Positions 1 to 64,000 of a stretch of 64,000 nucleotides of DNA are shown one piece after another (the first letter of the stretch is position 1; each line of letters opens with the position of its first letter). The position numbers and the translations under genes are program-made. The notes below the pieces were generated by a model. It saw nothing but the letters and a program-made list of their open reading frames with translations, did no database searches and was not told where the DNA came from. Source of the stretch: Microbacterium proteolyticum (GTDB taxonomy: Bacteria; Actinomycetota; Actinomycetes; Actinomycetales; Microbacteriaceae); NCBI RefSeq assembly GCF_029639405.1, contig NZ_CP121274.1:1364001-1428000 (forward strand), in the 5' to 3' direction.

Positions 1-1197
1 GACGCCGTGCTGCTGCCGGGCCTCGTCGACTCGCACGTGCACCTCGACGAGCCCGGCCGCACCGAATGGGAGGGCTTCGCCACCGGCACCGCGGCCGCCG
101 CGGCCGGGGGAGTGACGACCGTCGTCGACATGCCGCTGAACAGCTCGCCGGTCACGACGACCCCTGCAGCTTTGGATGCCAAGCGCGCCGCCGCCGTCGG
201 AAAGCTCGCGGTCGACGTGGCCTATTGGGGAGGAGCCGTCCCCGAGAACCTCGGCTCGCTGCGCGCGCTGACGGATGCCGGTGTGGTGGGCGTGAAGTGC
301 TTCCTGTCGCCGAGCGGGATCGACGAGTTCGGACACCTGGATGCCGCGCAGCTCGAGGCCTGCCTCGCGGAACTCGCGGAGTTCGACGGGCTGCTGATCG
401 TGCACGCCGAAGACCCTGCGCATCTGCACGCCGACGGCGCCCTCGGCCCGCACTACGCCGATTTCGAGGCCAGCCGCCCGCCGATGAGCGAGCGCGCGGC
501 GATCCGTCGGGTGATCGAGGCGGCCCGCCGCACCGGAGCTCGTGCGCACATCGTGCACGTGTCCGACGGCGAGGCGCTGGACGACGTCCGTGCCGCGAAG
601 GCCGAGGGCGTGCGCTTGACCGTCGAGACGTGCCCGCACTACCTCACGCTGGACGCCGCCGAGGTACCCGACGGAGCCGCGGCGTTCAAGTGCTGCCCGC
701 CGATCCGCGGCGCCGCGAACCGCGACCTGCTGTGGGCAGGGGTGGTCGACGGCACCATCGACGCCATCGTCAGCGACCACTCGCCCGCGACGGTGGAGTT
801 GAAGTCCAACCCCGACTTCGGCCTGGCCTGGGGCGGGATCGCGGGGCTCCAGACCGGACTGTCGTCGGTCCATACCGCGGCGCGGGGGCGTGGCATCCCG
901 CTCGAAGATCTTCTGCCGCTCCTGACCACCGGACCCGCGCGCATCGCCGGACTCGCGGGCCTCGGCGTCATCGCCGCCGGCGCCCCGGCGCACCTGGTGG
1001 CGTTCGCTCCCGACGAGGAATTCACCGTGGATGCCACGGCCCTCGAGTACCGCAACCCCGTCTCGCCCTGGCACGGGCAGACGCTCGCCGGCGTCGTGCG
1101 CGAGACATGGCTGCGCGGCGAGTCGGTCTTCCGCCGCGGTGAATCGGTGACGCTCCGCTCGGGACGCGAGCTCGTGAACACGGTGGTCGAGGCGTGA
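1..1197 (+). CDS. allB: Allantoinase, 5' end cut by window
   Basis: This is the C-terminal part of a cyclic amidohydrolase that opens the allantoin ring to allantoate. The reading frame is open from base 1, so the true start and about 50 residues lie upstream. The fragment begins with the metal-binding signature PGLVDSHVHLDEPGR. It also has the lysine of GVKCFL (the carbamylated metal-bridging lysine in the family), HAEDP, HIVHVSD and the SDHSP aspartate motif. The stop codon overlaps the next start in a GTGA. Linkage to allantoate amidohydrolase and ureidoglycine aminotransferase favours allantoinase over dihydroorotase or hydantoinase, which are the alternatives by fold. Confidence 0.9.
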   Translation, partial: DAVLLPGLVDSHVHLDEPGRTEWEGFATGTAAAAAGGVTTVVDMPLNSSPVTTTPAALDAKRAAAVGKLAVDVAYWGGAVPENLGSLRALTDAGVVGVKCFLSPSGIDEFGHLDAAQLEACLAELAEFDGLLIVHAEDPAHLHADGALGPHYADFEASRPPMSERAAIRRVIEAARRTGARAHIVHVSDGEALDDVRAAKAEGVRLTVETCPHYLTLDAAEVPDGAAAFKCCPPIRGAANRDLLWAGVVDGTIDAIVSDHSPATVELKSNPDFGLAWGGIAGLQTGLSSVHTAARGRGIPLEDLLPLLTTGPARIAGLAGLGVIAAGAPAHLVAFAPDEEFTVDATALEYRNPVSPWHGQTLAGVVRETWLRGESVFRRGESVTLRSGRELVNTVVEA

Positions 1198-2330
1198 GCG
1201 CCGTCCCGATCCTGCAGCCCGGCGCGGGAGCGATCCCCGGCGACCACTACGTCCCGGCGACGTCCCGAACGGTGCTGTGGGGACGCCTCCCGTGCGCGGC
1301 CGATGCCGCGGTGCTCGAGATCGCGTCGGGCGAGACCGTCACGTTCGACACCGTGAGCCACGAGGGCATCCTCGACGACCAGGGCAAAGACCCGGCGGCG
1401 TTCTTCGCGGCGCACGGTGTTCCGCCCGAGCAGGTGCTGGACGACGCGATCGAGATCGCGGCATCCGTCGCCCGCGATGTGATGGCGGACGGTCCGCACG
1501 TCGTCGTCGGCCCCGTGCACGTGCGCGGTGCGCACCCGGGCGATCTGCTGAAGATCACGGTCGAGGCGCTCGCGCCGCGCGTGCCGTACGGCGTGATCTC
1601 GAACCGTCACGGCAAGGGCGCGCTCGTGGGCGAACTGCCGCGCGGAGAGCACAACGTCAGCGTGTTCGCGTCGGTCAGCGAGCGGGACGGCGTCCTGCAC
1701 GGCACGCTCCCCGTCGTCGAGGGCGGCGAGCCGGTGGTGGCGTTCCCGCTCGCGCCGTTCCTCGGGACCATGGGCGTCGCGGTCGCGGGGCACGAGCGCC
1801 CGCACTCGGTTCCGCCCGGAACCCACGGCGGCAACATCGACATCAACCTGCTCGTCGAGGGGACGACGCTGTTCCTCCCGGTGCAGGTCGAGGGGGCGCT
1901 CGCGTACGTCGGCGACCCCCACTTCGCGCAGGGAGACGGCGAGGTCGCGCTCACCGCGCTCGAGGCCTCGCTCCGGGCGACGCTGCGTTTCGAGGTGATC
2001 CCCGCGGATGCCGCCCGCGCAGCGTTCGGACACGTCACCGGCCCGCTCGTCCGGACGCCCGAGTACCTCGTGCCGACCGGTATGGACCCCGACCTGGATG
2101 CCGCGATGCGCGCCTGCGTCCGGGCGTCGCTGTCGTTGATCGGGGGCCGTTGGGGCATGGACGAGCACCTCGCGTACGCGTACCTCAGCGCCGCGACCGA
2201 CTTCGACATCTCGCAGGTCGTCGACATCGTGTCCGGCGTGCACGCCCGCATCCGCGAGGCGGACTTCGCCGGGGTGCCTGCGGTGGAGCCGGTCGCGCTG
2301 GACGGCGACGACGAGGGAGGCGCCGCATGA
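1194..2330 (+). CDS. Acetamidase/formamidase family protein
   Basis: A 378-residue protein of the FmdA/AmdA family, which hydrolyses small amides to acid and ammonia in the cytoplasm. The N-terminal region with GDHYVPATSRTVLWG, the internal KITVEAL stretch and the HGGNIDINLL segment are typical of the family. The GTG start at 1194 overlaps the allantoinase stop (GTGA), so the two genes are probably translationally coupled. Inference from context: the substrate may be a small amide arising in ureide breakdown, such as oxamate or formamide, rather than acetamide. The family call is firm; the substrate is not. Confidence 0.85.
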   Translation: MSAVPILQPGAGAIPGDHYVPATSRTVLWGRLPCAADAAVLEIASGETVTFDTVSHEGILDDQGKDPAAFFAAHGVPPEQVLDDAIEIAASVARDVMADGPHVVVGPVHVRGAHPGDLLKITVEALAPRVPYGVISNRHGKGALVGELPRGEHNVSVFASVSERDGVLHGTLPVVEGGEPVVAFPLAPFLGTMGVAVAGHERPHSVPPGTHGGNIDINLLVEGTTLFLPVQVEGALAYVGDPHFAQGDGEVALTALEASLRATLRFEVIPADAARAAFGHVTGPLVRTPEYLVPTGMDPDLDAAMRACVRASLSLIGGRWGMDEHLAYAYLSAATDFDISQVVDIVSGVHARIREADFAGVPAVEPVALDGDDEGGAA

Positions 2331-2509
2331 CCCCCGCGCTCGCCGCCGCCCTTGCTCGCGCCGAGGCCGCGGACGCCGCCGGCGCCGCCCCCGGCATCGT
2401 GCCGCGACGCGACGCCGATGATGGTTCAGTGTCCAAGACACGCCGCATGGCGCGGGCCGCACGCGGCGTGTCTTGGACACTCGATCGCGTCGGGGAGGAA
2501 GGGCGATGA
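2327..2509 (+). CDS. Small translationally coupled ORF containing a palindromic repeat
   Basis: A 60-codon ORF whose ATG overlaps the previous stop (ATGA at 2327) and whose own TGA overlaps the next ATG (ATGA at 2506). This is the usual sign of a translated operon member, and GGGAGG lies about 6 bases ahead of the start. The N-terminal 30 residues are Ala-rich; the C-terminal third is encoded by the inverted repeat at 2429-2480. By position it occupies the slot of the small AtzG/HpxX subunit (DUF4089) that precedes AtzE/HpxY-type amidases, but I cannot see convincing similarity to that family. It may be a remnant altered by the repeat. No function is assigned. Confidence 0.45.
   Translation: MTPALAAALARAEAADAAGAAPGIVPRRDADDGSVSKTRRMARAARGVSWTLDRVGEEGR
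2429..2480. repeat. REP-like palindromic element, family A copy 1
   Basis: Perfect 18-bp inverted repeat: left arm 2429-2446, 16-nt loop, right arm 2463-2480. The outer arm core GTGTCCAAGACACGC is itself a small palindrome (GTGTC-CAA-GACAC). A second copy lies at 47410-47460 with the same outer core but compensatory changes in the inner stem (CGC/GCG here, GGA/TCC there). The element lies inside a small coupled ORF. Confidence 0.85.
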
Positions 2510-4128
2510 CGGATGCCACTATCCCGGGCGACCTGCGTAACGCGTTCGACGCGTACGAGCGGGCGATCGTCGCGAACGACCTCGACGCGCTCGACGCGTT
2601 CTTCGCGCCGGGTGAGGACACGCTGCGCGGCGACGGCGGCGGCCTCCTCGTCGGACACGACGCGATCAGCGGGTTCCGGGCGCTCCGCGGCGGCGTTCCC
2701 CCACGAGAGATCGCCGAGGTGCACTACCGTCCGCTCGCCCGCGGCGGCGAGGCCGTGGCATCCGGATCCCCGGAGCAAAGCACCGACGGCGACATCGCGC
2801 TCCTCGTCTCGGTCTCGGCGTTCCGCGGTGGCGGGCGGGGGCTGCAGACGCAGGTGTGGCAGCGGATCGACGGGCGCTGGCTCATCGTCGCGGCGCACGT
2901 GACCCCGCGCACGCCCGCCCTCGACCGAACGATCTGGCGCAGCGTCGGCGACCCGTTCCAGCAGGGCGCGTGGGAGGGTCCGCTCGAGGGCCTCACCGTC
3001 GCCGTCAAGGATCTGTTCGCGATCGCGGGGTTCCGCATCGGCGCGGGCAACCCGACGTTCCTCGAGGAGGCCCGCCCTGAGAAGGTCACCGCCCCGGCCG
3101 TCGCCGATCTGCTCCGTGCCGGAGCGTCGCTCCGCGGCATCGCCCGCACCGATGAGTTCGCGTACTCGATCGCGGGCGACAACGTGCACTACGGAACTCC
3201 GCCGAACGGTGCCGTCGTGGGCGCCCTCCCCGGCGGCTCGTCCAGCGGACCGGCATCCGCCGTCGCCCTGGGCCACGCCGACATCGGTCTCGCGACCGAC
3301 ACGGCCGGGTCCATCCGCGTGCCCGCGTCGTACCAGGGCCTCTGGGGCCTCCGCACGACGCACGATCTCGTGCCCCGGCAGGGGATGCTGCCGCTCGCGC
3401 AGTCGTTCGACACGATCGGCTGGCTCACCCGCGACGGCGAGACCCTCCACCGCGTCGCCGACTGGTGCCTGAGCTACGACGGCTCGGCCTCCACCGAGAA
3501 CGTCTACGGCGCCTCCGGTGACGACCTCCCGTGGCGCTTCCTCGTGCCCGAGGAGATCCTCGACTGCGTCGAACCGGCGACCCGCGAAGCCTTCTCGCGG
3601 ATGCTCGCCGCGCTCGCGGCATCCGACGATCCGCCTCCGTTCCGCGCCGTGCATTCCGGAGACCTGGATGCCACCTTCACCGCGTTCCGTACGGTCCAGG
3701 GTGCCGAGGCCTGGCGCAACGACGGGGAGTGGCTGCGCGCGCACCCCGGGGCGGTGGGTCCGGCGGTCGCGGAGCGCTTCCGCGCCGCGTCGCAGATCAC
3801 CGCCGCCGAGGAAGCCGCCGCGCGCCTCGACCTCGAGTCGATCGCCGCGCACCTGGCCGAGCTCGTCGACGGTGCCGTGCTGATCTTCCCGACCGTTCCC
3901 GGCCCCGCGCCGCTCCGGACGGCGGACGTGGATGCCGTCCGCGCGGCGACCCTCCGCATGACCGCCCCCGCGGCGGCCGCGGGGCTCCCCGCGATCTCGG
4001 TGCCGCTGCTGACGGTCGCCGGCGCCCCCGTCGGCGTGTGCCTCGTGTCGCGCGCCGGCACCGACATCGCGCTCGTGCGTCTGGCCCGGCGCCTCGCGGC
4101 GCTGGTCGGGTCGGGGGCCGGCCGATGA
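2506..4128 (+). CDS. AtzH-like domain fused to AtzE/HpxY-type amidase
   Basis: A 540-residue fusion. Residues about 8-130 form a SnoaL/NTF2-like domain of the AtzH (DUF3225) type. Residues about 150-535 form an amidase-signature enzyme with Lys168, the Gly/Ser-rich GGSSSG (Ser245) and nucleophile Ser269 in DTAGS, with the family's usual Ser-Ser spacing of 24. The start ATG at 2506 has a strong GGAGGAAGG upstream, so longer in-frame starts are unlikely. AtzE with AtzG hydrolyses carboxybiuret, and Klebsiella HpxXYZ are linked to oxalurate use. Here oxalurate, the product of the downstream PucG, is the likely substrate by inference. AtzH and AtzE homologues are separate genes in the classical clusters. 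Confidence 0.85.
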   Translation: MTDATIPGDLRNAFDAYERAIVANDLDALDAFFAPGEDTLRGDGGGLLVGHDAISGFRALRGGVPPREIAEVHYRPLARGGEAVASGSPEQSTDGDIALLVSVSAFRGGGRGLQTQVWQRIDGRWLIVAAHVTPRTPALDRTIWRSVGDPFQQGAWEGPLEGLTVAVKDLFAIAGFRIGAGNPTFLEEARPEKVTAPAVADLLRAGASLRGIARTDEFAYSIAGDNVHYGTPPNGAVVGALPGGSSSGPASAVALGHADIGLATDTAGSIRVPASYQGLWGLRTTHDLVPRQGMLPLAQSFDTIGWLTRDGETLHRVADWCLSYDGSASTENVYGASGDDLPWRFLVPEEILDCVEPATREAFSRMLAALAASDDPPPFRAVHSGDLDATFTAFRTVQGAEAWRNDGEWLRAHPGAVGPAVAERFRAASQITAAEEAAARLDLESIAAHLAELVDGAVLIFPTVPGPAPLRTADVDAVRAATLRMTAPAAAAGLPAISVPLLTVAGAPVGVCLVSRAGTDIALVRLARRLAALVGSGAGR

Positions 4129-4140
4129 CCCGCGCCGTGT

Positions 4141-4226
4141 GTGCCGCGCTCCGGACAGAACGCCGCGACCCGCCTATCCCCAGCCACCCACAGCCTCGAA
4201 GGGCCCGAATCTCCGGAGCCCGGCAC
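4141..4226. repeat. Long-loop inverted repeat, family C copy 1
   Basis: Arms GTGCCGCGCTCCGGA (4141-4155) and TCCGGAGCCCGGCAC (4212-4226) pair at 14 of 15 positions across a 56-nt spacer, in the 145-bp gap between the amidase and the aminotransferase. The identical left arm recurs at 13851-13865 with a 57-nt spacer. It could form an RNA hairpin between the two operon halves. Confidence 0.5.
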
Positions 4227-4273
4227 GCCACCCCACGTATCCCCACGTCACACCCCCGCACCACGGAGCCAAG

Positions 4274-5503
4274 ATGACCCACCTCCCCGGCCCGATCGAC
4301 CCGCCCGCGCGTCTGCTGATGGGCCCCGGCCCCATCTCGGCGTACCCGAGCGTGCTGCGCGCGATGGGCGCCCCGCTCGTCGGCCAGTACGACCCGTTCA
4401 TGACCGCCACCATGAACGAAACGCAGGAGCTGTATCGCCAGGTCTGGGGCACCGAGAACGACGCAACCCTGCTCATCGACGGCACGAGCCGCGCCGGCAT
4501 CGAGGCGGCGATGGTCTCGCTCATCCGCCCCGGCGACCGCGTGCTCGTCCCGGTCTTCGGCCGCTTCGGCCACCTCCTCAAGGAGATCGCCGAGCGCGCG
4601 CTCGCCGAGGTCCACACGATCGAGGTGCCGTGGGGAGAGGTCTTCCCGGTCTCGACGATCCGCGAGGCGATCGAGCGGGTGAAGCCGCACCTCGTCGCGT
4701 GCGTGCAGGGCGACACGTCGACCACGATGCTGCAGCCGCTCGACGAGATCGGCGAGATCTGCCGCGCCCACGGCGCTTTGTTCTACACCGACGCCACGGC
4801 TTCGCTCGGCGGCAACCCGTTCGAGATGGATGCCTGGGGCCTGGATGCCGCGACGGCGGGCCTGCAGAAGTGCCTCGGCGGACCCTCGGGATCGGCGCCG
4901 ATCAGCCTGTCCGACCGTGCCGTCGAGGTCGTGCGGTCGCGGGCTCGGGTCGAGGCGGGGATCCGGGAGGAGGGGGATGCCGTGGCATCCGACTTCATCC
5001 GCTCGAATTACTTCGACCTGGCGATGATCCTGGACTACTGGGGTCCGCGGCGCCTGAACCACCACACCGAGGCGACCACGATGCTCTACGGCGCGCGGGA
5101 GTGCGCGCGCGTGCTGCTCCTCGAGGGACGGGATGCCGTGATCGCGCGGCACCAGCTGCACGGCGACGCGATGCTCGCCGGCGTCGAGGGCCTGGGGCTC
5201 ACCGTCTTCGGCGACGTCGCGCACAAGATGACGAACGTCGTGGCGGTGGAGATCCCGGAGGCCGTCGTCGGCGACGCTGTGCGCGCCGAGCTGCTGAACG
5301 ACTTCGGGATCGAGATCGGCACGTCGTTCGGTCCGCTGCACGGGCGCGTCTGGCGCATCGGCACGATGGGCTACAACGCCCGGAAGGACGCCGTGCTCAC
5401 GACCCTCGCCGCGCTCGAGACGGTGCTGCGCCGTCACGGCGCGGCGGTCAGCGCGGGCGGCGGAGTCGAGGCCGCGCAGGGCGTGTACGGGGCGGCCGGA
5501 TGA
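4274..5503 (+). CDS. pucG: (S)-ureidoglycine--glyoxylate aminotransferase
   Basis: A 409-residue class V PLP aminotransferase. It begins PPARLLMGPGPISAYPSVL, has the substrate-recognition GQYDPFM region, and carries the Schiff-base lysine at about 199 in LQKCLGGPSG. In Bacillus PucG this enzyme converts ureidoglycine plus glyoxylate to oxalurate and glycine. It sits directly between the oxalurate-type amidase and an allantoate amidohydrolase, which is the pathway order expected. The start is the ATG at 4274 preceded by GGAG; an in-frame extension upstream is Pro-rich and not credible. Alanine- or serine-glyoxylate aminotransferase is the alternative by fold alone. Confidence 0.88.
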   Translation: MTHLPGPIDPPARLLMGPGPISAYPSVLRAMGAPLVGQYDPFMTATMNETQELYRQVWGTENDATLLIDGTSRAGIEAAMVSLIRPGDRVLVPVFGRFGHLLKEIAERALAEVHTIEVPWGEVFPVSTIREAIERVKPHLVACVQGDTSTTMLQPLDEIGEICRAHGALFYTDATASLGGNPFEMDAWGLDAATAGLQKCLGGPSGSAPISLSDRAVEVVRSRARVEAGIREEGDAVASDFIRSNYFDLAMILDYWGPRRLNHHTEATTMLYGARECARVLLLEGRDAVIARHQLHGDAMLAGVEGLGLTVFGDVAHKMTNVVAVEIPEAVVGDAVRAELLNDFGIEIGTSFGPLHGRVWRIGTMGYNARKDAVLTTLAALETVLRRHGAAVSAGGGVEAAQGVYGAAG

Positions 5504-6777
5504 AGACGCGACTCCAGGTCGCGCCCGAGCGCATCGCGTCGGCCGCGCGCCGCGTGATGGGCCGCTGCGAGGAACTCGCCCGCGTCACCGCGACCCCCGG
5601 CAGCATCGAGCGCGTGTACCTGTCGCCCGAGCACGCGCGCGTGAACCGGCTCGCCGCCGAGTGGATGCGCGAACTCGGCATGTCGACCCGCCAGGACGCC
5701 GCCGGCAACCAGGTCGGCCGCCTCGCCCCCGCCGGCGCCCGCGACGCCCCGGCCCTGCTGATGGGGTCGCACCTCGACACGGTCCCGGATGCCGGACGCT
5801 TCGACGGCATCGTGGGTGTGCTGATGGCGCTCGAGGTGGTGCGGCTGGTGCGTCGCGTGGACGACGAGGGCATGGCATCCAGCCCGTTCCCGTTCGCGCT
5901 CGAGGTGATCGCGTTCTCGGACGAGGAGGGCACGCGTTTCGGCAAGGCGCTTCTCGGGTCGTCGGCCGTGGCCGGGCAGTGGGATCCGTCCTGGTGGGAT
6001 CTGACGGATGCCGACGGCTCGACGCTGCGGCAGGCGTTCCGCGAGTTCGGCCTCGACCCGGGCCGCGTCGGTGAGGCCGCACGCAGACCTGCGGAGCTGG
6101 TCGGGTACCTGGAGGCGCACATCGAGCAGGGTCCCGAGCTCGACCGGGCGGGGCTGCCGCTTGCGGCGGTGTCGTCGATCGCGTCGGCGCGGCGGTTCCA
6201 GCTCGTCGTCGAGGGCGAGGCCCGGCACGCCGGCGGAACACCGTACGACATGCGCCGCGACGCGCTGCTCGGGGCGAGCGAGGCGGCGCTCGCCGTGGAG
6301 CGGATCTGCCGCGCGGAGCACCACATCGTCGGCACGGTCGGACAGCTCGAGGCGTTCCCGGGGGCGGTGAACGTCGTGCCCGGCGAGGCGGTCTTCTCGC
6401 TCGACCTGCGCGGCGAGTTCGACGAGACCCGCGACCACACGTGGTCGGAGATCTCCGCGGAATTGGATGCCATCATGGGCCGCCGCGGCCTCCGCTGGCG
6501 GTCGCGCGAAGTGCACTCCGCGCCGGCGGTGTTCTGCGAGCCGTTGCTGCAGGACGTGGTGCGGGCAGGTATTGGGGGTGAGGCCCCGACCTTGTTCAGT
6601 CGCGCCGGTCACGACGCGATGGCGATCGGGGCCATCACCGGGGTGGGGATGCTGTTCCTCCGCAACCCCGACGGGATCAGTCACCACCCCGACGAGGCCG
6701 TCTCCGGCGCCGACGTCGCGGCGGGGATCCGGGCACTCGCCGAGGCGGTGCTGGGGCTGGGGGCGGAGCGGGGGTGA
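5500..6777 (+). CDS. allC: Allantoate amidohydrolase (M20, hydantoinase/carbamoylase family)
   Basis: A 425-residue zinc amidohydrolase that would release ureidoglycine, ammonia and CO2 from allantoate. Metal-ligand motifs are SHLDT (His91), RFDG (Asp102), SDEEG (about 142-143), AHIEQGP and the C-terminal SRAGHDA. The dimerisation-domain signature ARHAGGTPYDMRRD is present. The ATG at 5500 overlaps the PucG stop (ATGA), so the two are coupled. N-carbamoyl-amino-acid hydrolases share this fold, but the pathway context favours allantoate. The gene ends at a hairpin facing a convergent gene. Confidence 0.88.
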   Translation: MKTRLQVAPERIASAARRVMGRCEELARVTATPGSIERVYLSPEHARVNRLAAEWMRELGMSTRQDAAGNQVGRLAPAGARDAPALLMGSHLDTVPDAGRFDGIVGVLMALEVVRLVRRVDDEGMASSPFPFALEVIAFSDEEGTRFGKALLGSSAVAGQWDPSWWDLTDADGSTLRQAFREFGLDPGRVGEAARRPAELVGYLEAHIEQGPELDRAGLPLAAVSSIASARRFQLVVEGEARHAGGTPYDMRRDALLGASEAALAVERICRAEHHIVGTVGQLEAFPGAVNVVPGEAVFSLDLRGEFDETRDHTWSEISAELDAIMGRRGLRWRSREVHSAPAVFCEPLLQDVVRAGIGGEAPTLFSRAGHDAMAIGAITGVGMLFLRNPDGISHHPDEAVSGADVAAGIRALAEAVLGLGAERG

Positions 6778-6794
6778 CGCCCTCAGCCGCTGGC

Positions 6795-6822
6795 GTTGGG
6801 AGCGAACCATGTCGCTCTCAAC
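6795..6822. terminator. Hairpin between convergent genes
   Basis: Arms GTTGGGAGCGA (6795-6805) and TCGCTCTCAAC (6812-6822) pair at 10 of 11 positions plus a G-T wobble, with a 6-nt loop. The hairpin lies in the 50-bp gap where the ureide operon meets the convergent secreted-protein gene, so it probably works as a bidirectional terminator. No U-tract follows, as is common in actinobacteria. Confidence 0.6.
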
Positions 6823-6827
6823 TCTGA

Positions 6828-8168
6828 TCAGCAGGCCGGGGCGGTCGTGTAGGTAACCGTATTGTGCGTCGTTGTCGTGGAATCGTCGTAGTGCTGCGCG
6901 CTCGCCGTGAGTACGCCCGTGTCCACCGAGGTCCCGTTGACGGAGAGGTCTCCGTTGGGTGCAAGGAAGGCGAGGTGACCGACCGCTTTCGATCCTGAGG
7001 GCACGGTGAAGCTCCGGCGCACCGAACCGTTTGCGTCGTAGTAGTGGCCGCCCGACGCAGTCACGTAGGTCGTCGTGTTGTGCCAGGTCGCATCGTCATA
7101 TCGTTGAGCCGTCGCGCTGAGGACGCCGCTGTCAACCACAGTGCCGTTGAGGACGAGATCCCCGCTCGGCGTGATGAAGGCGAGGTAGCCGACGGCCTTC
7201 GAACCGGCGGGCACGTTGTTGTAACTCAGACGCACCGGGCCGTTCGCATCAAAATAATGCCCTCCCGACGCGTCGACATACGTGGCGGTGTTGTGCCAGG
7301 TGGTGTCGTCATAGCGATGAGCCGTCGCGCTCGTGACGCCCGTGGCGACGAGCGTCCCATTCTGGCGGAGGTCGCCGGTGGACGAGAGAAAGGCGAGGTA
7401 ACCGATTGCCTGGGAACCGGCCGGGACGTCGCTGAATGTCAGACGAACCGGACCATTTGCGTCGTAGTAGTGCGCGCCCGAGGCATCCACGTAGGTGGCC
7501 GTGTTGTGCCAGGCGCCTGTCGCGTCGTCGTACCTGTGGGCAGTTGCGCTCGTGACCCCGTTTGCCACAAGCCCTCCGTTCTGGCGCAGCTCACCGTTCG
7601 GCGCGAGAAATGCGAGATATCCCACCGCTGTCGCGCCTGCGGCTACGTCACTGAAGCTCTGCCGCAGTGGCTGACCCGGAGTCTGATTCCGGAGTGCGAA
7701 GGAATCGTAGTATCGCGCGGCCGACGAAGCCGGGACTGGCGCGATAACGCTCGCGCTTGAGCTAGTCGCGCCCAACGCAACTGCTGAGAGAGTTTGAGAT
7801 CCGCCCACCGCAGGCACATTGATCGACGGCAGCGACACCTTTCCGCTCCCATCACTCGCGCCGGTGTACGTTGCCGCTCCACCGCTGAACGTGTACCCCC
7901 CGCTCAGCGTCACGGTGACGCTCTGGCCGGCGGTCGGCACGCCGCCCACCGTGACGGTCACGTACGCGCCGGTGATCGTGCCGCAGGCGGTGCCGCTGTA
8001 CGACGCCTTGTCGAACGCGAGCGCCGTCACGCCCGACGCGGAGGCCATGGGTGCGATGGACGCCGCTGCGATGACGGGCACCGACCATGCGGCGCCGGTC
8101 AGGATCGTGCGGCGGGACGGAGCGGAGGTGCGGGACGAAGCTGCTGAGGTTTCGGGCTCGTGAGACAT
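6828..8168 (-). CDS. Secreted protein: Tat signal, Ig-like domain, four about 70-residue repeats
   Basis: A 446-residue protein of unknown function. Residues 18-45 form a signal sequence with a twin arginine (SRRTILTG, Arg19-Arg20) and an Ala-rich hydrophobic stretch ending ASASG. Residues about 46-140 are a Gly/Thr/Val-rich Ig-like domain. Residues about 153-440 hold four tandem units with recurring motifs GHYYDANG, VPAGSKAVGYLAFL, GDLxxNGT and SATAxRYDD. There is no sortase motif or membrane anchor at the C-terminus, so it is probably released or non-covalently bound to the wall. An AAAGG lies ahead of the ATG. A carbohydrate- or wall-binding role is possible but not shown. Confidence 0.75.
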   Translation of the reverse strand: MSHEPETSAASSRTSAPSRRTILTGAAWSVPVIAAASIAPMASASGVTALAFDKASYSGTACGTITGAYVTVTVGGVPTAGQSVTVTLSGGYTFSGGAATYTGASDGSGKVSLPSINVPAVGGSQTLSAVALGATSSSASVIAPVPASSAARYYDSFALRNQTPGQPLRQSFSDVAAGATAVGYLAFLAPNGELRQNGGLVANGVTSATAHRYDDATGAWHNTATYVDASGAHYYDANGPVRLTFSDVPAGSQAIGYLAFLSSTGDLRQNGTLVATGVTSATAHRYDDTTWHNTATYVDASGGHYFDANGPVRLSYNNVPAGSKAVGYLAFITPSGDLVLNGTVVDSGVLSATAQRYDDATWHNTTTYVTASGGHYYDANGSVRRSFTVPSGSKAVGHLAFLAPNGDLSVNGTSVDTGVLTASAQHYDDSTTTTHNTVTYTTAPAC

Positions 8169-8291
8169 AGGGATGCCTTTCGGGTTCGGGTCTCGTCAGC
8201 ATCCCGATGGCCCATCGCCGCGGCCAAGCGCGGGTTGTCCGTGGCGGCGAGGGTGACGACATGACCGCGCAGCTCGGCGACTCTAGGGCGA

Positions 8292-8320
8292 GCGCGCGAT
8301 TCACCGGGTGAATCGCGCGC
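8292..8320. promoter_or_regulatory. 29-bp palindrome, candidate operator
   Basis: Perfect 14-bp arms (GCGCGCGATTCACC and its complement) flank a single central base, in the 219-bp gap between divergent genes for the secreted repeat protein and the AraC-type regulator. Both genes start within 125 bp. With no gene reading into it, an operator is likelier than a terminator. The ATTCACC/GGTGAAT core is the most AT-rich part. Confidence 0.5.
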
Positions 8321-8387
8321 GCTCTCGCGGGCGGGGCGGGTGGACAGCGCCGACGCTGGGAGCACGTCCTATTCAGATCGGAGCACC

Positions 8388-9239
8388 ATGGCGCGTAGTC
8401 TCCGGGCCGAAGGATCCGCGGTCACCGCCTGGTTCGCGGATCGCTCCCTCGCGGCCGCGCCAACTGCCGAGGGCCCGACGATCCTCATCGTCGACGAAGG
8501 AGAGGTCGCCGCCCTCACCATCCGGCGCCTGTGGCACACCGCCCTCACGATCGAGCCGGTGCCCGCCGCCCGAGGCGGTTCGACGCTCGTGCTCCAGGCC
8601 GAGGGGACGGCTGCGTTCGGGCTGAGGGGCGCGAGCGCCGAGCTTCAAGCCGGTGAAGCTCTCGTCTACCCCGACGCCGCACTGCATCATGCGACCACCA
8701 GCCACCCCACCGCCCGCATCGAAGTTTTTTCCGCGAACAGCCTCCTCGACCACCCCGTCCCGCTCCCCGGCGCCGACGACAGCCCGGCGTGGCGGGCATT
8801 GGCATCCACCGTCAACGCGATCCTGAACGGCGATCACCGCCTCGGCGTCGCCGCGGAATTGGCGCTCGGACACGCGATCGAGAGCCTGTGCGCCGCGCTC
8901 ATCGCCGGACGACCCGGAGCGGATACCGATGCCTCGGGATTCCGTTCGTCGCAGGCCACTTTCGCCGCCGCGACGCGCGTGCTGACCGAGCGTGCCGCCG
9001 ACCCGGAGTTCACGGTCGAGGAGCTCGCCCGCACGCTCGACGTCTCGCGGCAGTACCTCGCGCGCGTCTTCGCGCGGCACGGCAGCACGCCGAGTTCGGC
9101 CCTTCGCAGCCGTCGCCTCGAACTCGCCGATGCCCTCGCGGCCGCGGGCTTGTCGTCCACCGAGATCGCGCAGCGGTCGGGTTTCCCGTCGACCCGCGCT
9201 CTGTCGCACGCTCGCCGCGACCGCGACACCCGCCGCTGA
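8388..9239 (+). CDS. AraC-family transcriptional regulator
   Basis: A 283-residue regulator. Residues about 20-120 are a cupin-like sensing domain of the AraC-binding type (QAGEALVYPDAALHHA). Residues about 185-280 hold two helix-turn-helix motifs (FTVEELARTLDVSRQYLARVF and the shorter second motif around SSTEIAQRSGFPSTR). The ATG at 8388 follows GGAG at good spacing; the in-frame GTG at 8340 lacks one. It is divergent from the secreted repeat protein, with a 29-bp palindrome between them, so that gene and the regulator itself are plausible targets. The inducer is unknown. Confidence 0.8.
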   Translation: MARSLRAEGSAVTAWFADRSLAAAPTAEGPTILIVDEGEVAALTIRRLWHTALTIEPVPAARGGSTLVLQAEGTAAFGLRGASAELQAGEALVYPDAALHHATTSHPTARIEVFSANSLLDHPVPLPGADDSPAWRALASTVNAILNGDHRLGVAAELALGHAIESLCAALIAGRPGADTDASGFRSSQATFAAATRVLTERAADPEFTVEELARTLDVSRQYLARVFARHGSTPSSALRSRRLELADALAAAGLSSTEIAQRSGFPSTRALSHARRDRDTRR

Positions 9240-9294
9240 CGCGGCGACGATGGATATGCGGGTGAAATCGCACGCCCCTCGGGCTAGGCCGGTC

Positions 9295-9322
9295 TTGACG
9301 CGAGGCAAGTCCGGGGTAGATT
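9295..9322 (+). promoter_or_regulatory. Promoter of hicAB, leaderless
   Basis: TTGACG at 9295-9300 and TAGATT at 9317-9322 are separated by 16 bp, close to consensus. The hicA ATG at 9329 begins 7 bases after the -10 box, so transcription probably starts at the start codon itself. Confidence 0.75.
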
Positions 9323-9328
9323 CTTGAA

Positions 9329-9538
9329 ATGAGAGCCCAGAAGACGCGGACGGTGCTGAAGCACCTCAAGCGGCTCGGATGGATCCGGCTGCGCGGCGGG
9401 CAGGGGAGTCACGAACTCTGGGGCCTCCCCGACGGATCTCAGAGAGCATCGATTCCCGTCGGGCACCGAGAGGTGTCGGTGGGTGTGTTGCGACAGATCG
9501 AAAGAGCCGGGGCCACGCTTCCCCCGACCTGGAAGTGA
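9329..9538 (+). CDS. hicA: HicA-family mRNA interferase toxin
   Basis: A 69-residue protein with the dsRBD-like HicA fold. It has a basic N-terminus, LKRLGWIRLRGGQGSH with the conserved catalytic-type histidine in GSHELW, and the C-terminal IPVGHREVSVGVLRQIERAG helix. HicA enzymes cleave mRNA ribosome-independently and are held inactive by HicB. The companion HicB-like gene starts 11 bp downstream, in the classical toxin-first order. A near-consensus leaderless promoter precedes it. Confidence 0.85.
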   Translation: MRAQKTRTVLKHLKRLGWIRLRGGQGSHELWGLPDGSQRASIPVGHREVSVGVLRQIERAGATLPPTWK

Positions 9539-9548
9539 GAGGAATCCG

Positions 9549-9935
9549 ATGAGTATCCAGACCTTCGACGTGACTGTGGAGCGCGAAGGACGGTGGTGGG
9601 TGTTCGACATCCCCCGGCTCGGCACAGGTGGACAAGCTCGCTCGCTCGAGGAAGTCGACCGTGAGGCGCAGGGTGTCGCCGCGATGTGGCTCGACGTCGA
9701 CCCCGCCGAGGTCGCCGTCCGTCTCGAAGTCAGCGGGGCGGAGCAGCTGCTCGCCGAATGGGTCGCCGCCGAGCATGACGAAGCGGAAGCGCGCCGCGCG
9801 CAGGCACGTGCAGCCGAACGTCGCCGCGCCGTCGTCACGGCCCTCCGCGCCAACTACACCGCTCCCGACGTCGGACGAGTGCTCGGAATCAGCAAGCAGC
9901 GGGTGTACCAGATCGAGAAGGCGAAGGCGTCCTAG
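9549..9935 (+). CDS. hicB: HicB-family antitoxin with C-terminal HTH
   Basis: A 128-residue antitoxin. Residues 1-55 have the HicB beta-sheet pattern (VTVEREGRWWVFDIPRLG). The middle is a charged Ala/Arg/Glu helix (about 75-100). The C-terminal 25 residues form a helix-turn-helix (PDVGRVLGISKQRVYQIEKA), which would let it autorepress the operon. It starts at an ATG with GAGG upstream and follows hicA by 10 bp. The HTH looks more like a Sigma-70 region 4/MerR-type helix than the usual ribbon-helix-helix of some HicB proteins. Confidence 0.8.
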   Translation: MSIQTFDVTVEREGRWWVFDIPRLGTGGQARSLEEVDREAQGVAAMWLDVDPAEVAVRLEVSGAEQLLAEWVAAEHDEAEARRAQARAAERRRAVVTALRANYTAPDVGRVLGISKQRVYQIEKAKAS

Positions 9936-9998
9936 CCGGTGGCCACCGGAAGCCGACTGGCCCGCGACGCCCCGACCCGCGGCCGGAAGAATCGACGC

Positions 9999-10853
9999 AT
10001 GACCGACGCCCCTGGCATCCTGCACCTGCTCGCCTTCGCCGCGGAACCGGGCGGCGGCAACCCCGCAGGAGTGGTCCTGGATGCCATGGCCCTCGACGGC
10101 GCCGACATGCTGCGGATCGCGGCTGACCTGGGGTATCCCGAGACGGCGTACGTCACGGCCCGCGATGGGGAGCGGCTGCGGGTGCGCTACTTCTCGCCCG
10201 AGGCCGAGGTGCCGTTCTGCGGGCACGCGACGATCGCGACGGCGGTCGCCCTCGTCGAAGCATCGGGACCGGGGGAGTTCGTGTTCGAGACATCCGCGGG
10301 CGACGTGCGCGTGTCGACGCGGGACGAGGACGGCCGGATCGCGGCGGGATTCACGAGCGTCGAGCCGACGGTCCGCGATTTCGCCGACCCCGCACCCTTG
10401 CTCGCGCTGCTCGGACTCGACGCCGATGACCTTGACCCGCGGATGCCGCTCGCCGAGGCCTTCGCGGGGAACTGGCATCCGGTGGTCGCCGTCCGCACGA
10501 TCGAGCGGTTCGACGGGTTCGGATACGACTCGGCCGCGCTGCGTGTGCTGATGGATGAACGCGGGTGGACGGGAACCGTCACGGTGGTGCACGTCGACGG
10601 CGAGGTCGCCGACGGCGCGATGATCGAGGCGCGCAACCTGTTCCCGGTCGGCGACATCACCGAGGACCCGGCCACGGGCTCGGCGGCTGCCGCGCTCGGC
10701 GCCTACCTCCGCGACCGCGTCGGAATCACGACGCCGTTCCACGTCACCGTGCATCAGGGGCGGCACATCGGTCGCCCGAGCGTCCTCGAGGTGGACGCGC
10801 CGCCGGTCGGTGGCATCCAGGTGTCCGGGACGGCCGTGCCGCTGGAGGGCTGA
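9999..10853 (+). CDS. PhzF family isomerase/epimerase
   Basis: A 284-residue two-domain protein of the PhzF/diaminopimelate-epimerase fold. It has GGGNPAGVV, the YPETAYV segment with the likely acid/base glutamate, RYFSPEAEVPFCGHATIA and EDPATGSAAAALGAYL, all hallmark PhzF motifs. Most such proteins outside phenazine clusters have unknown substrates. No phenazine or secondary-metabolite genes are nearby, so no pathway is assigned. The ATG at 9999 with GGAAGA upstream is preferred over an earlier in-frame start. Confidence 0.85.
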   Translation: MTDAPGILHLLAFAAEPGGGNPAGVVLDAMALDGADMLRIAADLGYPETAYVTARDGERLRVRYFSPEAEVPFCGHATIATAVALVEASGPGEFVFETSAGDVRVSTRDEDGRIAAGFTSVEPTVRDFADPAPLLALLGLDADDLDPRMPLAEAFAGNWHPVVAVRTIERFDGFGYDSAALRVLMDERGWTGTVTVVHVDGEVADGAMIEARNLFPVGDITEDPATGSAAAALGAYLRDRVGITTPFHVTVHQGRHIGRPSVLEVDAPPVGGIQVSGTAVPLEG

Positions 10854-10911
10854 CCTTCCGCGGGGGTATGTCCCGAGTCTGGTTGGCTGGACTCTACTCA
10901 GGCGGCGAAAA

Positions 10912-11050
10912 GTGGGACATGCACCCCCATAAGTGGGACGAGGGGCCAGCGCCGCGTCGGCGACCCGAACCCATGTCCCACTTCATGCTGTCTGAGGCCC
11001 CTCCAAACAGCAACAACTGGGACATGCGCCCCCATAAGTGGGACGAGGGG
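10912..11050. repeat. Intergenic repeat cluster, family B copies 1 and 2
   Basis: Two direct 33-bp copies (10913-10945 and 11018-11050) differ at one base. Both have TGGGACATG, ten bases, then AGTGGGACGAGGG. Between them CATGTCCCACTT at 10972-10983 is an inverted half copy. A third copy with the same 10-bp internal spacing is at 48572-48603. The cluster fills the gap between the phzF-like gene and the convergent xanthine-dehydrogenase-type gene. No ORF or known element explains it. Confidence 0.8.
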
Positions 11051-11064
11051 GGAACAGCAACGCC

Positions 11065-13812
11065 TCACTCCCCGCCGGCCAACCTCCACACGCGGTCGCG
11101 CGAGAACGGCAGCTCGTAACCGCGGCGGCCGAGGGCGCGGGAGACGGCGTTGCCGATCGCGGCGCCCACCGGGTTGTACGGCGATTCGCTCATCGACTTC
11201 GCGCCGAACGGACCCAGCGCATCGTCGGTCTCCGCGAAGTACACCTCGGTGTCGGGCACGTCGGCGAACTGCGGCACGCGGTACGTGCGGAACACGGCGT
11301 TCTGCACCACCCCGTCCTCGAGCATCACCTCTTCGTACAGCGCGCCGCCGAGGGCCTGCGCGGCGCCGCCCTCGATCTGCCCGCGGCACTGCTCCGGGTT
11401 GATCACGACACCGGCGTCGGCCGTCTGGATCGACTGCAGCACTCTCACCGTCCCGGTCTCGGGGTCGACGGCCACCCGCACCGCGTGGACGTTGAACGCG
11501 AGCGAGCGGAAGTCGCCGAACTCCGCGCCGTCCGCCGTGAGTCCGTGTTCGTCGCGGAGCGTGGCGGGGGCGGCATCCACGATCCGTTCCCACGAGACGA
11601 GCTCATCTCCGGCCAGAACCCCGGATGCCACGACCTCCGCCGACACCACGTCGCCCCCGGTCAGCTGCGCGGCGATGTCGACCATGCGCCGCCGCAGCAC
11701 GGTGCACGCCGCGTGGAGCGCCTTGCCGGCGACCGTCGTGCCGGCCGACGCGAAGGCGCCGGTGTCGTGGCGGACGGCGTCGGTGTCAGCGGCCCAGAGT
11801 TCCAGGCGGTCGTGCGGGACGTCGAGAACGGTCGCCGCGATCTGCCGGTGCACGGTTGAGGTGCCGTTGCCGAACTCCGCGGTGCCGACGCGCAGCAGGA
11901 AGGTGCCGTCGGGGCGCAGGGTCGCCGTCGTGTGCGCGATGTGCCCGCGCGGGGCCATCGTTGCGATCATCGCGGCCGCCATCCCCTCGCCCACCGCCCA
12001 GCCCGCGGGAGCCTCGACGCCGTTGCCGCGCCGCAGCGCGTCCTGCGCGAGATCGAGGCACTGGTCGAGGCCGTAACTGCCCCAGATCAGGTCTTCCTCG
12101 TACTTCTCGTCTTCGTCGGGGTGGAGAGGGTCGCCCTCCTTCACCACGTTGATCCGGCGCAGGTCGAACGGGTCGATGCCGAGCTCCTCGGCGAGAGCGT
12201 CCATCGCCGACTCCACCGCGAACACGACCTGCCCGAGCCCGTAGCCGCGGAACGCCCCCGACGGCGGGTTGTTCGTGTACACCGCTTCGGCGTCGGTCCA
12301 CTTCGTCGGCACGCGGTACAGCGTCGTCGACTCGGCGCACGAGTGGAACAGCACGCCGATCGCGTGATTGCCGTACGCGCCGGTGTCGCTGAGGACGTCG
12401 AGCTTCATCGCGGTCAGGCGCCCCTCGGCATCCGCCCCCAGCGTGGTGCGTACGCGCATCGGATGCCGGAGCGAGGCCCGCACGAACTGGTCGGTGCGCG
12501 AGTACTCGTACGCGACCGGACGACCGAGCTTCAGCACGGCGAGGGCCGTGAGGTCTTCCGTGAACAGCTCCTGCTTGCCGCCGAAGCCACCGCCGACGCG
12601 GGTCGCGAACACGCGGATGCGGTCGCGCTCGAGCCCGAGGATGTGCGCGAGCTCGTTGCGCGCGAGGAACGGCACCTGGGTCGACGAGCGGATGACGAGA
12701 CGCCCGTCGTCGTCGAGCCAGCCGACGGCGCCGTGCGTTTCGAGAGCCGCATGGGTGACCCGCGCCGACCGCCACTCGCCCGTGACGGTGACGTGGCTCG
12801 CCTCGAGGGCCGCGTCGATGTCGCCGCCGTGGCCCGTGTGGAATCCGGCGACGACGTTGCGTCCGGCGTCCATCACCCGTTCGTCGGGCGTGCGGTCGGG
12901 GTGCAGCAGCGGGGCTCCGGGCCGTCGCGCGTCCTCGGGGTCGAAGACGGCGGGCAGCACGTCGTACTCGACGCGGACCGCGCGGCAGCCGGCATCCGCC
13001 GCTTCCGCCGTCTCGGCGACGACCGCCGCGACCCGCTGGCCGACGTGGCGGACGACGTCGTCGAGCATCCGCGTGTCGTCAGGGTCGTCGGTGCGGTGCT
13101 CGTGGCGGCCGGTCGAGTAGCGGATGTCGGGGACGTCGAGGTGGGTGAAGACCGCCACGACACCGGGTGTTGCGAGGGCCGCGGCCGTGTCGATCGAGGT
13201 GATCCGCGCGTGTGCGTGGGGTGAGGTGACGACGCGCAGCACGAGCGGCGGTCCGCCCGGCACGGGCTCGTCGAAGGTGAAGGGCTCCTTGCCCTGCACG
13301 ATGCGGCGGGCGGCCTCGGGGGCGACCGAGGCGCCGACGCGGCCGGCGTCCGTGGCCGCGCGTCCGGTCTCGCGCACGGGACCGAGCACCGACTCGCGGA
13401 TCGCCTCGCGGATCGGGCGGTACCCCGTGCACCGGCACAGGTTGCCCTTCATGCGGCGGTCGAGGTCGTCGAGGTCGCCTGCGCACAGCGTGGAGGCCGT
13501 GACGCTCATCCCCGGGGTGCAGAACCCGCACTGGAACCCGAATCCGGATGCCAGCGCCTCCTGCACCGGGTGCAACTCGTCGCCCGGGGCGAGCCCCGCG
13601 GCCGTCGTGATCGAACGTCCCTCGAGACGCATCGCCGGGACGATGCAGGAGTGCGTCGGCTCACCGTCGAGCAGCACCGAGCACGCGCCGCAGTCGCCCG
13701 CGTCGCATCCCTTCTTCACCTCGACGTGCCCGGTCTCGCGCAGCAGCGTGCGCGCGCACTGACCGGGCCGCGGGTCGGCCTCGACGGCGGACCCGTTGAC
13801 CTGGAACTTCAC
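11065..13812 (-). CDS. Molybdenum hydroxylase: [2Fe-2S] domain fused to Mo-binding subunit
   Basis: A 915-residue xanthine-dehydrogenase-family protein. Residues 1-150 bind two [2Fe-2S] clusters (Cys36/41/44/56 and Cys95/98/126/128, the latter as CGFC and CRC). Residues about 165-910 form the molybdopterin subunit with VGGGFGGKQE, PSGAFRGYG and the C-terminal SMSESPYNP containing the likely active-site glutamate. Such enzymes hydroxylate N-heterocycles or aldehydes. The purine-ureide genes nearby suggest hypoxanthine/xanthine as substrate, by inference only. The GTG start has GGGAGG upstream. The FAD subunit is encoded separately just upstream. Most family members split the Fe-S and Mo subunits. 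Confidence 0.88.
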   Translation of the reverse strand: MKFQVNGSAVEADPRPGQCARTLLRETGHVEVKKGCDAGDCGACSVLLDGEPTHSCIVPAMRLEGRSITTAAGLAPGDELHPVQEALASGFGFQCGFCTPGMSVTASTLCAGDLDDLDRRMKGNLCRCTGYRPIREAIRESVLGPVRETGRAATDAGRVGASVAPEAARRIVQGKEPFTFDEPVPGGPPLVLRVVTSPHAHARITSIDTAAALATPGVVAVFTHLDVPDIRYSTGRHEHRTDDPDDTRMLDDVVRHVGQRVAAVVAETAEAADAGCRAVRVEYDVLPAVFDPEDARRPGAPLLHPDRTPDERVMDAGRNVVAGFHTGHGGDIDAALEASHVTVTGEWRSARVTHAALETHGAVGWLDDDGRLVIRSSTQVPFLARNELAHILGLERDRIRVFATRVGGGFGGKQELFTEDLTALAVLKLGRPVAYEYSRTDQFVRASLRHPMRVRTTLGADAEGRLTAMKLDVLSDTGAYGNHAIGVLFHSCAESTTLYRVPTKWTDAEAVYTNNPPSGAFRGYGLGQVVFAVESAMDALAEELGIDPFDLRRINVVKEGDPLHPDEDEKYEEDLIWGSYGLDQCLDLAQDALRRGNGVEAPAGWAVGEGMAAAMIATMAPRGHIAHTTATLRPDGTFLLRVGTAEFGNGTSTVHRQIAATVLDVPHDRLELWAADTDAVRHDTGAFASAGTTVAGKALHAACTVLRRRMVDIAAQLTGGDVVSAEVVASGVLAGDELVSWERIVDAAPATLRDEHGLTADGAEFGDFRSLAFNVHAVRVAVDPETGTVRVLQSIQTADAGVVINPEQCRGQIEGGAAQALGGALYEEVMLEDGVVQNAVFRTYRVPQFADVPDTEVYFAETDDALGPFGAKSMSESPYNPVGAAIGNAVSRALGRRGYELPFSRDRVWRLAGGE

Positions 13813-13842
13813 TCGGTGTCCTCCCGGTGGACGTGTGCCGGG

Positions 13843-13941
13843 CGGCGGCTGTGCCGCGCTCCGGAGAAAGAGGGCCGAAGCGCGGGGCCGTGGTTCGTTT
13901 GGCCCGCAGCACCGCGGAAAGTTCCGGAGCGCGGGCCGCCG
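13843..13941. repeat. Long-loop inverted repeat, family C copy 2
   Basis: Arms 13843-13865 (ending GTGCCGCGCTCCGGA) and 13923-13941 (TCCGGAGCGCGGGCCGCCG) pair with minor interruptions across a 57-nt spacer. The 15-base left-arm core equals that at 4141-4155, where the spacer is 56 nt. The repeat fills the gap between the FAD-subunit gene and the Fe-S/Mo gene of the same operon. Confidence 0.5.
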
Positions 13942-13984
13942 CGGAAGCTGCCGGGGCGCGGGACGGCAACAAGGAGCCGGTCAC

Positions 13985-14809
13985 TCATGCGGCGGCCTCG
14001 CGCACGAACCCCGCGCGCAACCGCTCCGCGAGCACCACGCTCACCCCGCGCCGCCAGTCGGCGCTCCCGAGCGGATCGGTGTAGAAATCGGTGGCGGATG
14101 CCACGGCATCCCGAAGCTCGCCCGCACCGGGGACGCGCGCGAACCGCAGCACGCGCGGTCGACGCACCGCGGCCGTGACGACGAACACCGACGATCCGTC
14201 GGGGTCGACGCGGGCCGTGACCACCGCACCGGAGCGGCCGAGCTCGGCCAGCGCGATCTTCTGCAGACCGACGCGCGAGGCGAGGGCCGCGAGGGGGACG
14301 TCGAGTGCGCGAACGACCTCGCCGCGCTCGAGCGAGGTCGCGGCGTTGTCGATGACGAGCTCGGCGACGGCGATCCGGCGCTCGCCGCCGTCGGGCGTCC
14401 AGATCAGGGCCGTGGCATCCAGGGTCGAGAGGAAGGCGATCATCGCCCCCGCCGCGAACGCCTGGCAGACGTTGCCGCCGACGGTGGCGGTGTTCCAGAT
14501 CTTGAACGACGCGAGCAGCGCGTCGGCCGAGGGTCGCGCGAGGGCGAGCGACGTCCACGCCGCGGGCGCTTCGCGCTCGACCCACGCCAGGAGCCGCGCG
14601 ATCGTGCAGGTCGCCCCGATGCGCAGGCCCTCGTCGGTGACCTCGACGTCGGGCCAGCCGAGGGTGGTGAGATCGACGAACCCGGTGGTGTGCGGCTGCG
14701 GTTCGCTCATGATCCACGTTCCGCCGGCCATGACGACCTCGCCGGGGGCGAGCGCGAGATCCGCCCGGGTGCGAGCGGCGCGGTACGAGGTGACGGTGGT
14801 GATGTCCAC
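13985..14809 (-). CDS. FAD-binding subunit of molybdenum hydroxylase
   Basis: A 274-residue CoxM/XdhB-type flavoprotein subunit. The family motif around VMAGGTWIM and the TVGGNVCQAFAAGAM segment bind the FAD pyrophosphate, and a CO-dehydrogenase flavoprotein C-terminal domain follows (about 175-270). It passes electrons from the Fe-S/Mo polypeptide encoded 172 bp downstream to NAD or another acceptor. The start ATG lies 3 bp after the stop of the PNPOx-like gene, so the three genes form one operon. Confidence 0.88.
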   Translation of the reverse strand: MDITTVTSYRAARTRADLALAPGEVVMAGGTWIMSEPQPHTTGFVDLTTLGWPDVEVTDEGLRIGATCTIARLLAWVEREAPAAWTSLALARPSADALLASFKIWNTATVGGNVCQAFAAGAMIAFLSTLDATALIWTPDGGERRIAVAELVIDNAATSLERGEVVRALDVPLAALASRVGLQKIALAELGRSGAVVTARVDPDGSSVFVVTAAVRRPRVLRFARVPGAGELRDAVASATDFYTDPLGSADWRRGVSVVLAERLRAGFVREAAA

Positions 14810-14812
14810 GCG

Positions 14813-15427
14813 TCAGCCCGCCAGGATCTCGCCCGACCACGCTCCATCGGCGAGTCGGTAGTGCTGACGGGTGCTCTGCCCGGCGGGGTCGCCGCGCCAG
14901 AACGTCAGGGTGAGGGGACGCAACCGGAAGCCGACCCAGCGCTGCGGCGGGTCGAGGATCGGGTGCGAGGAATCGAACTCGGCCCACACGCGCCGACGCT
15001 CGTCGGCGGGGAGCTGTGCGTTGTCGAGCGTGTTCATCCAGGCCAGCAGCTGCAGATACCGCGACCGCTGCGCGTACACGGCGGCGGCCTCGCGGGCGCT
15101 CACGCGCTCGACGATCCCCCGGACGACGAGCTGCCGACCCACCTCGGGCCACGCGACCGCCATCGCCGCGACGGGATTCGCCGCGATCTCGGTGACCTTG
15201 GCGCTGGCGGCATCGGTGTGGAAGTAGAGGCCCGTGGCATCCCGATCGCTCACGAGCACGTGGCGGAGCGACGGCAGTCCGTCGCGTCCGATCGTCGACA
15301 GCGCGGCGAGGGGCCGCAGCTCGCTGTCGTGCGGCGGAAGCCACCGCACCATCAGCGCCAGCGGGTCGGCGACGAGGGCGTCGGCCTCGTCGATGTCGGA
15401 ACCGAACGTGGTACCTGCCGTGATCAT
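14813..15427 (-). CDS. Pyridoxamine 5'-phosphate oxidase family flavoprotein
   Basis: A 204-residue split-barrel FMN protein with PLALMVRWLPPH near the N-terminus, the FMN-phosphate region SLRHVLVSDRD, and a PNPOx C-terminal dimerisation segment (PPQRWVGFRLRPLTLTFWRG). It resembles PdxH but its place at the head of a molybdenum hydroxylase operon suggests a dedicated role, perhaps PLP or flavin chemistry for purine use. The ATG at 15427 has GGAGG 5 bp upstream; a GTG two codons earlier would sit inside the ribosome-binding site. Confidence 0.75.
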   Translation of the reverse strand: MITAGTTFGSDIDEADALVADPLALMVRWLPPHDSELRPLAALSTIGRDGLPSLRHVLVSDRDATGLYFHTDAASAKVTEIAANPVAAMAVAWPEVGRQLVVRGIVERVSAREAAAVYAQRSRYLQLLAWMNTLDNAQLPADERRRVWAEFDSSHPILDPPQRWVGFRLRPLTLTFWRGDPAGQSTRQHYRLADGAWSGEILAG

Positions 15428-15473
15428 GGCCACCTCCGGGGTGCAGTGTCATCGCTGAGCGTAGGCATCGTGC

Positions 15474-15489
15474 GTTTCGGTGATGTTGC
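15474..15489. promoter_or_regulatory. GlnR-like box, one mismatch
   Basis: GTTTC-N6-GTTGC is the complement-orientation GlnR consensus (GTTTC-N6-GTnAC) with one mismatch. It lies in the 106-bp region between the divergent molybdenum-hydroxylase operon and the MTHFR-like gene. Context fits nitrogen control, but one box with a mismatch is weak evidence. Confidence 0.35.
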
Positions 15490-15521
15490 CGCCATGAACA
15501 TTCGCTGAAACACAGGGTTCG

Positions 15522-15527
15522 TACACT
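15522..15527 (+). promoter_or_regulatory. -10 box of leaderless promoter
   Basis: TACACT ends 6 bases before the ATG at 15534, the same arrangement seen at 9329 and 44927. No ribosome-binding site precedes that start, consistent with a leaderless mRNA. The -35 is not obvious. Confidence 0.55.
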
Positions 15528-15533
15528 CCGGGC

Positions 15534-16556
15534 ATGACCCTGCTGCCCCTGCTGGACGCGTGCCCCAAGCGCATGGAATACGGCCCGTGCGGAGGCGTCG
15601 GCTTCGACGGATCGTGCGAGGTCGACGCGGAGCAAACGTGCGCGTTCCTGCCGCGCGGCACGGTGCCGTGGACGGGCGTCGACCGCGTCTCGGCACCTGC
15701 CCCAGGCCCCCGCACCGCCGCCGCCGCGGAGACCCTGTCCTCGCTCGGCACGCGCCCGTGGGTCGTGGCCGACCTCCCCGCGCGGGCGCTGAGCGTGGCA
15801 TCCATCGACTCGTGCGCCGCGGTGCTCGCCGGAGAAGTGGATGCCGTCCTCGCCGGCGACGCGGGAACCGCGCGCGTCCAGTTCCCCCCGGCCTACCGCG
15901 CCCACCTGCTGCAGCGCGCGGGGCTGCGGGTGTGGACGGGGCTGAACATGCGCGACCGCAACCGCGTGGCGATCGAGGGGGAGCTGGCGGCCCTGGCCGT
16001 CGAGGGGGTGGCCGGGGTGCACTGCGTGACCGGCGACCACACCCGCACGGGGCACCGGCCCGACGCCGCGCCCGTGTTCGACCTCGACTCGACCGAGGCC
16101 GCCGCCCTCGCCCGCGCCGCGGGGCACGTCGTGTCGGTCGCGGCGTCGCCGGTGGCCCCGCCGGTGGAGCGTCGGGCCGCGCGGTTGCGCGAGAAGCTGC
16201 GCGCCGGCGCCGACGTCTGCTTCGTGAACCACGCCGGCGGAGCGGAACCGGTGCGGCGGTTCATCGACGCCGTGGCCGCCCCGGTGCGGTTCATCCCGTG
16301 CGTGCCGGTCGTCGTCGACCATGCCTCGGCCGACGTGCTGGAGTCGTTCACGACGCTCGCGGTGCCGGACGGGTTCCTCGCGCGCATCCGCGGCGCCGCC
16401 GAACCCCGCGCCGAGGGCATCGCGCTCGCGGTCGCGCTCGCCGAGGAGATGCTCGCGATCCCGGGTGTCGTCGGCGTGAACCTGTCGGGCGGCCGCGACG
16501 GCGGCGAGGAGTCGTTCGCCGAGGCCCAGGCCGAGATCGCGCGTCGGCTGCGCTGA
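15534..16556 (+). CDS. MTHFR-like protein with N-terminal Cys-rich MTHFR-C domain
   Basis: A 340-residue protein. Residues 5-45 carry the Cys-rich signature CPKRMEYGPCGGV plus further cysteines (Cys28, Cys36), matching the domain normally found C-terminal to some methylenetetrahydrofolate reductases. Residues about 75-335 look like the MetF TIM barrel (GLNMRDRNR, GVHCVTGDH). The order is therefore the reverse of the usual fusion. It probably reduces or binds a folate one-carbon unit; a link to one-carbon release in purine breakdown is inference. It is divergent from the molybdenum hydroxylase operon and ends at a hairpin. Confidence 0.7.
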   Translation: MTLLPLLDACPKRMEYGPCGGVGFDGSCEVDAEQTCAFLPRGTVPWTGVDRVSAPAPGPRTAAAAETLSSLGTRPWVVADLPARALSVASIDSCAAVLAGEVDAVLAGDAGTARVQFPPAYRAHLLQRAGLRVWTGLNMRDRNRVAIEGELAALAVEGVAGVHCVTGDHTRTGHRPDAAPVFDLDSTEAAALARAAGHVVSVAASPVAPPVERRAARLREKLRAGADVCFVNHAGGAEPVRRFIDAVAAPVRFIPCVPVVVDHASADVLESFTTLAVPDGFLARIRGAAEPRAEGIALAVALAEEMLAIPGVVGVNLSGGRDGGEESFAEAQAEIARRLR

Positions 16557-16696
16557 CGCGGGCCGCGGACAAAACGAAGGAGAACAGCGGCCCGGGTGGG
16601 GGTGCGGCCCGGGGTGGTGGCATCCGGGGTGCGGATCTCCTGCGTTGTGTCCTTCTCAGGCGGGTGGATGCCGCGAGAGCGGGGTTCTGCCCGAGT

Positions 16697-16717
16697 CGGC
16701 CCCGGCCGGTGGGGCCG
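16697..16717. terminator. Hairpin between convergent genes
   Basis: Arms CGGCCCC (16697-16703) and GGGGCCG (16711-16717) with a 7-nt loop lie just beyond the stop of the FAD/NAD(P) gene (16727) and facing the MTHFR-like gene. The rest of the 170-bp gap shows nothing else recognisable. Confidence 0.45.
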
Positions 16718-16726
16718 CACCGCCGG

Positions 16727-18616
16727 TCAGCGTGCGACGGCGGTCACCTCCGCCGACAGCGCCTCGGCCACGGCGCCCGCCACGCGGTCGGTCTGGCGCA
16801 GCGCCAGGGAATCCGATCGTGGACGCGTGAACGCGCCGGCCTCGGTCCCGGCCGTGAAGGGGCCGAGGGCGAAGAGGGTGGCGTGCGGCTGCCCCTCGCG
16901 GGAGACGACCCTGCCGTCGGGGTCGACGTCGATGCGCCCGAGCGAGCCCGCGAAGCTCTCGTCGGCAACGCGCACCTCTCGCCCGTGCCGCGACGCGAGT
17001 TCCCGCAGAGCGGGGTTGTCGCTGAAGGCGGCGCTCGGCGAGGGGAGCCACGCGTCGACGAGCACGCGCGCCTCGACCTCCACGTGCGGCGAGACCGCGA
17101 CGAACCCGCGTGCGGGGTCGACACGCACCGTGATGTCGGGCCCGAGGAACCGCACGACGCCGGCGTCGGCGAGCGCGAGGAGCTCTTCGAGCCGGTGCGC
17201 CGGCGGGCCCGAGGCGACGTAGCTGAAGAACGTGTGCCACGTGATCGGAAGGTCGACCGCGCGGGACCGGGCGCTCCAGCGCTCGGTGGGGATGTCGGCC
17301 AGAGCGAGGAACGATCCGAGGATCGTCAGGAACAGCGCCTGGGCGGCACTGCGCTCCTGCGTCGTCCGCAGCTGGAGATCTTCCACGATGTGCCGGCGGA
17401 CGCGATCGTGCACGGCCTGCGCGTCGGGGAAGGTCTCGCCCGCGAGCGGAACGTCGAGGGTGAGGATGTCGAACCTGTCGAGCGGGTCGGGCACGACCTC
17501 GGCGACGGCGGCCCGGAGGGCGACGACGTCGCCGTCGACGCGGCGAAGCGTCTCGCGGAACTCCTCCCAGGTCGTCGTCACCCGGTCCGGGTGTCCCGTG
17601 AACAGCTCGCGGTAGTGACCCCACACGAGCTCGCGGGCGAGGAGCGGCCACACGTCGTCGAGGAAGTCGATCGTGCCCGGGCGGGCGAGGAGCCCCGCGA
17701 CCGTCGGCGGCGTCAGGATCTCGAGCGCGGGTGGGTCGCCCTGGAGCTGCGACGACACCTTCGAGCGGTACGGCACGCCGCGCCGGGAACCGAGGTGAAG
17801 GCGCGGCTCCTGACCCGACGCGACGTAGCGCAGCCGCCCGTCCGCGTCTCGCTCGAAGCGCCCGCCCCGGCCCTCGGCCAGCAACACCACGGCATCCACC
17901 GATGCCAGTCCCATGCCCCGCACGATGGCGTCCTGGCCGGGGGCGAGCGCGCTCAGGTCGGCGTCGGCGGTGAACGCCGGTTCGATGTAGGTCAGGCCCG
18001 CCTGCGCCGCTTCGTCGAGCAGCTCGAGCGTCTCGCCGTCGGGCTCGCGGCCGTTGTGGCCGAGGGCGTACACGACGGTGTCGGCGACCAGGCGCGTCCC
18101 GTCGGCGAGGGCCACGTCCCACCCCTCGAGCGTGTCGTCCACCCACTGGACACTGCCCGGCTGCCAGTGCACGTCGACGCCCGCCGGGGCGATCGCGACC
18201 GTGCGGCGCCAGAACCAGTCGAGGTACAGGCTCTGGAGCCGACGCGTGGGGAAGCTGTCGCCGCGCAGCGACCGGACCTCGGCCAGCAGGGCGGGATCGT
18301 CGATCTCCACGTCGGGCAGCGTGTGGTCGCGGACGCGTTCGGCCCACTCGATCAGGGACGGTCCCGAGCGGATCGGCCCGGAGATCGTGCACGTCTCGTC
18401 GGTGAAGACGGTCACGTCGCGCGCCATCGAGTTCAGCTTCAGCAACGGCGACTGCTCGCGCCGCCAGATGCGGCCCGCGCCGGGCGGGAACGGGTCGACG
18501 AGGGTGACCTGCAGCGGCGGATCCTGGCGGGTCCGACGCGCGAGCAGGCGTTCGACGAGCATCACGGCCCGGGGACCGGCGCCGACGATCACCAGGCGGG
18601 CGGTACGGGAGGTCAT
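16727..18616 (-). CDS. FAD/NAD(P)-binding protein (PF13454-like)
   Basis: A 629-residue flavoprotein. The N-terminus has a dinucleotide-binding fingerprint VIVGAGPRAVMLVERLL. Further signatures are FPPGAGRIWRREQ, the KLNSMARDVTVFTD segment, DTVVYALGHNG around residue 195 and a second GMGLASVDAVVLL motif around 245. The C-terminal half is less conserved. Its ATG overlaps the stop of the upstream LLM monooxygenase (ATGA), so it is the last gene of a monooxygenase operon. It could act as an N-hydroxylating or reductase partner. No separate flavin reductase is visible in the window, which makes that role worth testing. Confidence 0.75.
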   Translation of the reverse strand: MTSRTARLVIVGAGPRAVMLVERLLARRTRQDPPLQVTLVDPFPPGAGRIWRREQSPLLKLNSMARDVTVFTDETCTISGPIRSGPSLIEWAERVRDHTLPDVEIDDPALLAEVRSLRGDSFPTRRLQSLYLDWFWRRTVAIAPAGVDVHWQPGSVQWVDDTLEGWDVALADGTRLVADTVVYALGHNGREPDGETLELLDEAAQAGLTYIEPAFTADADLSALAPGQDAIVRGMGLASVDAVVLLAEGRGGRFERDADGRLRYVASGQEPRLHLGSRRGVPYRSKVSSQLQGDPPALEILTPPTVAGLLARPGTIDFLDDVWPLLARELVWGHYRELFTGHPDRVTTTWEEFRETLRRVDGDVVALRAAVAEVVPDPLDRFDILTLDVPLAGETFPDAQAVHDRVRRHIVEDLQLRTTQERSAAQALFLTILGSFLALADIPTERWSARSRAVDLPITWHTFFSYVASGPPAHRLEELLALADAGVVRFLGPDITVRVDPARGFVAVSPHVEVEARVLVDAWLPSPSAAFSDNPALRELASRHGREVRVADESFAGSLGRIDVDPDGRVVSREGQPHATLFALGPFTAGTEAGAFTRPRSDSLALRQTDRVAGAVAEALSAEVTAVAR

Positions 18617-19965
18617 CGCGCGCCGATCGGGTCGGCGACCGGGGGCAGGTCGAGCAGGTCGTGCAGGGTCGCGCCGTCCTCGTACGAGCGGCGGTAGGAC
18701 CCCCGTTCCTGCAGGAGCGGGATGACACGGTCGGTGAACTCGTCCAGTCCGTGCGGGGTGAGGTGACCCACGACCGTGAATCCGTCGGTGGCCCGCTCCT
18801 GGACGTAGCGATCGATCTCGGATGCCACGTGCTCCGGCGTCCCGACGAACGTGTGCTGCGCGGTCAGGCGGATCACCAGCTCCCGGATGCTCAGCTTCTC
18901 CTCCGCCGCGAGGGCGCGGAGCTGGTCGATGCGCGCGCGGATCGCGGCGTGACGTCCGGCGAAGCCGTGCGCCGTCTCCGTCCCGGTGTCGGGCTCGACG
19001 TCGGGGAGGGGGCCGTCGGCGTCGTAGTCGCTGAAGTCGCGGTTCCAGATCTGCTCGAGGTAGGTGATGGCGGTCTGCGGCCGCACCTGCGCGAGGGCGA
19101 TCTCGCGCGATTTCTCGCGCGCGTCCTCGGCGGTGTCGCCGAGCACGAAGGTCACCGCGGGCAGGATCTTCAGCGAGTCCTCGCTGCGGCCGTGGGCGGC
19201 GAGGCGGCCCTTCACGTCGCGGTAGAACTGCTGCGCATCCTCGAACTCGTTGTGGAGGGAGAAGATGACGTCCGCGTGCGCGGTGGCGAAATCGCGTCCG
19301 TCGGCGGAGTCGCCGGCCTGCACGATCACGGGACGCCCCTGCGGCGACCGGGGGACGTCGAAGACCGCGTCGACGTCGAACAGGCGGCTCTCCTGCCGCA
19401 CGCGGGCGATCGCGTCCTCGCGCAGGAACTCGCCCGCCTCGGCATTCGCGACGATCGCGTCGGGACGCCACGACGACCACAGCGCTTTCGACAGGTCGGC
19501 GAACTCCGATGCCCGCGCGTAGCGGTCGGCGTGGTCGAGGTAGCCGCCGCGGCGGAAGTTGGCGCCGTGGAACGCGTCGGAGCTGGTCACCGCGTTCCAC
19601 CCGGCGCGTCCGCCCGACAGCAGGTCGAGCGTGCCGAGCTGGCGCGCGAGCTCGTACGGCTCGTTGAAGGTCGTGTTCAGCGTGCCGACGAGACCGATGT
19701 GCTCCGTCACCGCGGCCAGGGCGGTGAGGATCGCGAGCGTGTTCGGCCGACCGGCGACGTCGAGATCGTGGAGTCGGCCGCGGTGCTCGCGCAGCCGGAG
19801 CCCCTCGGCCAGGAAGATGTAGTCGAAGAATCCGCGCTCGGCGTTGCGGGCGAAGTGCTCGAACGACGAGAAGTCGATCTGGCTGCCCGCCGCGGGGTCG
19901 GTCCACACGGTGGTGTTGTTCACCCCGGGGAAGTGGGCGGCGAGGTGGATCCGACGGCGGCTCAT
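18613..19965 (-). CDS. LLM flavin monooxygenase, NtaA/SnaA/DszA type (cassette 1, third gene)
   Basis: A 450-residue FMNH2-dependent monooxygenase of the nitrilotriacetate/dibenzothiophene-sulfone monooxygenase group. Motifs include the IDFSSFEHFARNAERGFFDYIFLAEG start of the barrel in segments, VGTLNTTFNEPYELAR, LSGGRAGWNAVTS, GANFRRGGY, SPQGRPVIVQAG and the C-terminal VGTPEHVASEID. Family members cleave C-N or C-S bonds with O2 and reduced FMN. It is overlapped by the FAD/NAD(P) gene and overlaps the stop of the next LLM gene upstream. It is paralogous to the gene at 30817-32193 in the opposite arm. Confidence 0.85.
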   Translation of the reverse strand: MSRRRIHLAAHFPGVNNTTVWTDPAAGSQIDFSSFEHFARNAERGFFDYIFLAEGLRLREHRGRLHDLDVAGRPNTLAILTALAAVTEHIGLVGTLNTTFNEPYELARQLGTLDLLSGGRAGWNAVTSSDAFHGANFRRGGYLDHADRYARASEFADLSKALWSSWRPDAIVANAEAGEFLREDAIARVRQESRLFDVDAVFDVPRSPQGRPVIVQAGDSADGRDFATAHADVIFSLHNEFEDAQQFYRDVKGRLAAHGRSEDSLKILPAVTFVLGDTAEDAREKSREIALAQVRPQTAITYLEQIWNRDFSDYDADGPLPDVEPDTGTETAHGFAGRHAAIRARIDQLRALAAEEKLSIRELVIRLTAQHTFVGTPEHVASEIDRYVQERATDGFTVVGHLTPHGLDEFTDRVIPLLQERGSYRRSYEDGATLHDLLDLPPVADPIGAR

Positions 19966-21167
19966 GCGCCGACCTCCTGACGGGCGAAACGGCTGGCGAG
20001 GCGGGGGAGTCCGAGACGCTCCCGCAGGGTGCCGGCTCCGTCGTCGGGCGACAGGATGCCGGCGGCCGACGCCGCCGGGACCACGCGCTCGGCGATCGCC
20101 GAAAGGTCGGCGGGCAGCCGCGCGGGACGCAGCCGCACCCCGTCGACGCCGGCGTCCCGGAGCGCACGGATCTCCTCGACGACGTCGTCCGCGGTGCCGA
20201 CGACCACCCGGGCGTCGGTCGCGAGCGCATCCGCGTCCTCGAGGCGGCGCCAGGCCGCGGCCGCCGCGGCGGGCGTGTCCTCGACGAGGACGAGCAGGTC
20301 GGCGAACACGCGCAGGCGCTCCCCCTCGGTGCGGACGGCGTCCGCGGCATCCGCGAGCTCGTCCAGGATGCCGCCGACGGCGGACGCCCCCGCGGGCGTG
20401 ATGAACACGACGTCGGCGTGCTCGGCGGCGAAACGGTAGGGCACGCTCTGGTGCGCGAGGGCCGTGATGAGCGGCTGCCCCTGCGGCGAGCGCGGAACGA
20501 TCGATGCGCCTGTGATCGAGAAGAACTCTCCCTCGAACTCGATGCGGTGTACGCGCTCGCGGTCGAGGAACTTCCCGGTCTCGAGGTCGCGCACGATCGC
20601 GTCGTCCTCCCAGGAGTCGGCGAGCCGCCGGATGGCATCCACGACCTCGCCCGCCTCGCGGAAGGCCGCGAGCAGCGCAGGGTCGTCCTCGACGCGGCCG
20701 GAGGCCGGGAGACCGGTGGGGCCGTCGACGCGGCGTCCGAAGTTCGCGCGCTCCTGCGGCGACGATCCGGCGACGATGCGCGCGCCGGCGCGGCCGTGGC
20801 TGACGTGGTCGAGGGTCTGGAGCCCCGTCGCGAGGTGGAACGGCTCGGGGTGGGCGGTGGTGACCGTGGGGATCAGCCCGAGGCGGTCGGTCGCCGGGGC
20901 GAGGAAGGAGGCGACGAGCACCGCGTCGAGGCGGCCGCGGACGCGGTCGCGCCGGGTCTCGGCATCCGCGTCGAACGAACGACCCCCGAGGCTCAGCGCG
21001 TCCTCGATCGTGGCGAACAGGATGCCGCCGCCGTCGGCGACGCGCGCGAGGTCGCGCCAGTATCCCGCGGAGGTCAGCTCCGTCGGCCGCGCCGTGGGCT
21101 CGCGCCAGGCGGCGGGGTGCCAGCCCGCGCCGTCCAGGGCGACGGCGAGGTGGATTCGTTCGGGCAT
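19962..21167 (-). CDS. LLM-family oxidoreductase (cassette 1, second gene)
   Basis: A 401-residue luciferase-like protein beginning IHLAVALDGAGWHPAAWRE, with GLIPTVTTAHPEPFHLA, LDHVSHGRAGARIV, a WEDDAIVRD segment and RSPQGQPLITALAHQ. The C-terminus LRERLGLP is shared with its paralog at 29597-30805. The ATG at 21167 has GGAGGGAG upstream; a longer in-frame start exists but lacks a site. Its stop overlaps the following LLM start. A promoter-like TTGTGC-N17-CACAGT lies 40-70 bp upstream. The substrate is unknown. Confidence 0.82.
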   Translation of the reverse strand: MPERIHLAVALDGAGWHPAAWREPTARPTELTSAGYWRDLARVADGGGILFATIEDALSLGGRSFDADAETRRDRVRGRLDAVLVASFLAPATDRLGLIPTVTTAHPEPFHLATGLQTLDHVSHGRAGARIVAGSSPQERANFGRRVDGPTGLPASGRVEDDPALLAAFREAGEVVDAIRRLADSWEDDAIVRDLETGKFLDRERVHRIEFEGEFFSITGASIVPRSPQGQPLITALAHQSVPYRFAAEHADVVFITPAGASAVGGILDELADAADAVRTEGERLRVFADLLVLVEDTPAAAAAAWRRLEDADALATDARVVVGTADDVVEEIRALRDAGVDGVRLRPARLPADLSAIAERVVPAASAAGILSPDDGAGTLRERLGLPRLASRFARQEVGA

Positions 21168-21204
21168 CGTGCTCTCCCTCCGGGGCGGGAACGGCCCGCC
21201 GAGA

Positions 21205-21238
21205 GGCCCACTGTGCCGTCGGCCCGGTGGCGGCACAA
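21205..21238 (-). promoter_or_regulatory. Promoter candidate sharing a 12-bp block with 23008-23019
   Basis: On the minus strand TTGTGC (21233-21238) and CACAGT (21210-21215) are 17 bp apart. The -10 is embedded in GCACAGTGGGCC, identical to the block at 23008-23019. It lies in the 100-bp gap between the 341- and 401-residue LLM genes. Confidence 0.5.
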
Positions 21239-21267
21239 CACGTTCCGTAACGCAGCGCCGCGCGAGG

Positions 21268-22293
21268 TCATGTGACGTCGGATTGCGCTGACGGACTCCA
21301 TCCGAGCAGCGGTCCGAGGCGCCCGGCGAGGTCGTCCAGGATCTGCGCGTAGTCGTCGGGTGCGAAGTCGAAGGGCAGCGCGAAGGCGACTTCGTCGACC
21401 TCGGGGAACGCGGCTGACGATCGCAGGCGGTCGGCGATCTCCTCCGACGTGCCCACGATGTCGGCGGCGAAGAGCATCCCGCGCGGCCCCTGGGGGATCC
21501 CGACGCGCGCGCTCCGCGCCGCGGCGTACGCCGAGTACCGTTCGCGCTGCTCGGGCGTGGCCGAGTCGGTCGGGATGACGACGAGGCCCTGCGACACCCG
21601 CGCGGACTCGCCGTCGGGATGCCGATCGCGGTACAGCCGGATCTGCGTGTGCTGCTCGGTGTCGAAGTCGGTCGTGTCGACCGACTGGATCACGCTGCTG
21701 GTGAGCAGGTGGAAGCCGTTCTCGGCCGCCCAGGTGGTGGATGCCGGGCTCCCGGCGCCGTACCAGAGGCGGTCGGCGAGCCCGGGCGAATGCGGTTCGA
21801 TCCGCTCCGAGTACTCCTCGATGCCCTCGCGGCCCGCGAACGCGCTCACGCGGTCGCCGGCGAGGAACCCGCGCAGGCGCGCGAGCCGCTCGTACCCGAA
21901 GTCCTCGTGCTCGACGGTCCCGGGGTACAGCGCGGAGCCGATCTCGTCGAGGCGGCGCGGGGGACCGACGGAGAACCCCGGCTCCAGCCGACCGCCGGTG
22001 AGCACGTCCACCGTCGCCAGGTCCTCCGCAAGGCGGAAGGGGTTCTCGAAGCCCAGGGGGATGACCGCGGTCCCGAGGCGGATGCGGCTCGTGCGCTGCG
22101 ACGCCGCGGCGAGCACGGCGACGGGCGACGAGATGCCGTATTGCAAGTGGCGGTCCCGCAGCCACGCGCTGTCGAAGCCCAGACTCTCGGCGCGCTCGAT
22201 GATCGCGAGCGTCGCCTCGTGCCCGGCGCGCGGATTCTCGCGGTCGAACAGACCGATGGTGAGGAAGCCGAGGGAGCGGAGCGGGCGGGTCAC
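21268..22293 (-). CDS. LLM-family oxidoreductase (cassette 1, first gene)
   Basis: A 341-residue single-domain luciferase-like protein (SLGFLTIGLFD, LAAASQRTSRIRLGTAVIPL, FRLAEDLATVDVLTGGRL, a C-terminal VGTSEEIADRLRS). It resembles alkanesulfonate/limonene-type LLM enzymes. It starts with a GTG that overlaps the stop of the GNAT gene (GTGA). It is the counterpart of 28539-29570 in the plus-strand arm, sharing the AAASQRTS-IRL and PFRLAED-ATVDVL blocks. The substrate is unknown. Confidence 0.82.
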   Translation of the reverse strand: MTRPLRSLGFLTIGLFDRENPRAGHEATLAIIERAESLGFDSAWLRDRHLQYGISSPVAVLAAASQRTSRIRLGTAVIPLGFENPFRLAEDLATVDVLTGGRLEPGFSVGPPRRLDEIGSALYPGTVEHEDFGYERLARLRGFLAGDRVSAFAGREGIEEYSERIEPHSPGLADRLWYGAGSPASTTWAAENGFHLLTSSVIQSVDTTDFDTEQHTQIRLYRDRHPDGESARVSQGLVVIPTDSATPEQRERYSAYAAARSARVGIPQGPRGMLFAADIVGTSEEIADRLRSSAAFPEVDEVAFALPFDFAPDDYAQILDDLAGRLGPLLGWSPSAQSDVT

Positions 22294-23006
22294 GCGGGCG
22301 TCCGAACGGCCGCGAACTGGTTGCGGCGGCGCAGCGCGAAACCGAGGCGCTCGTACGCCGCGATCGCGCCGAGGTTCGAGGCCGCCGCGTGGAGCAGGGC
22401 CCGTTCGCCGCGCGCCTGGATGTGGAAGGCCACGTCGAGCACCAGTCGAGAGGCGAGGCCCTGGCGTCGGTGTTCGGCATCCACCGAGACCGCGCTGATC
22501 TCGGTCCAGCCGGTGGGGTGCAGGCGCTCGCCCGCCATCGCGATCAGACGTCCGTCGCGACGGATGCCGATGTAGCGGCCGAGCTCGTACGTCCGCGGCC
22601 GGAAGGGGCCGGGCTGGTTGCGGTCGACGATCGCGAGCATGTCCGCGGCGTCGTCGGGACCAAGCTCGATCGCCTCCTCGTCGGGGCGGGGGCGCAGCGC
22701 GTCGGTCTCGACCAGCTGCACGCCTTCCCCTCCGCCGAGGTACTCCCAGCCGGCCGGGTACCCGCCCTCGTAGCCCGAGAGCCCGACCTCGCTGCCGGGA
22801 CCCACGAGCTCGCGGAGAGCGTCCCAGACGCCCGGCTCGTCCCACGTGCGCACCGCGACGAACGGGGCGACGTCGCCGGGATAGCGGCGCACGAGATCGC
22901 CGCCGATCGCGAAGGAGGCGTGCGGGCCGGTCAGCGAATGCCAGGCCGCGTTGTCGAGGACGGTGGCGTCGGCGTGCGGAACGTCGAGCGTTGCGGAGGA
23001 GGTCAC
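22290..23006 (-). CDS. GNAT N-acetyltransferase (FR47-like)
   Basis: A 238-residue acetyltransferase with a variable N-terminal half and a C-terminal GNAT core. It has SAVSVDAEHRRQGLASRLV (acetyl-CoA pyrophosphate loop) and AASNLGAIAAYERLGF (the C-terminal Asn/Tyr helix). The start is set at GTG 23006, because a TTGCAC-N17-CACAGT promoter ends 6 bases before it, giving a leaderless start; upstream in-frame sequence is low quality. It heads the minus-strand LLM operon. N-acetylation of an amino acid substrate before monooxygenation would fit S-alkylcysteine salvage logic. Confidence 0.78.
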   Translation of the reverse strand: MTSSATLDVPHADATVLDNAAWHSLTGPHASFAIGGDLVRRYPGDVAPFVAVRTWDEPGVWDALRELVGPGSEVGLSGYEGGYPAGWEYLGGGEGVQLVETDALRPRPDEEAIELGPDDAADMLAIVDRNQPGPFRPRTYELGRYIGIRRDGRLIAMAGERLHPTGWTEISAVSVDAEHRRQGLASRLVLDVAFHIQARGERALLHAAASNLGAIAAYERLGFALRRRNQFAAVRTPA

Positions 23007-23007
23007 C

Positions 23008-23041
23008 GGCCCACTGTGCGCCGCCCGCGCCACGCGTGCAA
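23008..23041 (-). promoter_or_regulatory. Promoter of the minus-strand LLM operon
   Basis: Minus-strand TTGCAC (23036-23041), 17 bp, CACAGT (23013-23018), then 6 bases to the GTG at 23006. The block GCACAGTGGGCC is shared exactly with 21205-21216. The remaining 195 bp to the divergent permease gene show no clear promoter or riboswitch. Confidence 0.55.
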
Positions 23042-23235
23042 GCCGAGGGCCGCGGTTCGCAACGGGCGCGCGCTTATGTGACAGCGCGTGAAGTCCGGCG
23101 TCGGTCCGTGACGCTCGGCGACACCGGGTTTCGCGCGCGTCCCGCCCGGTCGGCATCCGGGCACATCCTCGTTCGAAACCGGTCCGCCATCCCCCGCGGC
23201 CCGGAAGCCCCCGATACGGAACTGAGGACGTCGGC

Positions 23236-24279
23236 ATGAGTGGGACCCCCGCACTTCGCGCCTCGATCGCGCGGTACATCGCGCTGAGACTGGCGCAGGC
23301 GCTCCTGGTGCTCTGGGCGGCCTACACGCTGTCCTTCCTCGTGCTCTACGCCCTGCCGAGCGACCCCGTGGCGCTCCTCGCGGGCGGCGACGCGACCGAC
23401 ATCTCCGCCGCACAGCTCGACGACCTGCGCGCGCGGTACGGCCTCGACCAGCCGCTGTGGGTGCAGTATCTGCTGCACCTGCGCGGCATCCTGACCGGCG
23501 ACCTCGGCACGTCGATCTCGACCGGCCGCCCCGTGGCGCAGGTGATCGGGGAAGCGATCCCGCCGACCGTCCAGCTCGCCGGGTTCGCGCTCGTCGTGGC
23601 CGTCGTGCTCGGCGCCGGGATCGCGATCGTCGCGACTTTCACGCGCTCGCGTCGCCTCTCGGCGGTGCTGCTCGGGCTGCCCCCGCTCGGTGTCGCCGTG
23701 CCCTCGTTCTGGCTCGGACTCGTCCTCATCCAGTGGTTCTCGTTCCAGATCCCCCTGTTCCCGGCGATGGGGGACAAGGGTTTCGCCTCCCTCGTCCTTC
23801 CGGCCGTCACCCTCGCCGTCCCCACGAGCGCCGCGATCGCGCAGTTGCTGTCGAAGAGCCTGGCGACCACCCTCGGCGAGCCGTACATCGACACCGCGTG
23901 GGCGAAGGGCGCGGGGCGATGGCGGGTGCACCTGGGCCACGCGCTGCGCAACGCGGCCCTTCCGGCGCTCACGGTGACGGGTCTCGTCGTGGGCCAGTTG
24001 CTCTCGGGCACCGTGGTCACCGAGACCGTCTTCTCGCGTCCGGGCGTGGGCCGGGTGACGGCACTCGCCGTCCAGCAGCAGGACGTGCCCGTCGTGCAGG
24101 GGGTCGTGCTGTTCGCTGCCCTGGTCTTCGTCCTCACCACGCTCGCCGTCGACCTGGTGTATCCCGTCCTCGACCCGAGGATCGTGCTCGGCACCGCGCC
24201 GGCCCGCCGTCGCCGTGACGCCTCCGCGGCGTCCGCGGCCGGCCGGCATCCCGAGGCCGCCGGAACGGAGGTGAAGTGA
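23236..24279 (+). CDS. ABC transporter permease, DppB type
   Basis: A 347-residue membrane protein with about six transmembrane helices. It has the DppB/OppB N-terminal pattern (RLAQALLVLWAAYTLSFLVLY in two parts, SDPVALLAGG, RYGLDQPLWVQYL) and a permease coupling-loop region (DTAWAKGAGRWRVHLGHALRNAALP). It forms the inner-membrane channel with the next gene for a peptide-, nickel- or glutathione-type substrate. Its partners in the window are monooxygenases, so the cargo is probably the LLM substrate. It is first in the plus-strand operon; its TGA overlaps the next ATG. Confidence 0.9.
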   Translation: MSGTPALRASIARYIALRLAQALLVLWAAYTLSFLVLYALPSDPVALLAGGDATDISAAQLDDLRARYGLDQPLWVQYLLHLRGILTGDLGTSISTGRPVAQVIGEAIPPTVQLAGFALVVAVVLGAGIAIVATFTRSRRLSAVLLGLPPLGVAVPSFWLGLVLIQWFSFQIPLFPAMGDKGFASLVLPAVTLAVPTSAAIAQLLSKSLATTLGEPYIDTAWAKGAGRWRVHLGHALRNAALPALTVTGLVVGQLLSGTVVTETVFSRPGVGRVTALAVQQQDVPVVQGVVLFAALVFVLTTLAVDLVYPVLDPRIVLGTAPARRRRDASAASAAGRHPEAAGTEVK

Positions 24280-25229
24280 TGTCCGAGACCACCGCCCTCG
24301 TCCCCGAGCGACGCGAGCACTCCGAGGACCCGTTCGCCGCCACCGCCGCCGACCGGTTCGATGACGCCGTCGTCGCCCGCGCCGCCGAACGCCGGACATC
24401 GACGCGTCGACGCGCCCTCCCCGCGGCGTTCCGCCGTCCCCTCGTCCTCGCGTCGGCGGCGTGGATCGTCGTGGTCCTCGTCGCCGCGCTCTGGCCCGGG
24501 CTCCTCGCGCCCGGGGATCCGCTCGGCGGCACCCCGACCGAGAATCTCCAGGCGCCGTCGTGGGCGCACTGGTTCGGCACCGACCAGCTCGGCCGGGACC
24601 TCTACACGCGGGTCGTCCACGGCACCGCGTTGACCGTGTCCGCTGCCGCGATCGCCGTCGGCGTCGGGGTGGTGGCCGGGTCGCTCCTCGGCCTCCTCAG
24701 CGGCTTCGTCGGCGGACGGACGGATGCCGCGATCATGCGCGTCGCCGACGTCCTGCTCGCCATCCCGGGTCTCCTGCTGTCGCTCGCGATCATCACGGCG
24801 CTCGGTTTCGGCACGGTGAACGTCGCCATCGCCGTCGGGATCGCGAGCCTGGCGGCGGTCGCGCGCGTGCTGCGGTCGGAGGTGCTGCGGGTGCGGACGG
24901 CGCCGTACATCGAGGCGGCCCGGGCCTCGGGCAACGGCTGGACGGCGGTGCTGCTGCGCCACGTGCTGCCCAACTCGATCGGACCGGTCGTCGTGCTGGC
25001 GGTGCTGGAGTTCGGGACCGCGATCCTCGCGGTCTCGGCGCTGAGCTTCCTCGGATACGGGGCACCGCCGCCCGCTCCCGAGTGGGGCGCACTCGTCTCG
25101 GGCGGCCGCGACTACCTCCGGAACGCGTGGTGGCTGACGGCTCTGCCGGGACTCACCATCGCCGTCACCGTGCTGGCGGCCAACCGCCTCTCCCGGGGGC
25201 TCGACGCCGACGGGAGGGCACGCCGATGA
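24279..25229 (+). CDS. ABC transporter permease, DppC type
   Basis: A 316-residue second permease. After a polar N-terminus (about 50 residues) there is one helix, a short periplasmic loop containing PGDPLGGTPTENLQAPSWAHWFGTD in segments, and then five helices. The coupling loop EAARASGNGWTAVLLRHVLPN and SALSFLGYGAPPPAPEWG are diagnostic of DppC/OppC. The ATG at 24279 overlaps the DppB-like stop with GGAGG seven bases upstream. It pairs with the upstream permease. Confidence 0.9.
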   Translation: MSETTALVPERREHSEDPFAATAADRFDDAVVARAAERRTSTRRRALPAAFRRPLVLASAAWIVVVLVAALWPGLLAPGDPLGGTPTENLQAPSWAHWFGTDQLGRDLYTRVVHGTALTVSAAAIAVGVGVVAGSLLGLLSGFVGGRTDAAIMRVADVLLAIPGLLLSLAIITALGFGTVNVAIAVGIASLAAVARVLRSEVLRVRTAPYIEAARASGNGWTAVLLRHVLPNSIGPVVVLAVLEFGTAILAVSALSFLGYGAPPPAPEWGALVSGGRDYLRNAWWLTALPGLTIAVTVLAANRLSRGLDADGRARR

Positions 25230-26914
25230 GCGCCGAGAACCTGCTCGAGATCGACGGTCTGGCGGTGACCTACCGCACGGGTCGAGGAGACGTCGACGCG
25301 GTGCGGGAGGTGAGCCTCTCGGTCGCCCAGGGAGAGACCGTCGCCGTCGTCGGCGAGTCCGGATCGGGCAAGTCCACGACGGTGCACGCGATCATCCGAT
25401 TGCTGCCGGCGGCCGCCCACATCGCGGCGGGGTCCGTGCGGTTCGAGGGGCGCGACCTCGTCGCGGCGACCGACCGCGACCTGCGATCGGTGCGGGGCCG
25501 ACGCATCGGTTTCGTCCCGCAGGACCCCACCGTGAGCCTCAACCCCGTCGTGCGCATCGGGGATCAGGTCGCCGAAGTGCTGCGCGTGCACGGTCTCGCC
25601 GATCGGCGCACCGCGCAGGCGCGGGCGATCGAGGCGCTGGAGCGGGCCGGCCTGCCCGACGCGGCCGTGCGGGCGCGCCAGTACCCCCACGAGCTGTCGG
25701 GCGGCATGCGGCAGCGCGTGCTCATCGCGATCGCGATCATCGGCGACCCGGCCCTCCTCATCGCCGACGAACCCACCAGCGCACTCGACGTGACCGTCCA
25801 ACGCCAGATCCTCGATCACCTCGACGTCCTCAAGCGCGAGCGCGGGGCGAGCCTGCTGCTGATCACCCACGACCTCGGCGTCGCCGCGGACCGCGCCGAT
25901 CGCATCGTCGTGATGAGCGACGGCCGGATCGTGGAACAGGGCACCCCCGACGAGATCCTCGGCGACCCGCGACATCCGTACACCCGCCGCTTGATCGCGG
26001 CGGCGCCGAGTCTTCGCGCCACCGACGCCGTCCGCACATCGGAACCGTTCTCGAACGCCGTACCCGCACGGACCGTGTCCGACGCGGGTCGCGGGCTGCC
26101 GGGGGAGACGCCCGTTCTCGAGGTCGAGGGCCTGGTCAAGGAATTCGCGCTGCCCGGCGGCGGCCGCACGCGCGCCGTCGACGGCGTCGGATTCCGCCTC
26201 GAGCGGGGCCGCACCCTCGCCCTCGTCGGCGAGTCGGGGTCGGGCAAGACGACGACCGCCCGGCTGGCGCTGCGCCTGGTCGACCCGACGGCCGGGACCG
26301 TGCGGATCGACGGCGCCGACGTGACCGCGCTCTCCGGGCGGCGGCTGAGGCGGGTGCGCCGTCGCGTGCAACTGGTGCAGCAGAACCCCTATGCCGCGCT
26401 GAATCCCCGATGGAGAGTCGAGACCATCGTCGCCGATCCCCTCCGCGCGTTCGGGGTCGGGTCGCGCGCGGAGCGTCGGAAGCGCGCCGCCGAGCTGCTG
26501 GATCTCGTGGCACTGCCGTCGACGGCGCTGTCGCGTCGACCGGCCGACCTGTCGGGCGGCCAACGCCAGCGTGTGGCGATCGCGCGGGCCCTCGCCCTCG
26601 AGCCCGCGCTGCTCGTGCTCGATGAGCCGGTCTCCGCGCTCGACGTGTCGATCCAGCACCAGATCCTCACCCTCCTCACCGAGATCCAGCGGGAGAAGGC
26701 GTTGAGCTACCTCTTCATCTCGCACGACCTCGCCGTCGTCCGGCAGATCGCCGACACCGTGGGCGTGATGCGCCGCGGACACCTCGTCGAGCTGGGGACG
26801 GCCGACGACGTGTTCGCCCGTCCCGCCCACGACTACACGCGGACGCTCCTGGATGCCATCCCGGGCCGACGTTCCCCGACCGCACCCTCCGCCATCTCCA
26901 CCCTTCTTCTCTGA
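25226..26914 (+). CDS. Dual ABC ATPase (DppD-DppF fusion)
   Basis: A 562-residue protein with two complete nucleotide-binding domains in one chain. Domain 1 (about 5-265) has GESGSGKSTT, LSGGMRQRV and LLIADEPTSALD; domain 2 (about 290-550) has GESGSGKTTTA, LSGGQRQRV and LLVLDEPVSALD. HPYTRRLI after domain 1 is the peptide-transporter C-terminal motif. It energises the two permeases encoded upstream and starts in an ATGA overlap. Fused DppDF ATPases are common in actinobacteria. Confidence 0.92.
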   Translation: MSAENLLEIDGLAVTYRTGRGDVDAVREVSLSVAQGETVAVVGESGSGKSTTVHAIIRLLPAAAHIAAGSVRFEGRDLVAATDRDLRSVRGRRIGFVPQDPTVSLNPVVRIGDQVAEVLRVHGLADRRTAQARAIEALERAGLPDAAVRARQYPHELSGGMRQRVLIAIAIIGDPALLIADEPTSALDVTVQRQILDHLDVLKRERGASLLLITHDLGVAADRADRIVVMSDGRIVEQGTPDEILGDPRHPYTRRLIAAAPSLRATDAVRTSEPFSNAVPARTVSDAGRGLPGETPVLEVEGLVKEFALPGGGRTRAVDGVGFRLERGRTLALVGESGSGKTTTARLALRLVDPTAGTVRIDGADVTALSGRRLRRVRRRVQLVQQNPYAALNPRWRVETIVADPLRAFGVGSRAERRKRAAELLDLVALPSTALSRRPADLSGGQRQRVAIARALALEPALLVLDEPVSALDVSIQHQILTLLTEIQREKALSYLFISHDLAVVRQIADTVGVMRRGHLVELGTADDVFARPAHDYTRTLLDAIPGRRSPTAPSAISTLLL

Positions 26915-26922
26915 GGAGCAGC

Positions 26923-28539
26923 ATGTCCATCCGACGTATCTCTCTCGCGGCGGCGTTCGGCGTCGCCGCGGCGCTCGTCCTGTCCGCGTGCGGGGGCACC
27001 ACCGCGGCCCCCGAGGCCTCCGTGTCGGCGACACCCGTGCAGGGCGGAGACCTCACCTTCGCGGTGGCCAACGACCCCATCTCGTTGAACCCGTCGGGGA
27101 CCGGCTCGGGCAACGACACCCTGTACGTCACGCGTCAACTCGTCGACTCGCTGCTCTACCAGAACCCCGACACGGGTGCCCTCGACCCGTGGCTGGCGAC
27201 CTCGTACGAGTCCAACGCGGATGCCACCGAGTTCACCTTCACCCTGCGCGACGACGTGACGTTCTCGGACGGGACGCCGTTCACGGCGTCGAACGTCAAG
27301 GCGACCTTCGACGACATCATCGCGGCGGGCGCGCTGAGTCAGGCGGTCAGCTCCTTCGTCGGGTACGTCGGCACCGACGTCGTCGACGCGCACACCGCGC
27401 GGGTGCGGTTCTCGAGCCCCAACGCCGCTTTCCCCAACTCGACCGCGTCGGTCGCCCTCGGCATCGTCGGGGACGCCACGCTGGCGGTTCCCTACGACCA
27501 GAGGGCGGATGGGAAGGCCGTCGTCGGGACGGGTCCGTTCACGCTGAAGAGCTACACGAAGGACACCGCCACCGTGCTCGCCGCTCGCGAGGACTACGCG
27601 TGGGTGCCCGAGGCGCTCGGCAACACCGGCCGCGCGCGCCTGGACACGGTGACGTTCCAGATCGTGCCGGAGGCGGGGGTGCGCACCGGAAGTCTCACGT
27701 CCGACCAGGTCGACGTGGCCGGCGGCGTGCAGCCGAACGACGTCGCGTCCCTGGAGCAGAGCGGATACCCGCTCGTGTGGCGCGCGAACCCGGGGATCAC
27801 CTTCGGCCTCTCGTCCAACCTGTCGCATCCGGTCGTCGCGGACCTCGCCGTCCGCCACGCGATCTCTGCGGCCATCGACGCGGAGACGGTCCGCGACACC
27901 GCGCTGAACGACTACTTCGCCGTCGCCACGAGCTCGCTCGCGCAGTCCACCCCCGGTTACGCCGACCAGAGCGCCGCCTTCGGCTTCGACCCGGACAAGG
28001 CCGCCGAGCTGCTCGACGGTGCCGGATGGAGCGCAGGGGCCGACGGCATCCGCGAGAAGGACGGCCAGAAGCTGCAGCTCAAGCTCTGGTGGATCACGAA
28101 CTTCGGGCCCAACCAGACCTCGCTCGAGCTGATCCAGCAGGAGCTGAAGGCCGTGGGCATCGACCTGCAGCTGCAGAGCGGACCGGTGCCCGACTTCCTC
28201 GAGGCGCAGAAGAACGGCGACTTCGATCTCGTGTGGGGCAACCTGTCCCGCGCGGACGGCGACGTCCTGCGCACGACGTTCTCGAAGAGCACGACGCGCT
28301 ACCGCATCGACGACCCGACGCTGGAGGATCTCCTGCAGAAGCAGCTCACGCTCAGCGACGCGTCCGCGCGCGACGAGGTCCTCGCCGAGGCGCAGGCGCG
28401 CATCGCGAGCCAGTACTACCAGATCCCCGTGCACGAGCTGACCTCGATCATCGGCACGCGCGACACGGTGCACGGCGTGAGCCTCGGCGCCGACTCCCGT
28501 CTGGACTCGCTCGTCGCCGCCTGGAAGCAGGCGGACTGA
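26923..28539 (+). CDS. ABC substrate-binding lipoprotein, SBP_bac_5 family
   Basis: A 538-residue extracytoplasmic solute receptor with a lipoprotein signal (LVLSACGG, Cys23 lipidation site). The mature part follows the SBP family 5 pattern: GGDLTFAV, SLLYQNPDTGALDPWLATSYE (in parts), FTFTLRDDVTFSDGTPFTA, VVGTGPFTLKSY and AVRHAISAAID. It binds peptide-like or other polar molecules for the permeases upstream. It starts 8 bp after the ATPase. The monooxygenases that follow suggest a non-peptide ligand, perhaps an organosulfur or organonitrogen compound. Confidence 0.9.
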   Translation: MSIRRISLAAAFGVAAALVLSACGGTTAAPEASVSATPVQGGDLTFAVANDPISLNPSGTGSGNDTLYVTRQLVDSLLYQNPDTGALDPWLATSYESNADATEFTFTLRDDVTFSDGTPFTASNVKATFDDIIAAGALSQAVSSFVGYVGTDVVDAHTARVRFSSPNAAFPNSTASVALGIVGDATLAVPYDQRADGKAVVGTGPFTLKSYTKDTATVLAAREDYAWVPEALGNTGRARLDTVTFQIVPEAGVRTGSLTSDQVDVAGGVQPNDVASLEQSGYPLVWRANPGITFGLSSNLSHPVVADLAVRHAISAAIDAETVRDTALNDYFAVATSSLAQSTPGYADQSAAFGFDPDKAAELLDGAGWSAGADGIREKDGQKLQLKLWWITNFGPNQTSLELIQQELKAVGIDLQLQSGPVPDFLEAQKNGDFDLVWGNLSRADGDVLRTTFSKSTTRYRIDDPTLEDLLQKQLTLSDASARDEVLAEAQARIASQYYQIPVHELTSIIGTRDTVHGVSLGADSRLDSLVAAWKQAD

Positions 28540-29570
28540 TGTCGACCGTCTCCGCGCCCACGATCCCCGAGGTGGGCCTCACCCTGCCCGGGAACTACGA
28601 CGAGACCGACCCGTCGGGCGGACTCGAGGAGACGCTGCAGCTGTTCTCCCTGGCGGAAGAGCTCCGCTACCAGGTGGCGGGCGTCCGCCAGCGTCACCTG
28701 GAGCGGGGGCTCTCGTCGGCCCTCCCGTTCCTCGCCGCGGCCAGCCAACGCACGTCGACGATCCGCCTGGAGACCGCCGTCGTCCCCCTCGGCTACGAGA
28801 CACCGTTCCGCCTGGCGGAGGACTTCGCCACGGTCGATGTGCTCTCCCGCGGCCGTCTCAACGTGGGAATCAGCTCGTCGGCCCCGCACCTGGACGTCCT
28901 TCGACCGCTCGGACGCGGTGCGGACGACGGTGCGGGCGTCGAACCGTACACGCTCATCGCCCGCTTCCTCGAAGCGCTCGAGGGGCGCGATCTGTCCGAC
29001 GAGGCGATCCTGACGCCGTACGGTCCTCAGATCCCGCGGATCCAGCCGCACGTGCCGTCGTTGCGCGACCGGGTGTGGCTCGGCGGAGGTTCGGCGCGGT
29101 CGGTCCGCTGGGCGGCCGAGCACGGGCTGAAGCTCTTCCTGGGGAACCTCACCGCGGCCGACGGCGACGCGCCGTTCGAGACCGTGCAGCGGGCGCGCAT
29201 CGACGAGTACTACGCGGCGTTCACGGGCAGCGGTGAGCCGGCGGTCGGTGTGGAACGGGTGATCGTCACGACCGACAGCGCCACCGCCGCCCAGCGCGCG
29301 CACTACGCGGACTTCGCGGCCGGACGGGAGGAACGCACCCTGGCGCCCACTCGCGGACTGGTGTTCCAGAAGGACCTCGTGGGCACGGCCGACGAGATCG
29401 TCGAACGCCTGCACGCCGACCCGGCCATCGACGGGCGCACCCGGGTGCGCGTGGCGCTGCCCTACGCGTTCCACCATGACGAGTACCGACAGATCCTGAC
29501 CGACATCGCCGAGGGCGTGCTGCCGCGCCTCGGCTGGCGCCCGGCCGCGACGCGCGCCGTCGCCGCCTGA
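28539..29570 (+). CDS. LLM-family oxidoreductase (cassette 2, first gene)
   Basis: A 343-residue luciferase-like protein. LAAASQRTSTIRLETAVVPLG and PFRLAEDFATVDVLSRGRL align with the minus-strand gene at 21268-22293, as does the C-terminal VGTADEIVERLHADPA and the LGWRPA ending. The ATG at 28539 overlaps the lipoprotein stop, so uptake and oxidation are encoded as one unit. The N-terminal 25 residues are longer than in the paralog. The substrate is unknown. Confidence 0.82.
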   Translation: MSTVSAPTIPEVGLTLPGNYDETDPSGGLEETLQLFSLAEELRYQVAGVRQRHLERGLSSALPFLAAASQRTSTIRLETAVVPLGYETPFRLAEDFATVDVLSRGRLNVGISSSAPHLDVLRPLGRGADDGAGVEPYTLIARFLEALEGRDLSDEAILTPYGPQIPRIQPHVPSLRDRVWLGGGSARSVRWAAEHGLKLFLGNLTAADGDAPFETVQRARIDEYYAAFTGSGEPAVGVERVIVTTDSATAAQRAHYADFAAGREERTLAPTRGLVFQKDLVGTADEIVERLHADPAIDGRTRVRVALPYAFHHDEYRQILTDIAEGVLPRLGWRPAATRAVAA

Positions 29571-29596
29571 CCGCGATCCCCTGACAAGGAGCACTC

Positions 29597-30805
29597 ATGA
29601 GTTCATCGCATCCCCTTCACCTCGGAGTCGCGCTCGAGGGCGCAGGGTGGCATCCCGCCGCCTGGCGGGAGCCGTCCTCGCGCCCGGACGAGCTGTTCAC
29701 CTCCGGCTACTGGGCCGACCTGGTGCGCACCGCCGAACGCGGAGACCTCGACTTCGTCACCGTCGAGGACGCGCTCGCCCTGCAGTCGTCGCGGTTCCTC
29801 ACCGGTGACGAGCGCACCGACGAGGTCCGCGGACGACTCGACGCCGTCCTCATCGCCTCCCGCGTCGCGCCGCTCACGTCGCGGATCGGGCTGATCCCGG
29901 TCGCGACGGTGACCCACACCGAGCCGTTCCACGTGTCCAAGGCGATCGCGACGCTCGACTACGTCAGCGAGGGTCGCGCCGGCGTGCAGGTGAAGGTGTC
30001 CGGGCGCGTCGACGAGGCCGCGCACGTCGGCCGCCGGACCCACCCGGGCGACGTGGCGCTCGACGACCCCGCGGTCCAGGCGTTCATCCAGGACGCGTTC
30101 GATGAGGCGGCGGACGTGGTCGAGGTCGTCCGCCGGCTGTGGGACAGCTGGGAGGACGACGCCGAGATCCGCGACGTCGAGACGGACCGGTTCCTGGATG
30201 CCGACAAGGTGCACGCCATCGATTTCGAGGGTCGCTTCTTCTCGGTGCGCGGACCGTCGATCACGCCGCGCCCGCCGCAGGGTCAGCCCGTCGTCGCCGC
30301 TCTCGCGCATGCCGCTGTGCCCTACCGCCTGGCCGCACGGTCGGCGGACGTGGTCTTCGTCACGCCCGCGGATGCCGTGCACGCGCGCGCGATCCTCGAG
30401 GAGGTGCGCGCCGCCGAACGCGTCGTGGAGCGCGAGGGCGAGCCCCTCCGCGTCATCGCCGATCTCGTGGTGCTGCTCGACGCGGACGGCGGCGAGACCG
30501 GCGAGGATCGCCGCCGACGGCTGGACGCCCTCGGCCGCCCGCTCGTCTCGGATGCTCGGATCGTCACCGGTCCGGCATCCACCGTCGCCGACGTGATCGA
30601 CGACCTCGTCGCCGCCGGTTACGCCGGGGTGCGGCTGCGTCCCGGCGTCGCCACCGACGACCTCGCCCGGATCGTCGACGACCTCGTGCCCGAACTGCGC
30701 CGACGGGGTGCGCGGACGGCCGTCGCCCCGGAGGGAACTTCGCTGCGCGGACGCCTCGGTCTGCCCGAGGGCCTGCCCAGCCGCTACGCCACCCCCGTCG
30801 CCTGA
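29597..30805 (+). CDS. LLM-family oxidoreductase (cassette 2, second gene)
   Basis: A 402-residue protein starting HLGVALEGAGWHPAAWRE, nearly superimposable on the paralog at 19962-21167 (GYWADLVRTAE, GLIPVATVTHTEPFHV, LDYVSEGRAGVQV, SWEDDAEIRDVET, PPQGQPVVAALAH). The C-terminus LRGRLGLPEGLPSRYATP also matches. An AAGGAG lies ahead of the ATG. It is 26 bp after the first cassette gene and 11 bp before the third. Confidence 0.82.
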   Translation: MSSSHPLHLGVALEGAGWHPAAWREPSSRPDELFTSGYWADLVRTAERGDLDFVTVEDALALQSSRFLTGDERTDEVRGRLDAVLIASRVAPLTSRIGLIPVATVTHTEPFHVSKAIATLDYVSEGRAGVQVKVSGRVDEAAHVGRRTHPGDVALDDPAVQAFIQDAFDEAADVVEVVRRLWDSWEDDAEIRDVETDRFLDADKVHAIDFEGRFFSVRGPSITPRPPQGQPVVAALAHAAVPYRLAARSADVVFVTPADAVHARAILEEVRAAERVVEREGEPLRVIADLVVLLDADGGETGEDRRRRLDALGRPLVSDARIVTGPASTVADVIDDLVAAGYAGVRLRPGVATDDLARIVDDLVPELRRRGARTAVAPEGTSLRGRLGLPEGLPSRYATPVA

Positions 30806-30816
30806 GAGGACCGACC

Positions 30817-32193
30817 ATGACCACGAAAAAGCAGATCATCCTCGCCGCCTACGTGGGCGGCGTCAACGAGCACACCGCGTGGGAGCACCCGGATGCCGGG
30901 AGCCAGATCGCGTTCTCGACCTTCCGGCACGTCGCGCAGACCGCGGAGCGCGGCCGATTCGACTACTTCTTCCTCGCCGAGGGCCTCGCCCTGCGGGCGC
31001 GCGACGGACGCATCTTCGATCACGACATCGCCGGGCGCCCCGACACCCTGCCCGTGCTGGCCGCGCTCGCCGCGGTGACCGAGCACCTGGGGCTCGTCGG
31101 CACGCTGAACGCCACCTTCAACGAGCCGTACGAACTGGCTCGCCAGATCGCGAGCCTCGACCATCTGTCGGGCGGCCGCGCCGGGTGGAACGTCGTCACC
31201 TCGTTCGACGCCTTCACGGGCGCCAACTTCCGCCGCGGCGGTTTCCTGCCGCACGCCGACCGATACGTCCGCGCCGAGGAGACGGTGGCGACCGTGCGGG
31301 AGCTGTGGGACTCCTGGGCGGCCGATGCCATCGCCGCGGACAAGGATGCCGGGACGTTCCTCCGCGACCCGCGCGCGGGTGCGTTCGCGCATCACGGCAG
31401 CCAGTTCGACATCGAGGGCCGCTTCACGGTTCCCCGCAGCCCCCAGGGTCGACCCGTGATCGTGCAGGCGGGGGTGTCGCCCCAGGGGCGCGACTTCGCG
31501 GCATCCACCGCCGATGCGATCTTCTCGCCGTTCTCGACCCTCGAGGAGGGACGGGCGTTCCGCGAGGACATCCGCGCCCGCGCCGCGCGCTTCGGTCGTG
31601 ATCCGGAGCACGTGAAGATCCTGCCGTCGGCCGGGTTCGTGCTCGGCGACAGCCGGGCCGACGCCGAGGAGAAGGCGCGGCACATCCTCGATCAGCAGCT
31701 GAGCGACCGCACGATCCAGGTCACCTTCGAGCAGGTCTGGAACCGCGACCTGTCGGCCTACGACCTCGACGGCCCCGTTCCGGACGTCGACCCCGATCCG
31801 GAGGCTCCGTCCTTCATCCAGGGGCGGGCGTTCATCTTCCAGGACCGCTTCGAGACCGTCCGCGCGTGGCGCGAGCTCGCAGCGAAACGGGGCCTCACGT
31901 TCCGGGGCCTCGCCCGCGCGGTCGCCCGCGGCCCGCAGTACGTCGGAACCCCCGCGCAGGTTGCCGAGGAGCTCGACGCCTTCGTCCAGCAGGGCGGCGG
32001 CGACGGGGTCGTGCTCGGCTCGCACGTGGTGCCCTCGGGCCTCGACGAGTTCGTCGACCTCGTGGTTCCGCTGCTGCAGGAGCGCGGATCGCTGCGTACC
32101 GAGTACGAGGGCACGACCCTGCGGGACAACCTGGGCCTCCCGGCCCCGGATCGCCTCGTCGAACCCGCCCTCGTCGGCGCGGTCGGACGTTGA
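30817..32193 (+). CDS. LLM flavin monooxygenase, NtaA/SnaA/DszA type (cassette 2, third gene)
   Basis: A 458-residue FMNH2-dependent monooxygenase. Motifs VGTLNATFNEPYELAR, LSGGRAGWNVVTSFDAF, GANFRRGGFLPHADRY, SPQGRPVIVQAGVS and YVGTPAQVAEELD mirror those of the minus-strand paralog at 18613-19965. The ATG follows GAGAGG. With the two genes before it, it repeats the 34x-40x-45x residue order of the opposite arm. Confidence 0.85.
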   Translation: MTTKKQIILAAYVGGVNEHTAWEHPDAGSQIAFSTFRHVAQTAERGRFDYFFLAEGLALRARDGRIFDHDIAGRPDTLPVLAALAAVTEHLGLVGTLNATFNEPYELARQIASLDHLSGGRAGWNVVTSFDAFTGANFRRGGFLPHADRYVRAEETVATVRELWDSWAADAIAADKDAGTFLRDPRAGAFAHHGSQFDIEGRFTVPRSPQGRPVIVQAGVSPQGRDFAASTADAIFSPFSTLEEGRAFREDIRARAARFGRDPEHVKILPSAGFVLGDSRADAEEKARHILDQQLSDRTIQVTFEQVWNRDLSAYDLDGPVPDVDPDPEAPSFIQGRAFIFQDRFETVRAWRELAAKRGLTFRGLARAVARGPQYVGTPAQVAEELDAFVQQGGGDGVVLGSHVVPSGLDEFVDLVVPLLQERGSLRTEYEGTTLRDNLGLPAPDRLVEPALVGAVGR

Positions 32194-32215
32194 GCATCGA
32201 GAGAGGAACCGGACG

Positions 32216-33085
32216 ATGACCACGACCGCGCACGAGACCCTCGAGCGGGCTCGATTCGCCTCGGAGTGGGAGGACTGGCATCGCGCCCACGAAGCGCGCC
32301 GGGCAGACCCCCACGGCTTCCTCGCCGTGACGGCGCTGTTCTGGATCGCGGAGGAGTCGCAGACCTTCCCCGGCATCCCCGGGCGGTGGCGCACGTCGCT
32401 CGACGGACCGGTGGTCGAGCTGGAGGAGGGCGAGTGGCTCCGTCTGGGCGACGCCACGATCACGGGGCGGCACGCGTTCGGGGCGATCGCCGAGCGCGGG
32501 GGAGTGACCGTCGGGTTCGACGGGGGCGTGATCGAGGTGGCGCGCCGTGGGGGCCGCGACATCCTCCGCCCCCGTCGGCCCGACTTCCCGTTCCTGGGCT
32601 CCTACCGCGGGACGCCCGCCTACGCGCCCGATCCGAAGTGGCGGGTCGAGGCGACGTTCGTGCGTTACGCCGCTCCGCGTCGGCACGAGGTGGGCGCGGC
32701 TGTGGACGGGCTGTCGCACGTCTACGAGTCGCCGGGGTATCTCGAGTTCGACATCGACGACGAGACGTTCCGGCTCGTGGCTTTCCCGGGGCACGCGGAG
32801 GGCACGCTGACCGTCCTGTTCACGGATGCCACGAGCGGTCGCACCACGTACGCGGCGAACCGATCGCTGAGCGTCGACGCGCCCGGAGCCGATGGCCGCA
32901 CGGTCGTGGACTTCACTCGCGCCGTCAACCTGCCGTGCGCCTACACTGACTTCGCGACGTGCCCCCTGCCCCCGGCCGAGAACCGGTTGACGGTCGCCGT
33001 CGAGGCGGGGGAGAAGACCCCCGTCGCCCGAGCCGAGGGGGAGGTCACCGCCCGCGGGATCGAGCCGACGGGCACCGCCCGGTGA
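32216..33085 (+). CDS. DUF1684 domain protein
   Basis: A 289-residue protein of the DUF1684 family (EDWHRAHEARRADPHGFLAVTAL, the beta-rich core with YAPDPKWRVEATFVRY, and the C-terminal NLPCAYTDFATCPLPPAENRL motif, each cited in part). The family is common beside flavin or amino-acid catabolism genes and has no established biochemical function. It lies 22 bp after an LLM gene with GAGAGGAACC upstream, and its TGA overlaps the MFS start (GTGA). A chaperone or hydrolase role in the monooxygenase pathway is only a guess. Confidence 0.75.
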   Translation: MTTTAHETLERARFASEWEDWHRAHEARRADPHGFLAVTALFWIAEESQTFPGIPGRWRTSLDGPVVELEEGEWLRLGDATITGRHAFGAIAERGGVTVGFDGGVIEVARRGGRDILRPRRPDFPFLGSYRGTPAYAPDPKWRVEATFVRYAAPRRHEVGAAVDGLSHVYESPGYLEFDIDDETFRLVAFPGHAEGTLTVLFTDATSGRTTYAANRSLSVDAPGADGRTVVDFTRAVNLPCAYTDFATCPLPPAENRLTVAVEAGEKTPVARAEGEVTARGIEPTGTAR

Positions 33086-35106
33086 GCCCGGCGGCGGCCG
33101 AGGCTCCCGGCGCGGACTCGGCCGCCGCCCGAGCGGCGCTCGCGTGCTGCCTGGCGGCCGGATTCGCGACCCTGCTCGACGCGACCTCCGTCGCCTACAC
33201 CGCCCCCGCCGTCGCGGTGTCCTTGAACGCGGAGACCTCGGGGGTGCAGTGGTTCCTCGCGGCGTACTCGCTGACGTTCGGTCTGGGGCTCGTGCCGGCG
33301 GGTCGCCTCGGCGATGCGTTCGGCCGTCGCGAGCTGTTCGTCGGGGGGATGCTCGCCTTTCTCGGGGGAGCCGTCGCGTCGGCACTCGCCCCGTCGGTGT
33401 GGCTGCTCGTCGTCGGCCGACTGGTGCAGGGGCTGGGTGCGGGTTTCGTCAGCGCCCAGGTCCTGGGCCTCATCCAGGACACGTCCCGCGGCTCGCAGCG
33501 TGTGCGCGCGCTCGGCGCTTACAGCGCGATCGGCGCGCTGGCCGCCATCGTCGGTCCGCTCGCGGCGGGCGCGCTTCTGTGGCTGTTCCCCGCCGACATC
33601 GGATGGCGGCTGGTGCTCCTGACCCCCGTGCCGTTCGCGGCGGTCGCGATCTGGCGGGGCCTGCGCTCCCTCCCGCCCGCGCGCCCGTCCCGGCTGACCA
33701 CGGGTCTCGACCTCCCGGGGATCGCTCTGCTCGGCGCGGTCGTGGTGCTGGTCACCCTCCCGGTGATCGATCCCGGGATGCCGCCCGCGCAGGTCGCGGG
33801 CACCCTCGGCGCCGTGGCGGTGCTCGTGGTCGTGCTGACCGTGTGGGAGCGCGGATACGCGCGGCGGGGCCGGCTCGCGCTGTTCGCTCCCGCCCTCCTG
33901 CGCTCGGGCGGGTTCCTCGCCGGCAACGTCGTCGCGCTCCTGTGGTTCGGGAGCCTGCTCGCGCTCTCCACCGCCGTGACGGTGTATTTCCTGCAGGCGG
34001 CACACCTCCCGGCGTTCCTCGTCGCCGTCGCGTTCATCCCCGGTTCGCTGGCGCGGCTCCTCACGTCGCGGGCGAGTTCCGCGATCTTCGCCCGGTTCGG
34101 ACCCCTGACGGTGATCGGCGGGCTCCTCGTCGAGCTCCTGGCGCTGCTGCTCCTGCTGGGGTCGAGCAGCGTGTGGGGTTCGTGGCCGCTGCTGCTGGCG
34201 GTGGTGCTCCTGCAGATCGTGATGGGGGTGGGGGGCGGGCTCGTCGAACCCGCGTTGCGGGCGGTCACCCTCGGCTACGCCCCACCGACGCTCCACGGCG
34301 TGGCGGCATCGTTCCTCCAGCTGACCCAACGGCTCTCGGCCACGTTCTTCGTGGCCCTCACCACGGGGATCCTCCTCGGCGCCACCGCCGCGCCCTCGCT
34401 GTCGACGCTGCGCATCGCCGTCGCGGTGTGCGGGGGAGCCGTCCTGGTGGCCCTCGCGGTGGCCCTCGCCTCTTCCGCGTTCCGCGCCGGCCCGACGACT
34501 CCCGGACCGGTCGGGGAGGGCCGCGATGCGCGCGTGTTACCCGCCGTTTCCGGCGCCGCCGCCGGTGACGTCCCGCCCCGCGATACTGGCCCGATGACGG
34601 CGGCGCACGGGCGATGGACGATCGAACGGGTCGACTGGGACGACGAGCGCGCGGTCGCGCTGCGCGCGGCGATGGACGCGGAGATCAGCCCGCGGTACGC
34701 CGAGGTCTTCGCCGCGTTCGACGACGACACCGCGGCCGTGCTCGCCGAGGACTTCGCGGTCGATCCGGCGACGATCGTCGATGTCGTGCTGATCCTGGAT
34801 GCCGCCGGAGAACCGATCGGGCATGCCGCTCTGCGCGCGCTCGGCGGCGAGCTCGAGGTCAAGCGCGTGTTCGTGCACCGACGCGCGCGGGGGACGGGCG
34901 CGAGCCGTGAGCTCATGGCCGAGCTGGAGAGGCTCGGCGCCGCCCGCGGTGCGACGCGCCTGATCCTGCAGACCGGTGACCGCCAGCCGGAGGCGATCGC
35001 GCTCTACGAGCACATCGGGTATCACGCGATCGACATCTTCCCGCCCTACGTCCGTTTCCCCGCATCGCGGTGCTTCGCGAAGCCCCTCGAGGCGGTCCGC
35101 GCGTGA
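33082..35106 (+). CDS. MFS transporter fused in frame to GNAT acetyltransferase
   Basis: A 674-residue open frame. Residues 1-475 are a drug:proton-antiporter-type MFS permease (about 12-14 helices; GRLGDAFGRRELFV, GRLVQGLGAGFVSAQVL). Residues about 505-674 are a GNAT domain (VKRVFVHRRARGTGASRELM, ALYEHIGYHAI). No stop separates them. The linker at 34495-34593 includes a TTA codon (34537-34539), very rare in such genomes, and a GATACT six bases before an in-frame ATG at 34594. The GNAT may therefore be a separate leaderless gene whose upstream neighbour lost its stop. The GTG start overlaps the DUF1684 stop. Export plus acetylation of a pathway product is plausible. Confidence 0.7.
   Translation: MSPAAAEAPGADSAAARAALACCLAAGFATLLDATSVAYTAPAVAVSLNAETSGVQWFLAAYSLTFGLGLVPAGRLGDAFGRRELFVGGMLAFLGGAVASALAPSVWLLVVGRLVQGLGAGFVSAQVLGLIQDTSRGSQRVRALGAYSAIGALAAIVGPLAAGALLWLFPADIGWRLVLLTPVPFAAVAIWRGLRSLPPARPSRLTTGLDLPGIALLGAVVVLVTLPVIDPGMPPAQVAGTLGAVAVLVVVLTVWERGYARRGRLALFAPALLRSGGFLAGNVVALLWFGSLLALSTAVTVYFLQAAHLPAFLVAVAFIPGSLARLLTSRASSAIFARFGPLTVIGGLLVELLALLLLLGSSSVWGSWPLLLAVVLLQIVMGVGGGLVEPALRAVTLGYAPPTLHGVAASFLQLTQRLSATFFVALTTGILLGATAAPSLSTLRIAVAVCGGAVLVALAVALASSAFRAGPTTPGPVGEGRDARVLPAVSGAAAGDVPPRDTGPMTAAHGRWTIERVDWDDERAVALRAAMDAEISPRYAEVFAAFDDDTAAVLAEDFAVDPATIVDVVLILDAAGEPIGHAALRALGGELEVKRVFVHRRARGTGASRELMAELERLGAARGATRLILQTGDRQPEAIALYEHIGYHAIDIFPPYVRFPASRCFAKPLEAVRA
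34594..35106 (+). CDS. Alternative: stand-alone GNAT acetyltransferase
   Basis: Alternative reading of the C-terminal part of the preceding frame: a 170-residue GNAT protein starting ATG at 34594 with a GATACT -10 box (34582-34587) six bases upstream and no ribosome-binding site, as in other leaderless genes here. It has the GNAT acetyl-CoA loop RRARGTGASRELM and the terminal NPF-like aromatic region. Its stop overlaps the next GTG. Only one of the two readings need be correct. Confidence 0.4.
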   Translation: MTAAHGRWTIERVDWDDERAVALRAAMDAEISPRYAEVFAAFDDDTAAVLAEDFAVDPATIVDVVLILDAAGEPIGHAALRALGGELEVKRVFVHRRARGTGASRELMAELERLGAARGATRLILQTGDRQPEAIALYEHIGYHAIDIFPPYVRFPASRCFAKPLEAVRA

Positions 35107-36206
35107 GCGAGGAGCGGGTCGACGTCGCCGTCGTCGGGGCCGGCGCCATGGGGTCCGCGACCGCGTGGCACCTGGCCCGAGCCGGACGCGACGTCACGGT
35201 CTTCGAGCAGTTCGAACCGGGACACGTCCGCGGTGCCTCGCACGGAGCCTCCCGCAACTTCAACGTGGCCTACCCCCAGCCCGAGTACCTCGCGTGGCTG
35301 CGCGACGCGCGGGTCCTGTGGCGCGAGCTCGAGCAGGAGTCCGGCGCACGGCTGCTCGAGACCACCGGCATCGTCACGCACGGTCCGGGGTTCGACGTCG
35401 CGGCGGCTGCGGAGGCGATCGCTGCGGGCGGGTTCGACACCGAGGTCGTCGACCCGGTGTCGGCCGCCGCGCGGTGGCCGGGCTTCCGCTTCGCGACCGA
35501 CGTCCTCCACACCCCCGGGGCGGGACGCCTGGATGCCGACGCCTCGGTGTCCGCGTTCCTCGCCGGGGCCGTGGCATCCGGAGCCCGCCTTGCCTGGCGC
35601 ACGGCCGTGACCGACGTGGTCGTGCACGGCGACGAGGACGTCCGCTTCACCGTGACGGATGCCGCGGGCCCGCGTCGCGTGCGCGCCCGGCGCCTCGTCA
35701 GCACCGCGGGGGCGTGGACGGCCAAGACCCTCGCGGGGGTCCGCGGGGTCACCCTGCCCGCGCTGCGGGTCACGCAGGAGCAGCCGGCGCACTTCCGGCC
35801 GCACGATGCCGCCGCGGTGTGGCCGGGTTTCAACCACCACCGCGACGCCGATGATCCCGCGACGTCGTGGTTCGCGGCGCCGGTCTACGGCATGCTGACG
35901 CCGGGGCAGGGCGTGAAGGCCGGGTGGCACGCGGCGGGCCCGGAGGTCGATCCGGACCACCGCAGCTTCGTGCCCGACCCGCGTCTGACGGATGCGCTGG
36001 TGCGATACGCCCGCGAGTGGCTGCCGGGCGTGGATGCCGATGCCTTCACCGAGATCACGTGCACCTACACCTCGACGGTCGACGCCCGGTTCGTGCTCGA
36101 ACGGGTCGGGCCGATCGTCATCGGCGCCGGGTTCTCGGGTCACGGCTTCAAGTTCACGCCGGTCGTCGGACGGACGCTCGCCGAGCTGGCCGGAGACCGC
36201 GGGTGA
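35103..36206 (+). CDS. FAD-dependent amine oxidase, sarcosine/N-methyltryptophan oxidase family
   Basis: A 367-residue DAO-fold flavoenzyme. VDVAVVGAGAMGSATAWHLAR is the dinucleotide fingerprint, GASHGASRNFNVAY resembles the covalent-flavin neighbourhood of MSOX relatives, and the C-terminal GAGFSGHGFKFTPVVGRTLAELA is the family signature containing the usual GHGFK. It oxidises a secondary amine or amino acid to imine with H2O2 release. The GTG start overlaps the preceding stop. Within the LLM cluster it could process the amine released by C-N cleavage, which is inference. Confidence 0.85.
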   Translation: MSEERVDVAVVGAGAMGSATAWHLARAGRDVTVFEQFEPGHVRGASHGASRNFNVAYPQPEYLAWLRDARVLWRELEQESGARLLETTGIVTHGPGFDVAAAAEAIAAGGFDTEVVDPVSAAARWPGFRFATDVLHTPGAGRLDADASVSAFLAGAVASGARLAWRTAVTDVVVHGDEDVRFTVTDAAGPRRVRARRLVSTAGAWTAKTLAGVRGVTLPALRVTQEQPAHFRPHDAAAVWPGFNHHRDADDPATSWFAAPVYGMLTPGQGVKAGWHAAGPEVDPDHRSFVPDPRLTDALVRYAREWLPGVDADAFTEITCTYTSTVDARFVLERVGPIVIGAGFSGHGFKFTPVVGRTLAELAGDRG

Positions 36207-36244
36207 CGGCGGGACGGTCGCCCAGCCTCGAGGGGGAGGGGCAC

Positions 36245-37117
36245 GTGAGCGGGGGATCCTCGGCCGTCGCGCTCGACGCGAGTGCTCTCGATCTCGTGGT
36301 GGCGGCACTCGCGGGCCGGGACGACCGGCGCGGGATCCTGTCCGTGCTGTCGAGGTTCTCGGTCCTGGTGATCGGCGAGCCGCGCGAGGGCGACGGGCCT
36401 CCGCTCGCACCGGATGCGCACGCCGTCGCCGCGGTGCTCGCGCGGCTGCTCCCCGCCACCGGGATCCTGTGGACCGCCACCCCCGGCGACCTCCCCTACA
36501 ACCTCGCGCGACGCTCGCTCACGCTCGACCACCTGTCGGATGCACGGGCCGGGGTCGTCTTCGGAGCGCTGCCCGACGACCCCGAGGAGGAACGCATCCG
36601 CGTGGTCCGGGACCTGTGGAACTCGTGGCCGGTCGAGAGCCTGATCGCCGACCGCGAGCGCGGGGTCTTCGCCGAGACCGACGGCATCCGCGCGATCTCG
36701 CATGCCGGACCTCGCTTCCCCGTCGCCGGTGCCCTGGCCACCCCCAGCAGTCGGCAGGGAGAACCCGTGAGCGCCTGGGTGCCCCGGTCGCCCGGGGCGG
36801 TCGCCGCCGTCGGGTCGCTGGTCGACCTCGTGATCGTCGACCTCGACGGCGGTGACGCGGACGATCTGCGGTCGGCCGCGCGGTCCGCGGGGGCGCAGGT
36901 ACTGCTCCGCGGGGACGATTCCGGGATCGTCGGAGCCGAGGCGGTTCCCGGGGAACGCCCGCTCCGCCTCCTCGGCGCGTCGGCGATCCGAGCGGCCGTG
37001 GGCGCGGTCGAACCTCCGCGCGGGCTCCCGGCGGGGAGCCTCCGCGAACGGCTGGGCCTGCGTCCGCGCCGGCTCGATCTGTCCGACCGTCCGCGCGCGT
37101 TCGGGGGTGTTCGATGA
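36245..37117 (+). CDS. Divergent, shortened LLM-family protein
   Basis: A 290-residue relative of the 401/402-residue LLM proteins. It keeps a PYNLARRSLTLDHLSDARAGVV segment (in part), a WNSWPVESLIADRE stretch, a PSSRQGEPV equivalent of SPQGQPL and the LRERLGLRP tail. It lacks the N-terminal GAGWHPAAWRE strand and shows deletions in the barrel, so it may not bind FMN. GTG 36245 is chosen because a GGGGGAGGGG lies just before it; GTG 36203 overlapping the preceding stop is the alternative. Its stop overlaps the next ATG. Confidence 0.6.
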   Translation: MSGGSSAVALDASALDLVVAALAGRDDRRGILSVLSRFSVLVIGEPREGDGPPLAPDAHAVAAVLARLLPATGILWTATPGDLPYNLARRSLTLDHLSDARAGVVFGALPDDPEEERIRVVRDLWNSWPVESLIADRERGVFAETDGIRAISHAGPRFPVAGALATPSSRQGEPVSAWVPRSPGAVAAVGSLVDLVIVDLDGGDADDLRSAARSAGAQVLLRGDDSGIVGAEAVPGERPLRLLGASAIRAAVGAVEPPRGLPAGSLRERLGLRPRRLDLSDRPRAFGGVR

Positions 37118-38304
37118 GCCGCCGCGGCGGACGCGTCCTCCTGAACGTCAACCTGCAGGGCGTGGGGCAGCGGCCGGCGGCATGGCAGGTGCAGGACCTG
37201 GCGGCCGACGCCCAGCTGCGCGCCGACCATTGGACGGGCATCGCGGCGGTCGCGGAGCGCGGGTGCCTGGATGCCGTCTTCTTCGCGGACCATCCCAACA
37301 TCGACGATCCGAATCCTCGTCCGCTGGGCTTGGCCGAGCCGTTCTCGGTGGCGGCGACCATCCTGGCCGGAACCGAGCACCTGAGCGCCGTGGTGTCGGC
37401 TTCGACCACGTACAACGACGCTCCCGACCTCGCCGGGCGGCTGCTCACGCTGGACGCCCTGAGCGGCGGTCGGATCGGCTGGAACGTCGTCACGACCTAC
37501 TCGACATCGTCGGCGGCGAACTTCGGCCACCTCCCCCTGCCGCCCCGCGCGGAGCGGTACGCGCGGGCGGAGCGCGTCGTCGACGAGGTCCTCGACCTGT
37601 GGCACGCGTCCTCCGACCGCGAGCCCGTGCTGTTCCAGGCGGGCGGATCGGATCAGGGCCGGGACCTGGCCGCACGGCGTGCCGACGGCGTGTTCACCGT
37701 GGAGCTCAACCGGGCCGCGGCGGAGCGCAAGTACGCCGAGCTGAAGAGGGCGGCCGCCGCCGCGGGGCGGGCGGGACGGCCGTGCATCACTCCCGGTCTG
37801 TCGCTGGTGATCGGCAGCACCGAGGAGGAGGCGCAGCGATCGTTCGACGACATGGAGTCGCGCGTCGCCGACGGGTACGCGCTGCGGTCGCTGGGCGCCG
37901 TGCTCGGCGCGGACGCGACGGGCCTCGACCTGGACGCGCCTCTCCCCGCGGAACTGCTCGACGCCCCCTGGGACCCGGCCACGCACGCCGCGAGCGTGGG
38001 CTATCGCCTCACGTTCCTCGACTGGATCCAGACCCGACGCCATCTTCCGGTGCGCGCCGTGCTGCGGCAGTTCGGCGGCTACGGCGCCCGCATCGTCATC
38101 GGCACGCCCGAGCGCGTCGCGGACGAGATCGAGGAGTGGTACGAGACGTTCGCCGCGGACGGCATCAACCTCATGCTCGACAGGTATCCCGCCGGTCTCG
38201 AGACGTTCGTCGACGAGGTCGTGCCGCTGCTGCAGGCACGGGGACTCGTGCAGCGGGAGTACACCGCGGCATCCCTCGCGGAGGCGGTCGCGCCCCGCCC
38301 GTGA
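37114..38304 (+). CDS. LLM flavin monooxygenase, NtaA/DszA type (third-cassette member)
   Basis: A 396-residue FMNH2-dependent monooxygenase. WTGIAAVAERGCLDAVFFAD, SASTTYNDAPDLAGRLLTLD, LSGGRIGWNVVTTYSTS, AANFGH and VIGTPERVADEIEEW place it with NtaA/SnaA/CmoJ/YxeK-like enzymes, but shorter than the 450-residue paralogs. It starts in an ATGA overlap with the divergent LLM gene. It is convergent with metY, and the adjacent minus-strand GNAT, amino-acid ABC transporter and M20 genes together resemble the Bacillus S-alkylcysteine salvage set. Confidence 0.83.
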   Translation: MSRRGGRVLLNVNLQGVGQRPAAWQVQDLAADAQLRADHWTGIAAVAERGCLDAVFFADHPNIDDPNPRPLGLAEPFSVAATILAGTEHLSAVVSASTTYNDAPDLAGRLLTLDALSGGRIGWNVVTTYSTSSAANFGHLPLPPRAERYARAERVVDEVLDLWHASSDREPVLFQAGGSDQGRDLAARRADGVFTVELNRAAAERKYAELKRAAAAAGRAGRPCITPGLSLVIGSTEEEAQRSFDDMESRVADGYALRSLGAVLGADATGLDLDAPLPAELLDAPWDPATHAASVGYRLTFLDWIQTRRHLPVRAVLRQFGGYGARIVIGTPERVADEIEEWYETFAADGINLMLDRYPAGLETFVDEVVPLLQARGLVQREYTAASLAEAVAPRP

Positions 38305-38341
38305 CCGCGGAGCGACGCGCTCCCGCCGCGAGCGGCGCGGG

Positions 38342-39643
38342 TCAGGCGTGGGCCACGCGGATCGCCCGGTCCAGGTCGGCGATGATGTCGTCGACCGTCT
38401 CCAGACCGACCGAGAGGCGGATCAGACCCGGGGTGATCCCGATCGAGAGCCGCTCCTCCTCCGTGAGACGCCCGTGGATCGTGCTGCCGGTGTGGATGGC
38501 CAGAGACCTGACGTCGCCGATGTGCGTCATCGGGCTGACGAGCTCGAGGGAATCGATGAACCGCCGGGCGCTCTCGTAGCCGCCGGCGAGGTCGAAGGAG
38601 ACGACGGAACCGGCTCCGCGGGGCAGGAGTCGAGCCGCCACCTCGGCGTACCGGTTGCCGGGTGCGCTCGGGTGGTCGATCGAGCGGACGTTCGGTTGCT
38701 CCGCCAGCCACCGGACGATCGCCTCGGTGTTGGCGATGTGGCGCTCCATCCGCAGCGAGAGCGTCTCGAGACCGAGCAGCAGCAGCCACGCGCTCTGGGC
38801 GCTCAGCGTCGGACCGTAGTCGTTCACGACCACCGAGCGCAGGAAGGTCGGGTAGGCCCGGGCGCCGAACTTCTCCACGTAGGTCTCGCCCGATGCGCGG
38901 AAGGGGGCGTGGAGGTGGGGGTAGCGCTCGGGGTGCGCGCTCCAATCGAACGCGGACCCGGCGATGATCGCCCCGCCGAGCACCGCCCCATGGCCCGAGA
39001 GCCATTTCGACGTCGAGTGCACGACGACGTCCGCCCCGTGCTCGAGAGGGCGTTGGAGGAACGGCGTGCTGACCGTGGAGTCGACCACGAGCGGGAGCCC
39101 GTGCCGGTGCGCGATGCCGGCGATCCGCGGGATGTCGACCACGTCGATCTTGGGGTTCGGAATCGTCTCGGTGTAGATCGCCTTCGTGCGGTCGTCGATC
39201 GCGGCATCCCACGTCGCGTCGTCCGCATCCTGCGGGACGAAGCGGAACGTCAGGCCCTGACGGGTGAGGCTGTTGCGGAACAGCTGCTTCGTGCCCTCGT
39301 AGAGGCTCGACGTGGCGACGATCGTGTCGCCGGCGCCGGCGAGACCGAGGAGCGCGGAGAAGATCGCCGCTTGGCCGCTTCCGGTGAGGATGGCGTCGAT
39401 GCCGCCCTCGAGGTCGGCGAGCCGTCGCTCCGCGACCTGGTTGGTCGGATTGCCGGCCCGCGAGTACACCAGTCGGGCGGAGCGACCCTGGAAACGGTCG
39501 GAGCCCTCGTCGAAGGAGTCGAAGAGGTACCCCGCGGTCTGGTGGATCGGTGTGATCCGCGATCCCTGCTCGTGGGTGGCATCCGCCCCGGAGTGGATCT
39601 GCCGGGTCTCGAATCCGCGGGTGGCGTCGTCGTTCCGTGTCAC
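38342..39643 (-). CDS. metY: O-acetylhomoserine (or O-acetylserine) sulfhydrylase
   Basis: A 433-residue Cys/Met-metabolism PLP enzyme. Schiff-base lysine is about Lys213 in STSKWLSGHG. YSRAGNPTNQVAERRLADLEG, GSGQAAIFSALL and the C-terminal RLSVGLET are typical of MetY. It incorporates sulfide or methanethiol into acetylated homoserine. The start is GTG 39643 with GAGG upstream. It follows a GNAT gene by 19 bp in the same direction and is convergent with an LLM gene, so released sulfur could be assimilated locally. Confidence 0.88.
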   Translation of the reverse strand: MTRNDDATRGFETRQIHSGADATHEQGSRITPIHQTAGYLFDSFDEGSDRFQGRSARLVYSRAGNPTNQVAERRLADLEGGIDAILTGSGQAAIFSALLGLAGAGDTIVATSSLYEGTKQLFRNSLTRQGLTFRFVPQDADDATWDAAIDDRTKAIYTETIPNPKIDVVDIPRIAGIAHRHGLPLVVDSTVSTPFLQRPLEHGADVVVHSTSKWLSGHGAVLGGAIIAGSAFDWSAHPERYPHLHAPFRASGETYVEKFGARAYPTFLRSVVVNDYGPTLSAQSAWLLLLGLETLSLRMERHIANTEAIVRWLAEQPNVRSIDHPSAPGNRYAEVAARLLPRGAGSVVSFDLAGGYESARRFIDSLELVSPMTHIGDVRSLAIHTGSTIHGRLTEEERLSIGITPGLIRLSVGLETVDDIIADLDRAIRVAHA

Positions 39644-39662
39644 TGGTCCGTCCTCGATCCGC

Positions 39663-40205
39663 TCAGAGGTCGAGTGCGAAGGCGCGCAGATCGATCCAGT
39701 GTCCCGGCTCCACCTCGATCGGGTGCTCGCGCTCGGTCAGACGCCGGAAGCCGAGCTTCAGGTACAGCGCGTGGGCGCCGGTCATCTCCGGCCCGCTGTT
39801 CATCACGACGCGGTGCGCGCCGCGCGCGCGGGCGAGGTCGATGACGTGCCGGGTGAGGGCCGCGCCGACCCCGCGTCCGCGCGCCGCGGGTGCGACCGCG
39901 AGTTGGCGGAAGTCGAGCTCGCCGTCCTCCGCGAGCGGCGACAGCCGCTCGCCGGGCCGGGGCACCCACACCGTGCCGAGGATCGTCCCGTCGGTGTCGA
40001 CGGCGACCCACACGTCTCCCTCGACCACGCGTCCCGCGACGTCGGTGAGCGACGCGAGATACGCCTCGGTGAGGCCGTCGTAGCTGTGGCGGTAGGCCTC
40101 CGCCGTCACACGGCCGGCCTCGGCGTATTCGTCCGGGGTGACGAGCCGGATCGTCGGCGCGTCGTTCGAGCGCACGTCCGAATCGGTGGGGAGCGGGGTG
40201 GTCAT
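39663..40205 (-). CDS. GNAT N-acetyltransferase
   Basis: A 180-residue GNAT protein with FRQLAVAPAARGRGVGAALTRHVI (acetyl-CoA loop, cited in part) and HALYLKLGFRRL near the C-terminus, complete for the family. It lies between the amino-acid ABC transporter and metY on the same strand. In Bacillus the equivalent acetyltransferases (YxeL, YtmI/SnaB) N-acetylate S-substituted cysteines before monooxygenase cleavage; that function is inferred from context here. ATG 40205 is preferred because the ATG at 40214 abuts the GGAAGA site. Confidence 0.8.
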   Translation of the reverse strand: MTTPLPTDSDVRSNDAPTIRLVTPDEYAEAGRVTAEAYRHSYDGLTEAYLASLTDVAGRVVEGDVWVAVDTDGTILGTVWVPRPGERLSPLAEDGELDFRQLAVAPAARGRGVGAALTRHVIDLARARGAHRVVMNSGPEMTGAHALYLKLGFRRLTEREHPIEVEPGHWIDLRAFALDL

Positions 40206-40235
40206 GGCATCCATTCTTCCGGTGGGCGAACGCGA

Positions 40236-40265
40236 CGCGGCCCGGTCCGTGGGGACCGGGCCGCG
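40236..40265 (-). terminator. Strong hairpin downstream of the amino-acid ABC operon
   Basis: Perfect 13-bp stem (CGCGGCCCGGTCC and its complement) with a 4-nt loop, 9 bp past the stop of the solute-binding protein gene. It lies before the start of the GNAT gene and so separates the two transcription units, at least partly. Confidence 0.75.
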
Positions 40266-40273
40266 CGGGACGC

Positions 40274-41269
40274 TCAGGACTTGGGGAGTCCCGGCGGGTT
40301 GATCTCGGAGGAGGTGATCCCCTCGGATTCGAGGTTCCAGACCTTCAGGAGGTCGGCGTACTTGCCGTCCTTGATGATCTCGTTCAGCACGATGTTCACG
40401 GGCTCGATCAGGCCGTTGCCCTTCTTCGTGCCCGCGGCGATGTCGGCCTGCAGGGGCCATCCGCCGGGGATGAGGCCGACGAGCTTGGTCTCACCGGTCT
40501 CCTTCGCGGCCCACGCCGAGGTGGCGTTGGGGCCGAAGTTGGCGTCGGCACGACCGGACTGCAGCGCCAGCGTCGCGGCGGCGTTGTCGTCGTAGTACTG
40601 CAGCTCGGCGGGCGCCTTGCCGGCGTCGGTGAGCTCCTGGTTCCAGGCGAGCAGCACCTTCTCCTGGTTGGTGCCCGAGCCGACGATGACCTTCAGACCC
40701 GAGATGTCGTCGGATTTCTCGATCTTCGAGATCTTGCTGTCCGAGCGCACGTAGAACCCGAGGACGTCCTGGCGGTAGCTGGCGAAGTCGTACAGCTCCT
40801 TGCGCTCCTCCGTCACGGTGACGTTCGAGGTGATCAGGTCGTACTTCCCGGACTGGATGCCGAGCGGCCAGTCCGCCCACGCCACGACGACGGGGTTGTA
40901 CTCGAGGCCCAGGCCTTCGGCGATGAGGGCGCCGAAGTTGGGCTCGGTGCCGGCGACATCGGTCGCCGCCGTCGTCCCGTCGGGCTGGTAGCTCAGCGGC
41001 GGGACGAACGCGCCGATTGCGACGGTGAGCTTGCCGGGGGTGATCGGGGTGAAACCGCTCGCCTTGAGCGCCGCGACGGCCTCGGGGACGGGGTCGGTGT
41101 GGACCCATTCGATCTCCGAGCTCGACGCGGACGCCGATGCCGAGGGCTCGGGTGCGGCGGCCGCTTCGGTTGGGCGGTTGAGGCCGATCGCGATTCCGAC
41201 GCCGGCGACGGCGACGACCGCCGCGGCGATCACTCCGATCGCGATGCCCTGCTTCTTACTGAGTGCCAT
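40274..41269 (-). CDS. Amino-acid-type ABC substrate-binding protein
   Basis: A 331-residue family 3 solute receptor. Residues 8-30 are a hydrophobic signal or anchor, without a lipobox cysteine. An Ala/Ser/Pro-rich linker (about 35-55) follows. The receptor part has GLGLEYNPVVVAWADWPLGIQSGKYDLITSNVTVTEERK (cited in motif pieces: SGKYDLITSNVTVTEER and DFASYRQDVLGFYV) and YYDDNAAATLALQSGRADANF. It delivers a polar amino acid or analogue to the permease encoded 0.9 kb upstream. Membrane tethering by an uncleaved N-terminus is likely. The pathway context suggests an S-substituted cysteine. Confidence 0.85.
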   Translation of the reverse strand: MALSKKQGIAIGVIAAAVVAVAGVGIAIGLNRPTEAAAAPEPSASASASSSEIEWVHTDPVPEAVAALKASGFTPITPGKLTVAIGAFVPPLSYQPDGTTAATDVAGTEPNFGALIAEGLGLEYNPVVVAWADWPLGIQSGKYDLITSNVTVTEERKELYDFASYRQDVLGFYVRSDSKISKIEKSDDISGLKVIVGSGTNQEKVLLAWNQELTDAGKAPAELQYYDDNAAATLALQSGRADANFGPNATSAWAAKETGETKLVGLIPGGWPLQADIAAGTKKGNGLIEPVNIVLNEIIKDGKYADLLKVWNLESEGITSSEINPPGLPKS

Positions 41270-41374
41270 GCTGTGACTCCTTGTGGTGCGGGTGGGGTGC
41301 CGCGGCGACGGGTGGCGCCGGGACGATACGGGTGCCCGGGGGTGACGGCGGCGCCGTCCGGGCAGGGGGTGGGC

Positions 41375-42163
41375 TCAGCCCAGGACCTTCGCGAGGAACT
41401 CCTGCGTGCGGGGGTTCTTCGGGCGGGTGAGGACTTCCGCGGGGGTGCCCTGCTCGACGATGCGGCCCTGGTCGAGGAAGACGACCCGGTCGGCGACCTC
41501 GCGGGCGAAGCCGATCTCGTGGGTGACGATGACGAGCGTCGTGCCGAGCTTCGCGAGGTCGCGGATGACGTCGAGGACCTCGCCCACGAGCTCGGGGTCG
41601 AGGGCGCTCGTCGGCTCGTCGAACAGCAGCACCTTCGGCTGCAGTGCGAGGGCGCGGGCGATCGCGACGCGCTGCTGCTGGCCGCCGGACAGCTGCCGCG
41701 GGTAGGCGTCGGCTTTGTCCGCGAGGCCCACGCGGTCGAGGAGGCTCAACGCCAGTTCCCGCGCGTCGCTCTTGCTGAGCCGCTTGAGCGCCAACGGCGC
41801 TTCGGTGATGTTCTCCACCGCCGTGAGGTGCGGGAACAGGTGGAAGTTCTGGAACACGATGCCCACCTGCGTGCGACGGCGCAGGATCTCGCGCTCCCGC
41901 AGCTCGTGCAGCTTGCCGCCACGGAGCTCGTAGCCGATGAACTCGTCGTCCACCGTCACCGAGCCGGCATCCACCGTCTCGAGGTGGTTGATGGTGCGCA
42001 GCAGCGTCGACTTGCCCGAACCGCTCGGGCCGAGGAGGGCGATGACCTCGCCCGGATGGACGGTCAGATCGATGCCCTTGAGCACCTCGACGCCGTGGAA
42101 GCTCTTGTGGACGTTGTGGATCTCGATGAGCCCGCGCGTGGGGGCCTCGGTCGTGGTGCTCAT
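41375..42163 (-). CDS. Amino-acid ABC transporter ATPase, GlnQ type
   Basis: A 262-residue ATPase with Walker A GPSGSGKST, the Q-loop FQNFHLFPHLTAVENI, signature LSGGQQQRVAIARAL, Walker B VLLFDEPTSALDPELVGEVL (in part) and H-loop THEIGFA. The polar-amino-acid family pattern is clear. The ATG overlaps the permease stop (ATGA). A 105-bp gap separates it from the receptor gene, with nothing obvious besides a ribosome-binding AAGGAG. Confidence 0.93.
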   Translation of the reverse strand: MSTTTEAPTRGLIEIHNVHKSFHGVEVLKGIDLTVHPGEVIALLGPSGSGKSTLLRTINHLETVDAGSVTVDDEFIGYELRGGKLHELREREILRRRTQVGIVFQNFHLFPHLTAVENITEAPLALKRLSKSDARELALSLLDRVGLADKADAYPRQLSGGQQQRVAIARALALQPKVLLFDEPTSALDPELVGEVLDVIRDLAKLGTTLVIVTHEIGFAREVADRVVFLDQGRIVEQGTPAEVLTRPKNPRTQEFLAKVLG

Positions 42164-43233
42164 GCGCCCGTTCCTCCGAACTTGGTGTCGTTTCCGTTGG
42201 ATGTGAGACCGACGGACACGGAGTCCGCGGGGGCGTACCGCGGTCGCTCCGGGGGCGGGACGGGGCCGTCGCCCAAGCGCGCCCACTGCGTGCTCACCCA
42301 GGCGCGAGCGCGCTGCAGCGGTGTCGGCGGGAGCGCCCGCGCGGATCCGCGGGCGTAGTACCGCTCGATGTAGTACTGCCCGATGCTCAGGATCGTGGTG
42401 ATGATCGCGTACCAGACCACCGCGACCAGCAGCAGCGGGATGACGCGGCTGTTGCGGTTGTAGATGACCTGCACGGCGTAGAACAGCTCGGGGATGGCGA
42501 TGACGAACACGACCGAGGCGCCCTTGACCAGCCCGATCACCTCGTTGGTGGCGTTCGGCACGATCGAGCGCATCGCCTGCGGCAGGATGATGCGGAACAG
42601 GCGACGGGAGGCGGGGATGCCGAGAGCCGCCGCCGCTTCGTACTGCCCCGGGTCGACCGAGATGAGGCCGCCGCGCATGATCTCGGCCGAGTAGGCCGCC
42701 TGGTGGAGGCCCAGACCGAGGATCGCGGCGGCGAACGCGCTGATCAGCTGCACGGTCGGGAACTCCACGATCCAGAAGTCGGTCGTGAACGGCGTCCCGA
42801 GACCCAGCGTCGGGTACAGGTAGCCGAGGTTGTACCAGACGATGATCTGCACGACGAGCGGCACCGAGCGGAAGAACCAGATGTAGCCCCACGCCAGCGA
42901 GCTCACCAGCGGCGACCGCGACAGACGTCCGAGGGCGATGAGCGTGCCCAGGATGAAACCGAGGGCCGCCGAGATCGCGGTCAGCTCGAGCGTGTACCCG
43001 ATGCCGATGAGCACCGGCTCGGAGAAGAAGTACTGCGCGAACGTGCCCCACATGTAGCGGTCGTTCGTGACGAGGTTCCAGGCGAACTGGGCGACGACGA
43101 ACAGCAGCAGGCCGCTGAGGGTCCAGCGCCACCAGTGGCGGGTGGGGACCACGGCGACCGTGCCGAGATCGATCCTGTCGGCCGCGGGTGCGGTGTCGGT
43201 GCGGGCGGGGGTCGCCGGCGCTGTGGTGGTCAT
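42160..43233 (-). CDS. Amino-acid ABC transporter permease
   Basis: A 357-residue permease of the HisM/GlnP family. It has about five or six helices, with GYTLELTAISAALGFILGTLIAL near the start (in part), RSVPLVVQIIVWYNLGY and the coupling loop YEAAAALGIPASRRLFRIILPQAMRSIVPN (in part: QYEAAAALGIPASRR). The N-terminal 30 and C-terminal 50 residues are polar extensions beyond the usual length. It forms a likely homodimeric channel, because only one permease gene is present. Three phased repeats lie 90-140 bp upstream. Confidence 0.9.
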   Translation of the reverse strand: MTTTAPATPARTDTAPAADRIDLGTVAVVPTRHWWRWTLSGLLLFVVAQFAWNLVTNDRYMWGTFAQYFFSEPVLIGIGYTLELTAISAALGFILGTLIALGRLSRSPLVSSLAWGYIWFFRSVPLVVQIIVWYNLGYLYPTLGLGTPFTTDFWIVEFPTVQLISAFAAAILGLGLHQAAYSAEIMRGGLISVDPGQYEAAAALGIPASRRLFRIILPQAMRSIVPNATNEVIGLVKGASVVFVIAIPELFYAVQVIYNRNSRVIPLLLVAVVWYAIITTILSIGQYYIERYYARGSARALPPTPLQRARAWVSTQWARLGDGPVPPPERPRYAPADSVSVGLTSNGNDTKFGGTGA

Positions 43234-43322
43234 GTGTGCTCCTCGGGTTCCGACCGACGGCGGGCGCCGGTCGGGTGAGGGTCACGGTACGGCCGGGCGG
43301 GAGGCCTCGCGAGGCGCGGATT

Positions 43323-43374
43323 CACGCGTCGAAACGCTCCGCCACGCGCCGAAATCGGGAGCCACGAGCGGTAA
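43323..43374. promoter_or_regulatory. Three 20-bp-phased direct repeats upstream of the ABC operon
   Basis: CACGCGTCGAAA (43323), CACGCGCCGAAA (43343) and the weaker CACGAGCGGTAA (43363) start exactly 20 bp apart, 90-140 bp ahead of the permease gene. Phased direct repeats suggest an oligomeric regulator. The surrounding 240-bp gap otherwise holds a G-rich tract (43403-43472) just past the M20 stop. Confidence 0.45.
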
Positions 43375-43473
43375 CACGATGGACGCGCGGGGCGCCGGCG
43401 CGCTATGCGGCGGGGCGGCGGGCGGCGGTGGGGCGGCGGCGGGGGCGGGCGCGGCGGCGGGCGGGGGCGCGGG

Positions 43474-44787
43474 TCAGGCGTCGCGGAGGATCCGCGCCGT
43501 CACGCGGGCGCCGAAGTACACGGCATCCACGGGGACGCGCTCGTCGGCGGCGTGGAACTGGCCGAACACGTCGAAGTCGGCCGGCACGCGGAGCGGGACG
43601 AACCCGTATCCCCGGATGCCGAGGCGGGCGAGGTGCTTGTTGTCGGTGCTGGCCGGCAGGAGGTAGGGCACGACGGTTCCGTCGGGGTCCTCCGCGGTGA
43701 TGGCATCCTGCAGGACGTCCAGCAGGGGCGCGTCGACGGGGGATTCGATGGCCGGGATGTCCCGGGCCCACGCGACGGCGATGTCGTCGCCGACGACCTC
43801 GGCCAGCTGTGCGCGCACCGCCTCGCCCTGGCCGGGGAGGACGCGGACATCGAGCGTGGCGCTCGCCGCGGCGGGGATGACGTTCGCCTTCCCTCCGGCG
43901 GTGAGGACCGTCGGCGACGCGGTGTTGCGCGTCCCCGCGCCGATCACCGAGGCGGCGAAACCGAGGCGCTGCAGGTCGACGTCGAGGTCGTCGCCGTCGA
44001 ACGGCTGTCCGCTGGCGCGGCCGTAGACCTCGAGGAACCGTTCCGACGTCGCCGTGCGGACGAGGGGGAACCGGTGCTCCCCGATCGCGACGACCGCGCG
44101 GGCGAGGCGCACGACCGCGTTGTCGTCGGTCGGTCGCGAGCCGTGGGCGGCGTGCCCTCTCGCGGTCAGCGTCGCCGTTGTCACGCCCTTCTCGGCCGTG
44201 GCGACGAGGTACGCGCGGCGGTCGCCCGGAAGCGGCAGCGAGAACCCGCCGACCTCGCTGATCGCCTCGGTGGCGCCGGCGAAGAGCTCGGGACGGTTCT
44301 GCACGATCCAGCGGGCACCCCAGACGCCGCCCGCCTCCTCGTCGGCGAAGAACGCGAAGATGAGGTCGCGGCGCGGGACGATGCCGTCGCGGCGGAACGC
44401 CCGCGCGATCGCGAGCAGCATGCCGGCGAAGTCCTTCATGTCGACGGCGCCGCGGCCGTAGAGCATTCCGTCGTGGATCTCCGCGCCGAACGGGGGGTGG
44501 GTCCAGTCGGTCGCCTCGACCGGCACGACGTCGAGGTGGGCGTGCGCGACGAGGGCACCGGCATCCGGATCCGACCCGGGAAGGCGCGCGACCACGCTGG
44601 CGCGCCCCGGCCACGGCTCGACGAGGTGCGTCTCGTACCCGACCTCGCGCAGGCGCTCCTGGACGAACAGCGCCGCGCGGGTCTCGCCGTCGCCGATGGT
44701 GGCCGGATCGCCCGTGTTGACGCTGTCGATGCGGATCAGGGCGCGGACGAAGTCCAGAGCCTCGGTCTCGAGATCGGACACGGTCAT
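43474..44787 (-). CDS. M20 family deacylase/peptidase, ArgE/ACY1 type
   Basis: A 437-residue metallohydrolase with metal-ligand motifs AHLDVVP, GRGAVDMKDF and FADEEAGG, and the dimerisation-domain HAAHGSRP. Members remove acyl groups from N-acyl amino acids. It is encoded just upstream of the amino-acid ABC operon on the same strand. Deacetylating an N-acetylated intermediate produced by the neighbouring GNAT is the attractive but unproven role. The start ATG 44787 has GGAG at proper spacing; an in-frame start 10 codons earlier lacks one. Confidence 0.87.
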   Translation of the reverse strand: MTVSDLETEALDFVRALIRIDSVNTGDPATIGDGETRAALFVQERLREVGYETHLVEPWPGRASVVARLPGSDPDAGALVAHAHLDVVPVEATDWTHPPFGAEIHDGMLYGRGAVDMKDFAGMLLAIARAFRRDGIVPRRDLIFAFFADEEAGGVWGARWIVQNRPELFAGATEAISEVGGFSLPLPGDRRAYLVATAEKGVTTATLTARGHAAHGSRPTDDNAVVRLARAVVAIGEHRFPLVRTATSERFLEVYGRASGQPFDGDDLDVDLQRLGFAASVIGAGTRNTASPTVLTAGGKANVIPAAASATLDVRVLPGQGEAVRAQLAEVVGDDIAVAWARDIPAIESPVDAPLLDVLQDAITAEDPDGTVVPYLLPASTDNKHLARLGIRGYGFVPLRVPADFDVFGQFHAADERVPVDAVYFGARVTARILRDA

Positions 44788-44891
44788 GAACGCTCCGTGG
44801 GAAGGGGAAGACGACAACGCCCAACGTAGCGATGCCCGGGAGGGAGTCGGCGCTCCCCGTCACGGGCAGTCACAAGTGGGCGAGCGTTCAC

Positions 44892-44920
44892 TTGCGATCA
44901 ATGTAGTAAGCGCGCATACT
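44892..44920 (+). promoter_or_regulatory. Promoter of the SRPBCC-marR operon, leaderless
   Basis: TTGCGA (44892-44897), 17 bp, CATACT (44915-44920), six bases, then the ATG at 44927. Transcription probably begins at the start codon. Confidence 0.7.
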
Positions 44921-44921
44921 A
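44904..44921. promoter_or_regulatory. MarR-type operator palindrome over the -10 box
   Basis: TAGTAAGCGCGCATACTA is an 18-bp palindrome with one mismatched pair, covering the -10 hexamer of the operon that encodes a MarR protein. Such TAGTA/TACTA-ended sites are typical for MarR autoregulation. The match in position and type makes autorepression likely. Confidence 0.7.
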
Positions 44922-44926
44922 AAACC

Positions 44927-45361
44927 ATGATCACTCTCGCCTCCGTGCGCCGCTCCGCCGCCGCACCTCCCGCCGCCTTCTTCGCCCGCTGGATCGACCA
45001 CGCCACCTGGAGCGAATGGTCGCCCGACACCGAGTGGGTGCGCGTCGACGGCCCGGTGCGGCTCGGGGCGCACGGCATCCTGAAGCCGAAGGGCGGACCC
45101 CGGACGCCGTTCACCATCTCGGAGCTCGAGACCGACCGCGTCTACACCGACGTGTCGCGTGTCCCCGGCGCGCGGCTCACGTTCCGCCACACCGCGGAGC
45201 CGTCCGCCGAAGGATCTGCCCTCTCCGTCGAGGTCACGCTCGACGGACCATTGGCGTGGCTCTGGGTGCGCACGGCGTTCTCCGGATTCGAACGCTCCGC
45301 GATCGAGGACCTCGATCGGCTCATCGCCGTGATGGAGATGCCGGCGTCGTCCGCGCGATGA
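44927..45361 (+). CDS. SRPBCC/START-like protein
   Basis: A 144-residue protein of the SRPBCC polyketide-cyclase-like superfamily (SVRRSAAAPPAAFFARWIDHATWSEWSPDTEWV in part, GPVRLGAHGILKPKGG, the C-terminal helix SAIEDLDRLIAVME). These proteins enclose a hydrophobic ligand. It lies 7 bp before a MarR gene under a predicted MarR operator, so it may bind or process the MarR ligand. The enzymatic activity is unknown. Confidence 0.78.
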   Translation: MITLASVRRSAAAPPAAFFARWIDHATWSEWSPDTEWVRVDGPVRLGAHGILKPKGGPRTPFTISELETDRVYTDVSRVPGARLTFRHTAEPSAEGSALSVEVTLDGPLAWLWVRTAFSGFERSAIEDLDRLIAVMEMPASSAR

Positions 45362-45368
45362 TCGAGGA

Positions 45369-45833
45369 ATGACCACGCCCCTCGACACTCGCTTCGCCTC
45401 GGCCGATGAGAGCCCCGGGTTCCTGCTCTGGCAGGTCACGAACCGCTGGCAGGCCGCGGTCCGTCGGGCGCTCGCGCCGTTCGACGTGACGCACGTGCAG
45501 TTCGTCCTGCTCGCCGTGCTCACCTATGGAGACGTCGAGGAGGGACTGACGCAGGCCGAGGTCAGCCGCCGCGCGGGGGCGGACCCGATGATGGTGTCGC
45601 AGGTGCTCCGCGCCCTCGCCGCCCGTGGACTCGTCGAGAGGACCCCTGATGCCGTCGACCGCCGCGCGGTCCGCGTTCGGCCCACGGCCGAGGGACGCGC
45701 GCTCGCCCGCACGGCCAATCACGCTGTGGAGGACGTCGACGAGACCTTTTTCGGCCCCGGCTCCCTGGCATCCGGCACGCTCGTCGGCCACTTGTCCGCG
45801 GTGCTCGACCGCTCCCGCGAGCCGAACTCCTGA
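45369..45833 (+). CDS. MarR-family transcriptional regulator
   Basis: A 154-residue winged-helix repressor. The N-terminal dimerisation helices are followed by the HTH TQAEVSRRAGADPMMVSQVL and the wing DRRAVRVRPTAEGRAL. It likely represses its own operon through the palindrome at 44904-44921. Its last codons (EPNS-stop) are part of the left arm of an inverted repeat at 45822-45837, so the repeat may have altered the C-terminus. Confidence 0.87.
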   Translation: MTTPLDTRFASADESPGFLLWQVTNRWQAAVRRALAPFDVTHVQFVLLAVLTYGDVEEGLTQAEVSRRAGADPMMVSQVLRALAARGLVERTPDAVDRRAVRVRPTAEGRALARTANHAVEDVDETFFGPGSLASGTLVGHLSAVLDRSREPNS

Positions 45834-45901
45834 GAAATCCGCGGATCGAGGCCCTTGCTCCGCGGGTGCGCCCCGAGGGTGCCCGTTTCTCAGGAGTTCG
45901 G
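45822..45901. repeat. Inverted repeat, family D copy 1
   Basis: Perfect 16-bp arms (CCGAACTCCTGAGAAA at 45822-45837 and its complement at 45886-45901) with a 48-nt spacer that itself contains CCGCGG repeats. It overlaps the marR stop and lies between convergent genes, so it may terminate both transcripts. Confidence 0.7.
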
Positions 45902-45917
45902 TCCGGGCGGCCCGGGC

Positions 45918-46622
45918 TCAGTGCATGATCATGCCGCCGGTGACGTTGATCGCCTGGCCGGTGAGGTAGCCCCCGGCGGGCGAGGCGAGGAAGTGCGTCA
46001 CCCCGGCGACGTCCTCCGGGATGCCGAGGCGACCGAGCGGGGACTTCGCGCTCCACGCCGCGACGTCGGCCTCGGACCGGGTGTCGGCGCCCATGTCGGT
46101 GAGCACGTACCCCGGGCAGACGGCGTTGACGGTGACGCCGTGGCATCCCCATTCCTGCGCCCCGGCGCGCGTGAGCGCCACGACCGCCGCCTTCGACGCC
46201 GCGTAGTGCCCCTCGCCGCCGCCGCCGTGTTTGGCGGCCATGCTCGCGATGTTGACGATCGAGCCCTGCCGGGCCTCGAGCATCACGGGGGCGACGGCCT
46301 GCATCGTGACGAGGGTCGCGCGGGCGTTGATGTCGAGGACGCGATCCCAATCGTCGACGGTGATGTCCAGGAGCGACGCGTGCTGGAAGATCCCGGCGCA
46401 GTTCACCAGGACGTCGACGCCGCCGAGCGCCTCGATCGCCTCGCCCACCGCGCGCCGCGTGTCGAGCGGGTCGAGAAGATCGACCGGGAAGAAGGATGCC
46501 GAGCAGCCCGCGGGCGCGCGCCGGTCGAGCACCGCGACCTCCGCGCCGTCGGCCGTGAAGCGCTGGACGATGGCGGCGCCGATGCCGCCGGAACCCCCGG
46601 TCACGATGACGCGCTGCGACAT
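45918..46622 (-). CDS. Short-chain dehydrogenase/reductase
   Basis: A 234-residue classical SDR: VTGGSGGIGAAI (cofactor loop), LVNCAGIF, catalytic Ser in NIASMAA, catalytic YAASK (Tyr-x-x-x-Lys), and PLGRLGIPEDVAGVTHFLAS near the end. It oxidises or reduces a hydroxyl/carbonyl with NAD(P)(H); the acceptor is unknown. TGAGGAG precedes the ATG. A perfect GlnR half-site pair is centred about 85 bp upstream. Confidence 0.87.
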   Translation of the reverse strand: MSQRVIVTGGSGGIGAAIVQRFTADGAEVAVLDRRAPAGCSASFFPVDLLDPLDTRRAVGEAIEALGGVDVLVNCAGIFQHASLLDITVDDWDRVLDINARATLVTMQAVAPVMLEARQGSIVNIASMAAKHGGGGEGHYAASKAAVVALTRAGAQEWGCHGVTVNAVCPGYVLTDMGADTRSEADVAAWSAKSPLGRLGIPEDVAGVTHFLASPAGGYLTGQAINVTGGMIMH

Positions 46623-46700
46623 GGTTCTCCTCACCCGGGCGTCGGGAGCGCCCGTCGGCGTCACCGTACGCCCGGGCGCGAACGGCCCCGCGACGCGGGT

Positions 46701-46716
46701 GTTTCGGTGGCGTAAC
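46701..46716. promoter_or_regulatory. GlnR box upstream of the SDR gene
   Basis: GTTTC-N6-GTAAC, the complement of GTTAC-N6-GAAAC, matches the actinobacterial GlnR consensus at every fixed base. It is 79 bp ahead of the SDR start and sits in a 28-bp block of which about 23 bases recur ahead of the gene starting at 47307. Confidence 0.6.
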
Positions 46717-46751
46717 GGGGTGCCGTGGCGTCGTCCCGGCGGCCCCTCCTC

Positions 46752-46801
46752 GCGAGAAACGGCGTTCGCGTCCAGAAACGGCGGGTCGTCCCGTTTCTCG
46801 C
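46752..46801. repeat. Inverted repeat, family D copy 2 / terminator-like
   Basis: Arms GCGAGAAACGG (46752-46762) and CCGTTTCTCGC (46791-46801) are perfectly complementary with a 28-nt spacer, 6 bp past the stop of the FMN-binding protein gene. It shares the GAGAAA/TTTCTC arm core with the repeat at 45822-45901. Confidence 0.55.
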
Positions 46802-46806
46802 CGGGA

Positions 46807-47307
46807 TCAGCGTTTATCGGCGGGGGCCGCGAGCATCGCCCACACCTCGGTGACGTCGACCTCGAGCCGGGCATCGGTCCCGCGCGAGCGCCAGGCGTCG
46901 CGATCGAACACGAACGCCCCCTGCACCTCGAGCACGTACAGCCGCTTCGTCGGCACGTCGAGCACCGTCGCCGGGTCGTCGTCGCCGGCATCGCGGGGGA
47001 GCCGCGCGGCCAGCACCGCACGGATCGCCGAGGCGTCGGCATCCACCTCCCGCGCCGCGAACGCCAGCTGCACGCCATCCGCGTCGGCGGGTGCGGCTGT
47101 GGAGTCGAAGACGACCCCGGATGCCACCCCCGACGCCGCGATCGCGCGCGCGTGCCGCGACGAGACGTCCGACTCGACGTACAGACCGCGCGGGAGGAGC
47201 CGGTACTGCGCCGCCGCGGTCCAGGGGCCGTCGGCGTCGGCGGTGCCGATCACGACGAAACGCTGGGTCGCGAGGATCGCGGCCGCGCGCCGCACGGGAG
47301 AGGTCAT
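46807..47307 (-). CDS. Pyridoxamine-phosphate-oxidase-like FMN-binding protein
   Basis: A 166-residue split-barrel protein (RFVVIGTADADGPWTAAAQYRL in part, ESDVSSRHARAI, VAFAAREV-like VQLAFAAREVDAD, and TKRLYVLEVQGAFVFDRD in part). It belongs with small PNPOx-like flavin- or F420-binding proteins of unknown substrate. The start at 47307 lacks a strong ribosome-binding site; a start six codons earlier is possible. A perfect GlnR box lies 34 bp upstream. Confidence 0.65.
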   Translation of the reverse strand: MTSPVRRAAAILATQRFVVIGTADADGPWTAAAQYRLLPRGLYVESDVSSRHARAIAASGVASGVVFDSTAAPADADGVQLAFAAREVDADASAIRAVLAARLPRDAGDDDPATVLDVPTKRLYVLEVQGAFVFDRDAWRSRGTDARLEVDVTEVWAMLAAPADKR

Positions 47308-47340
47308 GCGGCCATGTTTCGGCATGTGGGCGACGGCGGT

Positions 47341-47356
47341 GTTTCCGCGCCGTAAC
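47341..47356. promoter_or_regulatory. GlnR box upstream of the FMN-binding protein gene
   Basis: GTTTC-N6-GTAAC matches the GlnR consensus exactly, 34 bp before the minus-strand gene and 150 bp before the divergent esterase gene. The flanks resemble those of the box at 46701-46716. Confidence 0.6.
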
Positions 47357-47409
47357 GCTTGCCGCGGCGGGCCCGGTTCCGGCGCTCGAGGGTGTCTCGA
47401 GGGTGTTGA

Positions 47410-47460
47410 GTGTCCAAGACACGCGGACGCGGTCGCGCGGCATCCGCGTGTCTTGGACAC
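47410..47460. repeat. REP-like palindromic element, family A copy 2
   Basis: Perfect 18-bp arms (47410-47427 and 47443-47460) around a 15-nt loop, with the outer core GTGTCCAAGACACGC shared with 2429-2480. Relative to copy 1 it is inverted when the flanks (TTCA on one side, TCRA on the other) are compared. It lies in the intergenic region ahead of the esterase gene. Confidence 0.85.
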
Positions 47461-47509
47461 TGAACGGGCCGATCCCGCCCCGACCGCACCGCCCGACCCG
47501 AGGAGCGCC

Positions 47510-48514
47510 GTGAGCGACAGCGTCCACCCCGCGATCACCGACCCCGACGTCCGCGCGCACCTCGCGCGTCTCGCGGCGCGCGCGGGCACGATCCCCTCGG
47601 GGGCAACGGATGCCGAGGGCGACGACGCCGCGCGGATCGCCGAGCTGCGCGCCAACCCGTCGTGGGTGCGGCTGCCCGACGACGACGTGGTCGAGTCGAT
47701 CGACACCTCCGACGGCGACCTCGCCCTGCGGCTCTACCGGCCGAGGGCCGAGCACCGCGGGACCCTCGTGTTCGCCCACGGCGGCGGGTGGGTCGCGGGC
47801 GACCTCGCCAACAACGACGCCCTGTGCCGCGCGCTCGCCGCGGCCACCGGCGCGCAGGTGCTGAGCGTCGACTACCGTCTCGCGCCCGAGCACCCGTTCC
47901 CCGCCGGCCTCGACGACCTCGACCGCGCGCTGCGCTTCGCCGCCGCGGGAGCCGGCGGTCTCGTCGACCCCGCGCTCCTCGGCGTCGTCGGGCACAGCGC
48001 GGGCGGCAACCTCGCCGCCGCTCTGGCGTTGCGCTCCCGCGAGGGTCGGGCCCCCGGCATCCGGGTCCAGGTGCTGCTGTGCCCCGTGCTCGACGCCCCC
48101 GATCCCGACCGGCCCAGCTACCGCGCGCACACCGAGAACCTGCCGCTGACCGCGAAGGGCATGCAGTGGTACTGGGGGCTGTACGTCCAGGATACCGCGG
48201 GGGCGGGCGCCGCGGGGGCGGGTGCCGCGGGGGCGGCCGCCGCGGGTGCCGCCACCCCGGTGCCCGTCGAGGCCGCGCCGTTGCGCGCGCCGGAGCTCGC
48301 CGGTTCGGCTCGGGCCGTGATCGTCGCGGCCGGCGTCGACCCGCTGTCGGACGAAGCCGAGGAGTACGCCGAGCGGTTGGCGGCATCCGGAACCCCGGTC
48401 GAGTTCGTGCGGCGGGAGGGCGTTCCGCACCTGTTCCTGGTGTTCCCGTCGACGCCCGCGCGCGACGCCGTGCTGGCGGCGGTGGCGCCGGCGGTGCGGG
48501 CGGCGTTCGCCTGA
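47510..48514 (+). CDS. Alpha/beta hydrolase, hormone-sensitive-lipase family
   Basis: A 334-residue esterase with the HSL oxyanion motif AHGGGWV, nucleophile elbow GHSAGGNLA, acid residue in GVDPLSDEAEEY and catalytic histidine in GVPHLFLV. SVDYRLAPEHPFPAGLDD is typical of the family. Between the YVQD and PVPVEAAPLRAP segments lies an Ala/Gly insertion of about 20 residues encoded by a 15-bp tandem repeat (48197-48253). The GTG start has AGGAG upstream. The substrate is unknown. Confidence 0.85.
   Translation: MSDSVHPAITDPDVRAHLARLAARAGTIPSGATDAEGDDAARIAELRANPSWVRLPDDDVVESIDTSDGDLALRLYRPRAEHRGTLVFAHGGGWVAGDLANNDALCRALAAATGAQVLSVDYRLAPEHPFPAGLDDLDRALRFAAAGAGGLVDPALLGVVGHSAGGNLAAALALRSREGRAPGIRVQVLLCPVLDAPDPDRPSYRAHTENLPLTAKGMQWYWGLYVQDTAGAGAAGAGAAGAAAAGAATPVPVEAAPLRAPELAGSARAVIVAAGVDPLSDEAEEYAERLAASGTPVEFVRREGVPHLFLVFPSTPARDAVLAAVAPAVRAAFA
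48197..48253 (+). repeat. 15-bp in-frame tandem repeat within the esterase gene
   Basis: Three full units of the form GCGGGGGCGGGNGCC and a 12-bp partial unit encode Ala-Gly repeats. Copy number can change by slippage without frameshift. The insertion lies before the acid-residue loop of the hydrolase. Confidence 0.75.
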
Positions 48515-48525
48515 CCTTCTCGAAC

Positions 48526-48603
48526 CTCGTCCCATTTGTGGTCGGTCTGACACTTTCACAGCGACCGTTTGTGGGACATGTTCTGCCGAGAGTGGGACGA
48601 GGG
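48526..48603. repeat. Intergenic repeat, family B copy 3
   Basis: TGGGACATG, ten bases, AGTGGGACGAGGG (48572-48603) repeats the spacing of the copies at 10913 and 11018. CTCGTCCCA at 48526-48534 forms the inverted outer half. It lies between the esterase and the amidohydrolase. Confidence 0.7.
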
Positions 48604-48631
48604 ACCCCCGCAAACAGCCCGCCACCCTCTC

Positions 48632-48647
48632 GGAACACCGCGGAAAC
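48632..48647. promoter_or_regulatory. GlnR-like box, one mismatch
   Basis: GGAAC-N6-GAAAC matches GTnAC-N6-GAAAC with one mismatch, 24 bp before the amidohydrolase start. The target would be a nitrogen-catabolic gene, which fits, but the match is imperfect. Confidence 0.35.
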
Positions 48648-48670
48648 ACGCGATTGTTACCGTCATCAAC

Positions 48671-50047
48671 ATGTCGCTTCTGGTCACGAACGCACGGCTC
48701 ATCACGGTCCCCGCGGGCACCGACGACCCCGGCTACATCGAGCGCGGATACCTGCTCGTCCAGGACGGACGCATTGCCGCGATCGGCGCCGGCGACCCCG
48801 CCCCGGGGCTCACGGCCGACGAGATCCTCGACGTCGACGGCAAGTTCGTCGCCCCCGGTTTCGTCTCGTCGCACAGCCACCTGTTCACGAGCGGCTCCCG
48901 CGGACTCGGCGTCGACCAGACGCTGTACGGCTGGTGCACGTCGATGTTCAGCGTGCTCAACAACGCCTCGCCCGACCAGATCTACTGGGCGACGCTGCAC
49001 GGGTCGCTCGACTTCCTCGCCAACGGCGTGACGACCGCGTACAACTTCACCGACCCGCTGCTGCCGTGGGAGCCGATGGTCGAGGGCAAGCGCGCCGACG
49101 GCGGCGGCGTCCTGCGCGATCACGCGTGGCACACCCGCCAGGCGGATGGATGCCACGACGCAGGGCTCCGCTTCGTCGACTCCATCGCCCTGGACGCGAC
49201 CGTCGGCACCGACGACGAGATCTTCGCGCGGTTCGAGGCCTCCCTCGACCACGTCCTCGCGATGGACCCGGACATCGCGCTCGGCGCCTCGATCATGGGA
49301 CAGGTGCAGTGGTCGACCCGGCCCGACGCGGCCGAGATCGAGGTCGCCGTCATGGACCGCTTCGGCGTAACCAACCAGGCGCACTTCCTCGAGACGTACG
49401 AAGCCATCGAGCACCAGCAGACGAAGTTCCAGCTCTACAAGAACGCCGGTGCCCTGCGCCCCGGCATGATGTTCGGGCACTTCATCCAGACGACGCCCGA
49501 GATCATCGCGGATGCCGCCGCGGGCGGTGCCAGCATGTCGTGGCAGCCGGCATCCAACGGGCGTCTCGCGTCGGGCATCGCGCACGTGCCCGAGATGCTC
49601 GACCTCGGCATGAAGGTCGGCATGGGCCTGGACGACCAGGCGTGCACCGACGTCGCCGACCCCTGGCAGAACATGCGCATGGGCATGTTCATGCAGCGCG
49701 CGCGCACCCACGACCCGCTGTCGATGATGCCCGAGCGCGTGCTGCGCCTGCACACCCTCGGCGGGGCCGAGATCATGGGCGTCGACGACCGCGTGGGCAG
49801 CCTCGAGGTCGGGAAGTTCGCCGACTTCGTGGTCGTCGACCCGCGGCTTCCCGACGTCGGTCCGCTGTGGAACCCGGTGCGCAGCTACGTGCTCGCGTGC
49901 GGCCTGCGCAACCTGAAGCAGGTGTACGTCGGCGGCAAGCTCGTGAACGAGAACGGCGTCTCGACGAACCCGCTCGCCGCGGAGGCGACGCACGTGCTGC
50001 ACACGGAGCTCCCGGCGCTGGCGGACGAGTTCGGCGTCATCCTCTGA
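48671..50047 (+). CDS. Amidohydrolase of the TrzA/AtzB/SsnA type
   Basis: A 458-residue metal-dependent deaminase/hydrolase. Metal and fold motifs: GFVSSHSHLFTSGSRGLG (HxH), the NGVTTAYNFTDP segment, HFLETYE, FGHFIQTTPEII (second His), and MGLDDQACTD with the distal Asp. It ends with the GSLEVGKFADFVVVD composite-domain signature. The group includes hydroxyatrazine hydrolase, 8-oxoguanine deaminase and related N-heterocycle deaminases. No gene-specific call is safe. No ribosome-binding site precedes the ATG at 48671. Confidence 0.82.
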   Translation: MSLLVTNARLITVPAGTDDPGYIERGYLLVQDGRIAAIGAGDPAPGLTADEILDVDGKFVAPGFVSSHSHLFTSGSRGLGVDQTLYGWCTSMFSVLNNASPDQIYWATLHGSLDFLANGVTTAYNFTDPLLPWEPMVEGKRADGGGVLRDHAWHTRQADGCHDAGLRFVDSIALDATVGTDDEIFARFEASLDHVLAMDPDIALGASIMGQVQWSTRPDAAEIEVAVMDRFGVTNQAHFLETYEAIEHQQTKFQLYKNAGALRPGMMFGHFIQTTPEIIADAAAGGASMSWQPASNGRLASGIAHVPEMLDLGMKVGMGLDDQACTDVADPWQNMRMGMFMQRARTHDPLSMMPERVLRLHTLGGAEIMGVDDRVGSLEVGKFADFVVVDPRLPDVGPLWNPVRSYVLACGLRNLKQVYVGGKLVNENGVSTNPLAAEATHVLHTELPALADEFGVIL

Positions 50048-50183
50048 CACGACGTCGAGACGAGAGACGTCGAGACGAGAGGCGTCAGGACTCACGGGGG
50101 TCGGTCCCGTAACGTCGAGGGCTGAGGCTCGTCACGACGTCGTGAGGACGTGCTCTCGGACACGCACGCACGAAAGGGCCATC

Positions 50184-50999
50184 ATGACCGCACCCGACCC
50201 CGCGATCTCACCACCGGCATCCTCCGATGAGCGCTTCGCCGCGGTCACATCCGGACTGATCGCGGGAGTGAGGTCGCGCGACGACCTGGCGGGTCTCGTC
50301 CTCCTGGGCTCCGCCTCCGATGCGGGCGCACATCGTCGTGACGAGTGGTCGGACCACGACTTCTTCGTCATCGCGCAGACAGGGCGAGGCGACGCGGCAC
50401 GCGCGGACCTCACCTGGCTCCCCGACCCGCACCGCATGGTCCTCCTCGCGAGAGAAGGGGGCATCGGGTTCGTGGCGATGTACGACGACGGGCACGTCCT
50501 CGAATTCGCGCTCGCCGAGCCACCGGAACTCGCCGGGGCCGTCGCGGGTGACGCCAGCGTCGTGGTCGACTCCGACCAGGTCACGGCTCAGATCGTCGCC
50601 GCCGGTCAGCGGGAAGCGGTCGCGCGTGACGCGTTCGACCCGATCAACGAGACGAATCTCGTCCTGGTCAAGATCCTGCTGGGCATGGGACGGGTCCGGC
50701 GCGGGGAGATCCTGAACGGCGGCCAGTTCATCCGTCTCCACGCTGTCAACCACCTCGTACGCGCCATCCGAGCCCGGTACCCCGGAGCCGCACCGGAGTC
50801 GCGCGACCGTATCGACCCGACACGGAGATTCGAGCACGATTACCCACGGTGGGCCGCCGAGATCAGCGGTGCCCTCGACAAGCCGGTAGAGGAAGCGGCG
50901 CACGCCCTGTTCGTCCTCGCCTGCGACATCCTCCGACCCGGCTGGGAGGACTTCCCCGACCGCGCCGCCCGCGCGGTCGGGCGCCGTCTCGGGTGGTGA
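50184..50999 (+). CDS. Nucleotidyltransferase-domain protein
   Basis: A 271-residue protein with a Pol-beta-type nucleotidyltransferase core: GSASDAGAHRRDEWSDHDFFV gives the GS...D-x-x-SD-x-D pattern (cited in part) of the aminoglycoside 6-adenylyltransferase (AadK/Ant(6)) group. The helical C-terminal half (about 150-265) is like that of adenylyltransferases but diverged. The substrate is unknown; it need not be a resistance gene. AAAGGG precedes the ATG 50184. Confidence 0.7.
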   Translation: MTAPDPAISPPASSDERFAAVTSGLIAGVRSRDDLAGLVLLGSASDAGAHRRDEWSDHDFFVIAQTGRGDAARADLTWLPDPHRMVLLAREGGIGFVAMYDDGHVLEFALAEPPELAGAVAGDASVVVDSDQVTAQIVAAGQREAVARDAFDPINETNLVLVKILLGMGRVRRGEILNGGQFIRLHAVNHLVRAIRARYPGAAPESRDRIDPTRRFEHDYPRWAAEISGALDKPVEEAAHALFVLACDILRPGWEDFPDRAARAVGRRLGW

Positions 51000-51076
51000 C
51001 GTTCCGGCGCGCCTCGATTCGCATTCTGAGGCAGCGTGTCCGGGATACTCGACCCGGCTTGTGCGAGCCTGGGCGT

Positions 51077-51865
51077 ATGCGCACGGCGATCGCGGGTCTC
51101 GACGTCCACGTCTCGCACGACGACGTCGTCGGGCGCGACGTGCTCCTCTGGCACCACGGCTCGCCGCAGACCGGTGCGATCCTTCCGCCCGTGCAGGCGG
51201 CGGCCGACGCCCGAGGGCTGGCTGTCGTGTCGGTGGCGCGGCCGGCCTATGCGCTCTCGCCGCGCGTGCCGGGTCGGACCGTCGCCGACGTCGCTGTGGG
51301 GCTGCGTCCCGTGCTCGAGGCTTTGGGTGTGGCATCCGTCGTCTCCGTCGGGGCGTCGGGCGGCGGACCGCACGCGCTCGCGTCTGCGGCCGTGATGCCC
51401 GGGCTCGTCCGCCGCGTCGTCACGTTCGCCTCGCCCGCACCGTTCGACGGAACCGAGGAGTGGTTCGCCGGGATGCAGGCGCCGCAGGCGCTCCGCGCCG
51501 CGGCGGAGGGTGAAGTGGCGCGGCGCCGGTTCGCCGAGATCGACGAATTCGATCCGGATTCCTTCGTGGATGCCGACTACGCGGCACTGCGAGGGGAGTG
51601 GGCGTCGCTCGGCGCCGACGTCGGGGCGTCGGCCGAGTTCGGTGACGACGGGCTCATCGACGACGACCTCGCCTTCGCGCGGCCGTGGGGGTTCGATCTG
51701 GCGGATGTCACGGCATCCGTCCTGCTGGTGCAGGGCGAGCGGGACCGCGTGATCCCGCCGCGGCACGCGCGGCTGCTCTCGGAGGCGCTCCCGGACGTCG
51801 CGCTGCAGACGCACCCCGGCGACGGCCACGTCTCGGTGCTGCGGCACCTCGCGGCCGCGCTCTAG
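51077..51865 (+). CDS. Alpha/beta hydrolase
   Basis: A 262-residue hydrolase with oxyanion region LLWHHGSPQTGAIL, nucleophile SVGASGGGPHALA, acid in LLVQGERDRVIPPRHAR and histidine in HPGDGHVSVL, a complete catalytic triad. It resembles the haloperoxidase/epoxide-hydrolase-like group of small hydrolases. The ATG has no clear ribosome-binding site. It is convergent with the response-regulator gene, and its function is unassigned. Confidence 0.82.
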   Translation: MRTAIAGLDVHVSHDDVVGRDVLLWHHGSPQTGAILPPVQAAADARGLAVVSVARPAYALSPRVPGRTVADVAVGLRPVLEALGVASVVSVGASGGGPHALASAAVMPGLVRRVVTFASPAPFDGTEEWFAGMQAPQALRAAAEGEVARRRFAEIDEFDPDSFVDADYAALRGEWASLGADVGASAEFGDDGLIDDDLAFARPWGFDLADVTASVLLVQGERDRVIPPRHARLLSEALPDVALQTHPGDGHVSVLRHLAAAL

Positions 51866-51907
51866 CCGACCCGGCCCCGGCTCGCAGGACCGGACGTGCG
51901 CCGCGTC

Positions 51908-52621
51908 TCACTCCGGCGGGGCGGGAGCCAGCCGGTAGAGGATCCGTGGGCGGCCGCGGGCGCCGTACCGGTGCGCGAGGTCGATGACACCGGTCGCGAC
52001 GAGGTGCTCGAGGTAGCGCTGCGCGGTGGCGCGCGACAGTCCGCACGCGGTCGCCACCTCGGCTGCCGACACGAACGCGACCGGGTCCAGGGCCGCGCGC
52101 ACCCGCTCGAGGGTCACGGATGCCAAGCCCTTCGGTCGCGCCTCCGGTGCGGTGCGCGTCGGCACGCGCACGGTTCCGGTGCCGAGCAGACGGTCGATAT
52201 CGCCCTGGCTGAGAGCGCGGTCGCGGTCGGCATCCGCTCTCTCGCTCCGTTCGACGCGGTACGCCTCGAGCCTCCGGCGGAGCGTGTCCGCCGTGAACGG
52301 TTTGACGAGGTAGCCGACGACGTGGGCGGCGAGCGCCTGCCGCACGGTGACCTGGTCCTGCGATGAGCTGATGACGAGCACGTCGACCGCCCCGGCGCCG
52401 AGGGTCCGGAGTCGGTGCAGCACCTCGACACCGCTGATGTCGGGGAGGCGCATGTCGAGCAGCACGAGGTCGATGCCCGCCTGCGCCGAAGCGATCGCCC
52501 CCGCCCCGTCCGCCGCGGAGCCGACGACCGCGAAGCCCGGCACCTCGGCGACGTAGCGGCCGTGCAGCGCACGGGCTGCGGCGTCGTCGTCGACGACGAG
52601 GACGCGGATCCGGTCGGTCAT
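51908..52621 (-). CDS. Response regulator, CitB/DcuR family
   Basis: A 237-residue two-component regulator. The receiver domain has VVDDD (acidic pocket), phosphoacceptor Asp in LLDMRLPDISGVEV, ISSSQD and VGYLVKPF. After a linker with LGTGTVRVPTR, the C-terminal helix-turn-helix (FVSAAEVATACGLSRATAQRYL in part) is followed by a RGRPRILYRL tail. It probably controls the divergent tctCBA operon. Its ATG overlaps the kinase stop, so the pair is co-translated. Confidence 0.88.
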   Translation of the reverse strand: MTDRIRVLVVDDDAAARALHGRYVAEVPGFAVVGSAADGAGAIASAQAGIDLVLLDMRLPDISGVEVLHRLRTLGAGAVDVLVISSSQDQVTVRQALAAHVVGYLVKPFTADTLRRRLEAYRVERSERADADRDRALSQGDIDRLLGTGTVRVPTRTAPEARPKGLASVTLERVRAALDPVAFVSAAEVATACGLSRATAQRYLEHLVATGVIDLAHRYGARGRPRILYRLAPAPPE

Positions 52622-53898
52622 CGCGGCGCCGCCATGTCGAACTCGAACCTCGTCCCGCCCCACGCCGACCGGGTGACGAGGATCTCGCCGCCGCGCTCGG
52701 TCACCGCCCGCCGGACGACGGCGAGCCCGATGCCGCGGCCCGTCCCGGTGAGGTCGGGCTTGGAGGTGTACCCGAGCGTGAACGCGTGCTCGACGTCGCG
52801 CGGATCGATCCCCGGGCCGTCGTCGTCGACCGAGCCGTGCAGGACGTCCCCCACGAGGTCGAGGCTGCACCGGACGCGCGTCGCGCCCGCCTCGGCGGCG
52901 TTGCGGCACAGGTTCACCAGCACGAGCACGACAGTCTCGTCGATCGCGATGTCCCGGTCGATCCGCACCTCCAGACGCGCCCCGAGTGACGAGACCTCGC
53001 TGCGCAGCGCCTCGATGCTCGCGCTGACGACCGAGGCATCCAGTCGGCTGTCGGAGGGTTCGCGGGGAGTGAGTCCGGGCAGCGCGTCGGAGATGTAGGT
53101 CAGGGCGTCGCGGGTGTCGCCGTGCGAGATGAGGCCGTGCAGCACGTGCAGGCGCGTGCCGAACTCGTGCGCCTGCTCGCGCAGCGCCACCATCGTGCGG
53201 GCCGTCCGCTCCTGCTCGGCGGCGAGGTCGTCCAGCCGCCGGAAGCGTCGCTCGATCGCCGCGGCCAGCAGCGACGACGCGATCGTTCCGATGACGAGCG
53301 CGCCGAGCGCCCACGGCAGGAGGTCGCCGAGCGCGTCGTCGCGGTCGGACAGGATGCTCGACTCCAGCACCCCGACGGCCACCATCCCCACGACGGTTTC
53401 CCCGTCGCGCACGGGTACCTTCGCGCGCAACGAGCTGCCCGAGGGGCCCGTCTCGGTGCCGAGGAACGGCACCCCCGCCAGCACGCTCGCGTTGGCGGTC
53501 TCGACCTGGCGTCCGCGTTGGGCGCTCGCCGGGTGGGTGATGCGGACACCCTCGTCGTCCGTGATCACGACGTAGAACACCCCGGTCGTGCGCTCGATCA
53601 GGTCGGCCAGCGGCTGCAGCGTCGCCGTGGCGCCGGTGAGGGCGGCGGCATCCGCGAGCCGTTCCGGCGTGCCGACGGACGACACGGATGCCACGGTGTC
53701 GCGGACGTCGTCGAGCTCGGCGAGGCTCGCCGCGACGTCGTACACGCGCTCGGCGGTGTCGTCGCGGATGTGGCGCTCCTGCACCGACGCGGCGATGAAG
53801 GTCGTGACGCCGACGGCGGTCAGCACGATGAGGCTCGGCAGCACGATGAGCGCGCGACGGACGCCACGGGTGCGGGCCGCGGGGGCGGTGTCGGACAT
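52618..53898 (-). CDS. Sensor histidine kinase, CitA/DcuS family
   Basis: A 426-residue membrane kinase. TM1 is at about 15-37, an extracytoplasmic Cache/PAS-like ligand domain spans about 40-185, and TM2 is at about 190-212. The HxHEF-type phosphoacceptor region (REQAHEFGTRLHVLHGLI), N-box NLCRNAAEAG and ATP-lid motifs DDGPGIDP and GTGRGIGL follow. Family members sense citrate, C4-dicarboxylates or related acids. Placement opposite tctCBA implies the ligand is the Tct substrate. The ATG 53898 has GAAAGAA upstream. Confidence 0.88.
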   Translation of the reverse strand: MSDTAPAARTRGVRRALIVLPSLIVLTAVGVTTFIAASVQERHIRDDTAERVYDVAASLAELDDVRDTVASVSSVGTPERLADAAALTGATATLQPLADLIERTTGVFYVVITDDEGVRITHPASAQRGRQVETANASVLAGVPFLGTETGPSGSSLRAKVPVRDGETVVGMVAVGVLESSILSDRDDALGDLLPWALGALVIGTIASSLLAAAIERRFRRLDDLAAEQERTARTMVALREQAHEFGTRLHVLHGLISHGDTRDALTYISDALPGLTPREPSDSRLDASVVSASIEALRSEVSSLGARLEVRIDRDIAIDETVVLVLVNLCRNAAEAGATRVRCSLDLVGDVLHGSVDDDGPGIDPRDVEHAFTLGYTSKPDLTGTGRGIGLAVVRRAVTERGGEILVTRSAWGGTRFEFDMAAPR

Positions 53899-53902
53899 GG
53901 GG

Positions 53903-53986
53903 GTGACATTCTTTCGCGCGCAATATGAGCACAAATCGACCGGGGGGTGCGTCGCACTCCCGCCCCTGCGAGCGTCGTCACATTCT
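53903..53986. promoter_or_regulatory. Two GTSACATTCT direct repeats, helically phased
   Basis: GTGACATTCT (53903-53912) and GTCACATTCT (53977-53986) are 74 bp apart, about seven DNA turns, in the 121-bp region between the kinase gene and tctC. They are candidates for binding by the CitB-type regulator at both divergent promoters. Confidence 0.4.
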
Positions 53987-54019
53987 GCGAAACGACGACG
54001 TTCGCAAGGAGGAGCTGTG

Positions 54020-55054
54020 ATGACGGAGCTTACGCCTCCCGCTGTCCGCGACCATGCCGCGGACGGTCCCCCCGGCCGCCGCCGATGGGTCGGCCGCACG
54101 ATCGGCGGCATCGTCGGCGTCGCGGCCATCGCGACCGCCGCGTACGGATCGATCACTTCCGCCGCCGCGGGCGACGACATCCACGCGTCGATGACGATCA
54201 TCGCCCCCGCCGCCGCGGGAGGCGGCTGGGACGGTGTCGCGCGCGAGCTGCAGCAGGCCCAGAAGGCGAATGGGCTGGTGAACAACGTCCAGGTGGTGAA
54301 CATGCCGGGCGCCGGCGGCACGATCGCCCTCGGCAACGTGTCGGTGCTGAACGGCCAGGCCAACAACCTCCTCGTCGGGGGAACGGGTCTCCTCGCCGCG
54401 ACCGTGCAGTTCAACTCGGCGGCGACCCTCGATGACGTGACCCCCCTCGCGGTCATGGTCGAGGAGTACGACGTCATCGTCGTGCCGGCGAACTCGCCGT
54501 TCCAGACGCTCGACGACCTCGTGCAGGCGTGGAAGGCCGACCCCAAGGCCCTGCCCTGGACCGGCGGCGGGTCGTTCGACCAGCTCGTCGTCGCGGAGCT
54601 GGCGCTCGCCGCCGGCATCCCGCCCGTCGACATGACCTACATCTCGTCCGACGGTGGAGGCGAGGCGATCCAGGCGCTGCTGAACGGTACCGCGCAGGCC
54701 GCCGCGGGCGGTTACCCCGACAACATCGACCAGATCGAGTCGGGGCGTCTGCGCGCCCTCGCGCTGGTCGCCGAACAGCCCCTCGAGGGCGTCGACATCC
54801 CGACCGCGATCGACCAGGGCTACGACATGAAGCTCACGAACTGGCGCATGCTCGCCGCCCCGAGCGGACTGAGCGGCGAGCAGGTCGACAGCCTGACGCA
54901 GCTCGTCCTCGATTCGACCGCGACCCCGGAGTGGGCCGACGCGCGCGAGCGCTACCACTGGACCGAACGTCTCATCACCGGTGACGACCTCACGGCGTTC
55001 CTCGCCGAGGAGCGGGCGCGCATCGAGCGACTGTACGAGGAGATGGGCCTGTGA
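54020..55054 (+). CDS. tctC: Tripartite tricarboxylate transporter receptor TctC
   Basis: A 344-residue periplasmic-type receptor of the Bug/TctC family. Residues 20-50 form a signal with several arginines (RRRWVGR) and a hydrophobic core, and no lipobox. The mature part has ITIIAP-like MTIIAPAAAGGGWDGVAREL (in part), VNMPGAGGTIALG and YISSDGGGEAIQALLNG. It binds a carboxylic acid for the TctAB membrane pair. An AAGGAGG lies before the ATG. It heads tctCBA, divergent from its two-component system. Confidence 0.88.
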   Translation: MTELTPPAVRDHAADGPPGRRRWVGRTIGGIVGVAAIATAAYGSITSAAAGDDIHASMTIIAPAAAGGGWDGVARELQQAQKANGLVNNVQVVNMPGAGGTIALGNVSVLNGQANNLLVGGTGLLAATVQFNSAATLDDVTPLAVMVEEYDVIVVPANSPFQTLDDLVQAWKADPKALPWTGGGSFDQLVVAELALAAGIPPVDMTYISSDGGGEAIQALLNGTAQAAAGGYPDNIDQIESGRLRALALVAEQPLEGVDIPTAIDQGYDMKLTNWRMLAAPSGLSGEQVDSLTQLVLDSTATPEWADARERYHWTERLITGDDLTAFLAEERARIERLYEEMGL

Positions 55055-55686
55055 TGCCGTCGAACAACCCCACCTCCGTCTCGGCGGTCGTGGGCGACAA
55101 GTTGCGGTTCCGTCGCGGACGCGGTGCGTCCGGCATCGCCAAGGCGCTGGTCATGCCGATGGTGCTCGCGGCGTTCGCGACGTACCTCGTCTACGGCATC
55201 GTGACGATGAGGGTGCCCGCCTCCGCGGCGTTCCCCGGGCCGCAGTTCTTCCCCGGGATCATCGCCGCGGGCCTGTACGTCTTCGCCGTGATCCTCGGGA
55301 TCGCCGCCGTGCGGTCGCTGGGCGAGAACCCGACGATGGATGCCACGACCCCCGGCGCCGGTGAGGCCCCCGCCACCCCCGCCACCGCTGCCTCCGTGGA
55401 GGTCCCTGCGGGGGCCGACGCCACAGCCGAGCGCGCGGTCGGCGTCGACTGGCGGTCCTTCGCGTGGGTCGTGGGGCCGTTCCTGATCTTCGCGTTCCTC
55501 CTCGGCATCCTGGGCTGGATCATCGCCGCGGCCCTGCTGTTCGCCGGGATCGCGCGCGGCTTCGGGCACGCGCGGCCGCTGTTCGCGCTGTTCGTCGGTC
55601 TGACGATCAGCTCCCTCACCTACATCGCGTTCGACATGGGGCTGGGACTCTCCCTGCCCTCCGGCATCCTGGGATGGGCTTTCTGA
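55054..55686 (+). CDS. tctB: Tripartite tricarboxylate transporter small subunit TctB
   Basis: A 210-residue membrane protein with about four helices, the usual size and layout for TctB. AFPGPQFFPGIIAAGL is the family signature, and a Pro/Ala/Thr-rich cytoplasmic linker (about 95-130) precedes the second pair of helices. Its ATG overlaps the tctC stop (TGATG), and tctA follows after one base. It forms the complex with TctA and depends on TctC for substrate. Confidence 0.83.
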   Translation: MPSNNPTSVSAVVGDKLRFRRGRGASGIAKALVMPMVLAAFATYLVYGIVTMRVPASAAFPGPQFFPGIIAAGLYVFAVILGIAAVRSLGENPTMDATTPGAGEAPATPATAASVEVPAGADATAERAVGVDWRSFAWVVGPFLIFAFLLGILGWIIAAALLFAGIARGFGHARPLFALFVGLTISSLTYIAFDMGLGLSLPSGILGWAF

Positions 55687-55687
55687 C

Positions 55688-57232
55688 ATGGACGTTCTCG
55701 CTCTCCTCGGCGAAGGCTTCGCCGGTGCCCTCACGTGGCAGAACCTCATCTGGGTGCTCGTGGGCTGCGTGCTCGGGACCGCCGTCGGCGTCATGCCGGG
55801 CCTGGGCTCGTCGATGGCGGTGGCGCTCCTGCTGCCGGTGACGTTCTCGCTCGACCCGACCGCGGCGTTCATCATGTTCTCGGGCGTGTACTTCGGCGGG
55901 CTGTTCGGCGATTCCATCACCGGCATCCTGCTGAACACCCCGGGCCAGGCCTCCGCGATCGCCTCGACGTTCGAGGGGCACAAGATGGCCCTCAACGGAC
56001 GCGCGGCGCAGGCCCTCGCGACCGCCGCGATCGGCGCGTTCATCGGCGGCATCATCGCGTCGGTGCTGCTGGTGTTCTTCGCGCCGCTGCTGGCCGATCT
56101 CTCGAGCAGTTTCGGACCCGCCGAGTTCTTCGCCCTGGCGATCTTCGCCTTCGCCGCGACGTCGTCGGTCGTGACCGACAACGCCGTGAAGGGTCTCGCG
56201 TCGCTGTTCCTCGGTCTCGGGATCGCGGTCATCGGCATCGACGGCGTCTCGGGCGCGCCCCGCTTCACGCTGGACTCGCCGAACCTCTTCGACGGCATCT
56301 CGCTCATCACCGTGACCGTCGGCATCCTGGCTCTCGGCGAAGTCATCTACGTCGCCTGTCTCGAGCAGCACATTTCCGGGAAGACGATGATCCGCCCGAC
56401 CGGACGCCCGTGGCTCTCGCGCAGGGAACTCGCCGAGGCCACCCCGGCGTGGCTCCGCGGCACCGCGATCGGTCTGCCGTTCGGCGTCATCCCGGCGGGC
56501 GGCTCGGAGATCCCGACGTTCCTCGCCTACGGCATCGAGAAGCGACTGGATGCCAGACGGCGGACGCCGAAGTTCGGCACCGGGGCGATCCGCGGCCTCG
56601 CGGCGCCGGAGGCCGCGGGCAACTCCACGACGGGCATGGCGATGGGTTCGCTGCTCGCGCTGGGTCTGCCGGTGTCGGCCACGGCGGCGATCATGCTCGC
56701 CGCGTTCCGCCAGTACGGCCTGCAGCCGGGGCCGCTGCTGTTCGAGCGGGCTCCCGACCTGGTGTGGGCGCTCATCGCGAGCTTCTTCCTCGCGATGGTG
56801 GTGCTCCTGATCCTGAACCTGCCGTTCGCGATGCTGTGGGCCAAGCTCCTCGTCATCCCGCGCCCGTACCTGTATGCCTCGATCGCCGTGTTCAGCGGAC
56901 TCGGCATCTACGCGACCTCGGGCGCGACGTTCGACCTCCTCATGCTGCTCGGCGTCGGGCTCCTCGGGTTCCTCCTCCGGACGAACGACTACCCCCTCGC
57001 CCCGCTCATCATCGGCATGGTCCTCGGTCCCCTCGCGGAGACGAGCCTGCGGGATGCCGCGATGAGCGCCAACGGCGACCTCACGACTCTCGTGCAGAGC
57101 CCCATCGCCCTGGCGATCTACGCGGTGCTCGCGGTGGTCCTGGCCTTCGCAGTTCGCAACCGTGTCATCGCGCGCCGCGCCGCCGCGGCCCCCGCCGCCC
57201 GGCCGGAGCCCGCGGACGTCGACGCGCGCTGA
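55688..57232 (+). CDS. tctA: Tripartite tricarboxylate transporter large subunit TctA
   Basis: A 514-residue permease with about twelve helices. Diagnostic motifs are VGVMPGLGSSMAVALLLP, GVYFGGLFGDSITGILLNTPG (in part), the FGVIPAGGSEIPTFLAYG stretch and the APEAAGNSTTG motif. The C-terminal 25 residues are polar and Ala/Pro-rich. It couples uptake of citrate or another tricarboxylate to ion gradients. The gene ends at a hairpin facing the convergent MFS gene. Confidence 0.92.
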   Translation: MDVLALLGEGFAGALTWQNLIWVLVGCVLGTAVGVMPGLGSSMAVALLLPVTFSLDPTAAFIMFSGVYFGGLFGDSITGILLNTPGQASAIASTFEGHKMALNGRAAQALATAAIGAFIGGIIASVLLVFFAPLLADLSSSFGPAEFFALAIFAFAATSSVVTDNAVKGLASLFLGLGIAVIGIDGVSGAPRFTLDSPNLFDGISLITVTVGILALGEVIYVACLEQHISGKTMIRPTGRPWLSRRELAEATPAWLRGTAIGLPFGVIPAGGSEIPTFLAYGIEKRLDARRRTPKFGTGAIRGLAAPEAAGNSTTGMAMGSLLALGLPVSATAAIMLAAFRQYGLQPGPLLFERAPDLVWALIASFFLAMVVLLILNLPFAMLWAKLLVIPRPYLYASIAVFSGLGIYATSGATFDLLMLLGVGLLGFLLRTNDYPLAPLIIGMVLGPLAETSLRDAAMSANGDLTTLVQSPIALAIYAVLAVVLAFAVRNRVIARRAAAAPAARPEPADVDAR

Positions 57233-57238
57233 CGGGCG

Positions 57239-57266
57239 GTCCCGGCGCTCTCGTCGGCGCCGGGAC
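57239..57266. terminator. Bidirectional hairpin between tctA and MFS gene
   Basis: Perfect 10-bp stem GTCCCGGCGC (57239-57248) and GCGCCGGGAC (57257-57266) with an 8-nt loop in the 46-bp gap between convergent genes. The stem extends further with a one-base bulge. Confidence 0.75.
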
Positions 57267-57278
57267 GCCCGTTCGCCC

Positions 57279-58487
57279 TCAGCGCCGCGCGACCCGCAGC
57301 AGCGCCTCGCCCGCCACGGCGATCACCGCGGCGCACGCGAGGGCCACGGCGATGGTGACGAGCGCGGTCGCGGGGCCCGTGGCATCCAGGGCCGATCCGG
57401 CGATCACGCCGCCGATCGGGACGCCCAGCGACATCGCCGCCGTCGGGTAGGCGAGCGTTTCGGTCACACGGCCTTCGGGAGCACGGGCGGATGCCACGAG
57501 GATCCCCGAGATCATCACGGGCGACAGCAGCAGGCCGAGGACGAGGATCGCCAAGAACAGCACCGGCGTCACGCCCTGCGTGAGCGGCAGCGCCAGCGCG
57601 GCGATCGCGGCCGCGCCGGCGAACCCGATGAACCGCGCGATCGGCGAGAGCCTCCACGCGCGGGCCCCGGTGATCACCGAGCCCACGGCGATCGCGAGGG
57701 CGAGCGCGCTGAACGCGGGTCCGGCGAGCCACGGACGTCCCCCCAGCTCGGCCCATCCGACCAGCGTCACGTCGAACGCCCCGAACACGCCGCCCAGGGC
57801 GATGCACGCGAGCGCGACGGGCACGATCCCGGCCGGGGGCAGCACCAGACGTGCGCGACCCGTCGCCCCGCTCGCGGCCGGCTGCGTGCGGCGCTGCGAC
57901 GCCAGCCACACCCCTCCGATGACGCCGAGGGTCAGAGAGCCGAGCATCGCGACCGTCGGGTTCACGGCCGCCGCGACCGCGGTGATGACCGGCGGCCCGG
58001 AGATGAACACCATCTGGTCGCCGATGGTCTCGAGCGCGAGGGCCGCGGTCCGCTGCGACGGCGGTGCCAGCACGGTCCACCGGGCTCGCACCGCCGAGGT
58101 GAGGTCGGGCGTGGCCGCCCCGGTCGCGAACGCGGCGACGAGCCACGTCCAGAACGGCGCCGCCGTCAGCACCAGGGCGAGCAGCGCGGATGCCGCGAGC
58201 ACGAGGCATCCGAGCGAGATCAGGATGACGCGGGCCTGGCCGTACCGGTCCATGCGCGACGACCACAGCGGGGCCGCGACCGCCATGCCGCCGACGAGCG
58301 GTGCGACGACGATCCCGGCCGAGCCGAAGCTGCCGGTCGCGGCCGAGACGAGGAGGATCACGCCGAGCGACAGGGTCGCGCGGGGGAACCGGGCCAGGAT
58401 CCCGGCCGCGACGAACGTCCGCGCGCCGGGCAGGCGCAGCACCTGTCCGTAGGCGCGGACGCCCGTGGCCTCGGCCGCGACGCTCAT
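57279..58487 (-). CDS. MFS transporter
   Basis: A 402-residue permease with 12 predicted helices. MDRYGQARVI resembles the MFS loop 2-3 motif, and a central polar loop (SQRRTQPAASGATGRARL) separates the halves. It belongs with the broad SetA/YceI-like sugar or drug exporter groups; no substrate can be named. It is the last gene of the right-hand minus-strand run, 41 bp after the creatininase-type gene. Confidence 0.82.
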   Translation of the reverse strand: MSVAAEATGVRAYGQVLRLPGARTFVAAGILARFPRATLSLGVILLVSAATGSFGSAGIVVAPLVGGMAVAAPLWSSRMDRYGQARVILISLGCLVLAASALLALVLTAAPFWTWLVAAFATGAATPDLTSAVRARWTVLAPPSQRTAALALETIGDQMVFISGPPVITAVAAAVNPTVAMLGSLTLGVIGGVWLASQRRTQPAASGATGRARLVLPPAGIVPVALACIALGGVFGAFDVTLVGWAELGGRPWLAGPAFSALALAIAVGSVITGARAWRLSPIARFIGFAGAAAIAALALPLTQGVTPVLFLAILVLGLLLSPVMISGILVASARAPEGRVTETLAYPTAAMSLGVPIGGVIAGSALDATGPATALVTIAVALACAAVIAVAGEALLRVARR

Positions 58488-58527
58488 TCCGTGCCCTTCC
58501 GCCGTGTCCCGCGGGACGCGGGCACCG

Positions 58528-59307
58528 TCACGCGGTGTAGTCGAATCGGCTGATCTCCTCGAGCGCCTCCACGACGAACGACACGCTGTCCTCGAACAGC
58601 TCGGCGCCGTGCGCGGCGTTCGCGCCCGTCGGGTCGCCGAGCACCCCCGTGGGGCCGAAGTCGTTCGACAGCCAGCCGAAGGTCACGGGCTTGCCGTTGA
58701 AGCCGATGTGCCGGAAGTCGCCGATGTGCGCCGGGACGGTGGCCTCGAACTTCGAGGCATCCACGAGTTCGGGCCGCAGGTGCATGATCATGCTCGTCTC
58801 GCCGTGCCCGGCGTGGATACCGGTTCCGTGCTCGTCGGGACCGCCGTCGGTGCCGTTGAAGGAGGGCACGCGGGCGGCGGGCATGAAGAACGTCCGCAGG
58901 CCGAAGCGTCGGCGGAGCTCCCGGTTCGCGACGTTCAGCAGCGCGACGTTGCCGCCGTGTCCGTTGAGGAACACCAGCGTGCGGGCGCGCGTGGTCAGGA
59001 GCGAGCGGCCGATGTCGACGATGGTCTGCATCATCGTCTCGGGCGTGAGCCACAGCGTGCCCGGCGCCCAGGAGTGCTCGTCGGACTTCGTGATCGACAG
59101 CGTGGGCAGCTGCCACACGTCGATGCCCTGCGCGGCGGCGCGCGCGACCGCGGCCGTGGCCGAGGCCTCGGCGACGATGGCATCCGTCGCGAGGGGCAGG
59201 TGCGGACCGTGGTGCTCGATCGCGCCGGTCGGCAGCACGATGATCGACTTCTCGGTGAGGGCTTCGGCTGCGGCGGGGCCGCTGAGCTCGGCGAGGAGAC
59301 GGCTCAC
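58528..59307 (-). CDS. Creatininase family amidohydrolase
   Basis: A 259-residue metal-dependent amidase. PTGAIEHHGPHLPLATDAIVAE (in part) provides the Glu/His/Asp metal ligands, and FLNGHGGNVALLN and AGHGETSMIMHL are the remaining signature blocks. Relatives include creatininase, 3-dehydro-scyllo-inosose hydrolase and the MftE peptidase. The GTG start overlaps the stop of the FAD oxidase (GTGA), implying a shared pathway: oxidation followed by ring or amide hydrolysis. The substrate is unproven. Confidence 0.85.
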   Translation of the reverse strand: MSRLLAELSGPAAAEALTEKSIIVLPTGAIEHHGPHLPLATDAIVAEASATAAVARAAAQGIDVWQLPTLSITKSDEHSWAPGTLWLTPETMMQTIVDIGRSLLTTRARTLVFLNGHGGNVALLNVANRELRRRFGLRTFFMPAARVPSFNGTDGGPDEHGTGIHAGHGETSMIMHLRPELVDASKFEATVPAHIGDFRHIGFNGKPVTFGWLSNDFGPTGVLGDPTGANAAHGAELFEDSVSFVVEALEEISRFDYTA

Positions 59308-60635
59308 GAGATGATCGCTCCCTTGCGTGCGCCCGAGTAGTCGGGGTTGAGTTTGCCGGGGTTCAGCAGCCCGTTCGGGTCGGTGAGACGGGCGAGCTCC
59401 GCGGTCTGCTCGACGTTGAAGTCGACGTTCCACTGGTGGGGGTTGTGCACGCCGACGCCGATCGCGTTGAGGTCGGCGATCCCGCGGTACACGTCCTCCT
59501 CGCTGACGTAGGGGGCGGCGAGCATGCCGATCGGGAAGGCCTTCGTCGACTCGATGTGCAGCTTCCCCCCGGCGAAGACGGCTTCGACGGCGTCGACGTC
59601 CTCGGCGAGCGGCGTGCCGGCGACCTCGAGGTGGAACACCTCGTGCGGCTGGCTCTTCTGGTACCACTCGATGGGGTGGTTGTAGCTGAGCATCGACAGA
59701 CGGATGCTGGCCTGCGGCCCCTCGCGCACCGCCTCGACGCGGCCGCCCGCGCCCTCGACGATCGCGGTGACGGTGTCGATGAGCGACGCGTCGATGATCG
59801 CGCGGAGGCTCGACCGACCCCCGGGGATCGCTTCGTCGGCGGGGAGGGATGCCGAGATCTCGGGCCCGTCGCCCGACACCAGGCGCGGGGTGGGGTCGAG
59901 GTTGCCGATGGTCTGCAGCACCGCCAGGGTGCCCGAGAAGTCGGGGAAGCTGGCCCACAGCCCGCGCCACTCGCGCAGCGGCTCGAGTCGGACGGTGGCG
60001 CGGACGATGACGCCGGCCGTTCCGTAGTTGTGCACGTACTTCTGGGCGTCGTCGCCCTCGACGTGGATGATGTCGGCGCTGCCGTCGGCATGCACGACGT
60101 CGAGCGCGGCGACGAAGCCGCGGTCGTTCGAGCCGTGCTCGATGGAGCCGGTGCCGCCGGAGCCGCCGGAGAGGAAGCCGCCGAGGGTGGACTGCGCGGT
60201 CGAGGGGTACATCCACAGCGCCTGGCCCGCGGCCCACGCGGCCTGTTCGAGCAGCACCATGGGGGTTCCGGCTTCAGCGGTGATGAAGCCGTCGCCGACC
60301 TCGACGATCGCCTTGGCGCGGGTGGTGTCGACGACGAGGCCGCCCTGCATCGGGATGGCCTGGCCGTAGTTGCCGGTGCCCTTGCCGCGGACGGTGACGG
60401 GCACGCCGTGCCGCGCGGCGGCGGCGACCGCGATCGCGATCTGCTCGGCATCCGCGGGGAAGACCACGAGGTCGGCGAGTCCGAGGGGGAGCTTGGCGGC
60501 GATGATCGGCGACATCGGCGACCCGTCGACGCTGGCGCGCTCTCGCACGCGCGGTTCGGTGCTGACGGCGGCGGGACCGAGCAGGTCGAGCAGGTCGTCC
60601 TCGAGGGAGAGGACGCGGGTGGCGGTGTCGCTCAT
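59304..60635 (-). CDS. FAD-binding oxidoreductase, VAO/GlcD family
   Basis: A 443-residue flavoenzyme. The FAD-PMH domain has VTVRGKGTGNYGQAI, PMQGGLVVDTTRAKA, and STLGGFLSGGSGGTGSIEHG (in part). It ends with NPHQWNVD and LLNPGKLNPDY, the GlcD-like C-terminal motif. It oxidises a hydroxy acid, amine or similar compound. ATG 60635 has GGAGA upstream; a longer reading is Pro-rich and not likely. It is co-translated with the creatininase-type gene and lies after the ABC receptor. Confidence 0.85.
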   Translation of the reverse strand: MSDTATRVLSLEDDLLDLLGPAAVSTEPRVRERASVDGSPMSPIIAAKLPLGLADLVVFPADAEQIAIAVAAAARHGVPVTVRGKGTGNYGQAIPMQGGLVVDTTRAKAIVEVGDGFITAEAGTPMVLLEQAAWAAGQALWMYPSTAQSTLGGFLSGGSGGTGSIEHGSNDRGFVAALDVVHADGSADIIHVEGDDAQKYVHNYGTAGVIVRATVRLEPLREWRGLWASFPDFSGTLAVLQTIGNLDPTPRLVSGDGPEISASLPADEAIPGGRSSLRAIIDASLIDTVTAIVEGAGGRVEAVREGPQASIRLSMLSYNHPIEWYQKSQPHEVFHLEVAGTPLAEDVDAVEAVFAGGKLHIESTKAFPIGMLAAPYVSEEDVYRGIADLNAIGVGVHNPHQWNVDFNVEQTAELARLTDPNGLLNPGKLNPDYSGARKGAIIS

Positions 60636-60725
60636 GGGTGTCTCCGGGTGACGCGGGTGGGGTGGATGCCAGGTGTCGGGGCCGCGGTGCGGTCGCTGCC
60701 GAGGTGGGCTGGAGCGGGCGGGACG

Positions 60726-60756
60726 CGGCCCGGCCCGCACGAGGCGGACCGGGCCG
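60726..60756 (-). terminator. Hairpin downstream of the receptor gene
   Basis: Arms CGGCCCGGCCCG (60726-60737) and CGGACCGGGCCG (60745-60756) pair at 11 of 12 positions with a 7-nt loop, 7 bp past the receptor gene stop. It likely attenuates readthrough into the oxidase-creatininase pair. Confidence 0.65.
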
Positions 60757-60762
60757 GGTCGA

Positions 60763-61941
60763 TCAGAAGGAGATCGACGTGTCGATGAACTCGTTGGTGT
60801 ACAGGTCCTCGGCGGTGTAGCCGGACGCGGGCGGGGTGCCCAGGTCGGTGTAGACCTTGCTGGCCTTGTCGAAGAAGTCCGCGAAGCGTGCGTCGTCGAA
60901 GTTGCCGTAGGTGGAGTCGGGGCCGTCGCCGACGAGGCCGAGGTCGACCTGCGTCTTGACCGAGTAGTCGGCCACGCCCTGCGTGTAGGTCCAGCCCGTG
61001 TCGTACTCCTCGACGAGCTTCAGGATGAGGTCGTTGGCGGCCTTCGGGTCCTGGTAGTACGCCACGCCCGCCTTCTGCAGGACGGGGACGAGCTTGGTGA
61101 GGCAGGGGCTCAGCGTGTCGAAGTCCGCGGCCTTGACCGACATGGACGACTGGTAGGTCTGCCATCCCGAGTCGTGGATGAGCGCGAAGTCCACCGGCTT
61201 GCCCCAGGCCGAGACCTCGTTCTGGTAGACGTACGGCTCAGCGGAGGCGAAGCCCTGCTGCATGTCCTTGCCGCCGGCGGCGACGAAGTTGGACGGGGTG
61301 CCGTCGTACGAGCCGTCGAGGATGTCGGCGCTGGCCAGGCCCGCGCTCTTGAGGTACTCGATGTACGCCGAGCCGTCGAAGTAGCGCCACACGCCGCCGT
61401 TCTTCTCGAGGGCCGGCTTGACGTCCTGGATGGTCTTGACGTCGGGGTAGGTCTCGGGGTCCCACATGACCATGGTCGGGCTGATGTCCAGCGGCGCCAT
61501 GACGGCCTTGGTCGGGGTCGTGCTCGAGAGCTGGATCGCCTCGTCGGTGCTGACGTACCCGAGGGTGATCTTGTCGTCCTGGTACATCTGGGCCGAGACG
61601 GTCTGGAATCCGATCGCCGGTCCACCGGCGCGGATCTCGAGGTTGACGCCGGTGTACTCGCCGTCCACCTTGAGGGGGCCGGTGACCGCCTTGGTTCCGG
61701 CGTCGATCGTGTAGTCGTCCTTGATCATCTCGTAGAGGTGACCGTGCTCCGCCTCGGGGTTCCAGTCGGTCTGGACGACGATGGTCGCGGGGCAGTCGGC
61801 CGACAGGTCGACCGAGCCGATGGTCAGGTCGGAGCTGCTCGGCGCCGAATCCGCGGCGCTGCCGGCGCACGAGGTGAGCGTGAGGGCGATCGCGAACGCG
61901 CCGGTGACGGCGGTGCCGCGGACGAGGGTGCTGCGCTTCAT
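60763..61941 (-). CDS. ABC substrate-binding lipoprotein, nitrate/taurine/pyrimidine type
   Basis: A 392-residue lipoprotein (LTLTSCAGS, Cys25) of the SsuA/NMT1-like receptor group. Mature motifs are VVQTDWNPEAEHGHLYEM, a variable ligand domain, DVKPALEKNGGVWRYFDG and FASAEPYVYQNE. It works with the SsuC-type permease and SsuB-type ATPase encoded upstream. Association with a cytosine-deaminase-like enzyme, FAD oxidase and creatininase suggests uptake of a pyrimidine, hydantoin or related N-heterocycle; this is inference. Confidence 0.85.
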   Translation of the reverse strand: MKRSTLVRGTAVTGAFAIALTLTSCAGSAADSAPSSSDLTIGSVDLSADCPATIVVQTDWNPEAEHGHLYEMIKDDYTIDAGTKAVTGPLKVDGEYTGVNLEIRAGGPAIGFQTVSAQMYQDDKITLGYVSTDEAIQLSSTTPTKAVMAPLDISPTMVMWDPETYPDVKTIQDVKPALEKNGGVWRYFDGSAYIEYLKSAGLASADILDGSYDGTPSNFVAAGGKDMQQGFASAEPYVYQNEVSAWGKPVDFALIHDSGWQTYQSSMSVKAADFDTLSPCLTKLVPVLQKAGVAYYQDPKAANDLILKLVEEYDTGWTYTQGVADYSVKTQVDLGLVGDGPDSTYGNFDDARFADFFDKASKVYTDLGTPPASGYTAEDLYTNEFIDTSISF

Positions 61942-62078
61942 GCTGTTTCGCTTTCTGTGACGGGTGGAGCTCTCGGGTGCGGATGTGGTGCAGGAGGGGG
62001 CGGATGCCACGGCCGCGGGCACGCCCGAGGGCGCGGTGCCGTGGCATCCGGTGTCTGTGAGGTGGGGGCGCTTCCGCG

Positions 62079-62975
62079 TCAGCGGACGGCGTCGTACCAG
62101 CGGCCGACGGCGACCTTCGACAGCCAGCCGAAGAAGGCGAAGATGGCGACGCCGAGGAGGCAGGCCGCGAGGATCGCGGCGAACAGCTCGGCGCTCTGCA
62201 GGCGCGACTGGTAGTTGGAGATGAGGGAGCCGATGCCCGGATCGCCGCGGCGGAAGAAGTAGTCGCCGACGATCGCGCCGATCACCGAGAGCCCGGCCGA
62301 GGTGCGCATGCCGACGAAGATCGAGGGGAGCGCGGCGGGGAGGGTGAGCTTGGTGAGCACGGTCCACTTGTTCGCCTTCTGCAAGCGGAACAGTTCGCGC
62401 TGCGACTTGTCCACCGACTGCAGACCGAACAGGGTGTTCGAGACCATCGGGAACAGCGCGATCAGGATGCAGACGATCACACGGGCCGTGAATTCGTAGC
62501 CGAACCAGAAGCCGACCAGCGGCACGAGCGCGAGGATCGGGATGCACTGCAGGATCACCGCGTACGCGTACGTGCTGCGCTCGACCCACCGGGCCAGCGA
62601 CATCGCGACGGCCCAGCCGATGCCGATCACCATGGCGACCGCGAGACCGGTGAGGGCGACGCCCGTGGTGCGGAAGAGCGCGGTCCAGATGTCGACGCTG
62701 ACCTGCGGGTCGAAGAAGCCCTTCGTGAACATCTCGTGCGGCATCGGCAGCAGGAAGCCCTTGCCGGTGGCGGTGAGGATGCCCGCGATGAGGTACCAGA
62801 TCCCCACGAGCACGGCGAGGACGCCCAGTGGCGGGCCCGCGAGGATCAGTGCGCGCGAGATCGGGCCGCGACCGCGGGGCGGTGCCGCCGGGGCGGAGCC
62901 GACGGGCGGTACAGGGGTGGATGCCGACGGCTCGGACGTCTCGGAGACGACCGGCTCTGCAGAGGTGGTGCTCAT
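62079..62975 (-). CDS. ABC transporter permease, SsuC/TauC type
   Basis: A 298-residue permease with six helices after a 35-residue Pro/Ser-rich N-terminus. The region QCIPILALVPLVGFWFGYEF and the coupling-loop RLQKANKWTVLTKLTLPAALP (in part) identify the nitrate/sulfonate/pyrimidine family. Its stop is followed by 137 bp with the receptor ribosome-binding site and nothing else clear. Its ATG overlaps the ATPase stop (ATGA). Confidence 0.9.
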   Translation of the reverse strand: MSTTSAEPVVSETSEPSASTPVPPVGSAPAAPPRGRGPISRALILAGPPLGVLAVLVGIWYLIAGILTATGKGFLLPMPHEMFTKGFFDPQVSVDIWTALFRTTGVALTGLAVAMVIGIGWAVAMSLARWVERSTYAYAVILQCIPILALVPLVGFWFGYEFTARVIVCILIALFPMVSNTLFGLQSVDKSQRELFRLQKANKWTVLTKLTLPAALPSIFVGMRTSAGLSVIGAIVGDYFFRRGDPGIGSLISNYQSRLQSAELFAAILAACLLGVAIFAFFGWLSKVAVGRWYDAVR

Positions 62976-63751
62976 GAGTGTCCTTCCCGGAGGGCGTGGG
63001 AGACCTCGCCGACGAGCTTGGCGAACTCGCCCGTGTAGCGGATCTCGGGGTCGCGCGGCATGTCGAAGGGGACCTCGAACGTGTCGACGAGGTGGCCGGG
63101 GCGACCCGACATCACGACGACCTTGGTGGAGAGGTAGACCGCTTCGGAGACCGAGTGCGTGATGAACAGTCCGCCGAACTTCTGCTCGACGAAGATCTTC
63201 AGCAGCTCGTCGTTCAGGCGTTCGCGGGTGATCTCGTCGAGCGCGCCGAACGGCTCGTCGAAGAGGAACAGTTCGGGGTCGAGGGTGAGCGAACGGGCGA
63301 GCGACGCGCGCATCTTCATGCCGCCCGACATCTGCTTGGGCAGGTGCTTCTCGAAGCCGTTGAGGCCCACGAGGTCGATGGCCCACTGGGCCTTGGGGGT
63401 GCGGATGCGCTTGGGCTGCCAGTTCAGTTCGGCGAGGAGCTCGACGTTGGACTGCACGTCGCGCCAGGGGAGGAGGGTCGCGTCCTGGAAGACGTAGCCG
63501 ATCCGGTCGGTGTTGACCGTCGCGGTGCCTTCGCTCGCGGACTCGAGTCCCGAGGCGATGCGCAGGAGGGTCGACTTGCCGCAGCCAGAGGGGCCGACGA
63601 CGCTGACGAACTCGCCGCGCTCGACGACGAGGTCGACGCCGGAGAGAGCGGTGGTGCCGTTGGGGAACGTCATGGCGACGTTCCGGAAGTCCAGCAGCGG
63701 CGGGGTGGGGCCCGCGAGGGTGGCTGCCGGGGAAGGGGAGGCGAGAGTCAC
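62972..63751 (-). CDS. ABC transporter ATPase, SsuB/TauB type
   Basis: A 259-residue ATPase: Walker A GPSGCGKST, Q-loop FQDATLLPWRDVQSNVEL, signature MSGGMKMRASLARSL (in place of SGGMxQR), Walker B LFLFDEPFGALDEITRERL (in part) and THSVSEAVYLS. The start is GTG 63751, 7 bp after the stop of the upstream deaminase-like gene. It energises the SsuC-type permease encoded next, in one operon. Confidence 0.9.
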   Translation of the reverse strand: MTLASPSPAATLAGPTPPLLDFRNVAMTFPNGTTALSGVDLVVERGEFVSVVGPSGCGKSTLLRIASGLESASEGTATVNTDRIGYVFQDATLLPWRDVQSNVELLAELNWQPKRIRTPKAQWAIDLVGLNGFEKHLPKQMSGGMKMRASLARSLTLDPELFLFDEPFGALDEITRERLNDELLKIFVEQKFGGLFITHSVSEAVYLSTKVVVMSGRPGHLVDTFEVPFDMPRDPEIRYTGEFAKLVGEVSHALREGHS

Positions 63752-63758
63752 GGAGCGC

Positions 63759-64000
63759 TCACTTTCCGGTCGGGACGAGGGTCGGAAGCGCCGGTGCGGG
63801 TGCGTCGGCGGGCGGTGCGGTCTTCGGGGTGGGGGCGGACGGGGAGGCGATGCGCGTCGAGACCGTGGTGCGGGCGACGACGCGGCCGCGGTGGAGGACC
63901 ACGCGGTCGGCGGAGGCGAACGCGACTGCCTCGCCGAGCGAGGCTGCGCGGACGGCGACGAGGTCGGCGCGGGCACCGGGGACGGGGCCGGCTGCCGGCA
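63759..64000 (-). CDS. C-terminus of a cytosine-deaminase-like amidohydrolase, cut by window
   Basis: Only the last 80 codons are present. They contain PVPGARADLVAVRAASLG and DRVVLHRGRVVART, the terminal beta-sandwich of the amidohydrolase superfamily (CodA-like). A Pro/Ala-rich tail of about 30 residues ends PTLVPTGK. It is the first visible gene of the right-hand ABC operon on the minus strand. The deaminase type cannot be decided from the fragment; a shadow frame of the ATPase lies over it and was ignored. Confidence 0.7.
   Translation of the reverse strand, partial: PAAGPVPGARADLVAVRAASLGEAVAFASADRVVLHRGRVVARTTVSTRIASPSAPTPKTAPPADAPAPALPTLVPTGK

Follow-up and report, generated by a model that had tools for sequence, protein, structure and literature searches.

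In the heterodimer of bacterial luciferase, LuxA-LuxB, one LLM subunit is catalytic and the other is not. A second two-subunit LLM enzyme is the hydroxylase of streptoseomycin-type biosynthesis, NtfO1-NtfO2 or StmO1-StmO2 (PDB 7C2R/7E36), a heterodimer in which a short lidless subunit is joined to an NtaA-type subunit. According to the available text of the study of this enzyme, the F56A and T133A substitutions in NtfO2 almost abolish activity, Y155A and Q203A lower it by about 80 and 90%, T101 and H151 are among the residues whose mutation abolished activity, and A58 is named as lining the docked FMN, with no mutant given (PMC8027225).

The other close comparison is with the ytn/cmo and scm (yxe) clusters of B. 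subtilis, whose components include CmoO, CmoJ/YtnJ, ScmK, an acetyltransferase and a deacetylase. The Bacillus ytm-ytn operon also includes a cystine-type importer. In the accessible portions of the relevant reports, CmoJ cleaves N-acetyl-S-alkylcysteine sulfoxides (PMC10863075), acetyltransferase, LLM monooxygenase and hydrolase genes occur together in Bacillus clusters (PMC12757645), and NtaA-type genes are induced on organosulfur sources (PMC7661421).

The stretch of Microbacterium proteolyticum DNA analysed here (64,000 nucleotides, hereafter the window) contains a 28-kb block, 16727-44790, that shares with the Bacillus clusters, at the level of protein family, an acetyltransferase, an LLM monooxygenase and a hydrolase. 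One of its monooxygenases, C1, has CmoJ (6ask, earlier YtnJ) as its best PDB match, at 7.7e-87. Unlike the Bacillus clusters, the block pairs each such monooxygenase (C) with a protein that has lost FMN-site residues (B), and it holds two cassettes and a third pair, plus an Opp-type importer. Three flavin oxygenases are each encoded beside a look-alike partner whose own active site seems to be lost. We propose, with a probability of roughly 0.6, that the block is a sulfur-starvation island whose products take up S-substituted amino acids or peptides and release the sulfur in them, with B and C acting as a heterodimer.

Genes of the block and their amino acid composition

Cassette 1 lies on the minus strand. 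Its operon opens with GNAT1 (22290..22994), an N-acetyltransferase with FR47/GNAT Pfam matches and a predicted start codon, followed by A1 (21268..22293), a stand-alone LLM oxygenase (PF00296, 5.3e-29) that is TIGR04027-like below the cut-off and a candidate sulfoxidase. Next come B1 (19962..21167), an LLM-fold partner from which FMN-site residues and the presumed lid segment are missing, and, overlapping it by 4 bp, C1 (18613..19965), a CmoJ/YtnJ-like FMN-dependent monooxygenase of the NtaA/DmoA family (TIGR03860). The final gene is NAD9 (16727..18619), an FAD-NAD(P)-binding protein (PF13454, 7.8e-37; Cys+Met 0.79%) that may be a flavin-handling partner and that comes directly after C1 in 26 of the 29 distinct B1-type pairs from Microbacterium.

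An Opp/Nik-type ABC importer on the plus strand (23236..28539), with two permeases, a fused ATPase and a substrate-binding protein, has Cys+Met contents of 0.19-0.63%. A short block containing GTGACG, a candidate promoter motif, lies between GNAT1 and permB and is partly conserved in 7 loci. Cassette 2 follows on the plus strand with A2 (28536..29570; stand-alone LLM oxygenase, PF00296, 3.7e-26), B2 (29597..30805; LLM-fold partner that has lost FMN-site residues) and C2 (30817..32193; NtaA/DmoA-family FMN-dependent monooxygenase, TIGR03860). The same strand then carries a DUF1684 protein (32216..33085; PF07920, 4.6e-46), which comes directly after C2 in 13 of the 16 distinct B2-type pairs from Microbacterium; an MFS transporter with a fused GNAT acetyltransferase domain (33082..35106), which at 1.49% has the highest Cys+Met content of the block; an FAD-dependent amine oxidase, DAO (35103..36206), N-methyltryptophan/sarcosine-oxidase-like below curated cut-offs; and a third pair sharing 4 bp, made up of B3 (36245..37117), a short NtfO1-like LLM-derived partner, and C3 (37114..38304), an NtfO2-like NtaA-family monooxygenase (TIGR03860).

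The remaining genes are on the minus strand: an O-acetylhomoserine-sulfhydrylase-like PLP enzyme of Cys/Met metabolism (38342..39643; PF01053, 6e-116; TIGR01326 at 482 bits, slightly under the cut-off of 495); GNAT2, a second N-acetyltransferase with a predicted start (39663..40199); a polar-amino-acid (cystine-like) ABC importer comprising SBP_bac_3, ATPase and permease (40274..43233), whose SBP has no Cys or Met past the start; and an M20 peptidase/deacylase (43474..44790), the last Cys/Met-poor gene at 0.92%, which scores above the cut-off of PRK07906, a subfamily with no named function. The initial annotation had delimited an LLM array at 16727 and 38304; its first base belongs to NAD9 rather than to an LLM gene, and the Cys/Met-poor block continues past its last. 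Scanned against Rfam at gathering thresholds, the window gave no match. Both PF01613 flavin reductases encoded in the genome lie outside the window, a point against the proposal.

The block has 47 Cys+Met among 9019 residues (0.52%); 21 genes elsewhere in the window have 202 among 7896 (2.56%; Fisher 2.7e-29). For K, N, W, Q, Y, H, F and I the two sets differ by less than 20%. With one gene caller for all, the block stands at 0.50% and 20 same-genome stretches of 20 kb at 1.41-2.36%, so that the block is far under its genome background. Five of the eight monooxygenases (B1, C1, B2, C2 and B3) have no Cys or Met past the start codon. Across 116 distinct B1/B2-type pairs the median for B is 0.00%, and that of the C partners is 0.00% in the 29 B1-type and 0.22% in the 87 B2-type pairs. 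Low Cys/Met content is not confined to the block: two other window genes stand at 0.79 and 0.89%, and LLM matches elsewhere in the genome range from 0.00 to 2.93%. The depletion marks the block as sulfur-starvation machinery; it points to sulfur limitation, not to a particular compound. Such near-absence of Cys and Met is a purely compositional mark, one that ties to sulfur starvation a set of proteins otherwise known by the name LLM class flavin-dependent oxidoreductase alone. A Cys-rich leader peptide was also sought, and the candidates in the window resemble chance reading frames; the annotated leader in one Streptomyces locus (L251) has no Cys.

An earlier count of eight LLM genes stands. 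Seven are above the PF00296 cut-off, and the 290-residue B3, with no Pfam match and a partial TIGR03860 match (1.9e-20) below the cut-off, is placed by its best PDB sequence match, the LLM chain 7e36_A (1.1e-12). LLM genes are common in this genome, given its 27 PF00296 matches (two of them pieces of one frame); among the places listed, other 22-kb stretches contain at most two or three. Membership of TIGR03860, with its curated cut-off of 279.7 bits, extends to C1 (414), C2 (425.3) and C3 (306.5) and not to B1 (225.2), B2 (231.7) or B3 (73.1). The best-scoring NCBIfam models for A1 and A2 (TIGR04027, KPN_01858; 107.4 and 96.7 bits against 412.9) and for the Opp binding protein (TIGR04028, KPN_01854; 361.8 against 468.5) fall below their cut-offs, so none of these proteins is a member of those families; A reaches the cut-off of none of the NCBIfam models reported for it.

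B and C as a two-gene unit

Two genes, B followed by C, form the core of the system: in the loci compared, 127 of 129 B genes have C directly after them, at a spacing of -8 to +61 bases. Some loci depart from this order, which weighs against the pairing. A Frankia B gene (L072) has no C within the 1.1 kb up to the contig end, R. erythropolis pMGMM8_3 carries C before B, and the C gene of locus L102 has no B upstream. Among the first 80 loci, none had a B-C fusion (frames above 700 aa). Over 65 pairs, the tree distances of B correlate with those of C (r 0.92, with 0 of 1000 permutations as high), a figure to which shared ancestry contributes.

As in the NtfO1-NtfO2 type of enzyme, FMN-site residues are kept in one protein of the pair and lost in the other. 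The residues at NtfO2 positions F56, A58, T133, Y155 and Q203 are retained by all 116 C1/C2-type proteins and by 0, 0, 2, 0 and 0 of the 116 B1/B2-type proteins; on the other side, 109 of 116 B still have T101, and even C does not conserve H151. Five of eight NtfO2 FMN contacts are therefore gone across the B family, and the presumed lid stretch is missing from B1 and B2 in alignment. Yet B is strongly conserved, with 100 positions at 95% or more, a few of which fall within the two patterns used for locus finding; at 23 of the 100, C conserves another residue.

These substituted positions would also fit a re-purposed site, in which B is an active enzyme performing a separate step with another cofactor (e.g. 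F420) or a re-shaped flavin site, its adjacency to C reflecting merely a shared pathway. T101 is mostly kept, the genome has an FbiC-like F420-synthesis gene (below its family cut-off, 260 bits against 374), and B proteins go by LLM class flavin-dependent oxidoreductase, FMNH2-dependent monooxygenase or coenzyme F420-dependent reductase in public records. We consider an active B unlikely, though worth keeping in view, because its adjacency to C is near-obligate, the flavin contacts and presumed lid are lost, and B3, the same kind of gene, is best matched by NtfO1, a subunit of a known heterodimer.

C would be the catalytic subunit and B, lacking FMN-site residues and lid, is most likely its heterodimer partner, a pairing for which NtfO1-NtfO2 offers a precedent (PMC8027225). 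The likeness has limits in cassettes 1 and 2. The AlphaFold2 model of B2 (pLDDT 86.7) has an NtaA-type fold, and B1 and B2 are nearer to ordinary NtaA-type enzymes than to NtfO1 in sequence and fold: 7e36_A is only tenth in the PDB by sequence for B1, and ranks 26 by fold for the B2 model, after ordinary NtaA-type enzymes. By alignment, C1 and C2 retain both the lid and a loop that is absent from C3, so they have no structural need of a partner, and B1-C1 and B2-C2 differ from NtfO1-NtfO2 in this respect. NtfO1-NtfO2 is moreover biosynthetic, whereas the Microbacterium island would be catabolic. LuxA-LuxB belongs to a different LLM subfamily, with different chemistry and context. Interface conservation was set aside as evidence, since the presumed dimer-helix region is, by eye, rich in conserved columns in C too.

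We see even odds that B represents a family of non-catalytic LLM proteins widespread in actinobacteria, each of them the obligate partner, in a heterodimer, of a CmoJ-like C-S monooxygenase that serves sulfur salvage. If so, heterodimeric LLM enzymes would be a common catabolic design, beyond bioluminescence and one antibiotic pathway; proteins now listed as flavin-dependent oxidoreductases in their own right would be subunits; and the catalytic subunits of such enzymes may have been assayed alone. A testable rule follows, namely that a gene of this kind directly 5' of an NtaA/CmoJ-type gene would mark a two-subunit desulfurising monooxygenase, of relevance to the sulfur supply of soil bacteria and to biodesulfurisation. 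A literature search, confined largely to openly accessible journals, found B nowhere described as a non-catalytic partner in titles and abstract openings among the matches listed, PMC8027225 being the only report of this kind.

Two cassette lineages and a third pair

In line with the initial annotation, the minus-strand order of 341, 401 and 450 residues (22293-18613) mirrors the plus-strand 344, 402 and 458 (28536-32193) gene by gene, and the oligopeptide-type transporter sits between the two arms. Over MAFFT-aligned positions, identity is 42.1% for A1-A2, 51.9% for B1-B2 and 55.2% for C1-C2. This correspondence had been read as one cassette locally duplicated in inverted orientation, with a third copy decaying. 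The same divergent B1-C1/B2-C2 layout occurs in five further loci (L028, L031, L033, L179 and L180, with identical B1 proteins in L033 and L180), as a local duplication might leave behind. The trees tell otherwise. Matching genes belong to the same families but to non-sister clades, and the AU test rejects the Microbacterium cassettes as one clade, near the limit for B (p 0.041) and with p 1.35e-60 for C; the arms are therefore not a local duplication. Moreover, of 31 B-carrying genomes, 19 contain the cassette 1 type alone, 4 the cassette 2 type alone and 8 both, and in genomes G007, G070, G169 and G190 the two B genes are 25 to 350 kb apart. We regard local duplication as improbable. The two cassettes are non-sister lineages, and presumably act on different substrates.

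Recurrence of the cassette order in relatives, another expectation of the duplication model, holds for B-C and only in part for the full three genes. A homologue of A (at least 35% identity, within 9 kb) is found near B in Microbacterium and in only 2 of 74 other pairs, and A was rejected as a general part of the unit. With 250 bases as the limit, A directly precedes B in 10 of the 16 B2-type pairs and 3 of the 29 B1-type pairs from Microbacterium.

The supposed decayed copy, B3-C3, is not one: both frames are open, pairs of this type are present in 4 other genomes of the genus, and C3 is only 34% identical to C1/C2. In the PDB, B3 is best matched by 7e36_A and C3 by 7e36_B, which together make up the NtfO1-NtfO2 heterodimer; by fold, too, 7e36_A is the best match of the B3 model (pLDDT 70.1). 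C3 is without some 40 residues found in C1/C2, the presumed side loop, and B3 has the loop and is without the lid, the same kind of complementary loss as in NtfO1-NtfO2; the stretches assigned to loop and lid are probable equivalents, the available text of PMC8027225 giving no residue ranges. By these matches B3-C3 is probably a third unit of the B-C kind.

A putative route of sulfur release

The route would follow the acetylate-oxidise-deacylate logic of the Bacillus scm/ytn clusters, with N-acetylated S-substituted cysteines or peptides as the most likely sulfur sources. Uptake would be through the Opp-type and cystine-type ABC importers, GNAT1 or GNAT2 would N-acetylate the substrate, and the stand-alone LLM enzyme A would oxidise the sulfur. 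The B-C unit would then use reduced FMN and O2 to cleave the C-S bond, M20 would remove the acyl group, and the sulfhydrylase-like enzyme would capture the released sulfur. By protein family, GNAT1, GNAT2, C1/C2 and M20 are candidate counterparts of the Bacillus acetyltransferase, C-S monooxygenase and N-acetylcysteine deacetylase. Two points weigh against these roles: M20 fits PRK07906 best, and A, a putative counterpart of CmoO, is below its NCBIfam cut-offs.

A multi-step oxidation of a transported organosulfur or organonitrogen compound had been suggested for the locus, and the organosulfur half of that proposal is the one supported here, by the Cys/Met depletion and by the neighbouring N-acetyltransferases, cystine-like importer, M20 hydrolase and O-acetylhomoserine-sulfhydrylase-like gene. 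For organonitrogen there are only the NtaA family name and the amine oxidase behind it. Degradation of a chelator of the NTA/EDTA type as a nitrogen or carbon source, which C's place in the NtaA/DmoA family, the amine oxidase and the importers might suggest, appears very improbable: the depletion predicts sulfur limitation, sulfur-metabolism genes are neighbours both in the window and in Streptomyces, and the best PDB match of C1 is a C-S enzyme. Reports from Gordonia and Rhodococcus, with expression data, in their available parts agree with the sulfur reading, their genes being matched by annotation and tag order only.

Neighbours of B-C in other genera are in part the same. Among the 74 pairs from outside Microbacterium, a GNAT1-like gene directly precedes B in 27 and is within 9 kb in at least 30, and a polar-amino-acid ABC importer is within 9 kb in at least 45, these neighbour counts being lower bounds, as some flanks are short. 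Literature on S-alkylcysteine salvage in Streptomyces was absent among the matches listed. Streptomyces NBC_01558 has the order ABC-GNAT-B-C-LLM-LLM, adjoining homoserine O-acetyltransferase, O-acetylhomoserine sulfhydrylase and ssuE. Another LLM gene, like that of locus L044, is directly 3' of C in 39 of the 74 non-Microbacterium pairs; the best model for the L044 protein is TIGR04036, below its cut-off.

Two divergent arms around one importer

The Cys/Met-poor block (positions 16727-44790 of the window, which is G000:C2:1364001-1428000 of a 3.97-Mb genome, probably a Microbacterium to judge by the closest relatives that searches gave) carries its LLM genes on both sides of an Opp/Nik-type importer (23236-28539, plus strand); several gene starts in the window are inferred. 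On the minus strand, in order of transcription, lie GNAT1 (22994-22290), the stand-alone LLM oxygenase A1 (341 aa), the LLM-fold partner B1 (401 aa), the CmoJ/YtnJ-like monooxygenase C1 (450 aa) and the FAD-NAD(P)-binding protein NAD9 (16727-18619, ending at 16727). In 26 of 29 Microbacterium pairs of the B1 type NAD9 is the gene directly after C1; it might be the supplier of reduced flavin. On the plus strand the importer is followed by A2 (28536-29570), B2 (29597-30805) and C2 (30817-32193), then by a DUF1684 protein, an MFS-GNAT fusion and a DAO-type amine oxidase, and finally by the third pair, B3 (36245-37117) and C3 (37114-38304). Right of C3, all on the minus strand, are an O-acetylhomoserine-sulfhydrylase-like enzyme, GNAT2, a cystine-like ABC importer and an M20 hydrolase (43474-44790). 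The gap separating GNAT1 from the divergent permB gene (22995-23235) contains a short block with GTGACG-like half-sites, partly conserved in seven Microbacterium loci, that could be a regulator site.

The initial annotation had matched the two arms gene by gene, and the identities bear this out: 42% for A1/A2, 52% for B1/B2 and 55% for C1/C2. Of the eight LLM genes that it counted, seven exceed the PF00296 cut-off; B3 does not, yet it has a partial TIGR03860 match and LLM structure matches. The further proposal, that the arms arose by local duplication of one cassette, is contradicted by trees of 65 B-C pairs. Holding both Microbacterium cassettes as one clade (without one Microbacterium row, L195, which adjoins cassette 1 in both trees) costs a likelihood of 44 for B and 188 for C, with p-AU values of 0.041, near the limit, and 1.35e-60, respectively. 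All 29 Microbacterium rows of cassette 1 fall into a single group in the B tree and in the C tree (100/100), and in the B tree cassette 2 groups with Herbiconiux, Pseudoclavibacter, Millisia, Nocardiaceae and Nakamurella. Agreement between the trees is incomplete, with 34 of 62 splits in common; a split uniting cassette 1, L195 and 13 Streptomyces-type rows is present in the C tree and absent from the B tree. B1-C1 and B2-C2 also flank the importer divergently in five other loci (L028, L031, L033, L179 and L180), in none of which was an A1 detected on the cassette 1 arm.

At E values up to 1e-60, and counting the window's own genome, B occurs in 31 of 198 genomes of the genus (cassette 1 type only in 19, cassette 2 type only in 4, both in 8) and in 17 of 396 genomes of the phylum, and C3 in 6 of the 198. 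Patterns derived from the B1-B2 alignment, scanned against genome contigs, gave at least 560 confirmed places, the best 80 of which were kept by likeness to B2.

The B-C unit and the altered flavin site of B

Across the window and 120 fetched loci, in which some strains are present twice, C lies directly downstream of B on the same strand for 127 of 129 B genes, and 39 B genes overlap C by 4 bases. The remaining two are L061, cut by a contig end, and L072 from Frankia (10001-11200), the sole exception not due to a cut, where no C is found in the 1.1 kb from B to the contig end. Conversely, B is directly upstream of 121 of the 123 C genes with more than 50% identity to C1 or C2, a count biased upward because B itself (or, for L201-L205, B3 or C3) was the search target that led to these loci; L103 lies at a locus edge and L102 is a true exception. 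On the Rhodococcus erythropolis plasmid pMGMM8_3 (L250, 6676-9215) the order is swapped, with C ahead of B. B-tree and C-tree distances are correlated (r 0.92), in part through shared ancestry. B and C probably form a heterodimer. In 39 of 74 non-Microbacterium pairs (L044 and L251 among them) the gene directly after C is an LLM gene other than A, and 35 of the 74 have a glutathione-S-transferase C-terminal-domain gene resembling that of L044; the third oxygenase seems to be interchangeable.

Landmarks for the flavin site were the residues touching docked FMN in NtfO2, of the heterodimeric LLM hydroxylase NtfO1-NtfO2, most of which were mutated in PMC8027225. F56, A58, T133, Y155 and Q203 are all retained in 116 of 116 distinct C1/C2-type proteins, whereas among 116 distinct B1/B2-type proteins the F56 position is T in 115, A58 is E in 113 and Y155 is F in 111, with T133 retained in 2 and Q203 in none. 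T101 is retained in 109 of 116 B proteins, 115 carry F or Y at the F222 position, and H151 varies even among C. A segment absent from B in the alignment is presumably the lid. The B2 AlphaFold2 model (42 sequences, pLDDT 86.7) has an NtaA-type fold; among solved structures it comes closest to ordinary enzymes, BdsA for example (TM 0.79), with NtfO1 at rank 26. B nevertheless has 100 positions at 95% conservation or more, a few of which fall in the contig-scan patterns, and is therefore under strong selection. There is good support for B being a conserved LLM-fold partner that lacks the usual FMN site. Elsewhere in the genome an FbiC/CofH-like F420 biosynthesis gene (L206, G000:C2:738090-739067), below the TIGR03551 cut-off, makes F420-dependent LLM enzymes possible there.

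The third pair is more distant, C3 having 34% identity to C1 and C2, and B3 about 30% to B1, B2 and C2 and 25% to C1. About 40 residues of C1 and C2 are missing from C3 in the alignment; roughly half of this stretch is also missing in NtfO2 and in the C3 homologues L202-L204, and nearly all in L201. Judged from the alignment, it may be taken to be the side loop described in PMC8027225. B3 retains the side-loop stretch and is missing the C-terminal lid region, and complementary losses might, according to that paper, explain NtfO1-NtfO2 heterodimer formation. In the PDB, B3 is matched best by 7e36_A and C3 by 7e36_B. Fold comparison of the B3 model likewise puts 7e36_A first (TM 0.61); with 5 sequences and a pLDDT of 70.1 this model is weak. 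Elsewhere in the genus four genomes carry B3-C3 pairs (L201-L204), and a fifth, G055, has a weak B3 match beside a C3 match.

Sulfur amino acid depletion and the role of the block

We read the block as sulfur-scavenging machinery with high confidence (a probability of about 0.85, which is, like the grading of our other conclusions, a judgement). Its 23 genes hold 47 Cys and Met among 9019 residues, whereas 21 genes elsewhere in the window hold 202 among 7896; for eight further residue types this comparison gives differences below 20%. Gene by gene the range is 0.00-1.49%, with the MFS-GNAT fusion at the top, compared with 0.79-5.00% (mean 2.46%) in 20 window genes outside the block. B1, C1, B2, C2, B3 and the cystine-like binding protein have no Cys and, after the start codon, no Met; A1 and A2 have one Met each, and C3 has four Cys/Met in all. 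With a single gene caller the block stands at 0.50%, against 1.41-2.36% in 20 stretches of 20 kb from the same genome, and genes of at least 200 aa without Cys or Met number 6 of 21 in the block versus 3 of 218 in the background. The borders are sharp, with 3.24% in the left-hand neighbour of NAD9 and 4.29% in the next called gene right of M20. The eight block LLM genes also fall below the genome's other LLM matches (p 0.0005; 18 compared over their matched stretches only, 2 of the 20 not being open in the frame used), several of which are themselves low. One of these, an NtaA-like match beside a metY-like gene (L017, G000:C2:3163704-3164759), is at zero over its matched stretch and lies about 10 kb from 3174561-3174980, one of the genome's two PF01613 flavin reductases; this region may be a second sulfur locus. 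For Streptomyces NBC_01558 the values are 0.00-0.60% in the importer, B, C, the sulfhydrylase and two additional LLM genes, 0.78% in the GNAT and 1.05% in a homoserine O-acetyltransferase.

Every part of the block has a known counterpart. The best PDB match of C1 is CmoJ (YtnJ), which cleaves N-acetyl-S-alkylcysteine sulfoxides after sulfur oxidation by CmoO (PMC10863075), and in the Bacillus clusters an acetyltransferase, a monooxygenase and a deacetylase occur together (PMC12757645). N-acetyl-S-substituted cysteine is our best guess at the substrate class, at about even odds. According to PMC7661421, the Gordonia NB4-1Y NTA monooxygenase gene RS14730 is strongly up relative to sulfate on all three organosulfur sources, and RS14155 on two, not octanesulfonate; LLM genes with neighbouring tags (RS14160, RS14165 and RS14725) are listed as expressed on organosulfur sources, and the more highly expressed oxygenases average 0.88-1.33% sulfur amino acids versus 3.01% for the proteome. 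PMC8557817 states that cystine and methionine transport proteins are highly enriched in Rhodococcus IGTS8 on dibenzothiophene, and one of its protein tables includes the consecutively tagged peg5783-5785 (cystine-transporter ATPase, binding protein, sarcosine oxidase). The order in R. aetherivorans (L078) is permease-ATPase-binding protein-DAO-B-C. From tags and annotation, we infer that the cited Gordonia and Rhodococcus genes belong to B-C pairs or lie next to them.

Outside the block (1311-15433 and 47495-60635) the window holds amidases, an allantoate-amidohydrolase-like M20 protein, molybdopterin-dehydrogenase-type subunits, a creatininase-family protein, a TctA transporter, a sensor kinase and an amidohydrolase nearest to 8-oxoguanine deaminase (score below cut-off), a gene content that looks like amide/purine nitrogen use.
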